From positions 32,760,002-32,824,001 of the forward strand of contig OY987242.1 in assembly GCA_963920765.1 (NCBI GenBank): a stretch of DNA of 64,000 nucleotides, in the 5' to 3' direction. The stretch is from Ulota crispa (taxonomy: Eukaryota; Streptophyta; Bryopsida; Orthotrichales; Orthotrichaceae). The notes below the pieces were generated by a model. The model worked only from the letters and a program-made list of their open reading frames with translations. It had not been told where the DNA came from and did no database searches. Below are positions 1 through 64,000 of this stretch, piece after piece. Each line of letters begins with the position of its first letter. The stretch's first letter is position 1. A program made the position numbers and the translations under genes.

Positions 1-900
1 GTGCTGGATACGAAGGACTTCCTCTAATAAGCACCCATCCTCCTATCAGTGAAGATGATGATAGCAACTCATGAAGCACGGACCAGCTGCGAAGCTTGCA
101 AGCATTGTTTGTGGTGCGCACTCAAACAATTGCTTTCGTTTTCTCTTACGATCGAAGCTAGCCAGCTAGCTACAAAAATCTCTGTAGTTGGGGCCCATCA
201 AGGATGCAATGATCGGTGTCTCCCAGACTCTGAACCTGTCATTACTACCGAAGAGTTGAACAGGTACCGTAGAAGTTGAAACCCAAGCTTTTGAATTGAA
301 ACTGCTGATTGATTGAGGCTTGTGAAGTTAATACCTATTACAAGAAATTGGCTTCAGATTATGATGGACGGCTTAATTTCACTACGATAGGACTCAACAT
401 GCTTACTCGATATAAACTGCAATCAGTGATGCTTTGGTGGTATTCGAGGGAATCAGAACTGCATTGTATGATTGGCTCCACTTGCCAATTGAAAGGAATC
501 GGATACAGCGCCGCGCATGAGTGGCATAGAAGACTATTAAATTGATTTCTGATATAGCTGTATGATTAGCTTGACCGTGGCATACTCCTGAGGGAACCGA
601 CAAGGTGAGTACCCATTGGCAGTGGTGTGTCAGATTGCAAATGAGCTATGAGTGGACCAGGTCCATTGCCATGGTCGTCCTGTAAGAGATACAACTGTAA
701 GGTATGTGGACTGTGGACTTCTGAAGGCTAGGATGGTTTCAATAATTGTCAATACAAAAGCGCACGCGATTCTAGGAAGATGATGGACGCAAGGAGAACG
801 CGTCGGGAACCGGGTGAGCTTGTGAACTGAGAGATTACGTTGAGCTGACTTGTACCATTAGCTGGGTTTTTGCTTAAACACAATTTTGGTTCAGTTTGCC
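1..900. other. Non-repetitive left edge, possible 3' flank of a gene outside the window
   Basis: This stretch is richer in GC than the next kilobases and shares no repeat that I recognise with the rest of the window. Frame 1 from the first base reads VLDTKDFL and then two consecutive stop codons, so it could be the last codons of a plus-strand gene whose body lies to the left. No domain can be seen. Short ORFs at 49-279 and 309-545 are not convincing genes. Confidence 0.2.
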
Positions 901-2801
901 CCCAACATTCCCCTATGGTCATTCAGCAACTTATCCTTTATGTGAAACGTTCCTCACTATTAATCAGTATAGGAATTTCCTTTATGTTTTTTGCATTAAA
1001 TTCAATATAGCTTAACCCAAATAGATGAAGCTTTGTCCTGATTCTGATTCACTGTTTCAAAACGAACATATAAAATGTCTTTCCGGGTGGTTTTCAGGAA
1101 ATTATGTAGACAGAAAATTGTGCTTTTGGGACAGTTCAATGGAAGATGTTCACGCTAACTTGTAAATACTTAGTCAACGAGTCACAAGAGTCCCTTAGGT
1201 ATTCTTGCCTAAAATATGCACTTTAATATGCATTTTCTAAACATGAAAGCCTATAGTCAATTGCAATTACAACCGTGTTTAGAACTTTCAATTCTTTAGT
1301 TTATTTATGATTTGTTTAAAAATACATCTTGCAAGTAGTATTTTTTTTTGGGCAATTTAAGGCCTAATTGCCTCAAAAAGAAAAGGTGAGCTTCAAGCTT
1401 ATAGAAAAAAAAGGGGAATCTTTTTTCAAAAAATGCCAAATTGCAATAATGAGAATTGCTTTGCAGTTTAGGCTTTTATAAAATTCTTGTTGAATTGAAA
1501 ATTGATGCCATCACTTTAAAATTATTTGAGGTATTGTCTTATCCAATTCCATGCAATAATTAAGTAATACCAATGGTTATATGGATATTTTCAAAAAAAT
1601 GTCAATGAAATTTTTTGCTTACAAAAATAATCCCATGACGCTGCAAAAATCCATGCATAGAGGTCGCTTTCAACTCTGACCAAAAACATGATGGAGCCTA
1701 TAAGCTACAAACCATTTTCAAAAAATGCCACACAAGCATTAGTCAGAAAACCAAACTGAAAAAACCTTGCTGGCAAGAATTTGGAATTTATTTTCAAATT
1801 GTCAACTAGACTTAACAAAATACCTAAGAAGTTTTAATTGATAGCAACCATGCTAAAATGCTATTTGGACATTTTAAAGTGTTGATATTATATGGTCTTG
1901 CATAATTCTTTTATATGGTATTCAAATAATACGTATTAAGATGAGTTAAAAACTCCTATCAGTAACTAATTATAAAATATACAAATACTCCGTTTCGTAG
2001 TTTGTTTTATCCTTGCAAACATATCTTAACACAATGTTAGAATTTCATTGAATCCAAGTTTTATAAGATTCTTGTATTATTTTTTTCTAACATTTCTACG
2101 TTGGCATGTTTTGAAACCCCTCTTTACAGACAACTACATTATGAGAGGCTCTATTCTTGTACTACTGGCTTGGACTTTGAACCATTGAGAACAGAAGCTA
2201 CTCAAACTTTCTAACGTCACTTCTGTCAATGCAGGTCGTAAGCCAATCAAACAATTGGATGGGCTCTACAAAATATTTGTGGCCCCTAAATAAGATTGAC
2301 AAAAGGAGCTCAAGCCCCCTTGAATTTTTGTGAAATCACTGGAGTTGATTTTACTGGCACTGACCCCTTTTGGGGTCATATTTTGGCAAAAGTGCGCTAA
2401 GATTGGTAATTGGTGGGTGAATTCAAAAGGAATATTAAAAATGTGGAAAAGGGTTGAATTTTGCATCACAATATTGGGTTAGGGTGCCTAGAAGTTGCAA
2501 GCTATTGCAAGCAACATGTCAGTCCACTAGCAAGCAAATGTATTGAAGATCTTAAGGGATTGGGAAACGAGCAAATTTGCCGTCTGAGGAGGTTGTTGAC
2601 GAGGCCATCTCCAAGTTATGGGTTGCTTTGGTTGCGTTGGAGCCCTAAAAGTTCCTCATTCTTGCACACAATTGGTCCCACCAAAGAGAAATGCAATTAC
2701 AACCCCATTCCCCTTCTTGGATTGATGATGCTCTAACCAGCTCAAAGAGCAAGATGGCTTCTTGTTTGCAGCACTTGCAAAGCTTCTCATTCACTCTAAG
2801 C
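900..2801. other. AT-rich intergenic stretch, nothing assigned
   Basis: I see homopolymer-rich DNA and no ORF with recognisable protein features. 2461-2873 is somewhat richer in GC and open in two frames, but neither translation resembles a known family. It may be an old repeat or gene relic. Confidence 0.4.
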
Positions 2802-3786
2802 TTAACTCCTCGTCGCCTAAGGGGACCAAAAGTGTCATCTCAAGGTCTAGTACTCCGTTTGGAAATATTGTAACTTTTGCATATATTGTTTGAATCCAAT
2901 AAAATTTGTTGGCAAAGTTGCGCACTCTAGTCTAGTTTCTATGATACAATTTTCAAATCAATATAATACATGTTGAGTTTGTGAAAGCCATTCAAGGTTC
3001 ACAAGGTCAATTTCAGTTCCTTGCATTGCATTGTGATGGCTGCAACTTTGGAGGTGTATATCTATTTCATCAAATATTGTTTTCAATGAAACATGTTGGG
3101 TTTTGTTCCCCTCAAAGTCTAGTAATTGTGGTAGAATTTTCATGTCAATCCAAGTTCCTTTAAATGTTTGAGAGCAACTCAAAGTTCAAAATCCACACAT
3201 TTTTGCATTACAGTGAACTTTGGTGGCTTACAACTTCTTCATACAAAGTCTTTTTTCAATACGTTTTATTGCAAAAGTTGCATATACTATTCTAGTTATT
3301 GCTATTAAAATTTAATATCAATCCAAGAATTTATGAGTGAATGAGAAGCATGTTAGTAGAGGGAGGGATAGCCATTGATGTGATTTTTGGATACTTTTTT
3401 CAATGTTTTTGGACATTTCAAAACAATTTTGCAAACACAATGAGTCTATTAAATGATATTTTCTTTCACCAATGTGTTTGTATATTGGTTTTGAATCATT
3501 TTGCATTTTCAATATTTCTCGTTTAAGTAGGTATAAATATCAAATTTCACCCCAAACTTGTTTTTAGGAAAATTTCAACATCTTTTTACAACACTAAAAC
3601 ATTATAATCTTCCAATCTATTTGGTCAAATGACCCCAAATTTGATCCACATCATCTATAACATACGCATTACAAAATTGTACAATTGAAATTGAAGTTCT
3701 TACACTTTACTTACATTTAAACTTACAGCACTTGAAAAGCAATGATGTGTTTTGGCCTCTTTGGACCTTAGGCGATGAGGGGTTAA
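2802..3786. mobile_element. TTAA-flanked non-autonomous element (piggyBac-like), old copy
   Basis: The left end reads TTAACTCCTCGTCGCCTAAG and the right end CTTAGGCGATGAGGGGTTAA. These form an inverted repeat inside TTAA on both sides. The inner sequence near the right end, with 'cattataatcttccaatct', resembles the elements at 10446 and 48508, so this is a diverged member of that subfamily. No transposase is encoded. The right TTAA lies 75 bp beyond the stop codon of the methyltransferase gene, so the element may supply 3' UTR or polyadenylation sequence. Confidence 0.75.
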
Positions 3787-3849
3787 CTCTACTCTCGCTG
3801 CTTATCCAGCCCCTTCCAGTACTGTCGTCTCCAACCGCCATGTCGAGCA

Positions 3850-4824
3850 TCAACCCTAACCCTAACTTTGTCTTCTAAAATTCTTCCTACACTCCACTCC
3901 ACAAAACTCACAAACTCGAAGACAGATCGGAATCTGTAACCCGGCGTCGAACAATCCAAACCCTTCTTCTTCTTCGTCCAGCACCGCTATCTTAATATCT
4001 TTCAACACACCCTTCAACAACTTCAACTCAACCATCTTCTTCTTTCCAAGCTGCATCTCCGTCTTCTCCAAACGAGACACTTCATCCGCCAAAACCTGCA
4101 CAACCGAGGTCTCCTCACACACTCGCCCTTTTTTACCCAACTTCGCAATTCTTAACAAAATCGCACCATAATCTTCTTCTGTTGTTGTTGTCATTTTCGC
4201 ATGGCACATCACACTTGGTAAAGATGAAGAGAGCGTAGAATCACATGCGATTGTCTTGCTCTTCCTTGCGCTTTCAAATAGCTGCTGTAGATCTGCCACA
4301 TCGGATAACCTTGCTTTTGCCAGTAAGAGTGGAACAGATTTAGGGTTTGAGCGATTTTGCGGTTCAGGCTCGTTTTGTAAATTTAGGGATGGTTTAGGGT
4401 TTAGGGTTTGGCTGAAGATGTAGGTGGCTGCTTGGCGCAGTGGAAACCGTTTGCCTGCTTCTTTGGCAGCTCCACGGCGAGTGCGGTATCCCGGAAAGGT
4501 TTCAAATACGAAAGGAGCGCACTTGATAAGCCGGAGGCCTGCTGTTTGAGCATGTTCTTCGAGCTTCCACTCATCGTAAGCTTCGCCTTGCTTGTGAGAA
4601 ACGTGCACTTCTCCTCCTGGTAACAACATGCCGCTTGCATTTGCAAAGAATGCCCGTATTAGCTCCTTGTGTTTCCTGTCAACAATTTCAACCCAAACAA
4701 TTTTAGTCCAAGTTTTTACTCTGTGCAAACCCTAATTAGTGTTGGGAAGAAACTCTATATTCAAAAGCTGAAAGGCTTGGATTCTTGAATCCAGAGTATT
4801 TTAGGGTTTCGGGTTTAGGGTTAA
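3850..4824. repeat. Three short telomere-type (AAACCCT/TTTAGGG) clusters
   Basis: Interstitial plant telomere-like motifs occur at 3851-3866 (over the methyltransferase stop codon), at 4381-4410 (in its last exon, coding SQTLNPKPSL just after the conserved domain) and at 4801-4824 (in intron 2). Each holds only two to three imperfect units. Such telo-box motifs are common near plant housekeeping genes; a cluster inside coding sequence is less usual. Confidence 0.6.
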
Positions 4825-6919
4825 CTATCCAGTAAACATTGCAGTGTGGATTACACTCAACCCGCTCTAACACGGGGCTACAGAGTTGGGAGTTATAATG
4901 AAGAGATTCAGCTTTAAGTTTTCAAATAGGGTCCCTACTTTAAAGGACAAACTACAAATGATGCCAAAACTCATGGACTTCTGGGTTCATTTTGAGAATA
5001 GCTTTCGTGTTGCCTTCTATGACATAACTTCTAGGTTTCTAAACTTCACGAGTAAGGGGCGTCGATGTTACGTGTGATAACCAACAACGTTGTCTTCCCC
5101 TTCCACTTCCAAGACAGACCCAATCCCGACCATGTACCTAATGTCGCCCACATGTATAGGTATGTCATAGATACCTTATCTTTTGTATGACACACAAAAT
5201 AAGGTATCTATGATGTACTTAGATTTCAGTATTCAATTGACCACCGTGGGTACATATGAGCAACATTAGGTACATGGTCGGGATTGGGTCAACCTACTTT
5301 AATGATAATTCAACAATATCTCATAATATATCCTATGAGTATGCCTTGCATGCATTTTGCAGCATGTCTCTCTTAATTTTTTTGTTACTATTCATCCTCT
5401 GTTTTCCTCTCCCTCCCCCTTGAATTTCAAATTGTGGAAGACGGACAAACACCTAATGATACTCAGTACTTTATAATAGAGACTCTAGACCAAAATTCCA
5501 ATGACTTTTCACCCTCCTCTTTGGTGCCTTTTCCTTGCCCTTCCCTTGACAAACACTTGAGGCTTCATATGTATCTAATTGAATGGAACCCTTCGTAACC
5601 TACTGTTCTATCAGGTTCAATACAAGCACCACTGTTTTGTTTCCTAGTAGAAGTGCATTTTGGAGTTTGTTCAGGTAATTTTGCTAAGGAGCATAGGTTA
5701 GTGTACAACTGTCGTCCTCTCAACCAATTTTTTTTTTGAAATTATTGTATGGATTAGTCCTCTTAGTATTATAATTTATATTGTAACTCTTGCACAACTT
5801 GATATGCGGGGAGATATAAAACTTACTGTGTCATTGTTGTTGCATCTTCAGCGTTGCTTGCTGGAAAGCCAGCATGGGAAAAGTTGAAGATAATGCGATC
5901 AAAACACGTCTGCTGTAATTTGCAAAGCGGAGTTGCATGTTTGGTGAGCATGTGGCAGGCATCAAACTCATGAAACACATGCGCACCGCGCTTCACAAGG
6001 TTGGCTATATTGGTGAAGGCATCTTTTCCATACTTCTGCTGCAAATCACCTGTGAATCCAAATTTTCCCCCACATATTCAATTAGGTTAGGATTGGCACA
6101 ATTGTATTTATATATGGTTTGAGCCATGTGCAGAAGTATGAGAGGTGCTATAAAAGCTTACAAGTTTACAAACGAAGTTGTAGATTTTGGAGCAGGCTAC
6201 GGTTGGATTTAGGTACACCTTGTCAAATCAATATACTCTCGAACAAACTAACCAAAGGTCTCTTGCCATTTTCAACATCACTAAATAGTGCATTTAGGTT
6301 GCCACATACTAATTAGTCGACATTTTACACTAAATAAATATCTATTGATACTACACTAAATAGTGTATTTAGGCTGTTTTAATGTATCAATAAGTATTTG
6401 TGTAGTGTATAGTGACAAGAAATTAGTGTAGGGCAACTTGAATGCACTATTTAATGTACAATAATTGTCATTAATAATTATCACAATAAATAAATTTTAA
6501 AAACAATGATTGGGCAACAACAATAATATTGTGGAAAAACAAACTTAACATGTAAAGCATGTAAAATCTTAGCATCCAAAGAGTTGCATGCATTTCCAAG
6601 TGACTAGGCAATGAGTTATGAGATAACTTTTTAGGGTAAGGCAACCTAAATACAATAATTAGTGTAAATTTTATGCATAAGAGGAGGTCCACAATGCAAG
6701 AATTAAAGACAAATGAAACTTACTTGGTGAGTCTAATGACGTGGCAACAATGCGATCGGCTGTGCCAAATGCCGTGGCAAGGCATGAAGAAAAGGAAAAA
6801 TCTCCCTCCCCCACTAACAATAGCTGCTGTGCGTTTGAATAATGTGATACCCATTTTGAGTTTACTTTTGTTTTGTTTGATGCAATTTGGATTGCATTTT
6901 CTCCAATTTCTAGCTCCAT
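3862..6919 (-). CDS. 25S rRNA uridine-N3 methyltransferase, BMT5-like (DUF2431) domain protein
   Basis: Three exons give 410 residues: 6724-6919, 5827-6049 and 3862-4675 (join on the minus strand, ATG at 6919, stop TAG at 3864-3862). Donors GTAAGT at 6723 and 5826 and acceptors CAG at 6050 and 4676 keep the frame. Residues 33-44 (LLLVGEGDFSFS) are the SAM-binding signature of the BMT5-like fold. FDRIIFNFSHAGF (115-127), GGEVHVSHK (160-168) and FPGYRTRRG (200-208) are the other conserved blocks. The family methylates N3 of a uridine in large-subunit rRNA, in the nucleolus in yeast; plant members are often annotated as FDXACB1-like. The domain ends near residue 227. A tail of about 180 residues, with a Lys/Glu-rich helical part and a final Cys cluster (CEFCGVEC), is not recognised. 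The usual FPHAGF has Ser in place of Pro. Introns 1 and 2 contain MITEs. The start is the first ATG before the motif; exon structure is inferred from splice signals and family similarity. Confidence 0.88.
5109..5302. mobile_element. Short foldback MITE in methyltransferase intron 2 (AGGTAG/CACCCA family)
   Basis: Inverted ends contain 'cccaatcccgaccatgtacc' at 5122-5141 and its complement at 5266-5285, with an inner palindrome around the 'ataaggtatctatgat' arms. The outer ends AAGACAG and CTACTTTA match the TA-flanked family seen at 8927, 39577 and 41402. It lies wholly inside the intron, in an element about 190 bp long. Confidence 0.7.
6277..6666. mobile_element. CACTAAATAGTG-family MITE, composite or nested, in methyltransferase intron 1
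   Basis: It begins CACTAAATAGTGCATTTAGG and ends near 'cctaaatac...ttagtgta'. Internal partial termini at 6352-6375 and 6441-6458 suggest a second copy inserted in or beside the first. The central 'aagtgactaggcaatgagt' segment is shared with the intact copies at 9797, 46846 and 51611. Those copies are flanked by TA, as in Tc1/mariner-like MITEs. Confidence 0.65.
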
Positions 6920-7840
6920 ATGCTTGAAGTTGAATTTTAATTAATTAATTGGAACTTAATATACTATTTTTTTTTAGTCGATGGGGTTTTCGATTTTATG
7001 GTATATGTGTATTTTGATGTAAAGCGTAGTTTCAATCTGTTTTTATAATTGCTCGCCAAAATATAAGTGCACTATGAAGAAACTTTTATATACTAGTGGA
7101 AAAGCAACAATTACACCCGATTGTTTCTATATATTCAAGCTTTTACTTTTTATAGTAAATGTAAAAGGCTTTGTACTCGATGCTTCGTAAGCTTTTACTT
7201 TTGTAAGAAATGTGATCTAAATTAGCATATTCCTCATCTTCACGTGCTTTTGATTAGCTATCGCACAATGAAAGTCATGCTTTGTGATAAGTTCAAAATT
7301 ATATTTTTGATTAACTTTGAAATATTATAGTCAATTACGACCAAATCCTTTATTGCAAATATAGGCTGTTACTCAGAATCAAAATACATTCATGGGTCAC
7401 AAACAAGTGTCATTACATATATGAGCCTTTTTGTTTACAAAAATAAAATATTTCATTTACATCAATCAATCAAGCGATTGAAGAGATTTTCAATTTCACA
7501 AATACAGGGTTTTGTTTATTATCTTGATAGGTGCTTTTCTATTCTTTCCAGTTGCATAAATCTTTTTCCACTTTCCCTTGCAGTTTGGTAAGTTTTTAAA
7601 ATAAAGACTTGCTTATCTTGTGTTGGTAACACATTAAGTCTATAGCAAATTAATTCTAAACTAATATCATACTAATTTAAAAACATAATTTCTAATGTAA
7701 TATTTGATCAAATTAAATCATTGATGTTTTGTAACATTGAAATCTAATTAGTTTAAAGTTAAACCAACATTAATCATCAATAACTTCAAGTGGAAGATTA
7801 CCTATCTATATAATTGAATACAATTTAAATTTTGTCATTG
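6920..7840. other. AT-rich upstream region of the methyltransferase gene
   Basis: This stretch would hold the promoter of the minus-strand gene that starts at 6919. No clear TATA element or other named site can be fixed. I see no gene or repeat family member here. Confidence 0.4.
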
Positions 7841-7970
7841 TTGACCATCCTTGGGGATGGGAGCATGGGAATAGGGGGTGCGGAGATAGGGGGCGCAAGG
7901 ATGGGAGGTGTTGTGATTGACATAACTGATTTTTTTTTAAACAGTTGGTTAGGCATCAAAAGCATGGCAT

Positions 7971-8027
7971 GAGGATGTGACATAGGGGTGAGGATGTGAC
8001 ATAGGGGTGGTGATGTGGCATGGGATG
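7971..8027. repeat. 19-bp tandem repeat, about three units
   Basis: The unit gaggatgtgacataggggt occurs twice exactly (7971-7989 and 7990-8008), followed by a degenerate third copy. The purine-rich DNA just before it (7850-7915) has many short GGGG runs. Confidence 0.7.
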
Positions 8028-8389
8028 ATGTCATTAATCTGTCAATACAATGGGTGAGAAAGACTTGTATATAGATAATTAGTAAGAATAATAGTGAACC
8101 AATAAAAAAAATTATGCTTTAGATCTCTTAGAGTAACAACAAAGACAATGAAAACTTTGCAAGGATAAATGAAAATTTGAAAGCATACTATAAATGAGCA
8201 AGAGCTTGAGAGCCTTCCAAAATAGATGAAAAACTTTGAAAGAGCCTGGACCAGTGGAGATGCTTTTGGAGAAATGCAAACAAAACCCTTGTGCTTTAAC
8301 AAAATAAGAGGAGCAAGGCTTTACGGAGGAATGCAGGATTGGAAAGTTGATGCACTTGGAAATGCTGTACACACAATACTTAATCCCTA

Positions 8390-8929
8390 AACGCCCAAGG
8401 GGGTAAGGGTGAAACATAGATGTATTATAAAATAATACTTATGTAACTTTGATGAAGTTTGTTTCAAAAAAGAAAAACAAGAATCATGATGTTTAATAAT
8501 TACCAATATAGTTAAAAATTCAAAAAAAGTTTTGGATATTTATTTAATGAATTTAGAAGCATTTATCATTTGATATTCACCAAAAATACAAATTTTATTC
8601 ATAGATTTTAAAATTTGGCATGATTGGTTAAATACATACATTCTATTGTAAACTTCAAAAATGCAATCTTTTCAAAGGAAAGAACATCATTATTTTCCCA
8701 AAATAGTAAATTTAATAACACTAGCAAATATTGAAGTGTTTGTTATTGAAAAATTCTCCTTAATGCAATTTAACTTGAATTGACATGGTTCAAGTTGGGT
8801 TGGAAAGTAGACTTGATTTCCTATTTAAGAATTTTTTAAATTTTTTCCAAGAGTTTTTTTCATCTCAGGCAACCCGCAAAAAACAAGCAACAAACCAAAA
8901 AAATGATTGATTGAGCACTTAGGGGTTAA
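8390..8929. mobile_element. TTAA-flanked non-autonomous element (piggyBac-like)
   Basis: The left end is TTAATCCCTAAACGCCCAAG and the right end GAGCACTTAGGGGTTAA. About 0.5 kb of AT-rich DNA lies between, with no ORF. The left terminus carries one extra T before CCC. The right TTAA also forms the edge of the next MITE at 8927. Confidence 0.65.
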
Positions 8930-9083
8930 GATAGACACACCCAATTTCGAGCATGATCCTAATGTGGTGTATATGTGCATAAGTAGTACATTTTGGATCT
9001 AAAATCTAGGCAAGTCATAGATAACTCTATGCACATATGCACCACGTTAGAATCATGCTCCAGATTGGGTGTATCTACCTTAG
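8927..9083. mobile_element. Foldback MITE, TA-flanked AGGTAG/CACCCA family
   Basis: The arms are TAAGATAGACACACCCAAT at the left and ATTGGGTGTATCTACCTTA at the right. Both continue through the 'gagcatgat' and 'cctaatgtggtg' segments, so most of the element folds back on itself. TA flanks both ends, as in Tc1/mariner-like MITEs. Confidence 0.75.
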
Positions 9084-9796
9084 CTTTTACAGTGCCTGTG
9101 AGGATCCAGTCGGTTTTCCAGGCCCAATCAATCCGCCACTGTGAGTGGACTCTCTTTCCCATACTTGTCCTCTCTGGACAATCAGTGACCCATCTCCGTA
9201 GTGTCTTTCATTGCAGCTAGCTTTCTGAAGCTTTTTGCCAACTACACAAATCGGCAGTTCAATCTCTCGAAAAACTCATTGCACCCCGGCGAAAAGGTGC
9301 GGTTGTAACACTCCGTTATTCTGCTTTAGTTTGCGATCGAATGTGAGTGACTGTGTAATATTCGTTCGAACTGCAGGGCGTGTGACTTGCTTTCTATCGC
9401 CTTTTCATGCGCACTCCAGTCATATTTCTAAGATCTTTTCGAGTCAAATGAATTCTTTGTGACAGCACACTACTCCATAACAATCTTCAGCAGTTATGAG
9501 AACTCAAGTACCCTCTTCCACCTGCAAACGATAACCTCTAAAAAGATTCAAAGTTCACCAGATGGCAACCAAAACAAGGAGCCAAAAGTCTAGCATTTTG
9601 ACTAAAAAGAGCATGATTGCGTGGTTCTGAAAGGCGAGCCCGTGTCTCAGACACCATATTATGTGTATTGGGAAAAACAATACATTATGGGACTTTTCAC
9701 CTTTTTGCCATTATGTACACTTCAGCATGTTTCAAAAAAACAAGCGTGCACTTTCTTGTACAATAGTGAGGTCTCCATGATTGTCTTCAAGAACTC
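9084..9796. other. GC-richer single-copy stretch, no gene recognised
   Basis: 9090-9480 is less AT-rich than its surroundings and partly open in several frames (8993-9220 and 9235-9462 on plus). No protein family is recognised and no good start context is visible. It may be a remnant of a gene or an unrecognised repeat. Confidence 0.3.
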
Positions 9797-10102
9797 TACA
9801 CCAAATAGTGCATTTAGGTTGCCCCATACTAATTTCTTGTCATTTTGCACTATTTAAATACTTACTACTACTATGATAACTTTCAACAATCACTATTGCA
9901 ATAAGCAAGTTTTAAAGGCCTTGGCAACTACAATATAGTTGTAAGATGACAAATTAGCTAAGTCCACTTGGTAAACCATGTTAAATTTTAATATCTAAAC
10001 AATTTCATGCACCTCCAAGTGGCCAAGCCATGAGTCATGAGGTAACTTTCCATAGTAAGGTAACCTAATTGTCAAGGCTACCTAAATGCACTATTTGATG
10101 TA
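9797..10102. mobile_element. MITE, TA-flanked CACCAAATAGTG family
   Basis: It is bounded by TA. The ends read CACCAAATAGTGCATTTAGG and, inverted, CCTAAATGCACTATTTGATG. It is about 0.3 kb with no coding capacity. Close copies lie at 46846 and 51611, and a composite copy at 6277. Confidence 0.85.
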
Positions 10103-10445
10103 GATAATTACAACTTTGAACTGTAGCTATGCCTTCACATAGCTGTATGAGGGATTAAGGTGGAGTACAAAATGGTCCCTCCGTTTATCCCAATTCCCCT
10201 AGTATGGTGTTTGATTGTGATTTTAGACCTTCTACCTGGGAACGATGATCTCAAGATGATTGGCACCCGGAGTGCCAACAAGAATCTGCATTCCTTTTCC
10301 AAGACTGGTGAGGCAGCGAGCTTCTCAAGAACGTTGGGAAACGCTGTTAACAATTGGTTAAGGCGAACGTTGAGACCAACAGCGTATCATTGCATGAATT
10401 CGGACTCATGTGCAGTTTCCAAGCTATTGAACCTGTAGCCAATAT

Positions 10446-11099
10446 TTAACCCCTAAATGCCTAAGGCACCCAATTTGGGGGTCGACAATACTTTGAAGTT
10501 CAATAAACCCTAACTGAGTTTATATTTGCTATTTGTAGTAGTGTATGTTTTGAATTACTCTCTTTGAATTCTAGTTTTAGCATCAAATATTTAATTTTGA
10601 AAATGATTGATTATGATATTTCTATTCAAGATTTTGTGCAAGTGTCTTGACTTTTTGTAGTGTTGAGAGCTCTTTGAAATGAGTTTCAAATACACTATAT
10701 CTTGAAGAAAAATTTACATTAGAAGTTCACTTTACAAAATTGTAGAATAAATTTTGAAAAACCATAAAGTGATTGGAGTTAGGCATGTTATGTCCTTTTA
10801 TCTTGTATTTTTTTGGTTACCAATTTTCTAGATTCAACATGTGAAAAGAGGATTGAAAGACCCCAAGTCATTTTTGCTGTTTTAACACCCTCATGATCAA
10901 GCATTATAATCTTTCAATCCATAAGTGATATTGTTGAGTTTTCTTTTCCTATGTGATCTCTAACATACCTAGTTCGAATTTGTATGGTTGTAGTTTTAAA
11001 AGATCTCATACAGCTCATTAAAAAGCTGGCTTCAGCTTTTTGTTCAATATAGAGCAAATTTCTAGAAGCTCATAAAAGCTTCAGGCATTTAGGGGTTAA
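10446..11099. mobile_element. TTAA-flanked non-autonomous element (piggyBac-like), subfamily D
   Basis: It is bounded by TTAA on both sides. The left end is CCCCTAAATGCCTAAGGC and the right end GCATTTAGGGG. A subterminal palindrome CCCAATTTGGGGG follows the left terminus. The same interior occurs at 48508-49426 and, inverted, at 57360-57999. This copy gives the empty-site sequence (10928-10946) for the MITE nested in the 48508 copy. Confidence 0.85.
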
Positions 11100-12640
11100 T
11101 GAAAAATATCTGCATATTACGGGATGTTAAGTTTGTGTAGCGTATCAAACTCGGTATCAATTTTATTTTATTTAATTACCGAAATGGAGCAGAGTTCAAG
11201 TCATACCTTTGCTCTTAATGTTGGCCGGCGAGTCTCAAGCAGCGTTCCCAAAACTGGCTAAATTTAGCTGGATTTCTTAAAAAAAAAAAATTGTGCGCTA
11301 CATGTGTATAGGATTTCTTTTGAAAATTTTGGAAATTTGAGCAAGAAATCATACTTGAAAAATATCGGATCGTAATTTGCTATTTCCTCCCATTCCAAAA
11401 CTAGCATTCATCCCCTTCGTTGGTTTCAAAGATGTAGCTCCTTAGCTATCTCAAGCAGACATCTATCATTATAGCAGCAACATCTCCACAATTGAAATCG
11501 CAACCTCCAATTTTCTCTTGCACAAAAAATTACAAGTTGAGGTTAGTGGAGGGGTTAATTGGAACAATGGAATTTAATTAGGTTTAGTAGTTTACTAGTT
11601 GAGGTGTTGATCTTTGTTGCAAACTTACAGTGGTGCAATGCCACTTGTGTACTTGTTGAACATGTGCACTAAATTGTGTAGTCCAATGCTCAATTGCTTG
11701 TTAATGTTTGGATTGGGTTCAATTGTGTGGGATGCGCATCTAAAATGTTGAATTGCAGCAAAGGATAAGCATGCTTTGCAATTCTAAAGTTGAACCTTAA
11801 CTACAACAACCTCCACTAGATTTTCCTTGAACTAATTGGAAAGCGCGGAGTTTGAGGCGGGAGCAATTGCAATTTTTCATTACTTATGTCAATTTTAACA
11901 CATATTATTGTGACTTGTTTTTGTTAATATGTAAATCACTAATAATGCAAAACAGGCAGTCTTGCTTATGCAAGATGGGTTCAATTTCCAAATTAGTGAC
12001 ACTATTTGTGACAATGTTTGTTATACAACATTTAAAATTTTGTATTGTAGTTGCCAATAATATACATATTCCAAGATTGGTTAGCAATTGCAACAAACCA
12101 ATTAACCAAAAGTAGCCATCAATAAACTCCACAATTTTCTCTAGGTTTGCAAGTCATACTCTACTTTAGAAAATAAAATTATCTAAAATTTTACTTTTGT
12201 TTCTCTAAGTTATTTGCCATTCTCTAACCATTTTCCTTCCATATTGCAATAATAGCTCCTTTTTTCCCACTGTTATAGCCATTTGGCTAAAAGCCCAAAA
12301 CCAATTCTAGGAAAGCTGGTCTCAAGGTGAAAACAATACCCTTCAAAAAGATTTTAAGGTCAATTATTACATAACTAGTATGACCTGTGTGTCCTATGGA
12401 CACGCTTTAGGAAATAATCCATTAAATGCTCAAACTTGTCTCCAAAGGCCTTTTGACAGTAGATGTATGAATAAGTAAATGAGTCTCACCACAATATATT
12501 TTGAGTGTTTGACAAAAGTCATAGGCACCTGTTGGTCCGACGGGACGCAAAATCATTTCAAGCGCAACTATGCAAAACACTTCCCTGTAAGAAAATAACT
12601 CTTACTTTTTATTAGCACACTCCAATTTCAAACTTTACCC
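11100..12640. other. AT-rich intergenic stretch, nothing assigned
   Basis: I see no recognisable gene. Two overlapping ORFs on opposite strands (11852-12115 plus and 11905-12132 minus) look like chance openings in low-GC DNA. Confidence 0.4.
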
Positions 12641-13260
12641 ATGTATTAAAATATTTGTTTTTGTTTAACAAACATTCCCCTGCATTAAAGCATTTTTTGT
12701 TTTGTACCCACAGAGATTTCTATCCACACATTAAAAGGAACATCATTGTTCTCTCATGTATACAAATATTATTTATTTTGTACCTACACAAATTTCTTTC
12801 CCACATAGTAATCATTCACACAATTTTTATATATTTTTTGTTTTTTACCTAGGCAATTTTTTTACACATGCTGTTTTTTACTCATGCAATTTTTTACCCA
12901 TGCAACAATTTTTTCCATAAGCAAGTTTTTTTACCCATAAGTTTCCGTTATGCTGCAACTAATACAAACCAACAAACAACCTGATCTATTTGAGGATCTA
13001 TTACATATTTGCATAAAAATATTATTTATTGTTTACCTACACAAATATTTTACCCACATAATAACCATTCACATTATTTTTTTCTATTTTTTGTTTATTA
13101 CCCACACATTTTTTTACACATGCCATTTTATACTTACGCATTTACTTACCTATGCAGTTTACATTTTTACCCTCAACTAATTTTTTTACCCATGCCATTT
13201 TTTACTTATGCATTTATTTACCCATGCAGTAGCTTTTTCTTTTTTACCCTCAACTCATAG
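12640..13260. repeat. Degenerate T-rich tandem repeat with TTTTTACCCATGCAA-type units
   Basis: Units resembling 'ttttttacccatgcaa' or 'ttttttacacatgc' recur many times. There is also a larger direct duplication of about 250 bp: the segment at 12768-12842 recurs at 13017-13092 with scattered changes. Open frames here encode only Phe/Ile/His-rich low-complexity peptide and are not called as genes. Confidence 0.65.
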
Positions 13261-13294
13261 CTTGTTTGACCGACATACAGCTTTTAAACCAAGT

Positions 13295-13657
13295 TTATAA
13301 TAAAAATTGCCCGGGCATTGGTGGAGTGACACGTACCCCAGTTAGACCGACAGACAAAGCTGTAACCAAGTTTATACTAAACAAAACCAGATCTATTATT
13401 AGTATAAATTGCGAGTGTTGCTGGAGAACTCTGAAGCACCCTTGAAGCACCTGGAAAGCGGCTCTGCAGAATTCAGTGGAACAATGCAGTACCTCAATTA
13501 GATTCAGAATTTCTACACAAACTCCAAACACAAGGCCTACTCTAATCACTAACCCCCCAAGAAGTGTATAAATGGCAAGTGTGGCTACTTCAATAGGAGC
13601 TGAAAGAAAACAGATGACAAATTTGAGCAAGGGAAACATAATCAATAGAAAGATCAT
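13295..13657 (-). CDS. Unrecognised hydrophobic ORF, 120 residues
   Basis: ATG at 13657 opens a frame for MIFLLIMFPLLKFVICFL followed by two further hydrophobic segments (about residues 22-50 and 84-105). This would be a small membrane protein. I do not recognise the family. Composition is less skewed than in neighbouring chance ORFs, but there is no conserved motif. A 45-bp direct duplication (13266-13310 and 13342-13388, both with 'aaccaagtttata') overlaps the 3' part, so the last 30 residues may be repeat-derived. It could be an exon of a split gene or a chance opening. Confidence 0.25.
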   Translation of the reverse strand: MIFLLIMFPLLKFVICFLSAPIEVATLAIYTLLGGLVIRVGLVFGVCVEILNLIEVLHCSTEFCRAAFQVLQGCFRVLQQHSQFILIIDLVLFSINLVTALSVGLTGVRVTPPMPGQFLL

Positions 13658-13884
13658 GTTCCTTAATTATGAATGATTGAAAGTTACTCTTCGAGGTTAC
13701 TGTAATTGACTGATAGCTCCCAAAATGGAACATCTGATTTTATTTGGGCACTTGGAAATTTTATAAATTTGTATTACGTGCCTCTGAAAGTGCAGAAACT
13801 GCACTTCGGTCGGACAAAATACTATAGATGTCAAACACAGATAGTGTTGCACCAAACAGCAGGATGAAACACAGCAAAAAAAAA

Positions 13885-14132
13885 GCCATATTAGTTAATT
13901 TAGGAACTATGTTCAAATTTAGGATTTCTGAAGGTTTAAGGTGATTCTTAAACCCAGCTCTATGTTTTTTTAATACAAGTGTCCTCACATGAGAGGAGAA
14001 ATTTGTGAGGGAAAAAATCTTAGTGGCTCAAACTGAATCTGGCACCTTTAAATCTGGTTTAAAGTCATTTTTTGGGTTTAAAGTGAAGTTCAATTTGGGA
14101 ATCGCATTTTCCCAATTTAACAAATATGGAGT
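13885..14132. mobile_element. MITE, CATATT...GGGAAAA family
   Basis: The ends read GCCATATTAGTTAATTTAGG and TTTCCCAATTTAACAAATAT. The interior has the marker segments 'gtttaaggtgat' and 'aatcttagtggctcaaac', shared with the copies at 19512, 19954 and 49008. Length is about 250 bp, with no ORF. Confidence 0.8.
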
Positions 14133-14137
14133 TAAAA

Positions 14138-14243
14138 CTTATTTTGATTCCCGGTGATAAGAGTCCGGAGATTCCTGATGATTCACATCTGAAATCACCG
14201 GGAATCTCCGGACTCTTATCACCGGGAATTGAAATAAATTCTG
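14138..14243. repeat. Foldback hairpin with CCGGTGATAAGAGTCCGGAG arms
   Basis: The arm at 14150-14176 (tcccggtgataagagtccgg...) is repeated in inverted order at 14201-14227, almost exactly, with a loop of about 24 bp. Outer arms extend to ttatttt and aaataaa. It sits against the right end of the previous MITE. Confidence 0.85.
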
Positions 14244-14810
14244 CTGTGAAAGGTACATTCATTCAAACTGGAAAAGGCACGAATTTATTAACAAGGACTG
14301 CGATGCATTGGATTTGCCCATCCAAAACTGCTTGAAAAAACCATCGTTTTTCAACAGAAGATATTCGTATCTCACCAAAATTGGATACTTCAAGGCTAGA
14401 CCGTACTTTCACAAACAGAGCAAAGAGAAATAAAATCGAAATCTTCGTATCCATCACACATGTCCACCGTCCAGCCGCTTCCTGAAGACAACAAATCAGA
14501 ATTATCCTAGAATTAATCCACAACGCTACTTACAGCTGATAGATTGGAATGGACATGGCTTCACAACTTTAGTCGAGTTTGACGTTACATAGGCCTGACT
14601 TTCATAGAACCATGGTTGTCACAATGAACTTCCCGTTTCACCGCTTATCTACACGTCCAAAGTGCTCATTTGAGCTCATGGTCTGTTTCACGTAATCAAC
14701 TCATAGTTGATTACAAAAAACGATTAAAAAATGATGAGAAATTTACTTTGTACATATTCACTCATTGTTGCCAACACAAAGTTAAGATGTGGATTTGAAA
14801 CCATACCACA
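14244..14810. other. Single-copy stretch, nothing assigned
   Basis: A minus-strand opening at 14263-14523 includes MDTKISILFLFALFVKVRSS, which looks like a signal peptide. It has no matching downstream exon that I can defend and no recognised domain. Confidence 0.25.
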
Positions 14811-15380
14811 TACTCCCTTTGTCTCAATATAAAGCTCCAAAAAACTTCTCCACAAAGATTAACTGTATTTTAAGTGACAAATGCATTGTAGGATTAATAT
14901 ACCACCTACCAAATATTTGCAAAATTTCAAGTTTTTATGTTGTCGTTTAGACACCCAAATTGCATGCAAAAAGTACTATATTTGTGCATAATTTGTGAAG
15001 GCTACCGACTCCTCATTATTTTAGTCTTTGTACTTATGATACTTTCATTCTAGAATCAATATACCATCTACCAAATGTGTCCAAAATCTCCAACTTTGAT
15101 GTTGCCATTTGAGCACCCAAATTCCATGCAAAAGGTACCATATTTGTACATGTTGCTAGCTCATTATTGATGATTTAAAGATTAGTAGCAACAATGGTAC
15201 CTCATGTGCGCAAGGCCAAGCTTGTTAGGAGAGGAATGCTCTCTAGTTGCTTAACTTGCCTCAATGAAATTGTTGGACATGACAAATGCTTTCTCAACAA
15301 CTGAAAGTAGCAAAAGGGAGCTTTTTAGTGGGACAAAAACTATGCCTAATATGGAGCTTTATTTTGGGACAGAGGGAGTA
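14811..15380. mobile_element. Stowaway-like (Tc1/mariner) MITE, two-module form
   Basis: It is TA-flanked with ends CTCCCTTTGTCTCAATATAA and GGGACAGAGGGAG, the terminus typical of plant Stowaway-type MITEs. Inside, a module of about 100 bp ('ataccacctaccaaat...aaaaagtaccatatttgt') appears twice (about 14899-14985 and 15060-15150). The copy at 47311 has the same two-module layout; the copy at 17673 has one. Confidence 0.88.
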
Positions 15381-15735
15381 GTAAAAATTAAAAACAATAA
15401 TTTGACTTTTCCCTTTTTAGGTCAAGAACCCTAAAAATGTCCTTAAAAGAAGAGAGGATGGACACATCCGTTTATGCTATCCATTGAGTGCATCCGCGGA
15501 TGCACTATATTGTTCAACATCCAAATCTTGTCCAAAGTAACAATCATGCATAGAACCACCACTAAACTAGTTGCTTATGGATTTTATAACATGTTGGGTT
15601 TGAGGATCTTGCTAGTCGGGAAGGACCAAACATCTGATGCTCCTAAAATCCAATCATTCATGAACCTTTTAACAACCACATGTATGTGAAATGCACTACG
15701 AATCGACCAACTGAGGTTGTGCAGTTGTTAAAGGA
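15381..15735. other. Short intergenic stretch, no gene recognised
   Basis: A plus-strand opening of 71 codons at 15474-15689 has no recognisable features. Confidence 0.3.
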
Positions 15736-16495
15736 TTAACCCTTGAGCACCCCACAGCTGGGATCTTGTCGCTCAGGATTTCAATGGGCGCTTTGGGGGG
15801 CTGGATCTAATTTTTTGATTTTGTACTAAACTAAAATTATCAAGGTATTCAAGTGGTCCTCGGAAGTGAAGTAATGGCAAGTCAAGTCAAGTGTTGTACA
15901 AGTAGCTAGGGAGTCATGATTGCATGGAACACCATAAGCAATGAGGTGACAAGGAGCATCTTACATGCTGCAATCGGTCAATATCACTTGCAAACTTCCT
16001 TGCAATGTATTTTGTGGTAGCAAGGAATTCACTGGCAAGGGTTCACACATGTTCTAAACCCTTTTCAAGGTAATTCTCACAGACTCTGAGGACATTGTTT
16101 TCAGAGCGATTGCAGTTTGAAGCCCTCAAACTTAGCATTCAAAGAAGTACAATCTTTGATAATTTGCAAGTGTGTGCATTCACATCTAATCTTGCTACCC
16201 ACGAAATTTGAGATGAATCAAGGGCTTCTAGAATTTTGTCAAAATCAAAAAATAGCAAATACATGCCAAAAAGTGAGATCTGCCATCACGTGTTGTTTAA
16301 TCAAATGTTATAATCTCTCATCTCCCACAGTCAATTGTTCCCAAAATTTGCAAGCCCTTTTTTGAATAGGTGTTCCAATATTTTCAATGGTCACTTTTTG
16401 TGAATCATCCAATTGACTCAGATATGATGTATCAAAGTTGTAAGTCTCTGGAAACCCTCATTTTGGTGAAAAAGCTCTGGGCGCTCAGGGGTTAA
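15736..16495. mobile_element. TTAA-flanked non-autonomous element, CCCTTGAGCACCC subtype
   Basis: The left end is TTAACCCTTGAGCACCCC and the right end GGGCGCTCAGGGGTTAA. A subterminal 'ccccacagctggga' follows. The same subtype of terminus occurs at 30193-30779 and 46373-46612. No coding sequence is recognised. Confidence 0.8.
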
Positions 16496-17672
16496 GACAA
16501 TTTGACGGGCTTATAACCATCTGCTGTTATGGCTGAAACTCAGCAATCTAGTAGTGCAGTAACTTATAAGATTACCAACTCTTTTCAAAGAACAAATAAA
16601 TAGCAGGACTTGATTGAAAGCACAACAGAGAGTACCGGAAGTACACCCACGAGGCATCCAAAGAGTACCTCAGTCTACAATAACAGCAGTGTCACGGTTT
16701 CTAGGCAAGGGATCACGTGATTTGGACATCAGATCCTCAATCATACAGAGGTGTGAAAAATTTACAACTGCATTGGCATTTCGATCATAATTTTGCCAGT
16801 TCGGGAAAAATAAGTCATTTCTGTAATAACTAACAAGAGCTAACAGCGACAATTTTGTTATGTTACTGCAATGCAGAGTGAGTGCCAAATTTTTGCAGTA
16901 GGAGAAAATCTGTCCTAATCAAGTGGCTCTAATCAACATGAACATGTCCTAATCAATACTACTATGTTCAACATCTTTTAATCAAGAGGTCCCAATCAAC
17001 ACAATATTGTTGACTGAGTCATATTTTGTTGTAGTATTGATACTAAATTTCAGAAAAGTCTTAAAACTACAACTAAAATAGAATTTAATTGTCTTAAAAA
17101 AGTGGCCATGTCCGTGAATATTTGGTGTCATATTTAACTTCTTTGGACTATCAAAAGTACAGAAGTAATAATCCATAAGTTGCTTTTGTTTGCAAAACAT
17201 TAAGATCCAGGAAATACATCCAAATCTAAACATACGAGCACAACATGAAGAAATCTCTAGATGTTTTAAGAACGTAAAAAGTCCATAATTCTATGAATTG
17301 TACATAAGTACTTAAAGATGACCAAACTACCACTAAAACGAAGTTGACTTTCTACTCGACGGGTCTGAGCCTGATGTTCACTATTTAAACAAAATTGACA
17401 GCAGAGGAAAACACTTGACATCAGGTACTTACACCTACTCGCAACCCTTATTCAATAGCAACACTCTGCCTAAAATTAATTCTTGTATTTTGAAACTAAT
17501 AACTGTACGAAAATCTCAGATGCAAGGGAGATTTGTATTGATCTTGAAAGTTTTTAGTTTGCTAAAAACAAGATGCAGAAGCTGTATCTGGTAATCGAAT
17601 TTTCTCTGATAATCAACAGATCTTAACGTTTTGAAAAACTGCCTTCCAATTCCCAGAAAGTCAAGACAGAAG
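16496..17672. other. AT-rich intergenic stretch, nothing assigned
   Basis: Minus-strand openings at 16670-16888 and 16982-17233 have no recognisable domain and no supporting splice structure. Confidence 0.35.
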
Positions 17673-18118
17673 TACTCCCTCTGTCCCTCTAAAAACGTCC
17701 AAAAAGCTTCTTTCCAAAGGATTAACTCTGTTTTTTAGTCTCTGTCTTAGCGACGCAAGCATTTCTAAAATCAAATATACCATCCACCAAATAAATGTAT
17801 GCAAAATCTCCTACTTTGATGTCGCTATATGGACACCCAAAGTCCTTGCAAAAAGTACCATATATGCTTGTGCATGTTGCCAGCTCTTTGTTATTGGTGA
17901 TTTAAATATAAGTAGCAACAATGGTACCTCATATGGGCAAGGCCAAGCTGGCCAGGAGAGGAATGCTCTCTAGTTGCTTAACTTGCCCCTCATGAGATTA
18001 TTGAACTTGGCAAACAAAACCCTATCTCAACGTTCGAAATCAGCAAGAGGGGAGCTTTTTAGTGGTACAAGAAATGTGTCTCATTTGGAGCTAGCTTTGT
18101 AGAGGGACAAAGGGAGTA
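17673..18118. mobile_element. Stowaway-like (Tc1/mariner) MITE, one-module form
   Basis: It is TA-flanked with ends CTCCCTCTGTCCCTCTAAAA and TAGAGGGACAAAGGGAG. The interior matches the copies at 14811 and 47311 ('ggtacctcatatgggcaagg', 'gaatgctctctagttgctta') but keeps only one of the two internal modules. Its right TA is also the left TA of the next element. Confidence 0.88.
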
Positions 18119-18704
18119 AGGTATCAACACCCCACTCTGTGAGCGTCCCCATCAACATTACCTACTGTGTCATTGATTGAGAATTTCAAAAAAAATTGGT
18201 CATGGGTGACAAACCAATGGTTTTGGGTGACTAGCATGACGGTTTTGTGTATCCCATCTCATTATTTAAGAACTCCTCAAGTTAATATCATGAGCATATG
18301 AGCACACTAAAGACTTCACTAAGCCTCTTTTTTAGCATCTCCTACACACAACTATACATTTTTCAATGATTATGGGCTTTGAAAAATCTTTGTGAACAAA
18401 CGCTTGCAATTAGAACTTTCAAATTGATACCAATATTTTTTATTTTCCTCTTCTTCCTTTCTTGTACAAGTTATTTTTCAAAAATGCACCAATTGATTTT
18501 ACTACTCCCGAAGATCCTCAGTTTTACCAATATTTTTTAACTTCCTCTTCCTGAAATTTCCAACTTTTTTTTTCCGAAGATCCTCAGTTTTACCAATATT
18601 TTTTAACTTCCTCTTCCTGAAATTTCCAACTTTTTTTTTCAATAGTTCATCAATTGATTTTCCTACTCCAAAATCCTTAGTTTCACACTTATGGGTGTAG
18701 AACC
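18117..18704. mobile_element. TA-flanked AGGTAG/CACCCA-family element upstream of the lipid-transfer gene
   Basis: It starts TAAGGTATCAACACCCC and ends with 'cttatgggtgtagaacca', an imperfect inverted terminus of the family. The internal segment 'gactagcatgacggttttg' recurs at 41550-41570. It holds a 66-bp tandem duplication. It ends about 330 bp before the lipid-transfer ATG, so it may contribute promoter sequence. Confidence 0.6.
18508..18639. repeat. Exact 66-bp tandem duplication
   Basis: The unit starting ccgaagatcctcagttttac at 18508 is repeated from 18574 without visible change. The lack of divergence indicates a recent duplication or an assembly duplication. Confidence 0.9.
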
Positions 18705-19037
18705 ATGCTCAAAAAGTTTAGCTAGGTTCAAGATGGTACAATCCTTAAACTGAAGCATATCATACTGAGAACAAGTACCTCCATGAAGGCAGATCGTTTC
18801 ATGGCGACGGTTTCTCATGTTCTCTACCCCTTCATTGCTGTTGTAACTTACAGTACACACAAGCACATAAAAACATTCCAATAAATGTTTAGACCTACTC
18901 AGAAACGAGAAAACATGAGGCATATGAAAGCAATATATAACCTTTCCAGCTGAGTGACTTGAGTCCATGCTAGCTCGTCACCTTATTCCATCCTCTCAAC
19001 CATTCCATCTGCCTCCATTTTTTTTGGTTGTTTTGCA

Positions 19038-21210
19038 ATGGAGAAGAAGATGAATCTGATTCGAATGTTAGAAGTAGCACTGGTGGCTGTCACTTTGTTC
19101 GGAGCAGTAGCAGCAGTGCCAGCATCAGCAGGGTCATGCTCCGGCACCTTGTCCGCCTTGTCAGTGTGCTTGCCAGCAGTTGAAGGAGAGAACCCGCCAT
19201 CCCCAACGGACGCCTGTTGCGCCATCGTTCGGAGCACCGACACGTCCTGCCTTTGTTCCATCATCTCTGCCTACTCCAACTCCATGGGCGTCAACATGCA
19301 TGCTTCTCTTCTTTTGCCTAAAGAATGCAAGAAGATCGTTCCCTCTGGCTATTCTTGTGACGGTAATGCAATTCACATTCAATTTCATCATTCAATTATT
19401 TCTGATCAGCTGACTTTGTTTGCTAATTCTGTAAGTCTTTTCAAGCTATATTATCTTGGGAAAAAATTTCATGGATACCCTTGAAGTTTGCAATATTTTC
19501 ATAGATACCCCTAACACCATATTAAGTAATCTGGGAAAAATGGGAGGTACCATTTTGTACTCCACCTAAAACCCAAAAAGTCACCTTCAATCAGATTCAA
19601 AGGTATCAGATTCAATCTGAGCCACTAAGATTTTTTCCCTCACAAATTCCTTTTCTCAAGTGAGGACACATGTACCCAAAAAAAATGCTGGAGCTCGGTT
19701 CTAGGTGATCACCTAAAACTTTCAAAAGTCCCAAAAAGTACCCTTTTTCCCAAATTACTTAATATGGTGTTCCCTACTTTTTTAGAAATTTTGCAAATAC
19801 CCTTGGACCAAAATTTTCAAGCGTTGTGCATGTCACTTCCTTCTCCCTTTGTGTGTAAACTATTTCTTTCATGTTTTGCGTGCACACAAAGGAAAAAGGG
19901 AAGTGACATGCACAACAAAAAAACTCCTGAAAATTTCAGTCCAAGGGTATTTAAATGCCATATTTGTTAATTTGGGAACTATGTTTGAATTTGGAATTTC
20001 TAATGGTTTAAGGTGATCACATTAAACCCAGCTATAGGTTTAAGCAACGTTTTTTTGGTACTCGCGCCCTCACTTGAGAGGAGGAAATTGCAAGGGAAAA
20101 AACCTTAGTGGCTCAAACTAAATATGATACATTTGAATCTGGTTTAAGGTAACTTTTTGGGTTTAAAGTGAAGTTCAATTTGGGAACCGCATTTTCCCAA
20201 TTTAACATATGTGGCGTTATTTGTGAAATTTTTGAAAAAACAAGGGTATCCATGAAAATATTGCAAACTTCAAGGGTATCCATGAAATTTTCCATGTTTT
20301 CTTTTATATTCACACTTTGACAATTCAAAGATTATTTTGTGCCATGGGTACTAGAAGAAAAATGGCAATAAACAACTAAGTAATTTAGTTGTTATGCAAT
20401 TATTGTGACCATATGTGACCATATAACAACTATGAAACAACTACATATGGTCACAATAATTGCACAACAACAAAATTACTTAGTTGTTTATTGCCATTTT
20501 TCTTCTACTGGGAAAGGGTATAAGTTTGAAAACGGAATACTTTCTACCAAGATAATTATACATCAACTAGTATGATGTGTGTCCTATGAACATGGTAATC
20601 AATGACTTGACTCTCAATTTTAGGATTGGGGCTCTTGATTTTAGGACAACCATGCTTAACCATGCTCATAACTTAAATTGCTTGACCTACAAACCCAACT
20701 AATACAATCCTAACCTACTATATTTATAGATATATATTGAAAGATATGAAAATAAATATCCTACTACATAGGTATGGAAAAAATTAATATAAAAAACCAT
20801 CTTATTTAGAAAATTGCATACTCCGTCATTTCGATAGAAAGGGGACTTGTATTGTGAGGATCTTGTGTTGAAACAAGAGACGTTTTAGTAGAAAAATTAA
20901 CACCTCAAGTTAAGAAACAACAGGCTTATTACAAAAAAAAAATCAAGAAAAGCAAGAATAGCAAAAAAATGAAGACTAAAGAATTTTACACTGCTATAAG
21001 CAAATGCAAACTTACTAGAGTTGTCAAAAAAGCAACAGTTCATAAATAACAATTTGTGACACTTACTCGCAACTCAGAAATACTCATATATTGCATAAAT
21101 TGCACAAATCGCACAAAAAGCCTGACTTCTATCAGTGTTGTGATGAATTTCTTGCAGGTTTTGGGATCCCTTCCTTTGTTCCACAAAATCGCAAGCTCAT
21201 GAGCGCATAG
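19038..21210 (+). CDS. Non-specific lipid-transfer protein (eight-cysteine, DIR1-like), secreted
   Basis: Exon 1 is 19038-19362; exon 2 is proposed at 21158-21210, giving 125 residues. Residues 1 to about 31 are a signal peptide (hydrophobic core LEVALVAVTLFGAVAAV, then ASA). The mature part has cysteines at 34, 44, 60, 61, 71, 73, 97 and 107: the C-Xn-C-Xn-CC-Xn-CXC-Xn-C-Xn-C pattern of plant nsLTPs, which bind lipids in a four-helix, four-disulfide fold in the cell wall or apoplast. The central CXC is CLC, a hydrophobic X as in DIR1-type proteins. The donor g|gtaatg directly follows the last cysteine, a common nsLTP intron position. The acceptor ttcttgcag at 21157 keeps the frame and adds GFGIPSFVPQNRKLMSA and a stop. 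Exon 1 is firm; exon 2 is inferred from splice signals across a repeat-filled 1.8-kb intron. Without splicing, exon 1 would read through to a stop at 19482. Confidence 0.8.
19512..19771. mobile_element. MITE, CATATT...GGGAAAA family, nested copy 1
   Basis: The ends are AACACCATATTAAGTAAT and ATTACTTAATATGGTGTT, exact inverted repeats. The interior includes 'gagccactaagatttttt', the complement of the marker in other copies, so it lies in the opposite orientation to the copy at 19954. Confidence 0.85.
19794..19953. repeat. Foldback hairpin nested between two MITEs
   Basis: Arms 'aaatacccttggac...tgtgcatgtcacttcc' and 'ggaagtgacatgcacaa...gtccaagggtattt' pair over most of 160 bp around the loop 'taaactatttctttcatg'. 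Confidence 0.85.
19954..20218. mobile_element. MITE, CATATT...GGGAAAA family, nested copy 2
   Basis: It starts AATGCCATATTTGTTAATTT and ends TTTCCCAATTTAACATATGT. The interior markers 'gtttaaggtgatcac' and 'ccttagtggctcaaac' match the copies at 13885 and 49008. Confidence 0.85.
20347..20512. repeat. Foldback MITE with TAGAAGAAAAATGGC arms
   Basis: 'tagaagaaaaatggcaataa' at the left is the complement of 'ttattgccatttttcttcta' at the right. Arms of about 70 bp pair through 'caattattgtgaccatatg'. It is a further insertion in the same intron. Confidence 0.88.
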
Positions 21211-22602
21211 GAGTGTGCCTTAGCACCAAGAGTGTCCAATATGAAAAATTTATAAAGAAATAGCGATGTTGCTATCAAAATCGTTACAAAAATATGAAAA
21301 TTGACCATGTGTTTATGCGCCTTCACAACAGGTGAAATTGTGCGAGACAACAGTATTCAAATGAAAGAGAATATACTATAGTTTTGCTGTAGGGATGCTC
21401 CATAACTACTTTATGATAATTGAATGCGACTTCAATACTCTCTCTAGCATATGCAGTTGAGAGAAATCTCTAGAAGGTTGGAGAGGAAGGTTTCTAGGGG
21501 TAATTAATCTTGCATAATGAGTATATATTGGTTTTGAGAATGTACACCACCTTGACATTCATGTCAACTTTAAATGGCTTAACATTAAATAAATAAAATT
21601 TGTGTTGTAATTTTGGTATTGATATATCTTTATTAAAGCATTATGTTGTGCTTTGAATTCCTTTTCTACTTGTTAACATGAAAATATGATATACTAATCA
21701 TTTCAAATGATTGTATTAATGATACTCTTCAACATTTGTAGCTTATCACGGCTACGGCTACCTAATGCAATCTAATAACTACTTTACATCCATGTTTGAG
21801 GAGAATTGGTATTTAGCATATTGTCAATCAATTAAAAAATTGGTGAAAATCTGAAACTACCAAATCGCACCCTAACCTTTTTCTTTTTTTAAAACTAAGT
21901 GTAGTATACTATAAAATCATCAAAGGATATATCCAATACATGCCAATGAAATTTTGGTTCAAAATGGGAAATGCTTGATTTTAGCCAATGAAGCTAAAAA
22001 TCCCCCCCCCACACACCCCTCCCCTGCACTCCACATGGTGCTTGTTTTTCACTATTTTACAACAAGTATGTTAACAATTTTTTATTTCTATATTTTTTAT
22101 TAGTTAAAAGCTTCATCCCTTCCTTTTCCCAAAAGATTTCAAGCTTGGATGTTTGCCTTGCATTCTAACAATCAACTCATTAAAGAAGTTACATATTGAA
22201 AGAAGTTACATATTGAAAGGAAAAAAATGCCACCTGCATTCCCTTCATTGACCAACTCCCACAATAAGCAAATGTTAAGAATTCAATTCAACAAGAGAAA
22301 GTGCTCATGTTGCAAAACAGATTATTATTTTCAAGAGTAGTTAAATGGGTCTTTACAAGACATGATCACAATAAGGAAAACGTAACCACAAGCCCACAAC
22401 AACGATTTCCACCATATATCAATGTCACTACACTACAAATTAATAGCCACCTAGACATTTTGTAATTTCTACTACTTGTGTGGCATTGGCTTAGAGCATG
22501 CTCAGTTACATGCAAATGGTTTGACACATGCAATACTTAAATGATAAGTGTTTAGGGTCCCTCTAAATATTCTCTTGACACTCAAATTGAGCATGTCAAG
22601 CA
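21211..22602. other. AT-rich stretch with an old dispersed repeat
   Basis: Nothing gene-like is seen after the lipid-transfer stop. 21735-22010 is distantly similar in order and wording to 43800-44080 (matching 'gaattggtatttagcatattgtca' and 'gaaccggtggttagtgcattgtca' contexts), which suggests an old dispersed repeat. A run of C and CACACAC lies at 22002-22020. Confidence 0.35.
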
Positions 22603-22902
22603 AATGTCATATTCATTAATTTGGGAAAAAGCGTACAAGATGGGGCTTTTGGCTTTTTTTCTAGAGAACACCATATTCATTGAAATTGGATTTTGTTGAC
22701 TGTTTTCCAATGAAATGAAATATATATCATCCAAAAATATGCTCTTTTTGGATAGAAAGTTCATTAACTTCTGAAATTTTGGACAGAAGTTAATTAACTA
22801 GGTTTCAGGTGACCTCCTTAATTTGAATTAAGGTGGTAATTTTGGATTAAGGTGAGGTACAAAATGGTACCCATCGTTTTCCCAAATTAATGAATATGAC
22901 AT
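22603..22902. mobile_element. MITE, CATATT...GGGAAAA family, perfect 27-bp ends
   Basis: Left AATGTCATATTCATTAATTT followed by GGGAAAA is an exact inverted repeat of the right end. AGCA flanks both sides and may be the target duplication. The interior differs from the copies at 13885 and 49008, so this is a second subfamily with the same termini. Confidence 0.88.
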
Positions 22903-23303
22903 TAGCAATGATCCTTGAAATTACTATTCATTCCACAATTAGTGAGCTTTATTTTGTACTCCACTTGATGATTGATCAGTTGACAAATTGTGGAGTACAT
23001 TTGAAGAGCAAGAGTGAGGGACAAGAGTATTGAAGGCCTTTCAAAAATAGATGTAAACACATAGCAAGTCAAATACTACATGTAACTTTGTAAATGCTCT
23101 CAGAATACAACAATTAAGGTAGGAGGCTCATGACTAGAGCATCTAAGGGCTGAAACTGAATTTTGCAGAGGTGAGACTTCTTGAAGTAATTTTCAGTAAA
23201 TCTTCCTTGAAAAACAAGAAGGATTGGCATCTAACCCAAGTTGTTTCATATTTTTTGAAATTTTGTGAAATTAGTTCTGAAATTTTGAAGTAGAAAGGCC
23301 ATA

Positions 23304-23417
23304 GGGCTCTAAAATGGAGCACCTCCTCAAATGTACATGATATGTACATTGTTGAAGGACTATCAAAACAACATACACAAACAACATACATTTGAGGAGG
23401 TACTCCATTCTAGAGCC
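23304..23417. repeat. Hairpin with GGCTCTAAAATGGAG...CTCCATTCTAGAGCC arms
   Basis: Arms of about 33 bp ('ctcctcaaatgta' and 'tacatttgaggag' included) flank a loop of about 45 bp. It probably marks a small foldback element or the end of a larger decayed one. Confidence 0.7.
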
Positions 23418-23659
23418 TGCTCCAAATTAGAACCTCCACTTTACAACCCATTGCAATTCATGTGTACTTGTTCCTAGTGCAAGTGAGTACTGGAATACAT
23501 GCAGCATATTCAGTACAGTTTCTAGCAGCACACTACCTCATTACTCCAAAAGAGACATTTTCCAAAACCTCAATCGATGCTGTTCTGGTAACCACAAAAA
23601 AATGGTGAACATGTGAAGTTTGAGCATGATAAGGACAAACTTCAATGTGAATAAAATAC

Positions 23660-23950
23660 TTGTGGACAGTGTTTTTTTTGTTTGTGTTTGTCAAAGTAGA
23701 GCCACTCGCACCCCAGAATGCGCGCAGGTAAGGAAAAATTGGCTAATGTTGAAATAAATGATGTGTGCACTTTCATCCAATAAGTTTACTAAATCTACTT
23801 CTATCTAGAATCTAGCAAACTGCGTGTTTATTCAAGGAGACCTTTGGTGGTTTCATTCACTTCTCGAGCCAGATTTTCAGTTTAGTGGTAGCCAAAGGAA
23901 TTTTAAGGCTAGGTAAGATTTAGACAAAAATTTGTCAAGAAAAAAAACAT
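23660..23950. repeat. Dispersed repeat 'GTTTTTTTTG...GTAAGG', copy 1
   Basis: It shares with 40322-40612 and 45385-45600 a T-run, 'gtcaa(a)g...gcaccc(c)agaatgc', a conserved cagGTAAGG site, 'gatgtgtgcac...catcca', and an end in 'ttgtcaagaaaaaaaa'. Length is about 290 bp. No terminal inverted repeat is evident, so the class is open: it could be a SINE-like element or a captured exon with its donor site. Confidence 0.65.
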
Positions 23951-24030
23951 TGCTTATGGAGCATGCAAATGACACAGTGGACATTACCCATGTATGAAGT
24001 GGGGCCTATTTACAAAAAGTAATTGACCCT

Positions 24031-24249
24031 TTAACCCTTGAAGGGCCCTTCGGCTCCGGAGCTATGGTACCAAATATGGTTGCAACCAATTTCAGAAATT
24101 TGAATCAATTGGAAATTAAGTTTTACAACCGTACAAATTGAAGGGTTTTATGATGGTGGGTGCATAAAAAACTTTGAAAAGCCCTTAGAGCAGCTCAAAT
24201 ACGTTTGTACATACAGCTGCAAAGGTCTTTTGGGCTGTTTAGGGATTAA
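24031..24249. mobile_element. Short TTAA-flanked element (piggyBac-like)
   Basis: The left end is TTAACCCTTGAAGGGCCCTT and the right end CTGTTTAGGGATTAA. It is only 0.2 kb. A strong subterminal palindrome (gaagggcccttc, then ctccggag) follows the left end. The right TTAA is shared with the next element, the first in a 5.3-kb chain. Confidence 0.65.
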
Positions 24250-25558
24250 GAACCACGGGACCATATTTTGGTCTCACGGAGTGGTTTGGCTTATAGATTG
24301 AAACCACTCAATAATTTGGAGTTTGGTCTTGACGAACACATGTGATCCCAAGATTTTTGCATCCAACCAAAAAAATAACAACGGAATCGGGTCATCAGAG
24401 GAAAAATGAGCTTAAATGAAGGCCCATGTGGGAAGTGGTTGGAGGGGTCAAAAGCATTTAAATGTAATGTCCTTTTTCAAATAAAAAGAGACTAATCCCC
24501 TATAACCACTTACAAGTACTTCATGAGAGTCATTTCTTTTTACAATATCATATGCTTTTTGTTTGATGAGTGTCCTTGTTTGATTGGGAATTCTAGTCGT
24601 AGTTTATTCTTGTGTCCCACTAAAGGTCCTTGCATTTATCATTGTCAAGTTATAATATTGTTTTCCATCATCAATCCTTTTGTTATGTACCATGGTACAT
24701 TTGAGTACTTCACATAAGGTAGAGACCTTTGTGTAGGTACCTTACCTATGCTTCACCTACCTCAATAAATAGGGTGGTTTGTCAAGGTGTAGGGGCCTTC
24801 TCTTGAGCTCATTTTTTCTCTAATCTACAAATAATGGTGTTTGTACATCATGGCATCAAAACATGTATCCAAATTTAGTCAAAGATGAATCAAAGCAACA
24901 ACACAATACATCAAACATCCAACAAGAATGTCACATTTCAATTGTGGTGTCTTAAAAAAATTCAAATTGCTCAAGAAATAAGCTTGTATTGTTTCTCAAT
25001 GTGGTAGTAACACAATTATAGTATTTGAAGATCTATTGAAATTGTGCTATCATTTCATTTTTAAAATTTGCCATCCCACATTTAAGGCCAATTCTAGATT
25101 GTTTTCACCGATTGGATTTTCCATAGCATTTATCAAATTTCTTGTAGAATTGTTTTAGGGTAGCAAATAAAGTGGGTTTTTGACCCTTTTTGTCCACTTA
25201 GCTACACCTTGTGATTGCTATTTTTATACATTTTGTGTGAAACTAATCTTATTGAAAAGGTGGAAAACCTGCTTTCTAGAAATATAAGGCTCTTCTCAAG
25301 CAAAGCTTGTATGAAGCAATAAGAACCACACAAGCATGAAATACTAGAGATTTTCCACCTACATCTCATTCAATCATTATAATATTTCACCTCCAACTAT
25401 AGATCTAGTTGAAATTTTGATAGTTCATAGGAAATAAGGTGTTATTTCCATTTGTGAGGTTGGATTATGCAAAGTAGGTCCACATTTGATTCAACTACAT
25501 ATTCCAATTTACTACCCCAATTTATTGTGGATTTTGTGAGAATGTGTGGTGTCTTTAG
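24246..25558. mobile_element. TTAA-flanked element, subfamily A
   Basis: Left TTAAGAACCACGGGACCATA; right side ends at TTAG shared with the next element. It aligns along most of its length with 28439-29352 ('accatattttg', 'aatttggagtttggtcttga', 'ggtagcaaataaagtgggttttt', 'tgtccacttagctac') and partly with 38140-39429. No intact ORF is seen. Confidence 0.7.
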
Positions 25559-26475
25559 CCCCTATAGGACCAGGCAAAGTTTTCACCAAAAATTCTTCAA
25601 AACTGCCATTTTTAGAGCATCAACCAAATTTGAAAACAAAAGCATTTTTATGCATATATGACCACAGGATCTTTTAAAAGAATTGTTTAGAAGATATGGA
25701 AATAAATTCACAGTATTCTGTCATGTGGATTGGAAGTTAGAATGGTTTGCATATTCAAAAACGTCTTGCAAAAAATTGGGCAGCTACCCTTCAGAAGGTG
25801 AAATTCCTAAGGAAAAAAAGCCATGTGGGTGGTGCTTCTCTAAATTCCTTATTCCACCTAGGTAAAGTACTTGTCAAAAAAGTTTCAAATCATTTGGAGT
25901 TGTATAACATATAGAAAAAAATTAGTAAGTAAAAAGAAGTAAAGAATGATTCAAAACACTAAATTGTTAAGAATTTAATTATGGAAATGAAAAATGCCAA
26001 TCCCAATGGTCATAATATCCCCATAAACAATATTCATCCTTTGGTTATGTTCTTTTTCCAAAACATTGAAAATTGAGTAAAATAAAGGACTTCAAAGTGT
26101 ATTTTGGAGTAGAGAATCCATAATTGCCCGCAAACAAAAAATCCTCATAACTTTCATCTTGTTGATCCAAACAAAATGATTAGAAGCTTCCTACATTCAC
26201 ATAAATCTCCTTAACCAATTTAGAATTTATGTTTTTGAAAAAAGTGATTTTTAAAAATCTTCCTAGGGTGCCCGCCGAACGTAAAAAACAACATATTAGG
26301 CCTTAACTTTTTACTCATAATTCCAAATGTCATGAAATTTAGTGTGTATTCAAGATAAACCTTGTCCCCACATACAATTAAAATTTAAGCCTAAAATATG
26401 AAAAGCTCCAATCACAAGTACTTGCCCAAAATCGCCATGTTTCTAAAAAAGGGGGTCTGGTCCTTTAGGGGTTAA
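25555..26475. mobile_element. TTAA-flanked element, subfamily C, near-identical to an inverted copy at 50506-51470
   Basis: It begins TTAGCCCCTATAGGACCAGG and ends GGTCTGGTCCTTTAGGGGTTAA. The whole 0.9-kb unit recurs in reverse orientation at 50506-51470 with few changes. Translating 25683-25865 and its counterpart gives 60-residue peptides differing at one position. That peptide is unrecognised and probably not a gene, but it shows how close the copies are. Confidence 0.85.
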
Positions 26476-27402
26476 CCCCTAAATGCCCAAGCGTGTTTTT
26501 CTTGTTTCCAAAAGGTAGTTTTGAAGTTTTGAATTGTCCTTGTAAAATCATTATTAAACATCAAAAAAAATTTGTAACCATTGAATCTTGAACTTCAAGG
26601 TTTCTAGATGGCACTACCCAATTAGAATCCAAAATGGCCTCGCGGATATTAAGATATTTGTGATTGAATGATAATGAGTATGGAATTTTTTGCTTTTTTT
26701 GGAGCTACCCAAAACTCCTAATGCAAATTGGCAACTTTTGGATACAACATTGGGAGACAACCACTTAGGATGCTTTAGTGTTTATTGCTATTACTTCAAA
26801 ACCAATGGTCCCTCTTCCAAATCCACAATCCCAATTTCACAAATGAGCCTGCAACACAAATGTCAAAATGCAACCATCTAATACAAAGAAATTTTCAACT
26901 TCAATTATTGACCAAAAATCATTATGAGTGAATGAAAATTCAACAGTGAAAGGATCCTAATTTCTATAACAAAGACATTCCAAGTGAAATTAGTCCAAAA
27001 GCACTTTTAGATTTTGTTAGATGTCAAAATTTCAATGAAAAGGCCCTTATTGCCCAAGGGAGTGCCCAAGGGAAATCTTCACCTTTTGCTCAACTTGGTG
27101 CCCGTCTTTTCAATGTGGCAACTTCTCACAAGCTCTGTGACACTATTCACAACACTTTTCATGACACTATTCATGACACTATTCACAACAAAAAATGTAT
27201 GCTTGTAGTTAACCTTCAACCAAAAACAAATGAAATAAAATATGGAGGAAGTTGAATTTGAATGGCAAAACTAACTTCAACGAGCAACTTTTTCACAAAA
27301 GAAAACATCAAAACAATAAAATCTATAACTTCAACAGAATTTCAAAGTTTCCTGAAATTTTTTGGACACCAGAATCCAGTGCCTTGGGCATTGAGGGGTT
27401 AA
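26472..27402. mobile_element. TTAA-flanked element, CCCCTAAATGCCC subtype
   Basis: The left end is TTAACCCCTAAATGCCCAAG and the right end CCTTGGGCATTGAGGGGTTAA. It shares its left TTAA with the previous element. A small 12-bp minisatellite (atgacactattc units, 27138-27186) lies inside. No coding sequence is recognised. Confidence 0.8.
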
Positions 27403-27725
27403 AGGGTTAACAAACTTGTCCAGTATAGTCCGAGGAGGAAGCACTCTATTTTAGGAGTTTTCGTTGATAGTAAAGAACACCAGATTTAATAGTTGAATTT
27501 AACTTACCATCAAATGTTATCAAAATTATACACCTTGTAATGGTAGGTTTTGAAAATTGCAGTTTAGCTCCAAAAGTGGTTTATAATATATCAATGGAAA
27601 GGTGTCCTCAAGAGCTTTGCACCAACATTTCAAACATCTAACTTCAATATAAGTACTCAACCCATGAGATTTTGTTAAAGGTTTGATAGCAAAACAGTAT
27701 GAATTTCAGCACATTTTGGATCTTA

Positions 27726-28442
27726 TTAACCCCTAAAGGACCAAATCCCCTTTTGGGGGACAAATGGGATTTCGGGCATGTACCTATGGCTAGACTACAT
27801 TGTGTAAGTTTTTGAAACTTTTATGGAAGATGGGGATTCAAAAATCTACCCGGACATCTAATTTTTCCTTCATTATGACATTTATTGAAGAAGTGAAAAA
27901 TGAATTTCTAGGAAAAGGTCTAGATTGGGCAGCCCAATTATTATTTTTAAATTGCATTAAAAATAAACAAAAATATGAAATAGGTTCTTCAAACTTATGT
28001 ATAGGTGGGGAGCTTTGAATCATTCAATTTTCATTAATGAGATGAAAGTTATGAGAAGTTTTAGTTTGCGGGTAGGTGCGATTTTTAGAGAAACCATACC
28101 TACCCACAAACAAAAACTTCTCATAATGTTCATCTCATCAATGAAAATTGAATGATTCAAAGCTCCCCACCTATATATAAGTTTGAAGAACCTATTTCAT
28201 ATTTTTGTTTATTTTTAATGCAATTTAAAAATAATAATTGGGCTACCCGATCTAGACCTTTTCCTAGAAATTCATTTTTCACTTCTTCAATAAATGTCAT
28301 AATGAAGAAAAAATTAGATGCCCAGGTAGATCTTTGAATTCCCCATCTTCCATAAAAGTTTCAAAAACTTACACAATGTAGTTTAGCCATAGGTACATGC
28401 CCAAAATCCCATTTGTCCCCCAAGGGGACAGTTGGTCCTTAA
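27726..28442. mobile_element. TTAA-flanked foldback element, subfamily B, about 345-bp arms
   Basis: The left arm 27730-28077 is complementary to the right arm 28098-28438 almost base for base, around a 20-bp loop. The left end is TTAACCCCTAAAGGACCAA; the right arm stops at TTGGTCC directly before TTAA, so it lacks the last CCCCTAAA. Both arms are open for nearly the same 61-residue peptide read outward and inward, a mirror effect rather than two genes. A second full foldback is at 58324-59049. Confidence 0.92.
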
Positions 28443-29352
28443 CCTTTTAAGGACCACGCGACCATATTTTGATTGCTGGGAGTGGTTTTTGGCCTGTAGG
28501 TTGAAATCGCTCAATAATTTGGAATTTGGTCTTGAAATACGCATGTGATCACAAGAATTTTGCATCCATCTAAAAAATAACAATGCAATCAGGTATGTGA
28601 GTTGACAAATAATGATGTTTATACGGCATGGCTTCAAAATACATATCCATATTTTGTCAAAGATGGATCAAAGCAACAACACAATACATCAAACATCCAA
28701 GAAGAATGTCAAATTTCAATTGCACAATTCTAAAAAAATTCAAATTGCTTCAGAAATATGCTTGTATTGTTTCATATACGGTAGTAGTATAATCGTAGTA
28801 TTTGAAGATCTATTGAAACATTGTTGTCATTTTTACTTTAAAATATGTCTTCCAACATTTAAGGCCAATTCTTGATTGTTTTCACCAATTGGAATTTCCA
28901 AAATAATTATCAAATTTCTTGTAAAACCATTTTAGGGTAGCAAAGAAAGTGGGTTTTTTTACCCTTTTTGTTCACTTAGCTACAAATTGTGATTGCTATT
29001 TTTTTCTATTTTGTGTGAAACTATTCTTGTTGGAAAGGTGGGAAACCTTGCTTTTTAGAAATGTAAGGCTCTTTTCAATCAAATCCTACATGAAGCGTTA
29101 ACATTCAAAACCATACAAGTATGGAACCCTAGAGATTTTTTGCACATGGCTCACTCAATCATTATAATGTTTCACCTCCAATGGTAGATCTAGCTAAAAT
29201 TTTGGTGCTTTAGAGTGAACAAGGTGTACTTCCCATTCATACATTTGGATTACTGAAAATGGGTCCACATTTGAGTTAATTGCACATCCAAGCTTACAGC
29301 CCCTGTTTTTAATAAAATTTTGTGAAAATGGGTGTGGTCCTTAAAGGGTTAA
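28439..29352. mobile_element. TTAA-flanked element, subfamily A
   Basis: The left end is TTAACCTTTTAAGGACCACG and the right end GGTCCTTAAAGGGTTAA (a second TTAA follows at once). It is the most complete subfamily A copy. It shares its left TTAA with the foldback at 27726. No intact ORF is seen. Confidence 0.75.
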
Positions 29353-29636
29353 GGAGTTAACAAGACTAGTATCTTCTTTGTTCACTTGTTGCATCCATAC
29401 TTACATAGAAATGATCAACAAAATTACTGGATAGGAAGGAATGTGCTAGGTGGGAATATGCTTCACCAACATCGGTAAACTCCTCAAATTTTCATCAACT
29501 TCACCAGAAGACAAAAAATCTACCCAACTCTGTCCTAAGCATTAACCCTTAAATGTCCATAGGGCATAGTATATACTGACGTGTAATTATCATTTGCTAC
29601 CAGTAAGAAATTTTAATTTGGGATCTCAAGTAGCTC

Positions 29637-30136
29637 ACTAGCCCTTAAGCGCCGGGGCCCATAGTCATGGCTTGCCCTGTATTGTACAGCTACAGTACTC
29701 AAGCTATGCTCAACCTATAGTATTGCTTCAAAAAGTGGAAAAAGTCAATAGTGCATGCTGCCCACATGAAATTTGTAAGAAGGGCATGAGGAGATTTATC
29801 AACCATGGTTGTGAATGTTCTCACAAATTTCAGTTTTGAAAACATGTGGACTTTCAATCAATCCAATTTTGGCACTCCGTGGTGAAGAACCTTGCAATGA
29901 CCAATTTTGGAAAAAAATGAATAACAAAAGCTTTTTTACCAACCCCCAAATTGTTTTTTTAGCACTAAAAGAAATAATCATCATGTTCGACCTTTAGAGG
30001 CTAGAATCAAATTGATATATTCTCCAACTTCTTTGTTAGTCTCAACTATAGTAGAGGTGTGGATCCATTCCAAATACAAGAAAAATACCCCATATTATAA
30101 TGGTCAGAGCGGCATGCTCGAACGTTTAGGGCTTAA
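29637..30136. mobile_element. TTAA-type element, diverged, related to 52423-52813
   Basis: It starts 'ctagcccttaagcgccgggg' and ends 'cgtttagggcttaa'. The interior matches 52423-52813 in order ('ctatgct', 'agtcaa(t/c)a(g/a)t(g/a)catg', 'gcaagaagggca'). The left flank is not TTAA. A lone left terminus, TTAACCCTTAAATGTCCATA at 29542, may be a separate truncated copy. Confidence 0.5.
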
Positions 30137-30192
30137 CAAATCGTAACTAGACAACAACGTAAGGACCCACGAGCTCCTCTCAAAGCCTTTCC

Positions 30193-30779
30193 TTAACCCC
30201 TGAGCACCCGATCAACATTATACTGTCGATGGGCCCACAAACTTTATCTCACTTTTTCTCTCAATCCGTACAATGAAAACAATCATGGTTGGTCCCCATT
30301 AGCAAAGAAAGTACACTAATAATGGTATTTAGTATTGGCAACACTAATTACAAACCCCAACACTAACTGTCAACAATCCTCTTCATGTTACCGACACTAA
30401 ATGTCAACGTATACACTATTTGTTAACTACAATATTTTTGGGAATATAAGTTTTTTTACAAGTTTATATTTAGTGTTAGAAATTGGTTCATTTTTATTAC
30501 AACAAAAAAATTAAATTAATTTTATGAGTTAATATTTAGACAATTAGGCAACTCTAAATACAAACTAGTTGAAATTTAAAGCAAGTGAAGTGAAAGTGCA
30601 AGTACCAATATTGGTAATATAGCACTATTGGTAATATAACACTAAATACCATTATTAGTGTAGTCCTTTTTCAAATCCTGCGATCACTTTTTCTGGATGT
30701 AATTTTTCAAGTAGTGGGGGCCATTAAACCCCCCATTTTCTCCTAAATCCTAAAATAACTATGGGCGCTCAGGGGTTAA
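30193..30779. mobile_element. TTAA-flanked element with a nested TA-flanked MITE
   Basis: The left end is TTAACCCCTGAGCACCCG and the right end GGGCGCTCAGGGGTTAA. The MITE at 30312-30662 lies within it, so it inserted later. The remaining shell is about 235 bp, close in size to the unnested relative at 46373-46612 with the same termini. Confidence 0.82.
30312..30662. mobile_element. TA-flanked MITE with CACTAATAATGGTATTTAG ends
   Basis: CACTAATAATGGTATTTAGT at the left is repeated in inverted order as ACTAAATACCATTATTAGTG at the right, with TA on both sides. The start CACTA also fits the CACTA superfamily, but the flanking dinucleotide favours a Tc1/mariner-like mode. A weaker relative may lie at 47902-48180. 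Confidence 0.82.
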
Positions 30780-31574
30780 TATCCTCACAAGGATCTCTAA
30801 GAGCACCTGCACTTTTCAGATCCCCTGCCACAGACCACGGGATAGACAGCATAGCACCGCCGTTGCCACTTGGCACTCTAGCACAAGAATGCCGGACTCC
30901 AGAACGCGGCAAGGAAATTTCCATGTAAAGTGCCAGAATAGAAGTCAACTCAGGTTTCAAAAGAAAACACAGCTGTCGAGAAGAATAAGTCCATAATATG
31001 CCGCAGCACAATAAGAGAATGCAAGGGCCCACCTTCAAAGCAGACGAATGCTCTCAGTCCAAAATATAAGAATCAGGAGAACAGAAACGATAGAACAAGT
31101 CTAGCACACTCTAGAAGAGGAAAACAATGCAAACAGAGATGAATGAAGAGAATTTGAGAACCTGTAAGATCTCAGTGATACCGCACAGAGGAAGTCAAAA
31201 AATTACAATACAATGCAAGTTGGATTATGTGAAAAGGTCACCAGGAGCTGTGGGCTCGTCGATGGAGTATAGCGCCGGGAACAGTAAATCTCCGGCTGTG
31301 CTTACTGTGTGGCGAGCAAATAAGCTCCAGCTACTGACTGGGCAGAATCGAAACCAATTACCACAGCAAATGAAAAGTGCGATAATGTAACTCAATCTCG
31401 ATGCTATCTGCAGCAGCCTTCCCAGAAGTGGAAATTTCCACCTGCATGCTATTTTTTCATGGCTATGTTTACTCATATCTACTCTCTGAATGCTTGGGTG
31501 CAGAAGTAGCAGAAGTCGAATAGTGAAGCTAAATAGCGAATGACAAGAACACCAATACACTTACTCGTAACATA
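30780..31574. other. Single-copy 3' flank of the epimerase gene
   Basis: This is the downstream region of the minus-strand gene and probably includes its 3' UTR. Openings on both strands (for example 31127-31390) have no recognisable domain. Confidence 0.4.
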
Positions 31575-32991
31575 CTACAATAATCTCCTCGATTTGGTCG
31601 ATTGAACACCGTAATATTTCACGTACCAATTCACGAATTTCTTGAGACCTGTATCCAAGTTGGTCGATGGCTTGTAGCCCAGCTGGTTCTGTGCAAGGGA
31701 GACGTTGGCGTGTGTAAAAGGAACATCGCCGTTGCGCGGCATCTTAATGAACTCCTTCTTGGCTTCCACCTTCAGATGCTTTTCCAGAATTTCAACGAGG
31801 ACCGGTACAGTCACTGGAGATGTGTTACCGAGGTTGAAAGTCCGGAACAGCGCCGCACCCCTCTTCTTACCTCCACTACCAGTGCTTCTACCAGCGGTAT
31901 CTAATGATGCAACACAGCCCTTCACGATATCGTCAATAAAAGTAAAGTCCCGTGCCAAATCACGATCATTTTGACCCTTGTAGATATTGATTGGCTTTCC
32001 CTTCAAAATGTCCCGAGTGAAAGAAAAGTAAGCCATATCTGGCCGACCCCATGGGCCGTACACAGTGAAGAAACGGAGTCCTGTGATAGAGAGACCATAG
32101 ATGTGGTTGTAAGTGTGAGCAAGCTCTTCTCCTGCTTTCTTCGTGGCAGCATACAGGCTGGCAGGTTGATCCGTCCGATCGGACTCGGAGAAAGGAACCT
32201 ATAATGGCAAAAAGGACAGCATGGTGTCAGTACAAAAACCAGTAAGGAGATTTGTACCTTCCCAAACCAAAAATGGGGATACACTTCAATAAAATACCAA
32301 CAAAACCGTAAAACTGCTGTACCTTGGAGTTCAAGCCGTAAACTGAGCTCGATGACGCCCAGACAACTGCTGGCTGTGGATTGGCACTCTTGCAAGCCTC
32401 GAAAAGCGTTACAAGGCCTGCAACATTACTGTGGATGTACGACATCGGATTCTGCATAGCGTATCGCACACCCGCTTGTGCAGCCAGATGCATAACATGT
32501 GAAAATTGAATCAAGTCGAATAAATGCTTCAAGAGAGCTGCATTGTTGATGTCCTCCTCGATTACAAAGATACCTTGCTTTAGCAATAACTCCTGTCGGG
32601 CTCTTTTCAAAGAGACCTCGTAGTAATCATTGAAATTGTCAATTCCAACAAGGCCATCCCCTCGTTTCTTCAAAGCAAGCGAAACGTGGCTGCCCACAAA
32701 ACCTCCAGCTCCAGTCACAAGAACAACCAATCCATTATCTCGCTCAGGAGTACAAGACTGCGTCACTCTCTTGTCCCAGGCATGGTCGCTCTTAAAGGCT
32801 GGTCGGATAGTTCCACCGTTTGTGCCAGGGTACGCGGTACCGATATATCCATCCACCATACCCTTTGCAGTAACTCGGAAGCAGATAAAGATTGTAAGAG
32901 CGAGCAGAAACACTGAAAAGAGAAATAGTTTAGATGATCCTGACGAGTGCCAACGATTGGTTACCCGTCCGAAATAGTTGCTGCGCTCCAT
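31575..32991 (-). CDS. GAE: UDP-glucuronate 4-epimerase (GAE family)
   Basis: Two coding exons, 32323-32991 and 31575-32198 (minus strand, 124-bp intron, donor aag|gtacag, acceptor ttatag), encode 430 residues, the usual length for plant GAEs. The enzyme interconverts UDP-glucuronate and UDP-galacturonate for pectin synthesis and is a type II membrane protein of the Golgi. Residues 21-40 are the membrane anchor (KLFLFSVFLLALTIFICFRV). GAGGFVG (94-100) is the NAD-binding glycine motif of the extended SDR fold. YAATK (Tyr239, Lys243) is the catalytic YxxxK, and RPDMAYFSF with DFTFIDDIVKG follow as in the family. ATG at 32991 is chosen because it places the short cytosolic N-terminus (MERSNYFGRV) before the anchor. 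A CAG acceptor 7 bp upstream of the ATG suggests a 5' UTR intron. Angiosperm GAE genes I know of lack a coding intron, so this intron may be a lineage mark. Confidence 0.96.
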
Positions 32992-33000
32992 TTTTACCTG

Positions 33001-34769
33001 AAGTGTGCAAAAAAACCCAATAAGCCCTTCCAAATTCATCCGCTTTCACAATGATACGCAACACAGCTCTGTAGTAGCGACCACCCTCATTTCATACGAG
33101 GATATATCTACATCATAGGAGAAAGTCGATGTTCATTCATCTCATTCTAGCCCGTTAACAAGATGCACAAAAAAGAAAGCTCACAACCAAGTACCGCCAT
33201 GCTGAGACAAAGAAATCAATATAACATTAGGTCGTCTTCTAAAAACTTTTCAGCCCAATCCAATGGACTCATGTTCTTGGTTCCACTACACTAATAAACC
33301 TCGAACTGTAAGCTTGCTTTCAGCGTTCTCTTAAAATTGACTCAATTATTTATAAACCTTTTCTTAGGGCTCCAAAGAATCTTAACTCAATTCGCTTTGA
33401 TGGTGCACCCTTGTTCATTGCTCTAAATAATAGTAAGAGCTATAGATACAGTTACAAGAATGCTGACCTTGCCAGGGGTTGATGGAAAATTGTCTTGAAT
33501 AGAAGGAGCCATGTTCAAATTTTTCGATGTTAAATACGTACTCACCAACTCAGGATCTCGTTTAGATATTCAAAGAGACTTCAATAAATACCGTCACAAT
33601 CCAAAAAAGGTCCAACAATAGACTTCAAAGACGTTTCCTCTGCGCACAAAGTCCAACACAGTAGCAAATTTAGTAACATCCTCACTGTAAACACGAGAAA
33701 TACATTTTACTCAATAGCAAAACTTTCTTTCTTTAATGTACCTTTCGAAATTTGAACACAGCTAATGAAAAATACATGAAAGCAATCACAACAAGCGTTC
33801 AGCGAGGCGGGAGCAGATGTGCAAGAGACACTGGCAGTACGTAAGGGAGAAGAAATGTGAGAACGAGTAAGACACTGCTTCTGATACCTTCTTGAGTTTT
33901 CTTAAACAATCAACAGTTTCCAATTCACCACATCAACCCGGCAACAACTAGTACTAAACACGTGACACCATTTTGTTGAAGATAAGAAAGTCCAACAATG
34001 AGGCATTAGAAAATATCTGAACGGATTCAATTATCTTAGACTTATGAGTTCTAGAGATCAGACAGCACTACTTATTGTACCAAAATCTACAAAACAGGGC
34101 GTCAAAACGAAACAGTGAGTACACAGGAAACAATTAAGTAACGGAATAAGTGATCGAATGTATACTACAGAATTATAGAGCACATCAAAGCTAGATCCAA
34201 CTGTCGAGTAAACTTCCCACATGATTCCCGAACAGGTCACGATCGCAGCTGAATAAGCTGTTCGAAACTCTGCCGAATAACTGACGTTCTCCAACATTAT
34301 GAACAGGCTTTTATCATTGCCTCCAATAATGAGATCGACAGAAAAATAGAGAAAAGACTGTAACTCAAATGTGCAACGCCAGACTGCTAATGAGAATTCG
34401 TAACAAGGAACACGCCGAACAATCACACCATCGCCGGTTTCCTATTTGACAAAGATAAGACGGACAGACTCCACAGGCATCAATAAACAATAGTAATCGA
34501 AAACGCCAGCAAATCAGAGATCATTCTTGGAAAATACATTACAGTGACGCAAGAGTCAAAAGCTCGCAGTGCATCCATCCTTCGCGGAAAACGCACGGTC
34601 CGCGGAAAAGAAAACGAGAGATAAAGCTAACCTTCGATACAAATAAAAACCAAGTCTATCAACTGCGAAGAGCTTCAGCTTCTCTAACATAGCTACAAAG
34701 TCGCAACGCTCCAAGAGACATAACCAGGTTCACAGGTACGAAAACAGCCTAATATTTAACGAAATCCAC
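33001..34769. other. Upstream region or probable 5' UTR intron of the epimerase gene
   Basis: The acceptor-like 'cacacttcag' immediately before the GAE start suggests that part of this stretch is a 5' leader intron on the minus strand. No coding gene is recognised. The minus ORF at 34058-34426 has no family signature. Confidence 0.4.
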
Positions 34770-35210
34770 GAGCACGAAAGGATCAAAAGACAATAAACCG
34801 ATGCAGAATCGCCAAAAATGCGCTCTCGCCTAAGATATCCTCAGCCAGCAAGAAAGAGACAAACAAAAAGAGCTGCGGCGACACGTGACAAGTTGTGACA
34901 CAAAACGCGCGGCACGAGCACAAAGGGATCAAAAGACAATAAACCGATGCAGAATCGCCATAATGCGCTCTCGACTACGATATCCTCAGCCAGCAAGAGA
35001 GAGAGAGAGAGAGACAAACAAAAGAGCTGCGGCGACACGTGACAAGTTGTAATAAAACGCGCGGCACGAGCACAAAGGGATCAAAAGACAATAAACCGAT
35101 GCAGAATCGCCATAATGCGCTCTCGACTAAGATAATCACAGCCAGCAAGAGAGAGAGACAAACAAAAAGAGCTGTGGCGACACGTGACAAAACACGCGTG
35201 CGAAACAACA
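34770..35210. repeat. Tandem repeat, three units of about 146-152 bp
   Basis: Units start with gagcac(g/a)aagggatcaaaagac at 34770, 34916 and 35068. Each contains 'aaaccgatgcagaatcgcca', 'atgcgctctcg' and 'cggcgacacgtgacaa'. Differences are mostly in the length of the GA run (gagagagaga). The ACACGTGAC core in each unit is a G-box-like ACGTG motif, so the array could carry repeated bZIP/bHLH sites upstream of the epimerase gene. Confidence 0.88.
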
Positions 35211-35806
35211 ACACGGGAATGGAAGTTAAACAAACCTAGTTCTCCACGCAACAACAGAACCGCAGGGCATGAAGTTCGTCAGAGCCGCGCGAGCGAGTCA
35301 GAGCTCCACAACCTCCACCAGCGGAGCGCGCAACTACGCCATCGGACGGTCGGCCGATCAACTGCAGCCTCGTCTCTCCTCTCCTCTTCTCTCCTCTCCT
35401 CTTCCTCCAAACCAACATTCACTACCAAACCCTGAGACGCGGAAAACACGCGCGCGCGAGGGCAGCAGTGCAGAACCTAACAGATCCACCAACATTCATC
35501 AATCACCAAAACGAACTCATCACCATGATCATGTCCCGCCCCGACGTCCAACACGAACAATACACCTCCCTTTCAACAACTGCGGCTACAAAAACTAAAC
35601 TAAGCTATCGCTACAATCTGCACCAAATCCAGGCAACGTTGAAAGTGCGCTACCTGAAAGATTTCGCCTCCAATTTAAACGCCTACTCAAACCATAGTCT
35701 CAAACAAAACACCTAAGCTTAAGTTAGTTCTCTCTCCTCTGTTTTTTCCGCTTTCTTCTGTCCTGTACCGCGCTGTCCACAGAGTAGATCCTGCTTTTGC
35801 GCTCAA
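35211..35806. promoter_or_regulatory. GC-rich, CT-rich stretch between divergent transcription units
   Basis: This stretch is GC-rich relative to the window, with pyrimidine-rich tracts (ctctcctctcctcttctctcc near 35374) typical of plant 5' UTRs and promoters. It lies between the minus-strand epimerase gene and the plus-strand ORF at 35813. It may hold the epimerase transcription start; no exact start can be fixed. Confidence 0.35.
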
Positions 35807-35812
35807 TTGTCA

Positions 35813-36424
35813 ATGGCGGCACAGAGCAACAGTAAAAGGCTCTTGCTCTCTTCCTCGTCATCTACTACAGTGCCAGCCAATTCCAGCAAATCTCCCCTTC
35901 CATTCCTCCGAGCGCGAGGGCGAGCACGGCCTTCGCAAAACAGAGTCACAAACGATGTGCACGACGACGGAAGTGAACGGGGAAACCGTAGTTTTCTCCC
36001 GCCTGCCCGGAGTCGCTGCCCTTTCGCCCCGCCTCAACCTTTCTCCCTACCTGCCCGCTGCCCTTTCGCCCCGCCGCAACCTTTCTCCCTATCTGCCCGC
36101 TGCCCTTTCGTCCCGCCTCAACCTTTCTCCCTGCTTGCCCGCTGCCCGGGTTTCCTTTCAAACTGCCCTCAGGAATATTTCGTGCTACCTGCCCACTGCC
36201 CTTTTGCCCCGCCTGAACCTTTCTCCCTGCTTGTCCGTTGCCCGGGTTTCCTTTCGAATTGCCCTCAAGAATATTTCGTGCTACCTGCCTACTGCCCTTT
36301 TGCCCCGCTTGAACCTTTCTCTCTGCTTGCCCACTGTCCAAGTTTCCTTTCAAACTGCCCTCGGGAATATTTTGTGCTACCTGCCCGCTGCCCAGGTTTT
36401 CTTACGAACCGCCCTCGAGAATAA
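35813..36424 (+). CDS. Unrecognised Pro/Cys-rich tandem-repeat ORF, 203 residues
   Basis: ATG at 35813 (context caATGgcg) opens MAAQSNSKRLLLSSSSSTTV, a Ser-rich start followed by an Arg-rich stretch. From about residue 64 the protein is repeats of two units: RCPFAPPQPFSLPA (14 residues) and RCPGFLSNCPQEYFVLPA (18 residues), which later alternate as a 32-residue block. No known domain is recognised. The same DNA is also open in a second plus frame (35955-36461) and on the minus strand (35946-36353), as happens when a 3n-long repeat array lacks stops. So the ORF may be real, or a by-product of the minisatellite. It could be the first exon of a gene divergent from the epimerase. Confidence 0.35.
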   Translation: MAAQSNSKRLLLSSSSSTTVPANSSKSPLPFLRARGRARPSQNRVTNDVHDDGSERGNRSFLPPARSRCPFAPPQPFSLPARCPFAPPQPFSLSARCPFVPPQPFSLLARCPGFLSNCPQEYFVLPAHCPFAPPEPFSLLVRCPGFLSNCPQEYFVLPAYCPFAPLEPFSLLAHCPSFLSNCPREYFVLPARCPGFLTNRPRE

Positions 36425-36540
36425 TTCGTGTTACCTACCCGTTGCCCTGGTTTTCTTTTGAATCGCCCTCGAGAATGTTTCCTGCTACCTGCCCATTGCC
36501 ATGGTTTCCTTTCAAACCACCCTTGAGAATAGTTTGTGCG
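36003..36540. repeat. GC-rich minisatellite of 42-bp and 54-bp units
   Basis: Units built on 'ctgcccgctgccctttcgcc' and 'aactgccctcaggaatattt' repeat, first as 42-bp units and then as a 96-bp compound. Divergence increases toward the right. Both unit lengths are multiples of three, which keeps several frames open. Confidence 0.85.
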
Positions 36541-37200
36541 TCTCGGTTGGAACGGGATGGTGGCTGTTGGTGCCCATTTTGCATGGAATTTCACAAGATT
36601 CCTCTTGGCGGTGTGAAAGAGAGTGTTCAGTTGACATGGGTAGGGCCAATGTGGTCTGTGTTGTTATTAACTTACAAATCCTCCTCCCCGTTGTACCAAC
36701 GGAGTCATGCCTTCCATGGCCCCTCGGCATGGCCCCATGTTATCCTCCTATGTCATCCCTGGTTAAACTTGTATTCCCTTTTTATTCAACTTTTGTTAAA
36801 CTTGTAGTTTGGTTTGACTATTTTTAAGTGGAACTAAAAATAGGCTTTATGGAATTGTTGTCATCATTTTCAAAACTGTCAAGGACTACCATCACGAAAT
36901 TGTCATCCTCACTTATGGAACTGTTGAGGACTACCAATTGTATTCATTAACTTATGTTACCTCAAATGCCACTCATTCTGATTGGAATTCTTACGTTCTT
37001 ATACTTTCTCATAACAAAAAACAATAACAACATCTATTATTATCCACTTCCAAAATTGAGTGGAAAGATTGGCACTCTTGCCTAAATAGTGAAGAAACTA
37101 GAACTACTACTGAGGCTCTAACTAAATATTGAAAAAAAATGGAACTATTGCTGAGGCTCTAAACATTGAAAAAACTGGAACTACTTTTGAGGCACTACCG
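36541..37200. other. Flank of the minisatellite, no gene recognised
   Basis: 36541-36830 is open in two plus frames with no family resemblance and may be 3' transcribed sequence of the repeat ORF. The rest is AT-rich with a short duplication of 'actactgaggctcta'. Confidence 0.3.
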
Positions 37201-37893
37201 AGGGCCCCTTTACACTAGAGCTGAGAAGCCATGGAGAGCAAAATTTCAGCCAATGAAAATTCCAGGAGTTGAGAAGACCAAGAAACGTCATTTTAGAGGG
37301 ACAAGGAAAAGAGAAATGAGGTGGACAACACTTTTGTCCTCCATGGCAATGAAAAAGCACAAGGTTGGGGTCCCCATAATTATAGTCTTGCCCACCTAAA
37401 GAGGTAGGCCTGACTAGAATTTCGGGGACCAAGAATCCTTTCTCATTTTACACTACAACAAGAAGCCTCTACCTCTAAAGACCAGCATTTCAAAGGCAAC
37501 CATGGCCCATTGAGGATTTTCTTTATGTCTTCACTTGCAATGTCACTTTACATTATTTTTATTTTTTCTAAAGGACAATAAAAAGAGAAAATGAGGTGGA
37601 GAACACTTTTTATCCTTTGTGGCAATGAAAGTACACAATTTTAAGTCCCCCAAAATTTGCATCAAGCCTAACAAAAGAGGTGCGTTTGGAGATCATTTGA
37701 CCAAAATCTTTTAGGATGATCACTTTTATTTATTTTTTATTTTTATTTTTCAATAGTATTCAATTTTATATCATCTTCTCATTTTACATTACGATCAAAG
37801 GTTGTTACCTCCAAAAGCTAACCTTTCAAGGACAAATCATGGGCCACAAGGGATTTTCTACTTGGCTTCTTGCCTCTAGTGTATAAGGGACCT
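37201..37893. mobile_element. MITE-like element with AGGGCCCCTTTACACTAGAG ends and an internal duplication
   Basis: The left end and the inverted right end (AGGTCCCTTATACACTAGAG) match in most positions. The interior has two diverged copies of a block of about 250 bp ('aaagagaaatgaggtggacaac', 'ctcattttacactac', 'aaggcaaccatggcccattgagg') at about 37300-37520 and 37570-37870. No target duplication is clear. Termini resemble those at 44958 and 45611. Confidence 0.6.
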
Positions 37894-38139
37894 AAACGAT
37901 TCACAAAAACCAACTTTTCAGAAGGGGATCTTGATATCTAAGGTTGCCAATCTTGTCATTGAAGTTCTTACCTTCCAAGAATTTTGAAAAAAGAGTTGGG
38001 GGGATTAGCTTTGGAGAATCTTTCATATGTTTGGGATTCCTTGTGATGAGTCTTAATGCGCCACATGTACAACATTCTCCAACCCAAAATTTTGGCCAAA
38101 AGTTTCAATCTTTGCCCTTTAATCTTGCACCTAACTATA

Positions 38140-39429
<1,290 letters not shown>

Positions 39430-39576
39430 CACCCCTTCCGTAGATTGCCAAATCCCAACTTTCAACTCACAACTAATCAAAGTTTAGGATTTTCATGAAA
39501 GATAGTGTGAACAACCCCTTACTCAAAAAGAAGCCAATGCCACATGGATAGGGATAGAGCCTTGAAGACCACTAAA

Positions 39577-39905
39577 CTCATGCTAAGGTAGGAGCACCCA
39601 TAAGCATCAGTGTCCCCATAACCGTCACTTCTGAAATCTTGCAAAATCTGTGGAAGTGAATAGATGTAATGACAAGAATGTATAACATGTGAACATGAAT
39701 TCTTAAAAGTGGTTATGGGTGCAATGGCAGTTTGCTCTTTAAAAAATTCATAACTTATTCTCACAGTATCCAAATAATACATTTGAAAGTGCAAACTTAT
39801 TTATTTTTTGTTCCTAATAGAATCCTATAATTTGCTAGTTGTTTATTAATAATCATCATGTTCAAAACCCTTAGTTTGACGTTTATGGGTGCTCCTACCT
39901 TAGAT
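39577..39905. mobile_element. TA-flanked MITE, AGGTAGGAGCACCCAT family
   Basis: The left end TAAGGTAGGAGCACCCATAA and right end GGGTGCTCCTACCTTA are inverted repeats with TA on each side. Length is about 330 bp with no coding sequence. Relatives are at 5109, 8927, 18117 and 41402. Confidence 0.85.
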
Positions 39906-40625
39906 TTTATGACTCAAACACCTTGATGGTGCGGCCAAAGTGAAAAACGTTAGAAATTTTGCACAAGCCAAAAAAAAGAGTTTAAGAATTTATCATCAAA
40001 AGATTGAATTGAGAATTTCAAATCCACATTTGGATCCAAACACGAACCTCGGTATAGTACGCAATTGACCAACTCCAAAATAGGCGCAGTTTTTCCTTTT
40101 ACCCTTGTTCATAAGTAGAGCTCTTCTACCATGGCCCTACAAACAAGGTATCAAAGTCATTAAGTCTAGTGTGAGTTTTGGTGAAATCCATATCTCATGG
40201 ACATGGAAAAGGCTTAGTGAATTGCACATACATTGATGTGGAGCTAAGCTGGACAATCTTAGGTTTTTTTTACAAATAAAATTACAATTTGCCTCAACTA
40301 CTCGAGGAACCCCAGTAGAGTATACAACAAAGTTTTTTTTTGTTTTGGTCAGGATAGAGCAACCTGCATCCCGAAATGCACGCAGGTAAGGAAAGTTGAA
40401 TAAAATAGACAAAGTCGATGATGTGTGCACGTCCATCCATGAATTTACTAAAATTTGTTAAAACTGTACAAATTTTGGCAAAGTTGATGTATTCTTCGGG
40501 TTTGTTTGGTGATTTCATTGACTTTTTCATCCAATGTTCTTGATTTAATGTTAGTTGGTTTCATATTGATGTAAGATTTAGGGAATTTTTTGTCAAGAAA
40601 AAAACCCTTAATAAGATAAGAACAC
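39906..40625. repeat. Stretch with two dispersed repeats
   Basis: 40322-40612 is copy 2 of the 'GTTTTTTTTG...GTAAGG' repeat (see 23660). 40140-40215 ('aagtcattaagtctagtgtgagtttt...catggacatgg') recurs as 40970-41045 and partly at 39530-39570. No gene is assigned. Confidence 0.55.
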
Positions 40626-40813
40626 TTAATATTAATAGTGTATTTAACGTTGTCACTCTCTACACAAAGTGATCACTCTAGAACTTGAATCTATACCATA
40701 AATAACTTATCATTTTAGCTACATTAATAGGCTATTTATGATCTACGTAGATTTGAAATTCTAGAATGACCACCTTGCGTAGAGAGTGATGCCATTAGAT
40801 ACAATATTAATAT
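40626..40813. mobile_element. Foldback MITE with TTAATATTAATAGTG ends
   Basis: The left arm ('cactctctacacaaagtgatcactctagaa') is complementary to the right arm ('ttctagaatgaccaccttgcgtagagagtg'). The pairing extends to the outer 'taatattaata' ends. Confidence 0.8.
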
Positions 40814-40831
40814 GGGGTGCTCCTGCATGAT

Positions 40832-40906
40832 ACAAACAACCAACTTACAAACAACCAACTTACAAACAACCAACTTACAAACAACCAACTTACAAACAAC
40901 CAACTT
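40832..40906. repeat. 15-bp tandem repeat, five exact units
   Basis: The unit acaaacaaccaactt is repeated five times without change. Confidence 0.97.
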
Positions 40907-41401
40907 CAAAAGTGCGACAAATTTTTACTTTTCATAAAATAGCAGAACTTTTTTCACCCTGCCCCTACAAAGTGTCGAACTCATTAAGTCCAGTGTGAGT
41001 TTTAGTGGCATCCGTGCCACGCGGATATGGACAGAGCCTCTGGTGGTAGTGGGGCTGCTGAGAGGGAGTGGTGTCTTGCCATACTGGTGCCAGTTGGAGA
41101 ATCATGGTGGATGAGCTGTAAGACGGACCTTCAATTCCAAATAATGTCCAGCCTTGCCAGTGCAAATCACATGGAACTCATTTGCAGAAGGCCATGATAC
41201 TTTCGTCAGGGGTCTTTTTCTTTTCCTTTCTTGGTGCTTGTCATTTGTGGTACACTACCAGTACCACTTTGGGTACCACTTTGAAAAGGCTGGGTACACT
41301 GCACATAGCTGGGAGCACAGTCCGGAAAGTTCTGTAGGAAAATCGGTTCATTTCTTAGTTTTGTTGATAAGGATCAGCAAAAGAAAATCACTCGATAGCT
41401 G

Positions 41402-41807
41402 CCTAAGGTAGCCGCACCCATCAGCATGACCGTCTTCATGGGCGTCTCATGGGCGTTACTGACATCATAATCAAAAAAGCAAATGTTTATGAGTGAATTA
41501 AGTGATGGTTATGAGTGACAAAGTGATGGTTGTGGGTGACTGGTATGACAGTTTTGAGTACCCATCTCACTATTTAAGAATCAACAAGCCTTGTTTTTAG
41601 CATCTCTTACACATGGTTCTTACAATTTCAGTGATTTAGCACTTTGAAAATACTCACGCACACATGACTATGTGGATAACTTCCCAACTTAAACTAATAT
41701 TGTTTGTTCTCTATTTCCAATCTAATGATACAATTTTTTCCCTTGTCCAACTACCCTAACCATGCTAAAGTGCTTAAACTCACGCTTATGGGGGCAGCTA
41801 CCTTAAA
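41402..41807. mobile_element. TA-flanked MITE, AGGTAG/CACCCA family
   Basis: The left end is TAAGGTAGCCGCACCCATCA; the inverted right end is TAAGGTAGCTGCCCCCATAA. TA lies on both sides. The segment 'gactggtatgacagttttg' is shared with the copy at 18117. Confidence 0.8.
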
Positions 41808-42609
41808 GCTCATTTTTTTTTCTGATACAATTTTGTCATTTTCATTAACCATTTGGCAAATTTTCCAGTTTTTGAAATCTTCCTAGGCATGTTTCCAAAA
41901 TGTCATGGGTGTGGTTGGATTTGTTTCCCTCTCTGTGGCGTTTTCAAAGGAGTTCATGATTTAAGATTCCATTATTTGATGTCCTTGATAAGAGTTGAAT
42001 TTGGCCAAGTCTCCACTTTCTTTGGGTCAAGAATGTTGCTTTTGGAAAATGCATGGATCCAAACGAGGGTTCGTGCATTTTCTAGAAGCCAATCACAACA
42101 ACAAAACAGCACATATAATTAAACTTAACTCACTAGTTTGAGAATCAAATATGCCAAATAAACATGAAGTATTGTTTGAACTGAGGTCAACTAAAAAGAG
42201 TCAAGTAATTTAATAGGTCAAATAATCAAGGATGGAGAATCTATTTACTCTTTTCAAATAACTAGACTTGTTATTGGTTGAACGTCACCTTACTTAGTTG
42301 GACCAGTGGGAGAAACAAATGTTCAACATTGGAAATAAGAAAAACTGTATTTCCTAGTGATGAGATTTCTAAGTCTACTGAAGATGCTCTTAGTAAAAAT
42401 AATCCTTGGGTAGGAAAAGTTATATGTGTCAATAAGGCAATACACCAAAATCAGGTTTAGACTAATATTTTGGGCTCTTTGTGTTTGCTTTGGGCCTTTT
42501 GTGTTGTCTTTCCCTTTTTCCTACGGTGCATGTACAATAGTGAGGTTTAAAGGAGCTATAGGTATGTACACCTAAAAGATGGTGATGTTTTCAACCATGC
42601 ATTGAGGGA
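41808..42609. other. Intergenic stretch, nothing assigned
   Basis: The plus ORF at 41853-42122 has some cysteines and aromatic residues but no recognised domain and no good start context. Confidence 0.3.
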
Positions 42610-43527
42610 TTAACCCCTAAAGGCCCAAGGAACCCACTTTGGGCTTTATGAGAACTTGGGCAAGCTCTATTGATTTCATAATTTGGAAATTTTTCATGAA
42701 ACTTTTAGGATGGATGCTACTCATCATAATCTACATGTGAAGCTTCATTTCATGTCATTCAAATAAGTATTGCAACAGTTATAAGCTTTTTTCAATTTCA
42801 ATGTCAAACCAGGCAAGCAAATATTATATTCTAATTTTTTTTAAATTTTTTTATAGAATTGTATAGATTGATACCTACTCAAAAAAAATTGAATCACTCA
42901 ATCCCAAATAATGAGGTAAGAGTTAAAAGGAGTTTTCTTTTGTAGGCAATGAAGGTAGGAAGAGGGTAGAAAAAACATATAAAGTTATCTTTTACTCTCA
43001 ATTTTGAAAAATTACAAATGAAAATGAAAAATAAAGTTACTAATTGTTTGTTAGAGCATTCTCACCATTGGGATTCACAATTTTCAAATTCTTCCAAAAC
43101 TTATTAGCATATTAGTTATATCTTTCATTTATCAATACCTTTCAGTTTACAATTTTTGTAAAAATGAATCCAAAATTTTTTTGGTTGAATTTTTTTATAT
43201 ATGCTTTCAACCCATTTTCCAACATATTGCCAAAATTGTACAAGAAATACAACATATGTGTTTTTTTCTAAACAGTTTGAAAATCAAAATTTCACCTTTT
43301 GAAAAAACTAGAAAAGCCTACATTTTGAAATTTAGGCACATTGATCTTGTAATTAATGGGAATATTCATTCTAAAATTTTGGGATAATGTACTTGTGCAA
43401 GCCAACCAAAGGATCCTACGGTTGAATTTGTTAGAAAATAAATTTCAATGAAGATTTTGACCATGGTTTGGGACTAGTATTTTGAAGCAGTTTTGGACCT
43501 CTCAACACAAAAAAATTTAGGGGTTAA
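42610..43527. mobile_element. TTAA-flanked element, CCCCTAAAGGCCC subtype
   Basis: The left end is TTAACCCCTAAAGGCCCAAG, with the subterminal palindrome 'gcccaaggaacccactttgggc'. The right end is AAATTTAGGGGTTAA. No intact ORF is seen. Confidence 0.78.
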
Positions 43528-44957
43528 CTTATTTTGTTGACATTTGCTACAAAATGCAATATGGTGTGATAGCGACAAAGACCGTGACAAAACCCACTCT
43601 ACACATGGCCTAGCTTACCATTGTATGGCAAAAATTAGATTTACCATGCTGATGCTCGTAACTAGCTAAGGCTCCAACCAAGTTGCCCAACTATAGCATG
43701 TTAGTTGTAATTTTCACAAGCCAAAAACCTTCATTTTCTACTGGCAACAAGCATTTTTTCTCTTGATTTCAATTGCAGGCACTTACATTAAGCAGGCATT
43801 CATAATTAATCTTGAACTTTTTTAGTGTATTATACAATGATCAGGGAGAACCGGTGGTTAGTGCATTGTCAGCTAGTTGAAATTGCAAAAAACTCAATTA
43901 AAATCTAAAACTACTGTATAAAAAGTCGGTCTTTTTCCCCAAAAAATCTAAATAGAGTATTATACAATAGAAGTTGAGATTTTTTTCAAAAAATAACTTG
44001 TGCATGTTGCTCAAAATCTAGTTGAAACTGGGAAAGGCCGGATTTCAACTGGTGAAGTTAAAAGTTCTCCCTAAACACTAGTATCATATTATAAAAGTTC
44101 ACCAAAAATGTATGGTTCAACAACTTCAACTATCCAAATGCATGGGCAACAAGGTCTTAACAATTTGATGATTAGAGCATTTACACCTTTATTGGCCAAA
44201 TTTGACTTGCTAAGAGTTTACATCTATTTTTGAAAAGTCCTCAAAATATTTGTCCCCCCACTCTTGCTCTTCAAATGTGCCTCATAGATAATCAATTGAA
44301 CAATCATCAGTCATCAAGTGAAGTATAGAATAAAACTCCATGAACATAAAATGAATTGTGATTTCAAGTGCCATTGCTTGACATACTTGGTTTAAGTATC
44401 AAAGAAATTTTTGAGGGACTAGGAGCACTTATTGCCAATGTCAAACCCTTTGCATGCAAGGGTTCAAACGCTCGTAGGGGTTAAAATGAAGGAGATCCAT
44501 GCATGCAATACCAATTGACCCCATCAAGGTAATGATTATTTCAATCAATATCCACTTAGTAGAGCCCTCCAGAAACAAACCCGCCCCCAAATTAACTGGA
44601 TGTTGATTAAATCCATGGTTTAGATTTAGGTATGAGATACACATTTTTAAACATTTGAATTCACTTAAATTGGCAATGATCAATTGGCTACCATCGCATT
44701 AGACACCGGCTTTCCCAAACATTTTATGGTCCCGTATATTTCAAAGGATAGTAAGATAGTGACTCGTGCCCAACTAATTTTGTTCATTTTGGCAAATTTC
44801 TATCACAGTTTTACCTCATTTGGATATTGCCTACGCTTGCATAACAATAGAATTAAGTAGAAAATTGGATAAGATTACCAAATCCCGATCAAAGAAATAT
44901 TTAGTTCACCTATACTGTTGATTGTAGCTTATTCCTGGATGATTGTGCTCACGTGAA
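43528..44957. other. AT-rich stretch, old repeats only
   Basis: 43800-44080 is distantly similar to 21735-22010. The minus ORF at 44441-44683 shows no known features. No gene is assigned. Confidence 0.35.
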
Positions 44958-45326
44958 TTAGGACGGCTTCACATTAGGACCGGCCAAGTCGAGAGGCTCT
45001 CAAATTGAGTGTCCAAATTTTGCCGAGAGGCCAAGAAAATGTACTGAAAATAAACAATAAATGCAGAAACTGATAGCAATAAATGATGAAACTGATAACC
45101 TCTCGCTCATAGTTTGGGTTTCTATTTTTGCTAAACCCAAACTTCCCTTTGAGAGGCCGCTAACCTTGGATGATAAAGTGCTGCCATGTAGGCAAATGGT
45201 GAATGATGGCTTTTGGAGTTTGGCCTCTAGTGTGAAGGCTTGAGCAGCCGGACTCTTGGTTTTGTTCAATCTCATTGGTGCACACTGACGGCCTCTTGAC
45301 CTTTGGCCATAGTGTGAACCCGCCCT
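44958..45326. mobile_element. PIF/Harbinger-like MITE, TTA target duplication
   Basis: TTA precedes GGACGGCTTCACATTAGGAC at the left and follows the inverted end GTGTGAACCCGCCC at the right. A 3-bp TTA duplication with GGG/GGA termini is the PIF/Harbinger (Tourist) pattern. The inner arms share 'cgagaggc' and 'gcctct' motifs. Confidence 0.65.
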
Positions 45327-45384
45327 TATTCTATTCCATTTTATTCCTTACCCAAATGCATTGTAGGGTGCTTGAGGGGGGAAC

Positions 45385-45600
45385 CTTTTTTTTTGTAGTT
45401 TCTTGTTTTTGTTGGTCAAGCAACATGCACCCAAGAACACATGCAAGTAAGGATAAAATGAAAAAAATCATCCAAATGTGCACATTCATTCATAAAATGT
45501 ACCAACATTAATCATTTCCATCCAAATTATGACAAAGCTGTTATTTTGTAAAAGAGATTTGGCAATCTCACCCATTTTTTCACTCAAAATAGACAGTATC
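45385..45600. repeat. Dispersed repeat 'GTTTTTTTTG...GTAAGG', copy 3
   Basis: It keeps the T-run, the 'gcaacatgcacccaagaacacatgcaagtaagga' context and 'tgtgcacattcattcat'. It is the most diverged of the three copies (see 23660 and 40322). Confidence 0.55.
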
Positions 45601-46372
45601 AAAATGAGATTAAGGGCTGCTTTACACTACAAGTCAAGGCATGAGTCAAGGTTAGTTTCTAACGTTTGACACCTCCAACACTTGATTGTGTTTTGTTAAT
45701 TTTCTGAAAATGGCCTCAAGGCCTTTACATTTGGAGTCAAAGCCAAAATTTTACAACATTTTTTAGCATTTAAATAACAACATTTTTAACACAACCACAC
45801 CTTAAAAATTGGTTCTTCCAAAAATCGGTAAGCTAATTCTTGACTTTGAGGCCATTGTTTCATTAAAATATGACTGTTTACATAAAAAAACATTCATTTG
45901 CGATAATTGACACTGTAGAATTGAATAAAATTTTCAAGAGCTCTCCTTGAACTCTTTTTAACCCATTCCTCTTAAATATTTCAAAACGTGCTTTAAAGGC
46001 TTCAATTTTTTGGCCTTTACGCTAATACACACAAGAGATTGGCCCCCATTATACTCCTAATAAAATGGACACTACGGTCGTTCTTTAAGCTTGAATTTTG
46101 GTTAACTCTTAAAAGATGTTGCCTACCAAAAGTGTTGTTTGTATCCATACAAGGACCATTGATTACTTGAAAAAAGAACTTCATGGCAAATATCAAAAAC
46201 TTTCAAAAAAATCTTAAATGAGTGGTGGTATGTTTGTGACTTGGCTTAAATTTTACAGCTCCAATGGGATTCAAGTGCTACCCAAATACCCCATCCATAT
46301 ACAACACAACAGAGTGTATACCATTACAGCAACATCCTTTGGAAATTAAAATAGCCCCAAGTTTTCATGGCC
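45601..46372. other. AT-rich stretch, possible Harbinger-like end at its left
   Basis: TAAGGGCTGCTTTACACTAC at 45613 resembles the termini at 37201 and 44958, but I cannot place its partner. Nothing else is assigned. Confidence 0.3.
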
Positions 46373-46612
46373 TTAACCCTTGAGTGCCCAAAGCTGAAAC
46401 AAAAAAAGCTTGACATGTGTGCAATCATAGTGCCCTTGTGAATTGAAAAATACGATTCAGAAAATCCGATTGTATAAATTATTAATGGAAAGCGTCTCCA
46501 TCATACTAAACCCAATTAGAAGAAGTTTCACCGTACTTCCAATGGAATTATATTGATCAAAATTGAGCTGACCCATCTTTTTGAGAGACATTCTCGGGTG
46601 CTCAGGGGTTAA
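46373..46612. mobile_element. Short TTAA-flanked element, CCCTTGAGTGCCC subtype
   Basis: The left end is TTAACCCTTGAGTGCCC and the right end GGGTGCTCAGGGGTTAA. At 240 bp it is close to the size of the shell at 30193-30779 without its nested MITE. Confidence 0.82.
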
Positions 46613-46845
46613 CTCATAAGGCAAAGCGGCCCAAAGTCTAGTATGAATTCCATGACTTGCTTTTGTTGAATCTTTACTGCACATTATTGACATGGATCTC
46701 CGTAGCGGTGGGAAATCCTAGCCTGGGATATTTTCGAATGTGGGCGAAGAACCAGGTGTCCAACCCCTGTCAGTCCACGTCATCACATGCACGAACAAGT
46801 TCGATGAAAGTCCTCTTTTTGCACACTTCTATCGGCTGTATCATC

Positions 46846-47150
46846 TACACCAAAGAGTGCATTTAAGGTGCCCCACTCTAATTTTTTGATATTTTACACT
46901 ATTTAAATACTTACTGCTGTTATAGTAATTTTCAGCAATAATTTTTGTAGTAAGCGATTTTTAAACTCCTTGACAATAACAACACATTGTAAAAAGATAA
47001 ATTAGCGGTGTCAATGTTGTAAAGCATATAAAATCCTAATATCTAAAGAGTTACATGCACCTTTAAGTGACCAAACCAAGAGTCATGAGGTAACTTTCCA
47101 TGGTAAGGCAACCTAATTGTTAAAACAACCTAAATGCACTATTTGGTGTA
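46846..47150. mobile_element. MITE, TA-flanked CACCAAATAGTG family
   Basis: TA-flanked ends CACCAAAGAGTGCATTTAAG and CCTAAATGCACTATTTGGTG, about 0.3 kb. It is close to the copy at 9797 along its whole length. Confidence 0.87.
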
Positions 47151-47310
47151 GAATAAGATAAATTCTTTTTTGGTTTTTGTTTTTGGATGAAACTTTGGTA
47201 TTATCATGTACGGAAAACCACGATTCTTGCTTCAAAGCATTCCAAGCAAAATATTTGAGCAAAACTTGACGAACATTTGTCTAAAATGGACATGGACGAA
47301 TTTTATAACA

Positions 47311-47886
47311 CAGTCCCTCTGTCCCATTATAAAGCTCCAAAAACTTCTCCGTGAGGGAGTAACTGTATTTTTAGTCATTATGCTATTGGCAAATGCATCC
47401 TAGAATCAATATACCACCTACCAAATATCTGCAAAATCTCAAGTTTTTATGTTGTCGTTTAGACACCCAAATTCCTCGCAAAAAGTACCATATTTGTGTG
47501 AAGGCTACCGGCTCCTCATTATTTTAGTCTTTGTGCTAGTGACACATGCATTCTAGAATCAATATACCATCTACCAAATGTGTGCAAAATCTCCAGCTTT
47601 GATGTTGCCATTTGGGCACCCAAATTCCATGCAAAAAGTACCATATTTGTACGTGTTACTAGCTCCTTGTTATTGATGATTTAAAGATTAGTAGCAACAA
47701 TGGTACCTCATATGGACAAGGCCAAGCTTTTTAAGAGAGGAATGCTCTTTAATTGCTTAACTTGCCCCCATGAGATCATTGAACATGACAAATGTTTTTT
47801 CAGCAATTGAAATCAGCAAAAGAGAATCTTTTAGTGGGACAAGAACTATGCCTAATTTGGAGCTTTATACTGGGACAGAGGGAGTA
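47311..47886. mobile_element. Stowaway-like (Tc1/mariner) MITE, two-module form
   Basis: The left end is CAGTCCCTCTGTCCCATTAT (the left TA is mutated) and the right end TGGGACAGAGGGAG followed by TA. Two internal modules lie at about 47409-47500 and 47560-47655, as at 14811. Confidence 0.87.
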
Positions 47887-47901
47887 CTCCTAAGGATAGT
47901 A

Positions 47902-48180
47902 CAATGACAATGATATTTGTTATTTATGTGATCATTTAACTCATTCTAAATCTCTTTTGGTTGTCTATTATTGTTCATGTTAACAATTAGTGTTTATGTT
48001 GAAAATTATTTTAGAGCAAGTTAAATTAATACAATACTAGATTAGGATTTCTGGTGAAAATTTAGTCAAAAAATAGTGTTTATATTGACAATTGGTGTTG
48101 ATAACACCAGTAGTGTTGTTGACACTTAGTGCTACAATTTGAGATGAGTATTGTCAACACTATAAATTACTATTAGTGTA
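47902..48180. mobile_element. Possible TA-flanked MITE related to 30312-30662
   Basis: The right end CTATTAGTG followed by TA matches the family; the left end (TACAATGACAATGATATTTG) is diverged. Internal 'gttgacacttagtgctac' motifs resemble the interior at 30330-30420. Confidence 0.4.
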
Positions 48181-48507
48181 GTTGAAAAATGATGTTGGAA
48201 CATCAAGTTATGGTGTCAAAGCTTAACGCCTTAGGCCCTAAATAGCATCTTTTCTATAGTAATTTTTAGGTTGGTGTGTGGGATGAAGGCAAGTGCATCA
48301 AAATGGTACACTTTATTTACCTCATAGTCTTGGAGGACATATGGGTAATCAAATCTAATAAAACTTAATAATAGCAGTTTAAGGAGAAAACCGACTCGAA
48401 TCATTTCTCAAATTTGGGATGAATACGAATAATCAAATGTTGAAATCACACAAAACCTATTATAGACTCGATATGCCCCTCGACATTCAAAATTTTAATT
48501 GATGGTA

Positions 48508-49426
48508 TTAACTCCCCACCGCCCAAGGGGCCCAAATCGGGCCCCTCTAAATTTTATTCAGGATACACAACTTTTCTACAAGATTTTTTTTAATGATGAT
48601 TATTATTTTTAAACTCTTATTGAAGTCTCGTTTGAGTATCAAGAGTCTGATTTTGAAAATGAAATAAAGTGATTTTTCTATTCAACATTTTGTGCAAGGG
48701 TGTTCATTGCAAATCTTCACTTTTTAGTATTGAAGACTCTTGGAAATGAGCCTCAAGTATACTAGAATTTGGAGAAAAAATCACATTAAATATTCAATTT
48801 AAAAAATTGTAGAGTAGATTTTGAGAAGCTGTAAATTAATTGGATTATGCATGTTATACTTTACACACTCCTATATTTTTGGTACCCACAGTTTTAGGTT
48901 TGAGATGCAAAAAGAGGATTGAAAGGCTTCAAATCACTTTCTCAGTTTTAACACCCCCATGATCAAACATTATAATCTTTCAATCCATAAATGATATTGT
49001 TGTGATTAATGTCATATTCGTTAAATTTGGAAATTTGTTTGAATTTGGGACTTTTGCAAGTTTAAGGTGATCACCTTAAACCGAGCTCTAAGTTTAAGCA
49101 TCATTTTTTTGGGTACACATGTCCTCACTTGAGAGGAGGAATTTGCAAGGGAAAAAATCTTAGTGGCTCAGAATAAATATGATACCTTCAAATGTGGTTT
49201 AAGGTAACTTTTTGGATTTAAGGTGAAGTTCAAATTGGGAACCACGTTTTCCCAATTTAACAAATATGGCGTTGTTTTCTTTTCCTATGTGATCTATAAC
49301 ATGTCTACTTTGAATTTGTGAGGTTGCAATTTAGAGAAATTTGATAAGATTGATCAAGCCGGCATTTTGTTCACTTTCAAGCAAATTTCAAGATACTCCA
49401 AGCTACCATGGGCGGTGAGGGGTTAA
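48508..49426. mobile_element. TTAA-flanked element, subfamily D, carrying a nested MITE
   Basis: The left end is TTAACTCCCCACCGCCCAAG and the right end GGGCGGTGAGGGGTTAA. The interior follows 10446-11099, but the MITE at 49008-49273 interrupts it between 'gatattgttg' and 'gttttcttttcctatgtgat'. It shares its right TTAA with the next element. Confidence 0.85.
49008..49273. mobile_element. MITE, CATATT...GGGAAAA family, nested
   Basis: It starts AATGTCATATTCGTTAAATT and ends CCAATTTAACAAATATGGCG. The markers 'gtttaaggtgatcacctta' and 'aatcttagtggctcag' match the copies at 13885 and 19954. Confidence 0.87.
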
Positions 49427-50509
49427 CCCCTAAAGGACCAAGCCCTTTTTTCTATGAAAAAGACTGAAAACTGCCACTTTTGGGGGAATGAGTAGAAAGG
49501 TAGATTTTTTATCTTCTGGAAATTCAACCATAAGAACTTGCCCTAGATTATGGGAGGTACTTGTGGGAAAAAAATCAGCTCGTTCTAGAAGTAGAGGAGT
49601 GAAATAATGACATTTGAAGTCTACAAGGAAACCATGGTCAAACCTACAAAAAGTTGACAAAGATTGTGCCCTAATCTACGATATACTCTAGGTTAGGTCA
49701 CAATCTTTGTCAACCATTTGTAGATTCGACCATGATTTCCTTGTAGTGAGTGAATAGAAAAGTTTTTTGCCCAATTGCCCAAAAAATTTAGAAGCCTTTG
49801 TCCGCTCTTGTATCAAAAAATTGCTCTTCGCAAAGTTGAGGTTTATATTGTTCATGTAGAAGACCAAGTTAGGCAAGTGTGGGAGAATTTTCAAATGAAT
49901 TGGAGGTGTGGATCATACTTTGTAAAATCTTGCAATGCCATAAGGTCATGATATTTGCATATACACTAGGCAAAATTGGAGGATTCTTGTATGATTGAGA
50001 AATTTGAATTACTTTGATCAAAATAGTGAAAACCAAGGAATTTTAATCTATTACAATTTGGAAGAAAAAGAAGTCAAGAAACAAATACACAAAGAGCTCA
50101 AAGAAGTAAAGCACCAAATTTTACAAGAGGCAAAAACAATGGAGGTTTGGGAGTCCCATACCTACCCGCAAACAAAAACTTCTCAATCATCAATCAAAAT
50201 TGAATGATTCCAACTATTTTCAAAGCTTCCCACATGTGTATAAATTGAATGAATCAAATTTTGATTCTATTTTTAATGCAAATTATAAAAAAAAATTGGG
50301 TTGCCCAATCTCCCCCATTTTTCAAAAATTCATGCATAACTTCTTTAATAAATGTTGGAATGAAGAAAACATTAGATATTCTCATAGATATTTTTGAATT
50401 CCCCACTTTCCATAAAAGTTTCAAAAAAACACACAAAGTAGTTTAGCAATAGGTACATGTCCAAAATCCTAGATGTCCCCTGAGAGACAATTGAGCATTT
50501 AGGGGTTAA
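49423..50509. mobile_element. TTAA-flanked element, decayed foldback related to subfamily B
   Basis: The left end is TTAACCCCTAAAGGACCAAG and the right end GAGCATTTAGGGGTTAA. An internal palindrome at 49618-49752 (arms with 'ctacaaggaaaccatggtc') forms a hairpin. The right part from 'tacccgcaaacaaaaacttc' (50164) follows the right arm of the foldbacks at 27726 and 58324. Both TTAA ends are shared with neighbours. Confidence 0.75.
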
Positions 50510-51470
50510 CCCCTAAAGGACCAGACCCCCTTTTTTAGAAACATGGCGATTTTGGGCAAGTACTTGTGATTGGAGCTTTTCATATTTTAGGCTTAAATTT
50601 TAATTGTATGTGGAGACAAGGTTTATCTTGAATATACACTAAATTTCATGACATTTGGAATTATGAGTAAAAAGTTAAGGCCTAATATGTTGTTTTTTAC
50701 GTTCGGCGGGCACCCTAGGAAGATTTTTAAAAATCACTTTTTTCAAAAACATAAATTCTAAATTGGTTAAGGAGATTTATGTGAATGTAGGAAGCTTCTA
50801 ATCATTTTGTTTGGATCAACAAGATGAAAGTTATGAGGATTTTTTGTTTGCGGGCAATTATGGATTCTCTACTCCAAAATACACTTTGAAGTCCTTTATT
50901 TTACTCAATTTTCAATGTTTTGGAAAAAGAACATAACCAAAGGATGAATATTGTTTATGGGAATATTATGACCATTGGGATTGGCATTTTTCATTTCCAT
51001 GATTAAATTCTTAACAATTTAGTGTTTTGAATCATTCTTTACTTCTTTTTACTTACTAATTTTTTTCTATATGTTATACAACTCCAAATGATTTGAAACT
51101 TTTTTGACAAGTACTTTACCTAGGTGGAATAAGGAATTTAGAGAAGCACCACCCACATGGCTTTTTTTCCTTAGGAATTTCACCTTCTGAAGGGTAGCTG
51201 CCCAATTTTTTGCAAGACGTTTTTGAATATGCAAACCATTCTAACTTCCAATCCACATGACGAAAAACTGTGAATTTATTTCCGTATCTTCTAAACAATT
51301 CTTTTAAAAGATCCTGTGGTCATATATGCATAAATTTTTGTTTTTTTTTGTTTTTGTTTTTTTAAGATTTAACTGATGCTCTTATATAAAACTAAAAAAA
51401 AGAAAAAGAAAAAAGAAGGCAGTTTTGAAGAATTTTTGGTGAAAACTTTGCTTGGCCCTTTAGGGGTTGA
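50506..51470. mobile_element. TTAA-flanked element, subfamily C, inverted near-identical copy of 25555-26475
   Basis: The left end is TTAACCCCTAAAGGACCAGA and the right end TTGGCCCTTTAGGGG followed by TTGA. It is the reverse complement of 25555-26475 with few substitutions, except for an A/T-rich expansion at about 51335-51410. Confidence 0.85.
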
Positions 51471-51610
51471 GGATGTACTGCTGTAAGAAAAAAGTTGTTA
51501 CGATGGACTCCAAAAACTACTTTTGCCAACAATATTGAACAATTGTAGCATAATTTTTTTGGAGTTCATGCAAGAGAAGATTATTTGTTCATAAGTATGG
51601 AGAAACTAAC

Positions 51611-51899
51611 TACACTGAATACTGCGTATAGGTTGCCCCGGATCAATTTCTCAACAATTTACAGAATATGAATATTAATTGCTGCTATAGTAACTTTCAT
51701 CATTGATTAATACAATAAGCAATTTTCAATGGGCCTAGCAACAACAATGATGTTGCACAAAAACAAATTAGTGGCTTCTACGTTGTAAATCATGTGAAAT
51801 TCTAGAATCTAGAGAATTATATGTGCCTCCAAGTGGTCAAACAATGAGTCATGAGGTAACTCTCCAAGGTAAGGCAGCCTAAATGCAATGTTTAGTGCA
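51611..51899. mobile_element. MITE, TA-flanked CACTAAATAGTG family, diverged
   Basis: It starts CACTGAATACTGCGTATAGG and ends CCTAAATGCAATGTTTAGTG. The interior 'ctccaagtggtcaaacaatgagtcatgaggtaac' is shared with the copies at 9797 and 46846. Confidence 0.78.
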
Positions 51900-52422
51900 G
51901 TGAATGCCCCCAATTATAAGGTGTCAACGTCTCCTTCACTATAAAAATAAATGAAAAACTTGTGTGATACATTCTTTGACATATTTTTCTCTAATTTGAT
52001 AGAAGATAACTCAGTTTGCATTGTCCAAAAAAAAGTTATTAAAGTGCATTGTAAATGTTTTGAAAGTGTTCTTTTTAGCATTAGTGCATATTCCCACTTA
52101 GCATGAGAGCACCTTCCATGGAAGATAGTGGATGGGACTCTAATAGCACTTTTGCTAGTGAGGGTCAATTTATTGGGAGTTGGAGGCAATGTATGGGGAG
52201 TACCGACATTTAGTTACAAGCTAGCCAGTTGATTTAAAGAATTGCCAAATTGAATTCAAAAGTTTAAGAAAAAGACTAACCATTTAAGAGGAAAAAAAGA
52301 GAATATTGTTTATTTTCTATAAGCTTAGCCAAGAGTATACTCGAAACAACCAGTTGGCCTAAGAGAATGTCAGATATTGGCCAGTAAGCTAAAAAACTTC
52401 TTGGACTATAGTCAGAGGTACC
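51900..52422. other. Intergenic stretch, nothing assigned
   Basis: The minus ORF at 51914-52189 is unrecognised. I see no repeat family member. Confidence 0.3.
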
Positions 52423-52813
52423 TTAACCCCTAAACATTGGGCTAGTCACCTTGACTAGCTATGCTACATCATTTTATAGCTTTTTCTAGAACACTTATGA
52501 GTGCTCAACATTATGATATTTTTTCCTAAAGTTGCAAAAGTCAACAATACATGATTCTTACATGAAAATTGCAAGAAGGGCAGCTTGAGACCTAACACCG
52601 TGTTTTTGAATCTTCTCACAATTTGGATTATTTAAAAAATTGAGTGCATTGAATGAGCTAATTTTTTGCCTTCCATGATGAACCATGTATTTATGATCAC
52701 TTTTACAAAAAAACAAATAAAAATTGACTTTTTTTTGTCACACATAATATCTTCTAATGGCCGGAGGACTTTTTTTTTTGTTTGTTTTGTTCTTCTCGGC
52801 GTTTAAGGGTTAC
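52423..52813. mobile_element. TTAA-type element related to 29637-30136
   Basis: The left end is TTAACCCCTAAACATTGGGC and the right end GGCGTTTAAGGGTTAC. The interior follows the order of 29637-30136. One side is TTAA, the other TTAC. Confidence 0.65.
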
Positions 52814-53610
52814 GAGCTCTTATTAATGGTACCACAACAACGTGAAACCCAGACACAGACTGCCCTTGTAACGAGTCTAGGACTAGCCCTCAAACACCAC
52901 AACAAGTTCCCACAAACTAGCTTCTTGTGAAAGGGAAGAACATTTCTACATACTAAGAGCATGAAACCATGTTAGGTTTGGGCATGATCGACTTGTGATT
53001 GGCACTTGAAATCAGTTAGAGAAAGAAAAGATGCAGCCTGTTTGTTGGCCTTGAATTTGTGTTTGGGTTGATGATGCCTTGACAAAACGTTGATGGGCTG
53101 GTAGTCTATTCAACATAATTCAAAAGCATCTCCAACTGAGTTCAAAAAATTCATCATTAGGAAACAAAGTGTATCTTGTTTCTAGTATTGACCACTTGTT
53201 TACCCCATCATTTCAATTACGTAAAATAACATTTAATCAATAACAAGTCTCTTTGTTTGATAAAGCAGAAAGATTCTCAATCATTGATTATTAGGTTTAC
53301 TAAGTGTTCAAAGACAACAATGTTTGAATGAGTTGCCTTGCATAGGTATAACTGCAAAATGCAATTTTTGTTTTGTCAAGTATAATATTTTGACAGGTTC
53401 ATATGTTTATTGATTCCTTTTCATCTTTTTTTTCCTAACTTGTTCGTTTTACAATGAGGGCAAAGATGCTCTAAAATTAGTAATCTTGAAAAAAAGTAGA
53501 CAAAACTAGCAACTCACATGAGGGCATGTTCTTGGTGTAAAGTGATAACTATGGAATATTTTGTTCTTGCATGTTCATCAAAGGAGGCTTAAAGGAAGTG
53601 TTAAATAAAA
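52814..53610. other. Intergenic stretch, nothing assigned
   Basis: I see no recognisable gene, RNA or repeat family member. Confidence 0.35.
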
Positions 53611-54013
53611 AAAGGGAATGACTAGGGGGACACCTCCAAGTTGCTACATGGACTCCCTCTATAACCCAATCTATTAAACTTGAGATTATTATTAAGTTGA
53701 AATATGAATTAAAACCAAAACAATATTTTAGCCCACATCTACATCTACAAGCATTGCAAACATATAAAATGTGTCTCATTTGTGAACATGATCAAGAGTT
53801 GAACCAATAGCTCCACTCACTTACAAGTTTAGCTCTTGATCATGTCACAGATGAGACATATTTGTCATATGTTTGCAACAGTTATAGACGCAAATGTGCT
53901 CTAAAATATTGTTTTGATTTTATTTCATATTTAGGTAATAATAATCTCTAATTTAATAGGTTGGGCTATAGGGGTGTCCACGTAGCAACCGGGTGTCTCC
54001 TAGTCATTCCCAT
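53611..54013. mobile_element. Long foldback MITE with GGGAATGACTAGG ends
   Basis: The left arm (53614 to about 53808) pairs with the right arm (about 53826-54011). Both contain 'gggaatgactaggggg...acacc', 'acccaatctattaaa', 'aatattttag' and 'catgatcaagag' or their complements. Arms are about 190 bp with a loop of about 18 bp. Confidence 0.88.
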
Positions 54014-54788
54014 TAACCCGTAACTGTCTTGCTAAGAAAATTTAGCATACCTCCAATATAGAACCTTCAAGACATTCCCTCAATATTTAGAAAGTTAACC
54101 AAATATTCACACAATCCAAACCGGTTATTCTATACCTGACTACAAAGCAAAAGTTCAAGGCTAGTCTAATTTCAAATCCAATTAAATATGCAAAATCCCC
54201 ATTGTTGAGAATCTCATATTTGCCAATTTGTGTAGCAATTCACGATATGGATTTTAGATTTTGATGTGATTTTTTCCCAAAAACAAAAACATGTTATGTT
54301 TGATCCCATGAGACCGTGTTTAACTATACTTGATGGAAAAAAAACTCCCCAAATGGGAAAAAACTCCAAAATTTATGGTCGTTCAAAGTAAGTGGATCTA
54401 GTTGGCTCAGTACTTTAGAGCTACAAAAACCTTGCCCAATCGAGAGAAAAAAAGTGACACATCACCAACCTTCTCCCCTATACATGGGAGTGTGGGCTTC
54501 CAACCCATCCCATCCAAAACTCCTCCATCCACAATGCAATGTACAATGCCTATATACACTCCTAATAGTTTTAATATTAAAAACAGTAAATTCAAATGTT
54601 TGGGTGCAAACTCTAGAGGCTTCAAGGAACAACAAGTCGATCCAAAAGTTTTGTTGGACTTTTAGCTCCATTTGGACTTGTGTGGCAAACCAAAACTTAA
54701 GCATGCAATGCTATTTTTGTCTACTTTTACACCTCCCGGAAGGCAGGAACCCCGATTGGCGGCCATTCTCAGCTCTTTGGTCCTTTAC
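54014..54788. other. Intergenic stretch, nothing assigned
   Basis: Several overlapping ORFs at 54402-54885 lie on both strands. None is recognised and none has splice support. Confidence 0.3.
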
Positions 54789-55099
54789 AGCATCTCCACC
54801 AATGGCTCTAGCTCGCTCAAAGTGGATGAAAAGTAGCCAAGCCCCTCTTAGGTCACGCTCAAACTCTCTTATTTGGCGAGTCTAGCAAGCCACTCTTCAA
54901 ACCACTATTCATGCACTATGCACCTTAACTTTAGTGAGCTTTATCCTCTACTTCCCAAATAATGGTCAACTGCTTATTTATGGGGTATCTTGGAGTGTTA
55001 GGCCACCTTTTCAAAGAGCATGGATGGAGATTGGGAGCCTTCAGGCCTTGCCAAAACAGATGGAAAACTTTGAGCGAGTCTGAAACGGTGGAGATGCTC
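54789..55099. mobile_element. MITE with AGCATCTCCACC ends
   Basis: Left AGCATCTCCACCAATGGCTC...tcgctcaaagt and the inverted right end AGCATCTCCACCGTTTCAGA...ctcgctcaaagttt form an imperfect repeat of about 40 bp. A related right-end fragment lies at 8215-8275 ('gaaaaactttgaaagagcc...gtggagatgct'). Confidence 0.65.
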
Positions 55100-55516
55100 T
55101 GAGGGGTTAAGAAACTATTGTTTAAATGGGTTTTGAAGACCAGCTCTCTAATTTTAGAAAACTGTTTTTTGATAAAATTCAAAAGACTCTAACCATACAT
55201 TGGAGAGCCACCTTGGCAGTATCTATTCAAAAAAGATTCTCCAGGAGAGGCATCTATTCATGAAATACATGGCCTCCAATCTCCATCCAATCGGCACATC
55301 CATCAAATAATTAAAAAATACCCTCCTCCTCCCCCTAATAATTCAAAATGGCTTATCCAAGATACCTTATTTTTGGAAATAAGGGATGGCACCTGTAATT
55401 GCAGGACCTCCTTCCCAAGGTAATCAAATTTCCTAAATCATTTTACTATTTTTGGTTGCCTCAGGTGAATGTTGTGTTCGAAATATCTTGCAACAGATTC
55501 TATTCTTTGATACTCC

Positions 55517-55720
55517 TTAACCCCTGAAGGCCCAACTGTCACTCTTGGGGATAAATGGATTTTGTGCATAAACTTATACCTGTGGGCTAACTAGTCTTTG
55601 TGTTTTTTTGAAACTTTTATTGAAGGTGTGGAAATCTAGGTCCTATGTGAGTATCTAATCTTTTTTTCATTCCAACATTTGATGAAGAAGTTATCAAGCA
55701 TTTGGGTACAAGGTGCGGAC
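55517..55720. mobile_element. Left part of a TTAA-flanked foldback element, subfamily B
   Basis: TTAACCCCTGAAGGCCCAAC is followed by sequence matching the left arm of 58324-59049 ('gtcactcttggggataaatgg', 'gaaacttttattgaaggt', 'tcattccaacatttgatgaagaagtt'). It breaks off near 55710, with no right arm. Confidence 0.7.
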
Positions 55721-56764
55721 ACTTGGACAAAGAAGAGTGGAGTAGAAGGTGTCCATCTTCCTTAATGCTTAGAAATGTCATTGGAATCAAATGATATGTT
55801 TCATACACTCATACAGGATCAAGCTTGAAACTTTTGTGTGTGGAGGTGATGGAGGTTGACTGTTGGGAAAATTTGGTAAATATTCCTGTATTTTGCACTA
55901 ATTTGATAGAAACCATGGATATTTCAAAAATTGTTAGGATATGCTTGTAGGGATTCCAAATAAGGAAAACTACCAATACTATTATTTGCCACAAAACAGG
56001 TTGTGTATACACATGCATGATGCATTTGTAAACACTACATGGATTGCACTACTTGTCACATGACAAGCAGCACTTGAAATTGTGTGCACAAAAAATGCAA
56101 ATTTGAGGCCGTGATGGTTGCATACCAACAACATCCAATGCTAAATAAATAATAATTACAACACCGTGGCCAAAGATCTGTTTACCAGAATCACATGGAA
56201 ATCTTTCCATGAATTCTCCACAACCTTTTTTCTTCAAGGATATTCTTGCAATTTCCTAAAAATCAAGGTGTTCATCTCAAAATACAAAGGTAGTCTATTT
56301 ATCAAATTTTCCCTGGATTGCTCCTAAAGCTCTGGGCCCAGCGGAGGCCTGAGGGGCAAAACAAAACTACAAATCACCCTAGACAGAGTTGGCAATGAAT
56401 TATTATTCCTCTGTCATTATTGAGATTTTATAGCTTTTTTTTCCAGGTAACCTATGGATATATGCCACGTGGCAAAGATGCTCAACAAGTGTGGGCCTTT
56501 CTTCAAACTTAAAAGAAAGAATCACCATCATTTTCTTCTTTTACTTGAAAGTGTATCCAGTGTCTAGGTGGACCAATGAATGGGGAGATCTCAAAATACA
56601 ATAGAAAGCCGGCCGAATGACATGTCAAAAAAACCGGTTGAAATTTGAATGAGCCAGGATAAAAACCGGCTAGATTTTTGGGAAAGATCTAATTGTAAAT
56701 CAATTATTCATGCAATATCTGTTGTATGCACCAAAAAAAAAAATCGGTTGTCATAGGATTTAAT
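55721..56764. other. Intergenic stretch, nothing assigned
   Basis: Minus ORFs at 55617-55808, 55809-56018 and 56049-56237 are unrecognised and partly repeat-derived. Some local GC enrichment ('gggcccagcggaggcctgagg') lies at 56334-56355. Confidence 0.3.
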
Positions 56765-57333
56765 TTAACCTCTAAACGATCAAGCACATTTTTTTCAAAA
56801 AACACTCAAAACTGTCATTTCTAGTGATTTGATCCTAAGAACAATCTTTTTCCAACAAAATTAAATCTAATTTAGGATCTTGTAGAGGCCTCATTCAAGA
56901 ACATGCCATGAAAATTTTGTAAAGTTTGACCATACGGATTGAGAGATATAATCATGTAAAGGTAGTGCATAAAGTTTTTTTTAGTCCTGCCCAAAATTTT
57001 CAGGTGCCTTTGATCACATGTGGTGAACAATTTTTGCACCATAGGTACTGAAGAGATTTGTCTAATATGCTCTAAATCATGTTAGGCATATCTCTCCAAG
57101 TCTTTGTGATCAAACAAGACATGGAACACACCCTCCATGGCCATGCATTGCAAACATTTGCTTGAAATTCACACTACATTGAGGTTATTTGCCAAGCAAG
57201 TTTTACTAAAGATGTATTAAAGAAAATAAAATCCAAGCAATAGATTGGAAGAGTTTAGCTTCATTGACAATCTCTAAAAAGAAAATTGGAAAAGAAACCA
57301 AATCTCTAGTAGCAATTGCAATTCAAAGGTTAA
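56765..57333. mobile_element. Possible diverged TTAA-flanked element
   Basis: The left end is TTAACCTCTAAACGATCAAG; the right end, AAAGGTTAA, is weak. The terminus wording fits the family, but the right end is uncertain. Confidence 0.4.
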
Positions 57334-57359
57334 TGTATTTATCAAATACAATAATGTAT

Positions 57360-57999
57360 TTATCCCCTATATGCCCAAGGCCTATTTTGAGCTTTTAGGA
57401 ATTTTCTCTAAATTGAACAAAAAGCCAACATTTTGATAAGTTGCAGCAATTTTTCTTAAATTGTAACCGTACAAATTCAAACTAGATATGTTAAACATCA
57501 CATATGAAAAGAAAACATAACAATTCCAATTATGAATCGAAAGATTATAATGTTTGATCAAGAGGGTGTTAAAACTGCAAAAATGACTTCAAGTCTTTCA
57601 ATCCTCTTTTCACATGTCAAATATAAAATGTTGGTCACTAAAAAAATATGAGGTTAAAGGCATAACATACATGACTCCAATTCATTTACTCTTTTACAAT
57701 TTTTTAAAATGAATTTCTAGTGTGGATTTTTCTCCAAGATCTAGTGTATTTGAGGCTCATTTTCATGAGCTCTCAACACTAAAAAAGTCAAGATTGCAAT
57801 GGGCACCCTTGCACAAAATCTTGAATAGAATATTCATAATCAATAATTTTCAAAATTGAGTTTTTTGATGCTAGAACTAGACTTCAAAAAGAATAAATCT
57901 AAAATAATAAATACTAAAATTAGCAATTTAGTTAGATTTTATTGAACTTCAAAATATTGTCAGCACCAACATGTGGTGCCTTGGGCATTTAGGGGTTAT
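57360..57999. mobile_element. TTAT-flanked member of the TTAA family, subfamily D, inverted
   Basis: The left end is TTATCCCCTATATGCCCAAG and the right end CTTGGGCATTTAGGGG followed by TTAT. Read in reverse it follows 10446-11099 ('tattgaacttcaaaatattgtc', 'ttataatgtttgatca', 'tgcacaaaatcttgaat'). The matching TTAT on both sides indicates a genuine 4-bp duplication that is not TTAA. Confidence 0.8.
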
Positions 58000-58300
58000 T
58001 TAGTACACTATTGCTTTGGATAGATTCCAATGAAGGGACATCCCTTCATTGGTTCCTCTTGGGAGAAGTCAACAAAAAAATGACATGCCCAAGCTGCCCC
58101 TCCAACTAAAATTCATATGTTTACCCTAATAACTTTTGAACCGTAAATTGGAATTCAGTAAAAACTATTCTTCCACATAACTCTTGTATAACTCTACCTT
58201 CGGAGAAAACTTATAGAATTTGGTCATAAATTGTAATAGCGTGACCTTGCCTAGAATCTCCTTTGTCTCCCATAGGGAGAAATGGTCCTTTAGGGGTTAA
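58000..58300. mobile_element. Right-end fragment of a TTAA element
   Basis: It ends 'gtctcccatagggagaaatggtcctttaggggttaa', a subfamily B-type right end with the subterminal palindrome. No left end can be placed. Confidence 0.45.
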
Positions 58301-58323
58301 GAAAGCTTAACTCTCCCCAAACC

Positions 58324-59049
58324 TCAACCCCTAAAGGCCCATTGTCCCTTTGAGGGACAAATGGAATTTTGGGCATGTACCTATGGCTAAACTACTTTGC
58401 GTGATTTTTTGAAACTCTTATTAAAGGTGAGGAATTCAAAAATCTATGTGGGAATGTAATGTTTTCTTCATTCCGACATTCATTGAAGAAGTTAAAAATG
58501 AATAACTGAAAAACAAGGGACTCTGGGCAGCCCAAAAACTTCTTTAAAAGTTGCATTTTTTTCAAATAAAAACTTGAAATAGGTTCTTTAGACTAATATA
58601 GACATGGGGAGCTTTGAATCATTCAATTTTGATAGATGAGATGAAAGTTATGAGAAGTTTTGGTTTGCGGGTAGGTGTGGTTTCTCTCAAAATCACACCT
58701 ACCCGCAAACCAAAACTTCTCATAACTTTCATCTCATCTATCAAAATTGAATGATTCAAAGCTCCCCATGTCTATATTAGTCTAAAGAACCTATTTCAAG
58801 TTTTTATTTGAAAAAAATGCAACTTTTAAAGAAGTTTTTGGGCTGCCCAGAGTCCCTTGTTTTTCAGTTATTCATTTTTAACTTCTTCAATGAATGTCGG
58901 AATGAAGAAAACATTACATTCCCACATAGATTTTTGAATTCCTCACCTTTAATAAGAGTTTCAAAAAATCACGCAAAGTAGTTTAGCCATAGGTACATGC
59001 CCAAAATTCCATTTGTCCCTCAAAGGGACAATGGGCCTTTAGGGGTTAA
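58324..59049. mobile_element. Foldback element, subfamily B, 352-bp near-perfect arms
   Basis: The left arm 58328-58679 and right arm 58694-59045 are equal in length and almost fully complementary around a 14-bp loop (58680-58693). The ends are CCCCTAAAGGCCCATTGTCC and its complement. Flanks are TCAA and TTAA. If transcribed it would fold into one long hairpin RNA. Confidence 0.95.
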
Positions 59050-59050
59050 G

Positions 59051-59299
59051 AATGCAATATTTGTTAATTTGGGAAAAAATACTAGTTTTGGGACTTTAGA
59101 AATGTTCACTTTTAAGAGCTTTTTGGAAATGTAGAGTGAAGATTATGATGATTTCTTCAAGACCTTATATCAGTGGTGAAATATCTTGATGGAATTCTCA
59201 AAAAACCCACATCAAATCACCAAAATATTCTCACAAACACAAAATTAGTATCCCAAAATCAGTTTTGGGAAAGATTTTTCCCAAATTAACACATTAGGA
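59051..59299. mobile_element. MITE, CATATT...GGGAAAA family, diverged
   Basis: It starts AATGCAATATTTGTTAATTT followed by GGGAAAA and ends near TTTCCCAAATTAACACATTA. The interior differs from other copies ('actagttttgggacttt' and its complement 'cccaaaatcagttttggg'). Confidence 0.6.
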
Positions 59300-59633
59300 A
59301 AAATATGGGGCCTAAAGAAGGCCTTTAAAAACAAATCTAGCCCTCCATTCTTTTGGTTCCCGATGTGGGGAACCAGCCCCTGCTGATGGCCGGGAAAAAT
59401 CCATTAAAATAATCAAAAAAATTCCAAAAAAAGAAAAAGGTCTTAGAAAAAAATAAGAATTTTTTTTGATTTTTTGGTTTTTTTATTAAAATTAAAAAAT
59501 TAAAAAATTTGAAAAAGCTGACATAACATCAATGATGCCACATCAACTTGCGCATGATTTTATTGGGAACAGGGTTCCCATGGCTAAGGACCCCTCCAAA
59601 CTCAGGGCCTTTTTGGAGCCCCATATTTTTCCT
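59296..59633. mobile_element. MITE-like element with AGGAAAAATATGGGG ends
   Basis: Left AGGAAAAATATGGGGCCTAA and right CCCCATATTTTTCCT are inverted repeats with ATT on both sides. The interior has a stretch of A and T runs between 'ggttcccgatgtggggaacc' and 'ggaacagggttccc'. Confidence 0.7.
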
Positions 59634-59636
59634 ATT

Positions 59637-60179
59637 GAAGATCATCTCAAAGATGGTCTCCATGGTTGAGTAGAATATGACTCTTGGTTTTGGTCCATTA
59701 ACCCTTCATAATTTGGCACTAGACCATAACAAACCTTCTTTGTAAGTACATTTTTGCATGACATGAATTTTTTGAGTACTTTTAGGGGTATTGGAATCAA
59801 ACTTTTGTATTGGTATTGAAATCAAACACGTATCGTTATGTACTTGTATTTTTGGGTTTATAACTTCTACTTCACAAAGAAAGACGATGGTTTTTTGAAA
59901 GCAATAAAAATGTTTTTAAATGTGGTTTTAACTATTGTATCAGAACCAAACTAACACCAAAAGATGTGACAAGTTGAGTTTGATTCCAAGTTTGCAAAGG
60001 CCAAATTAGTGGGATAGCACACTTTTTGAAAGGGAACGTAACCCTTTTTTTTTAGCATACACATTTTTTCTTAACTTAATTTTAGTCACTTAAAATAAAA
60101 ATATTACACAAGATAACAAGGGCTGCCAAAAAAGGTTTGAACTTTAGAATAACTCAATTTTGCGATAAAAATAAATGAC
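59637..60179. other. AT-rich intergenic stretch, nothing assigned
   Basis: I see no recognisable gene or repeat family member. Confidence 0.35.
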
Positions 60180-61086
60180 TTTACCTCCTAAAGGACAACA
60201 TCCTTTATTTTGTCAAAGGACACTCAAAACTGCAAAACAGTAAAAAAGTTTCATAATTTTTCTTTTGTGTATCTAACTGCAGGATCTTGTATTAGACTAG
60301 TATAATAATGTTTGTAAATTTTTCAAATGTTTTGACCACATAGATTGCAAGATATTTGCATTTAAAGTATGAACAACAAACTTTTTTGCACCTTGCATGA
60401 TCAGATTATTTGACTTTGAACCTTTTTAACTAAATTTTTTTGCACCACAAAGTTTGGAGGTTTATTTTCTTAAGGTGGAAAATTGAGTTGAGAACCTTTG
60501 GAAAAAAAATCAAAACAAAAATACTTAATTTTCATTCTTAAAATAAACATTAGGTAGAAGAAGGTATGAGATTGAACGAAAACTTAAATTGTTAATAACA
60601 TTGCAACAAAATTGAAACGCAATAATCCCAATGACGAGATTTTTTCTAGCAAGCAAGATTCACCCTTTCCAACAATTTTTTTTGAAAAAATGTTAAATGT
60701 GCATTCAAAAATGAAGTTTATAAGTTATTTTTTCAAAAAGATGCTTGAATTGCCCAAAAAACAAGATTGTCCATAATTTTTTCATAACTAATTCAAATGT
60801 AAGGAATCAAAGCTTCAAATGTAGACAAAAATATAATCTACAAGAAAAAAAAAAATCTGATTTTTGTAAAATAAAAATTGATGTTTGGTCTCCCCAAATT
60901 TGTGCTTATTTGGGCATAACTTTTGCTCCCGAGCATAGATTGGAATAAAGATGATATTCTCCAAAAGCTAATGTGTTTTTCTATCTTCAAAAAAAGTTTC
61001 AAAAATGAGGACTAAAATTGAGGCCGTAGGTACATGCCCAAAATCTCATTTGTCTACTGAAAGGACAATGGATCTTTATGAGTTCA
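60180..61086. mobile_element. Diverged relative of the subfamily B elements
   Basis: The left end is 'tttacctcctaaaggacaac'. The right part ('gtaggtacatgcccaaaatctcatttgtctactgaaaggacaatgg') matches the right arm end of 27726 and 58324. The arms no longer pair well. Flanks have drifted from TTAA. Confidence 0.5.
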
Positions 61087-62540
61087 ACCTTTAATTCCTA
61101 AAGGTCATTTACCTCTCCATTTTTGAAAATTTATAAGCATTTATGATAAAGCGTTATAGGGAAGAGTATTTTGGAATCTATGTGCAAGTAAAGGTTGAAA
61201 ACTCTAAAGTTTGTATCTTTTTTATATGGCTGTATTTACAAGTACTATCTCCCAAATATCAACATCAGCTCTTGAACCAAAAAAATTAAAATCCCTCTAA
61301 ATTAGATTATTATTAAAAAATTGATGTTATGAATGAAACATGTTGAAATTGATTTAAAAGGAGAGGACCTCCTTGTAATGGTTTTTAAAATTTAAATTAA
61401 CTTCTATTTTAAAATACAAGCTCATTTTTTGTATAGACACAATTGAACTCAAAACAAAGTTATTATATTTCTCACTTGTCTTTATTTCTAAAATTATACA
61501 AATGTGCACAAGCTACCAAAGTGGAATACAAGTTATGATTTTGTACGGTAGTAGGAGAATAATTTAAAATTGTGACATAGTACTACATTGTCATTTTCTA
61601 TTCATAGTTTTTGTGATGTACAATAGGAAAGTCATACGTAGTAAAAACACTTCACACAAGTTCTCATATGTTTCTAATGTTCGCAGCCTAGGCTCAATAA
61701 ATGTTACGAGTGTCAATTCTTAAGGGCCTTGTGGAGGGTTCAAAATTTTGCTAATGTAATGAATAAACCAACACTATGTATACTTCACATTGTACAAGGT
61801 TATATTCTTGAAATTAAAATTACCATGTGTACTATGCCAGAAGTTATCAGTGGTAAAACAAATGAATTGTACTTCACAATCCCAAAATTGTGGATTTCTC
61901 ACTATCTTCAAAAAGAATTTGAGAGAATGTCAAGAATCATACATCTCAAAAGAGCCTTCCAAAGCTCTGTTTTCTCCTTCTAGAATGCTAATAGTGCACT
62001 ATATCATATTCTACCGTTGCCATCTCAATCGACAAATGTGGTTTCCTATAGAGGTTGGGGGCCCTAGTGTCTAATGAATCTCCTAGGAAGTTCTTGTAGC
62101 ATAGCTAATGTCATGACATTACAAAGATTGTAGAATTTGCTTCAAATTGCACTAGCAAACATCAAAAATTAGTTTTGAGTATGACATTCCTCATTTTTTG
62201 ATTTCACATGAAACATAAATCTCTAATTTTGATGACAATGTATTTCCTCCTAATACTGTAAGAATATGACATTTGAAATTGTTGTTCTTATATTGTGCAA
62301 ACCTGTTGAAATCATAATTCTAAATTATTTTAAATGATAGAAAAAATTCACAGTTTTTTTCAGATAACACAATTTACAATGCTTGTAATAAGTGAATGGA
62401 CTTCTTTCAAAATAGCGTGTTTCACTAGCTGAAGCAAAAGGCCACTAATTATTGCAGAAAAAACAAAAAAAATGTGTAGTAATATTGCCAAGTACAATGT
62501 AAAAAAATAAAAAAATACACACACATGCTAAAATAAAACA
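61087..62540. other. AT-rich intergenic stretch, nothing assigned
   Basis: An element-like start, 'ttaattcctaaaggtcattt', lies at 61084-61105 without a partner. Overlapping plus ORFs at 61729-62074 have no recognised domain. Confidence 0.3.
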
Positions 62541-63106
62541 AGGAAATCAAAACCTTATCTATGTTGGCAGTTTGGAGCTGCAATCCTCAATTCCATTGCC
62601 TAGCCACCCTCCGATGTTGTCGCCCTACACGAATCCCATTGCATCGCCCTCCTCCAAAGCGTCAGATTTGTGGGAGACCCGCTTGGATTCACTACCGAAG
62701 CTGACTGGCCGCTTATCTCCTGGGGCCTTGCTATTGAAAACATTTGCGTCCACCTCTAGCCCTGCACTTTGGTTTGGACTTGCACCGTCAAATTTGGAAT
62801 TGCATTCAAATCTTCCAAACTCATGGACTGCATCTCGACGCTACTTGCAGAAGGTGTCTAGACACCTACACTTCCACGATCTTCTATTGACATTGTACAA
62901 GACTTCAAGAGGCCACGTGAAGGCATCCAATGATGTGGCCGCATCATCAAAGAAATCATCACCCTCAAATTTGTCCTCTGCAAATTCCTCTAAAGACAAA
63001 CTTATACATATTTACAGATGGTCTTGGCTATTATGAAAATCTGAGTTGCGTTCTCTAATAGCATCTTCAAAATTTGTATAAAAATGTTGGGTATCATCAC
63101 ATGACA
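62541..63106. other. GC-richer stretch open on both strands, possible further exon
   Basis: The minus strand is open around 62885-63004 for SLEEFAEDKFEGDDFFDDAA and onward, an acidic stretch that looks more protein-like than the plus-strand ORF at 62572-63036. It could be another exon of the gene to the right or a pseudogene piece. No family is recognised. Confidence 0.3.
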
Positions 63107-63953
63107 CTAGAGAAAAAAAATCGGGCATTGGATAGTCACCACATGAAGAGAAGTCTCAATGGGTATTGGACTTGCACTCTTGTTTAGAGATGGTGGACTC
63201 TCTGTTTTGGATGAGTCTTGATGAAGGAGGCGACAACTACGCCTTGTCGGAAGGCCGTCCCATGACATCTACAAAATACAAACTTGTATTGTAAGTACAG
63301 AGATATAGATTCACAAATACAAATGACAATGCAAATTTTTGAAATAGTAACAGATTGAACTACTCACATCATTTTGGGGAGCTTTACCTTTCCTACCCCT
63401 TGACATGATGAGTGTAATGAGAAATAAATCTCAACAACAAAATCCACTTCACAAAAAAATAGTAGGAACTGCTATAGTTCAAGTGGTAATACAATGCAAG
63501 AAGGTACACAAGCAAAACAATTCTTCAAACAAAACAATGTGCCTACAACTGAAATGTGGGGTTCTCCAAAGAAGTTGTCTTACAATTGAATTTGGAGTGT
63601 TTACTTGAAATACTCAAACTTCATGAAATTAGCAACATAGAGTTATGAAATTGTAGGAACATAATGCCGCAACGCTGAATCTGGACTTTTGAACTACTTG
63701 TTAACACAAAAGCAAAATTGCATTTACTAAACCCTAGATCAACACTTCTAAAACTATAAGAGAGAAATTTACCTTGAATTTTTGCTGGTGTCGCTGCAGC
63801 TGATTTTGGAACCGCAACCGTCGACAATGTCCGCACCCGCCGGTCGCTCTGCTTTCTAGACCGCCTAGAGGTTGTTGGCCGCAACGTTGAAGTGTTACTG
63901 TAAGAGTTGTTTGTGCTCCCCTCTTGACCCCAATCGCATCGCTCTTGCCTCAT
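63107..63953 (-). CDS. Tentative three-exon gene of unknown function at the window edge
   Basis: Exons at 63773-63953, 63368-63429 and 63107-63268 join in frame (donors g|gtaaat and gat|gtgagt; acceptors ttgag and ttgtag) to give 134 residues starting MRQERCDWGQEGSTNNSYSN. Exon 1 is Ser/Thr/Arg-rich, exon 2 contains MSRGRKGKAPQND and exon 3 contains MSWDGLPTRRSCRLLHQD. A basic, Ser-rich product suggests a nuclear or disordered protein, but no domain is recognised. The frame is open upstream of the ATG to the window edge, so the true start may lie outside. The DNA here is richer in GC than the preceding 25 kb. Confidence 0.3.
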
Positions 63954-64000
63954 TTGCAGACTGCTCCCCCTCCGCTCAAACAGTGGCGCTCTTGATCTTG

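Follow-up and report, generated by a model that had tools for sequence, protein, structure and literature searches.

The piggyBac transposon has been studied and used mainly in animals, where piggyBac-derived MITEs also occur as short copies with piggyBac ends and TTAA flanks and without a transposase. The use of TTAA is not unique to piggyBac, as Kolobok and Sola3 elements are TTAA users too. According to the available text of PMC8086355, three conserved aspartates, the PF13843 domain and a Cys-rich domain are typical of the family. PiggyBac is placed among the plant DNA-transposon superfamilies in a general classification (PMC10794571, accessible part), and the available portions of PMC10813416, PMC8086355 and PMC10794571 treat piggyBac-like elements in plants in general terms only. 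For the fern Ceratopteris richardii, the accessible part of PMC6890710 lists 1,230 piggyBac entries (122,417 bp, 0.00% of the assembly), by which piggyBac repeats are filed in a land plant too, as a table row without element structure or transposase. The term match in the available text of PMC10619864 is the word "piggybacking". Among the papers listed from an open-licence library and judged by title and abstract start, none describes a piggyBac expansion in a land plant. What surprises is the host and the scale, not the kind of element, which is known.

The window analysed here is a 64-kb stretch (G000:C1:32760002-32824001) of a 41.4-Mb contig (C1), in an assembly of 274.8 Mb and 157 contigs. 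A lipid-transfer protein gene and a split nucleotide-sugar epimerase gene lie inside the window, a xyloglucan xylosyltransferase gene lies within 10 kb of its left edge, and 56 light-harvesting protein stretches (PF00504) were detected genome-wide; the light-harvesting, lipid-transfer and xyloglucan xylosyltransferase genes therefore identify a plant genome. The split epimerase gene and the size of the large contigs (16-41 Mb) might hint at a moss. We interpret the window as holding members of several piggyBac families that are non-autonomous and arose from resident transposase-bearing elements by internal deletion or rearrangement, and give this reading a probability of about 95%. Local comparisons used a 264-kb sample made up of the window and 20 added stretches, 18 of which were picked around matches that include TTAA.

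Termini, elements and families

A terminus profile of 16 positions, trained solely on loci outside the window, was applied to every TTAA of the window and recognised 29 TTAA-anchored termini at a score of at least 10 and 35 at a score of at least 6. The corresponding means for 20 first-order shuffles were 0.0 (none in each) and 0.15, and the reversed window gave none and two. The commonest terminus is TTAA/CCCCTAAAGGACCAAG, with the variants CCCCTAAATGCC, CCCCTGAGCGCC, CCCTTGAGCACC and CCCCTCATCGCC; the ends form short terminal inverted repeats with a CCC start, apart from a few that read CTCC, CCTT, TCCC or GCCC.

TTAA is present at both ends of 15 window elements (11,604 bp, 18.1%), and four more with one decayed end bring the set to 19 elements, which occupy about 15.5 kb or 24.2% of the window. 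Four termini are unpaired (48223, 52423, 55107 on the minus strand, and 55517). The TTAA-anchored CCC starts on which the original prediction was built are thus real, and its estimate of roughly a quarter of the 64 kb agrees with our measurement, while its count of about two dozen TTAA-flanked elements was too high. The elements are as follows, with the strand given where it was assigned:

2802..3786, non-autonomous piggyBac element, 985 bp, TTAA on both sides, termini CTCCTCGTCGCC / CCCCTCATCGCC
8380..8929, element, 550 bp, TTAA on both sides
10446..11099, element, 654 bp, termini CCCCTAAATGCC, TTAA on both sides
15736..16495, element, 760 bp, termini CCCTTGAGCACC / CCCCTGAGCGCC
24031..24249, element, 219 bp, of a short family with members in L008 and L019
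24246..25555, decayed relative of 28439-29352, left terminus truncated and right end decayed, ends approximate
25555..26475, minus strand, element, right TTAA common with 26472-27402, left TTAA decayed to TTAG
26472..27402, element, 931 bp
27726..28442, fold-back element, TTAA on both sides, right terminus without its last 8 nt
28439..29352, element, 914 bp, termini CCTTTTAAGGACCA / CCCTTTAAGGACCA
29542..30136, element, 595 bp, termini CCCTTAAATGTCC / GCCCTAAACG
30193..30779, element, 587 bp, termini CCCCTGAGCACC / CCCCTGAGCGCC
42610..43527, element, 918 bp, closest to L010:775-1696 (90.8% over the best aligned piece)
46373..46612, element, 240 bp
48508..49426, element, 919 bp, termini CTCCCCACCGCC / CCCCTCACCGCC, one TTAA common with 49423-50509
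49423..50509, element of the dominant family, 1087 bp
50506..51470, plus strand, element, TTAA common with 49423-50509, right TTAA decayed to TTGA
56765..58300, element, 1536 bp
58324..59049, near-perfect fold-back with arms of 361 nt (99% complementary), TTAA on the left decayed to TCAA

The element at 24246-25555 is interrupted by an unrelated repeat of about 430 bp (about 24393-24827). This stretch (24394-24827), also present in two transposase loci, was considered as a common 5' region and rejected as an unrelated repeat inside another element.

Sixty-one nearest-neighbour pairs of the 264-kb sample, some of them composite, fall into eight clusters (27, 7, 4, 3, 3, 3, 3 and 2 members) and nine singletons, which bears out the at least four interior subfamilies originally described. 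Their lengths (n=61) concentrate at about 900-966 bp and 195-257 bp, and the best aligned pieces of nearest relatives are mostly 75-92% alike. The pair 25555-26475 and 50506-51470 reaches 98% identity over 869 nt. The arms of the fold-back at 27726-28442 correspond to a single terminal region of the roughly 930-bp dominant family, and both fold-backs (27726-28442, 58324-59049) consist of inverted copies of that region. The same 255 nt of fold-back sequence occur in L025y (1-255), a neighbour of the transposase-bearing element L025, and at one end of L011:863-1787, L017:87-1052 and L021:3833-4762.

Genome-wide, TTAACCCCTAAAGG was found at 15,411 places (7,719 and 7,692 on the two strands; reversed control 1, i.e. 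1 and 0), and TTAA followed by CCCCTAAA (= TTAACCCCTAAA) at 30,972 (15,477 and 15,495; reversed control 77, i.e. 41 and 36). Assuming two ends per element, a minimum of about 15,000 elements follows from the 30,972 exact 12-mers. This is probably an underestimate by a factor of two to three, because the window holds 13 exact 12-mers for 35 termini scoring at least 6. By extrapolation, the short elements possibly make up about a tenth of the genome. The window exceeds the genome mean in exact 12-mers (13 against 7.2 per 64 kb, about 1.8-fold), and none was found in either 10-kb flank of the window.

Transposase copies and their ties to the short elements

A profile search of the genome with PF13843 (DDE_Tnp_1_7) yielded at least 120 stretches, with a best E-value of 1.3e-73 and all those listed above the curated cut-off. 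This count is a lower bound from 116 scored candidates out of 528, and within it none of the listed stretches lies in the window, which is consistent with the earlier statement that the window carries no transposase. Stops occur in 110 of the at least 120 listed stretches and ten are stop-free; together they are spread over eleven contigs (C1 to C11). Among the listed pairs of transposase copies with at least 400 nt aligned, only L025/L034 exceeds 80% identity. No control genome (n=14) had a PF13843 match, a result of little weight given their probably microbial nature.

In L035, a stop-free frame of 389 aa hits PF13843 with an E-value of 4.1e-67, and it can be aligned with two solved transposases, piggyBat (2.6e-24) and the Trichoplusia ni piggyBac (7.6e-20). 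The residues of L035 that face D268, D346 and D447 of piggyBac (PDB 6x67) are all D, giving the three-aspartate triad, and Cys-rich tails behind the domain were seen by eye in several translations.

When the 61 short elements were compared by blastn with the first 4-kb transposase loci, matches were confined to the outer flanks of L025, L027, L041 and L042 until the sequence was followed further out at three of the 3' ends. These four loci were extended, and both ends were reached solely for L025, the 5' end not being reached for L041, L042 and L027. In 17 of 20 transposase loci no recognised terminus lies within 1.5 kb on either side, which is expected for elements of about 5 kb and is not proof. 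L025 is a complete element (C3:13130262-13135288) of 5,027 bp; TTAA flanks it left and right, and its ends are CCCCTCATCGCCAAAGG and CCCTTCATTGCCAATCC. It is the one complete copy in which a PF13843 transposase, whose domain carries two stops, lies between such ends. A copy of it on C10 (L034) is 90.5% identical, and the similarity breaks off one nucleotide past the right TTAA. Over its left 25 nt, L025 agrees with the window elements at 2802 and 48508 in 21 and 19 of 25 positions, where 20 shuffled windows gave best values of 12-15 of 25 each; the other ends of 2802-3786 and 48508-49426 agree with L025 in 18 and 15 of 25. The apparent tie of L025 to the window elements is one of termini, not of interior similarity.

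The dominant cluster is connected with two other transposase copies, L041 (C5) and L042 (C9), which end in TTTAGGGG/TTAA, located 1.70 and 1.75 kb downstream of the domain. With the 3' ends of L041/L042, 15 of its 27 members have at least 200 nt in common (547 nt at most, 69-82% identity) and 20 of 27 have some sequence in common; most of the alignments reach TTAA, and seven of 27 match neither copy. The window element 49423-50509 matches the 3' terminal region of L041 over its nt 1-144 (79%) and 327-556 (82%), and that of L042 over nt 1-125 (70%) and 327-647 (76%). L027 (C7) ends in TTAA with CCCCTAAAGGCCCAAGCC, at a distance of 1.94 kb downstream of the domain. The final 592 nt of L027 correspond to window positions 56765-57356 (72%), the first 592 nt of 56765-58300, up to TTAA, as well as to L017:8135-8724 (72%) and L011:8395-8988 (74%). 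To the right of L027, the flanking sequence corresponds to the interior of 26472-27402, starting at an intact TTAA (26649); judging from this flank, L027 seems to be inserted into a relative of that family.

Two window elements (49423-50509 and 56765-58300) are thus tied to transposase copies by shared sequence, and two others (2802-3786 and 48508-49426) by termini resembling those of the complete copy. For the remaining window elements the tie to piggyBac consists only of TTAA, the type of terminus or similarity to other short copies.

TTAA target, empty sites and stacking

Exact CCCCTAAAGGACCA termini stand directly behind TTAA in 7,555 of 8,876 cases genome-wide (85%); the 1,321 without a preceding TTAA are put down to decay by assumption. 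When TTAA was not demanded, 66 of 70 occurrences of four terminal motifs in the 264 kb, a sample partly selected for TTAA, lay behind it.

For the empty-site comparison, element flanks were joined with one TTAA and compared with the 264-kb sample, where insertions into other repeats could be recognised; rows that matched shared ends or the element's own flank are trivial and were left out of the count. Paralogous empty sites, showing one TTAA and aligned ungapped at the junction, were recovered for five independent insertions:

L016:447-1404, unoccupied copies in L020, L007 and two window copies
L021:1577-2517, 97.5%, TTAA intact in the unoccupied copy
L013:3239-4198, 94% and 92%, TTAA intact in the unoccupied copy
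L014:3179-3768, two window copies, 85-86%
L012:2821-3755, about 78-80%, TTAA intact in the unoccupied copy

The unoccupied copies for L016 and L014 read TTGG and GCAA at the target. These paralogous sites point to insertion at TTAA with duplication of TTAA; they argue against duplications of 3, 8 or 9 bp but not, taken alone, against a TA duplication.

Every insertion leaves TTAA on either side; therefore elements can stack while sharing one TTAA, as in the succession of three elements at 48508-51470. One TTAA is common to two elements at 26472, 49423, 50506 and 28439, and at the last of these the left partner (27726-28442) is without the last 8 nt of its terminus. The stacked-end motif TTTAGGGGTTAACCCCTAAA occurs at 335 places genome-wide (reversed control 0), and about 120 (window TTAA density) to 128 (sample density) would be expected if each TTAA were used independently on its left and its right; this 2.6-2.8-fold excess is a lead and may merely reflect uneven element density.

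Origin of the elements and comparison with known systems

TTAA, together with ends and terminal sequence shared with PF13843 copies, leads us to non-autonomous piggyBac families. This identity is demonstrated for the linked families, and for the rest the ends and TTAA suggest it. The piggyBac assignment of the original prediction has gained support from the sequence common to PF13843 copies, from the termini and from TTAA. It also withstood the comparison of paralogous empty sites, and a full-length relative with similar termini exists in L025, with the DDD triad read from the L035 frame. Within what PF13843 covers, the other refuting outcome, an autonomous partner from another superfamily, did not arise either: copies sharing the termini carry PF13843, and three of them share hundreds of nt of terminal sequence. 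A second partner may exist for the families linked by their ends only. By analogy, a piggyBac transposase acting in trans would recognise the ends of the short copies, which would be substrates without a gene, cut them out at the CCC ends and join them into new TTAA sites, a cut-and-paste reaction that would regenerate TTAA on both sides. The amplification is mainly old, because most listed transposase stretches and many ends are decayed; the pair at 98% identity indicates that some activity was recent.

TTAA alone does not single out piggyBac, and several window families are linked through termini only, so another TTAA-duplicating superfamily (Kolobok or Sola3) might have moved the short elements, with the piggyBac transposases as an unrelated resident family. 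However, three piggyBac-transposase loci on three chromosomes have the same terminus and terminal sequence in common with short elements, and a fourth transposase copy is complete and has ends like those of two window elements, which contradicts this explanation for the linked families and makes it very unlikely as a whole. Elements of Tc1/mariner type with a TA duplication and ACCCC...GGGGT ends, happening to prefer TTAA, would be arranged as TTA/ACCCC...GGGGT/TAA and leave an empty site indistinguishable from that of a TTAA duplication; as a TA duplication inside an obligatory TTAA gives identical empty sites, these alone are no discriminator. The high TTAA fraction (7,555/8,876) speaks against such elements, as does, for the linked families, the presence of a piggyBac transposase next to these ends or enclosed by them, which tells against Stowaway as well, and we assign this explanation a negligible probability.

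The transposase copies might also be a contaminant or one recent invasion, with short copies that were not mobilised by them. The copies are indeed diverged and mostly broken, L025/L034 being the exception noted above. Nevertheless, their spread over eleven contigs, the right flank of L027 with its match to the interior of a window family, and contig C1, which carries both plant genes and elements, leave this account extremely improbable. Returning to the piggyBac reading, a wider scenario can be offered tentatively, and we consider it rather doubtful in full: in this land-plant lineage piggyBac, perhaps horizontally gained, would have become a dominant DNA transposon whose several families number more than 15,000 short elements and may take up some tenth of the genome, with new insertions favouring TTAA beside existing ends and so forming chains.

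Thousands of piggyBac-type insertions with many resident transposase copies in a plant offer a natural case under plant methylation and small-RNA control, and this genome is a test of how piggyBac reached plants. Plant TTAA elements may be misclassified by repeat annotation that was trained on Stowaway, Tourist, hAT and Mutator.

Like the Trichoplusia ni piggyBac and other PF13843 elements, the elements described here have a TTAA target, short CCC termini and a DDD triad (D268/D346/D447). They differ from piggyBac in their plant host and in the size of the complete element, 5,027 bp compared with 2,472 bp in the available text of PMC10813416. The termini here are CCCCTAAAGGACC or CCCCTCATCGCC, and the accessible part of the same animal survey (PMC10813416) names CCCTT as the most conserved motif. 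As in animal piggyBac MITEs, short TTAA-flanked copies have piggyBac ends and no transposase. Unlike them, the copies in this plant have several unrelated interiors, sizes of about 0.9-0.97 kb and 0.2-0.26 kb, fold-backs, and a number of at least about 15,000 elements.

Ends sharing one TTAA

Two perfect ends of adjoining elements abut on one common TTAA at 335 sites genome-wide, which is 2.6-2.8 times the expectation under independence, a ratio uncorrected for element density, whose unevenness may account for the excess. Two such sites lie in the window:
26464-26483, shared TTAA
50498-50517, shared TTAA

Stop codons in the transposase domains

In the 20 piggyBac transposase domains (L025-L044), the internal stops comprise 38 TAG and 25 TGA, and only 11 TAA. 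This excess of TAG and TGA over TAA is the pattern that would follow from C-to-T decay of CAG, TGG, and CGA codons, and the bias is possibly a mark of DNA methylation.

Other dispersed repeats

A repeat of ~430 bp, with inverted ends of about AAAAATGAGCTTAA..., was found as an insertion inside a piggyBac-type element of the window and upstream of two piggyBac transposases:
window 24393-24827, insertion
L041 415-853, upstream of transposase
L042 3100-3524, upstream of transposase

A second family occupies four window sites, and the copies read carry CACTAAATAGTGCATTTAGGTTGCC-like inverted ends, termini that perhaps mark the family as CACTA-type:
6279-6649
9795-10104
46844-47152
51609-51918

A palindromic repeat of ~400 bp is frequent in the 264-kb sample, and also occurs close to three transposase loci:
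L008 5851-6262, sampled locus
L010 3609-4027, sampled locus
L014 8458-8877, sampled locus
L028, transposase locus
L038, transposase locus
L048, upstream of L041

Tandem repeats

Tandem pairs of a ~153-162-bp unit are present at two places in the window, ~32.5 kb apart, 78-91% alike in their best registers; a minisatellite, which keeps open frames on both strands, is also located in the window:
14875-15380, tandem pair
47344-47886, tandem pair
36040-36540, minisatellite, 54- and 96-bp steps

At transposase locus L027, a long 4-nt tandem array, whose translation is repeated YIHT, lies behind the transposase domain and before the 3' end.
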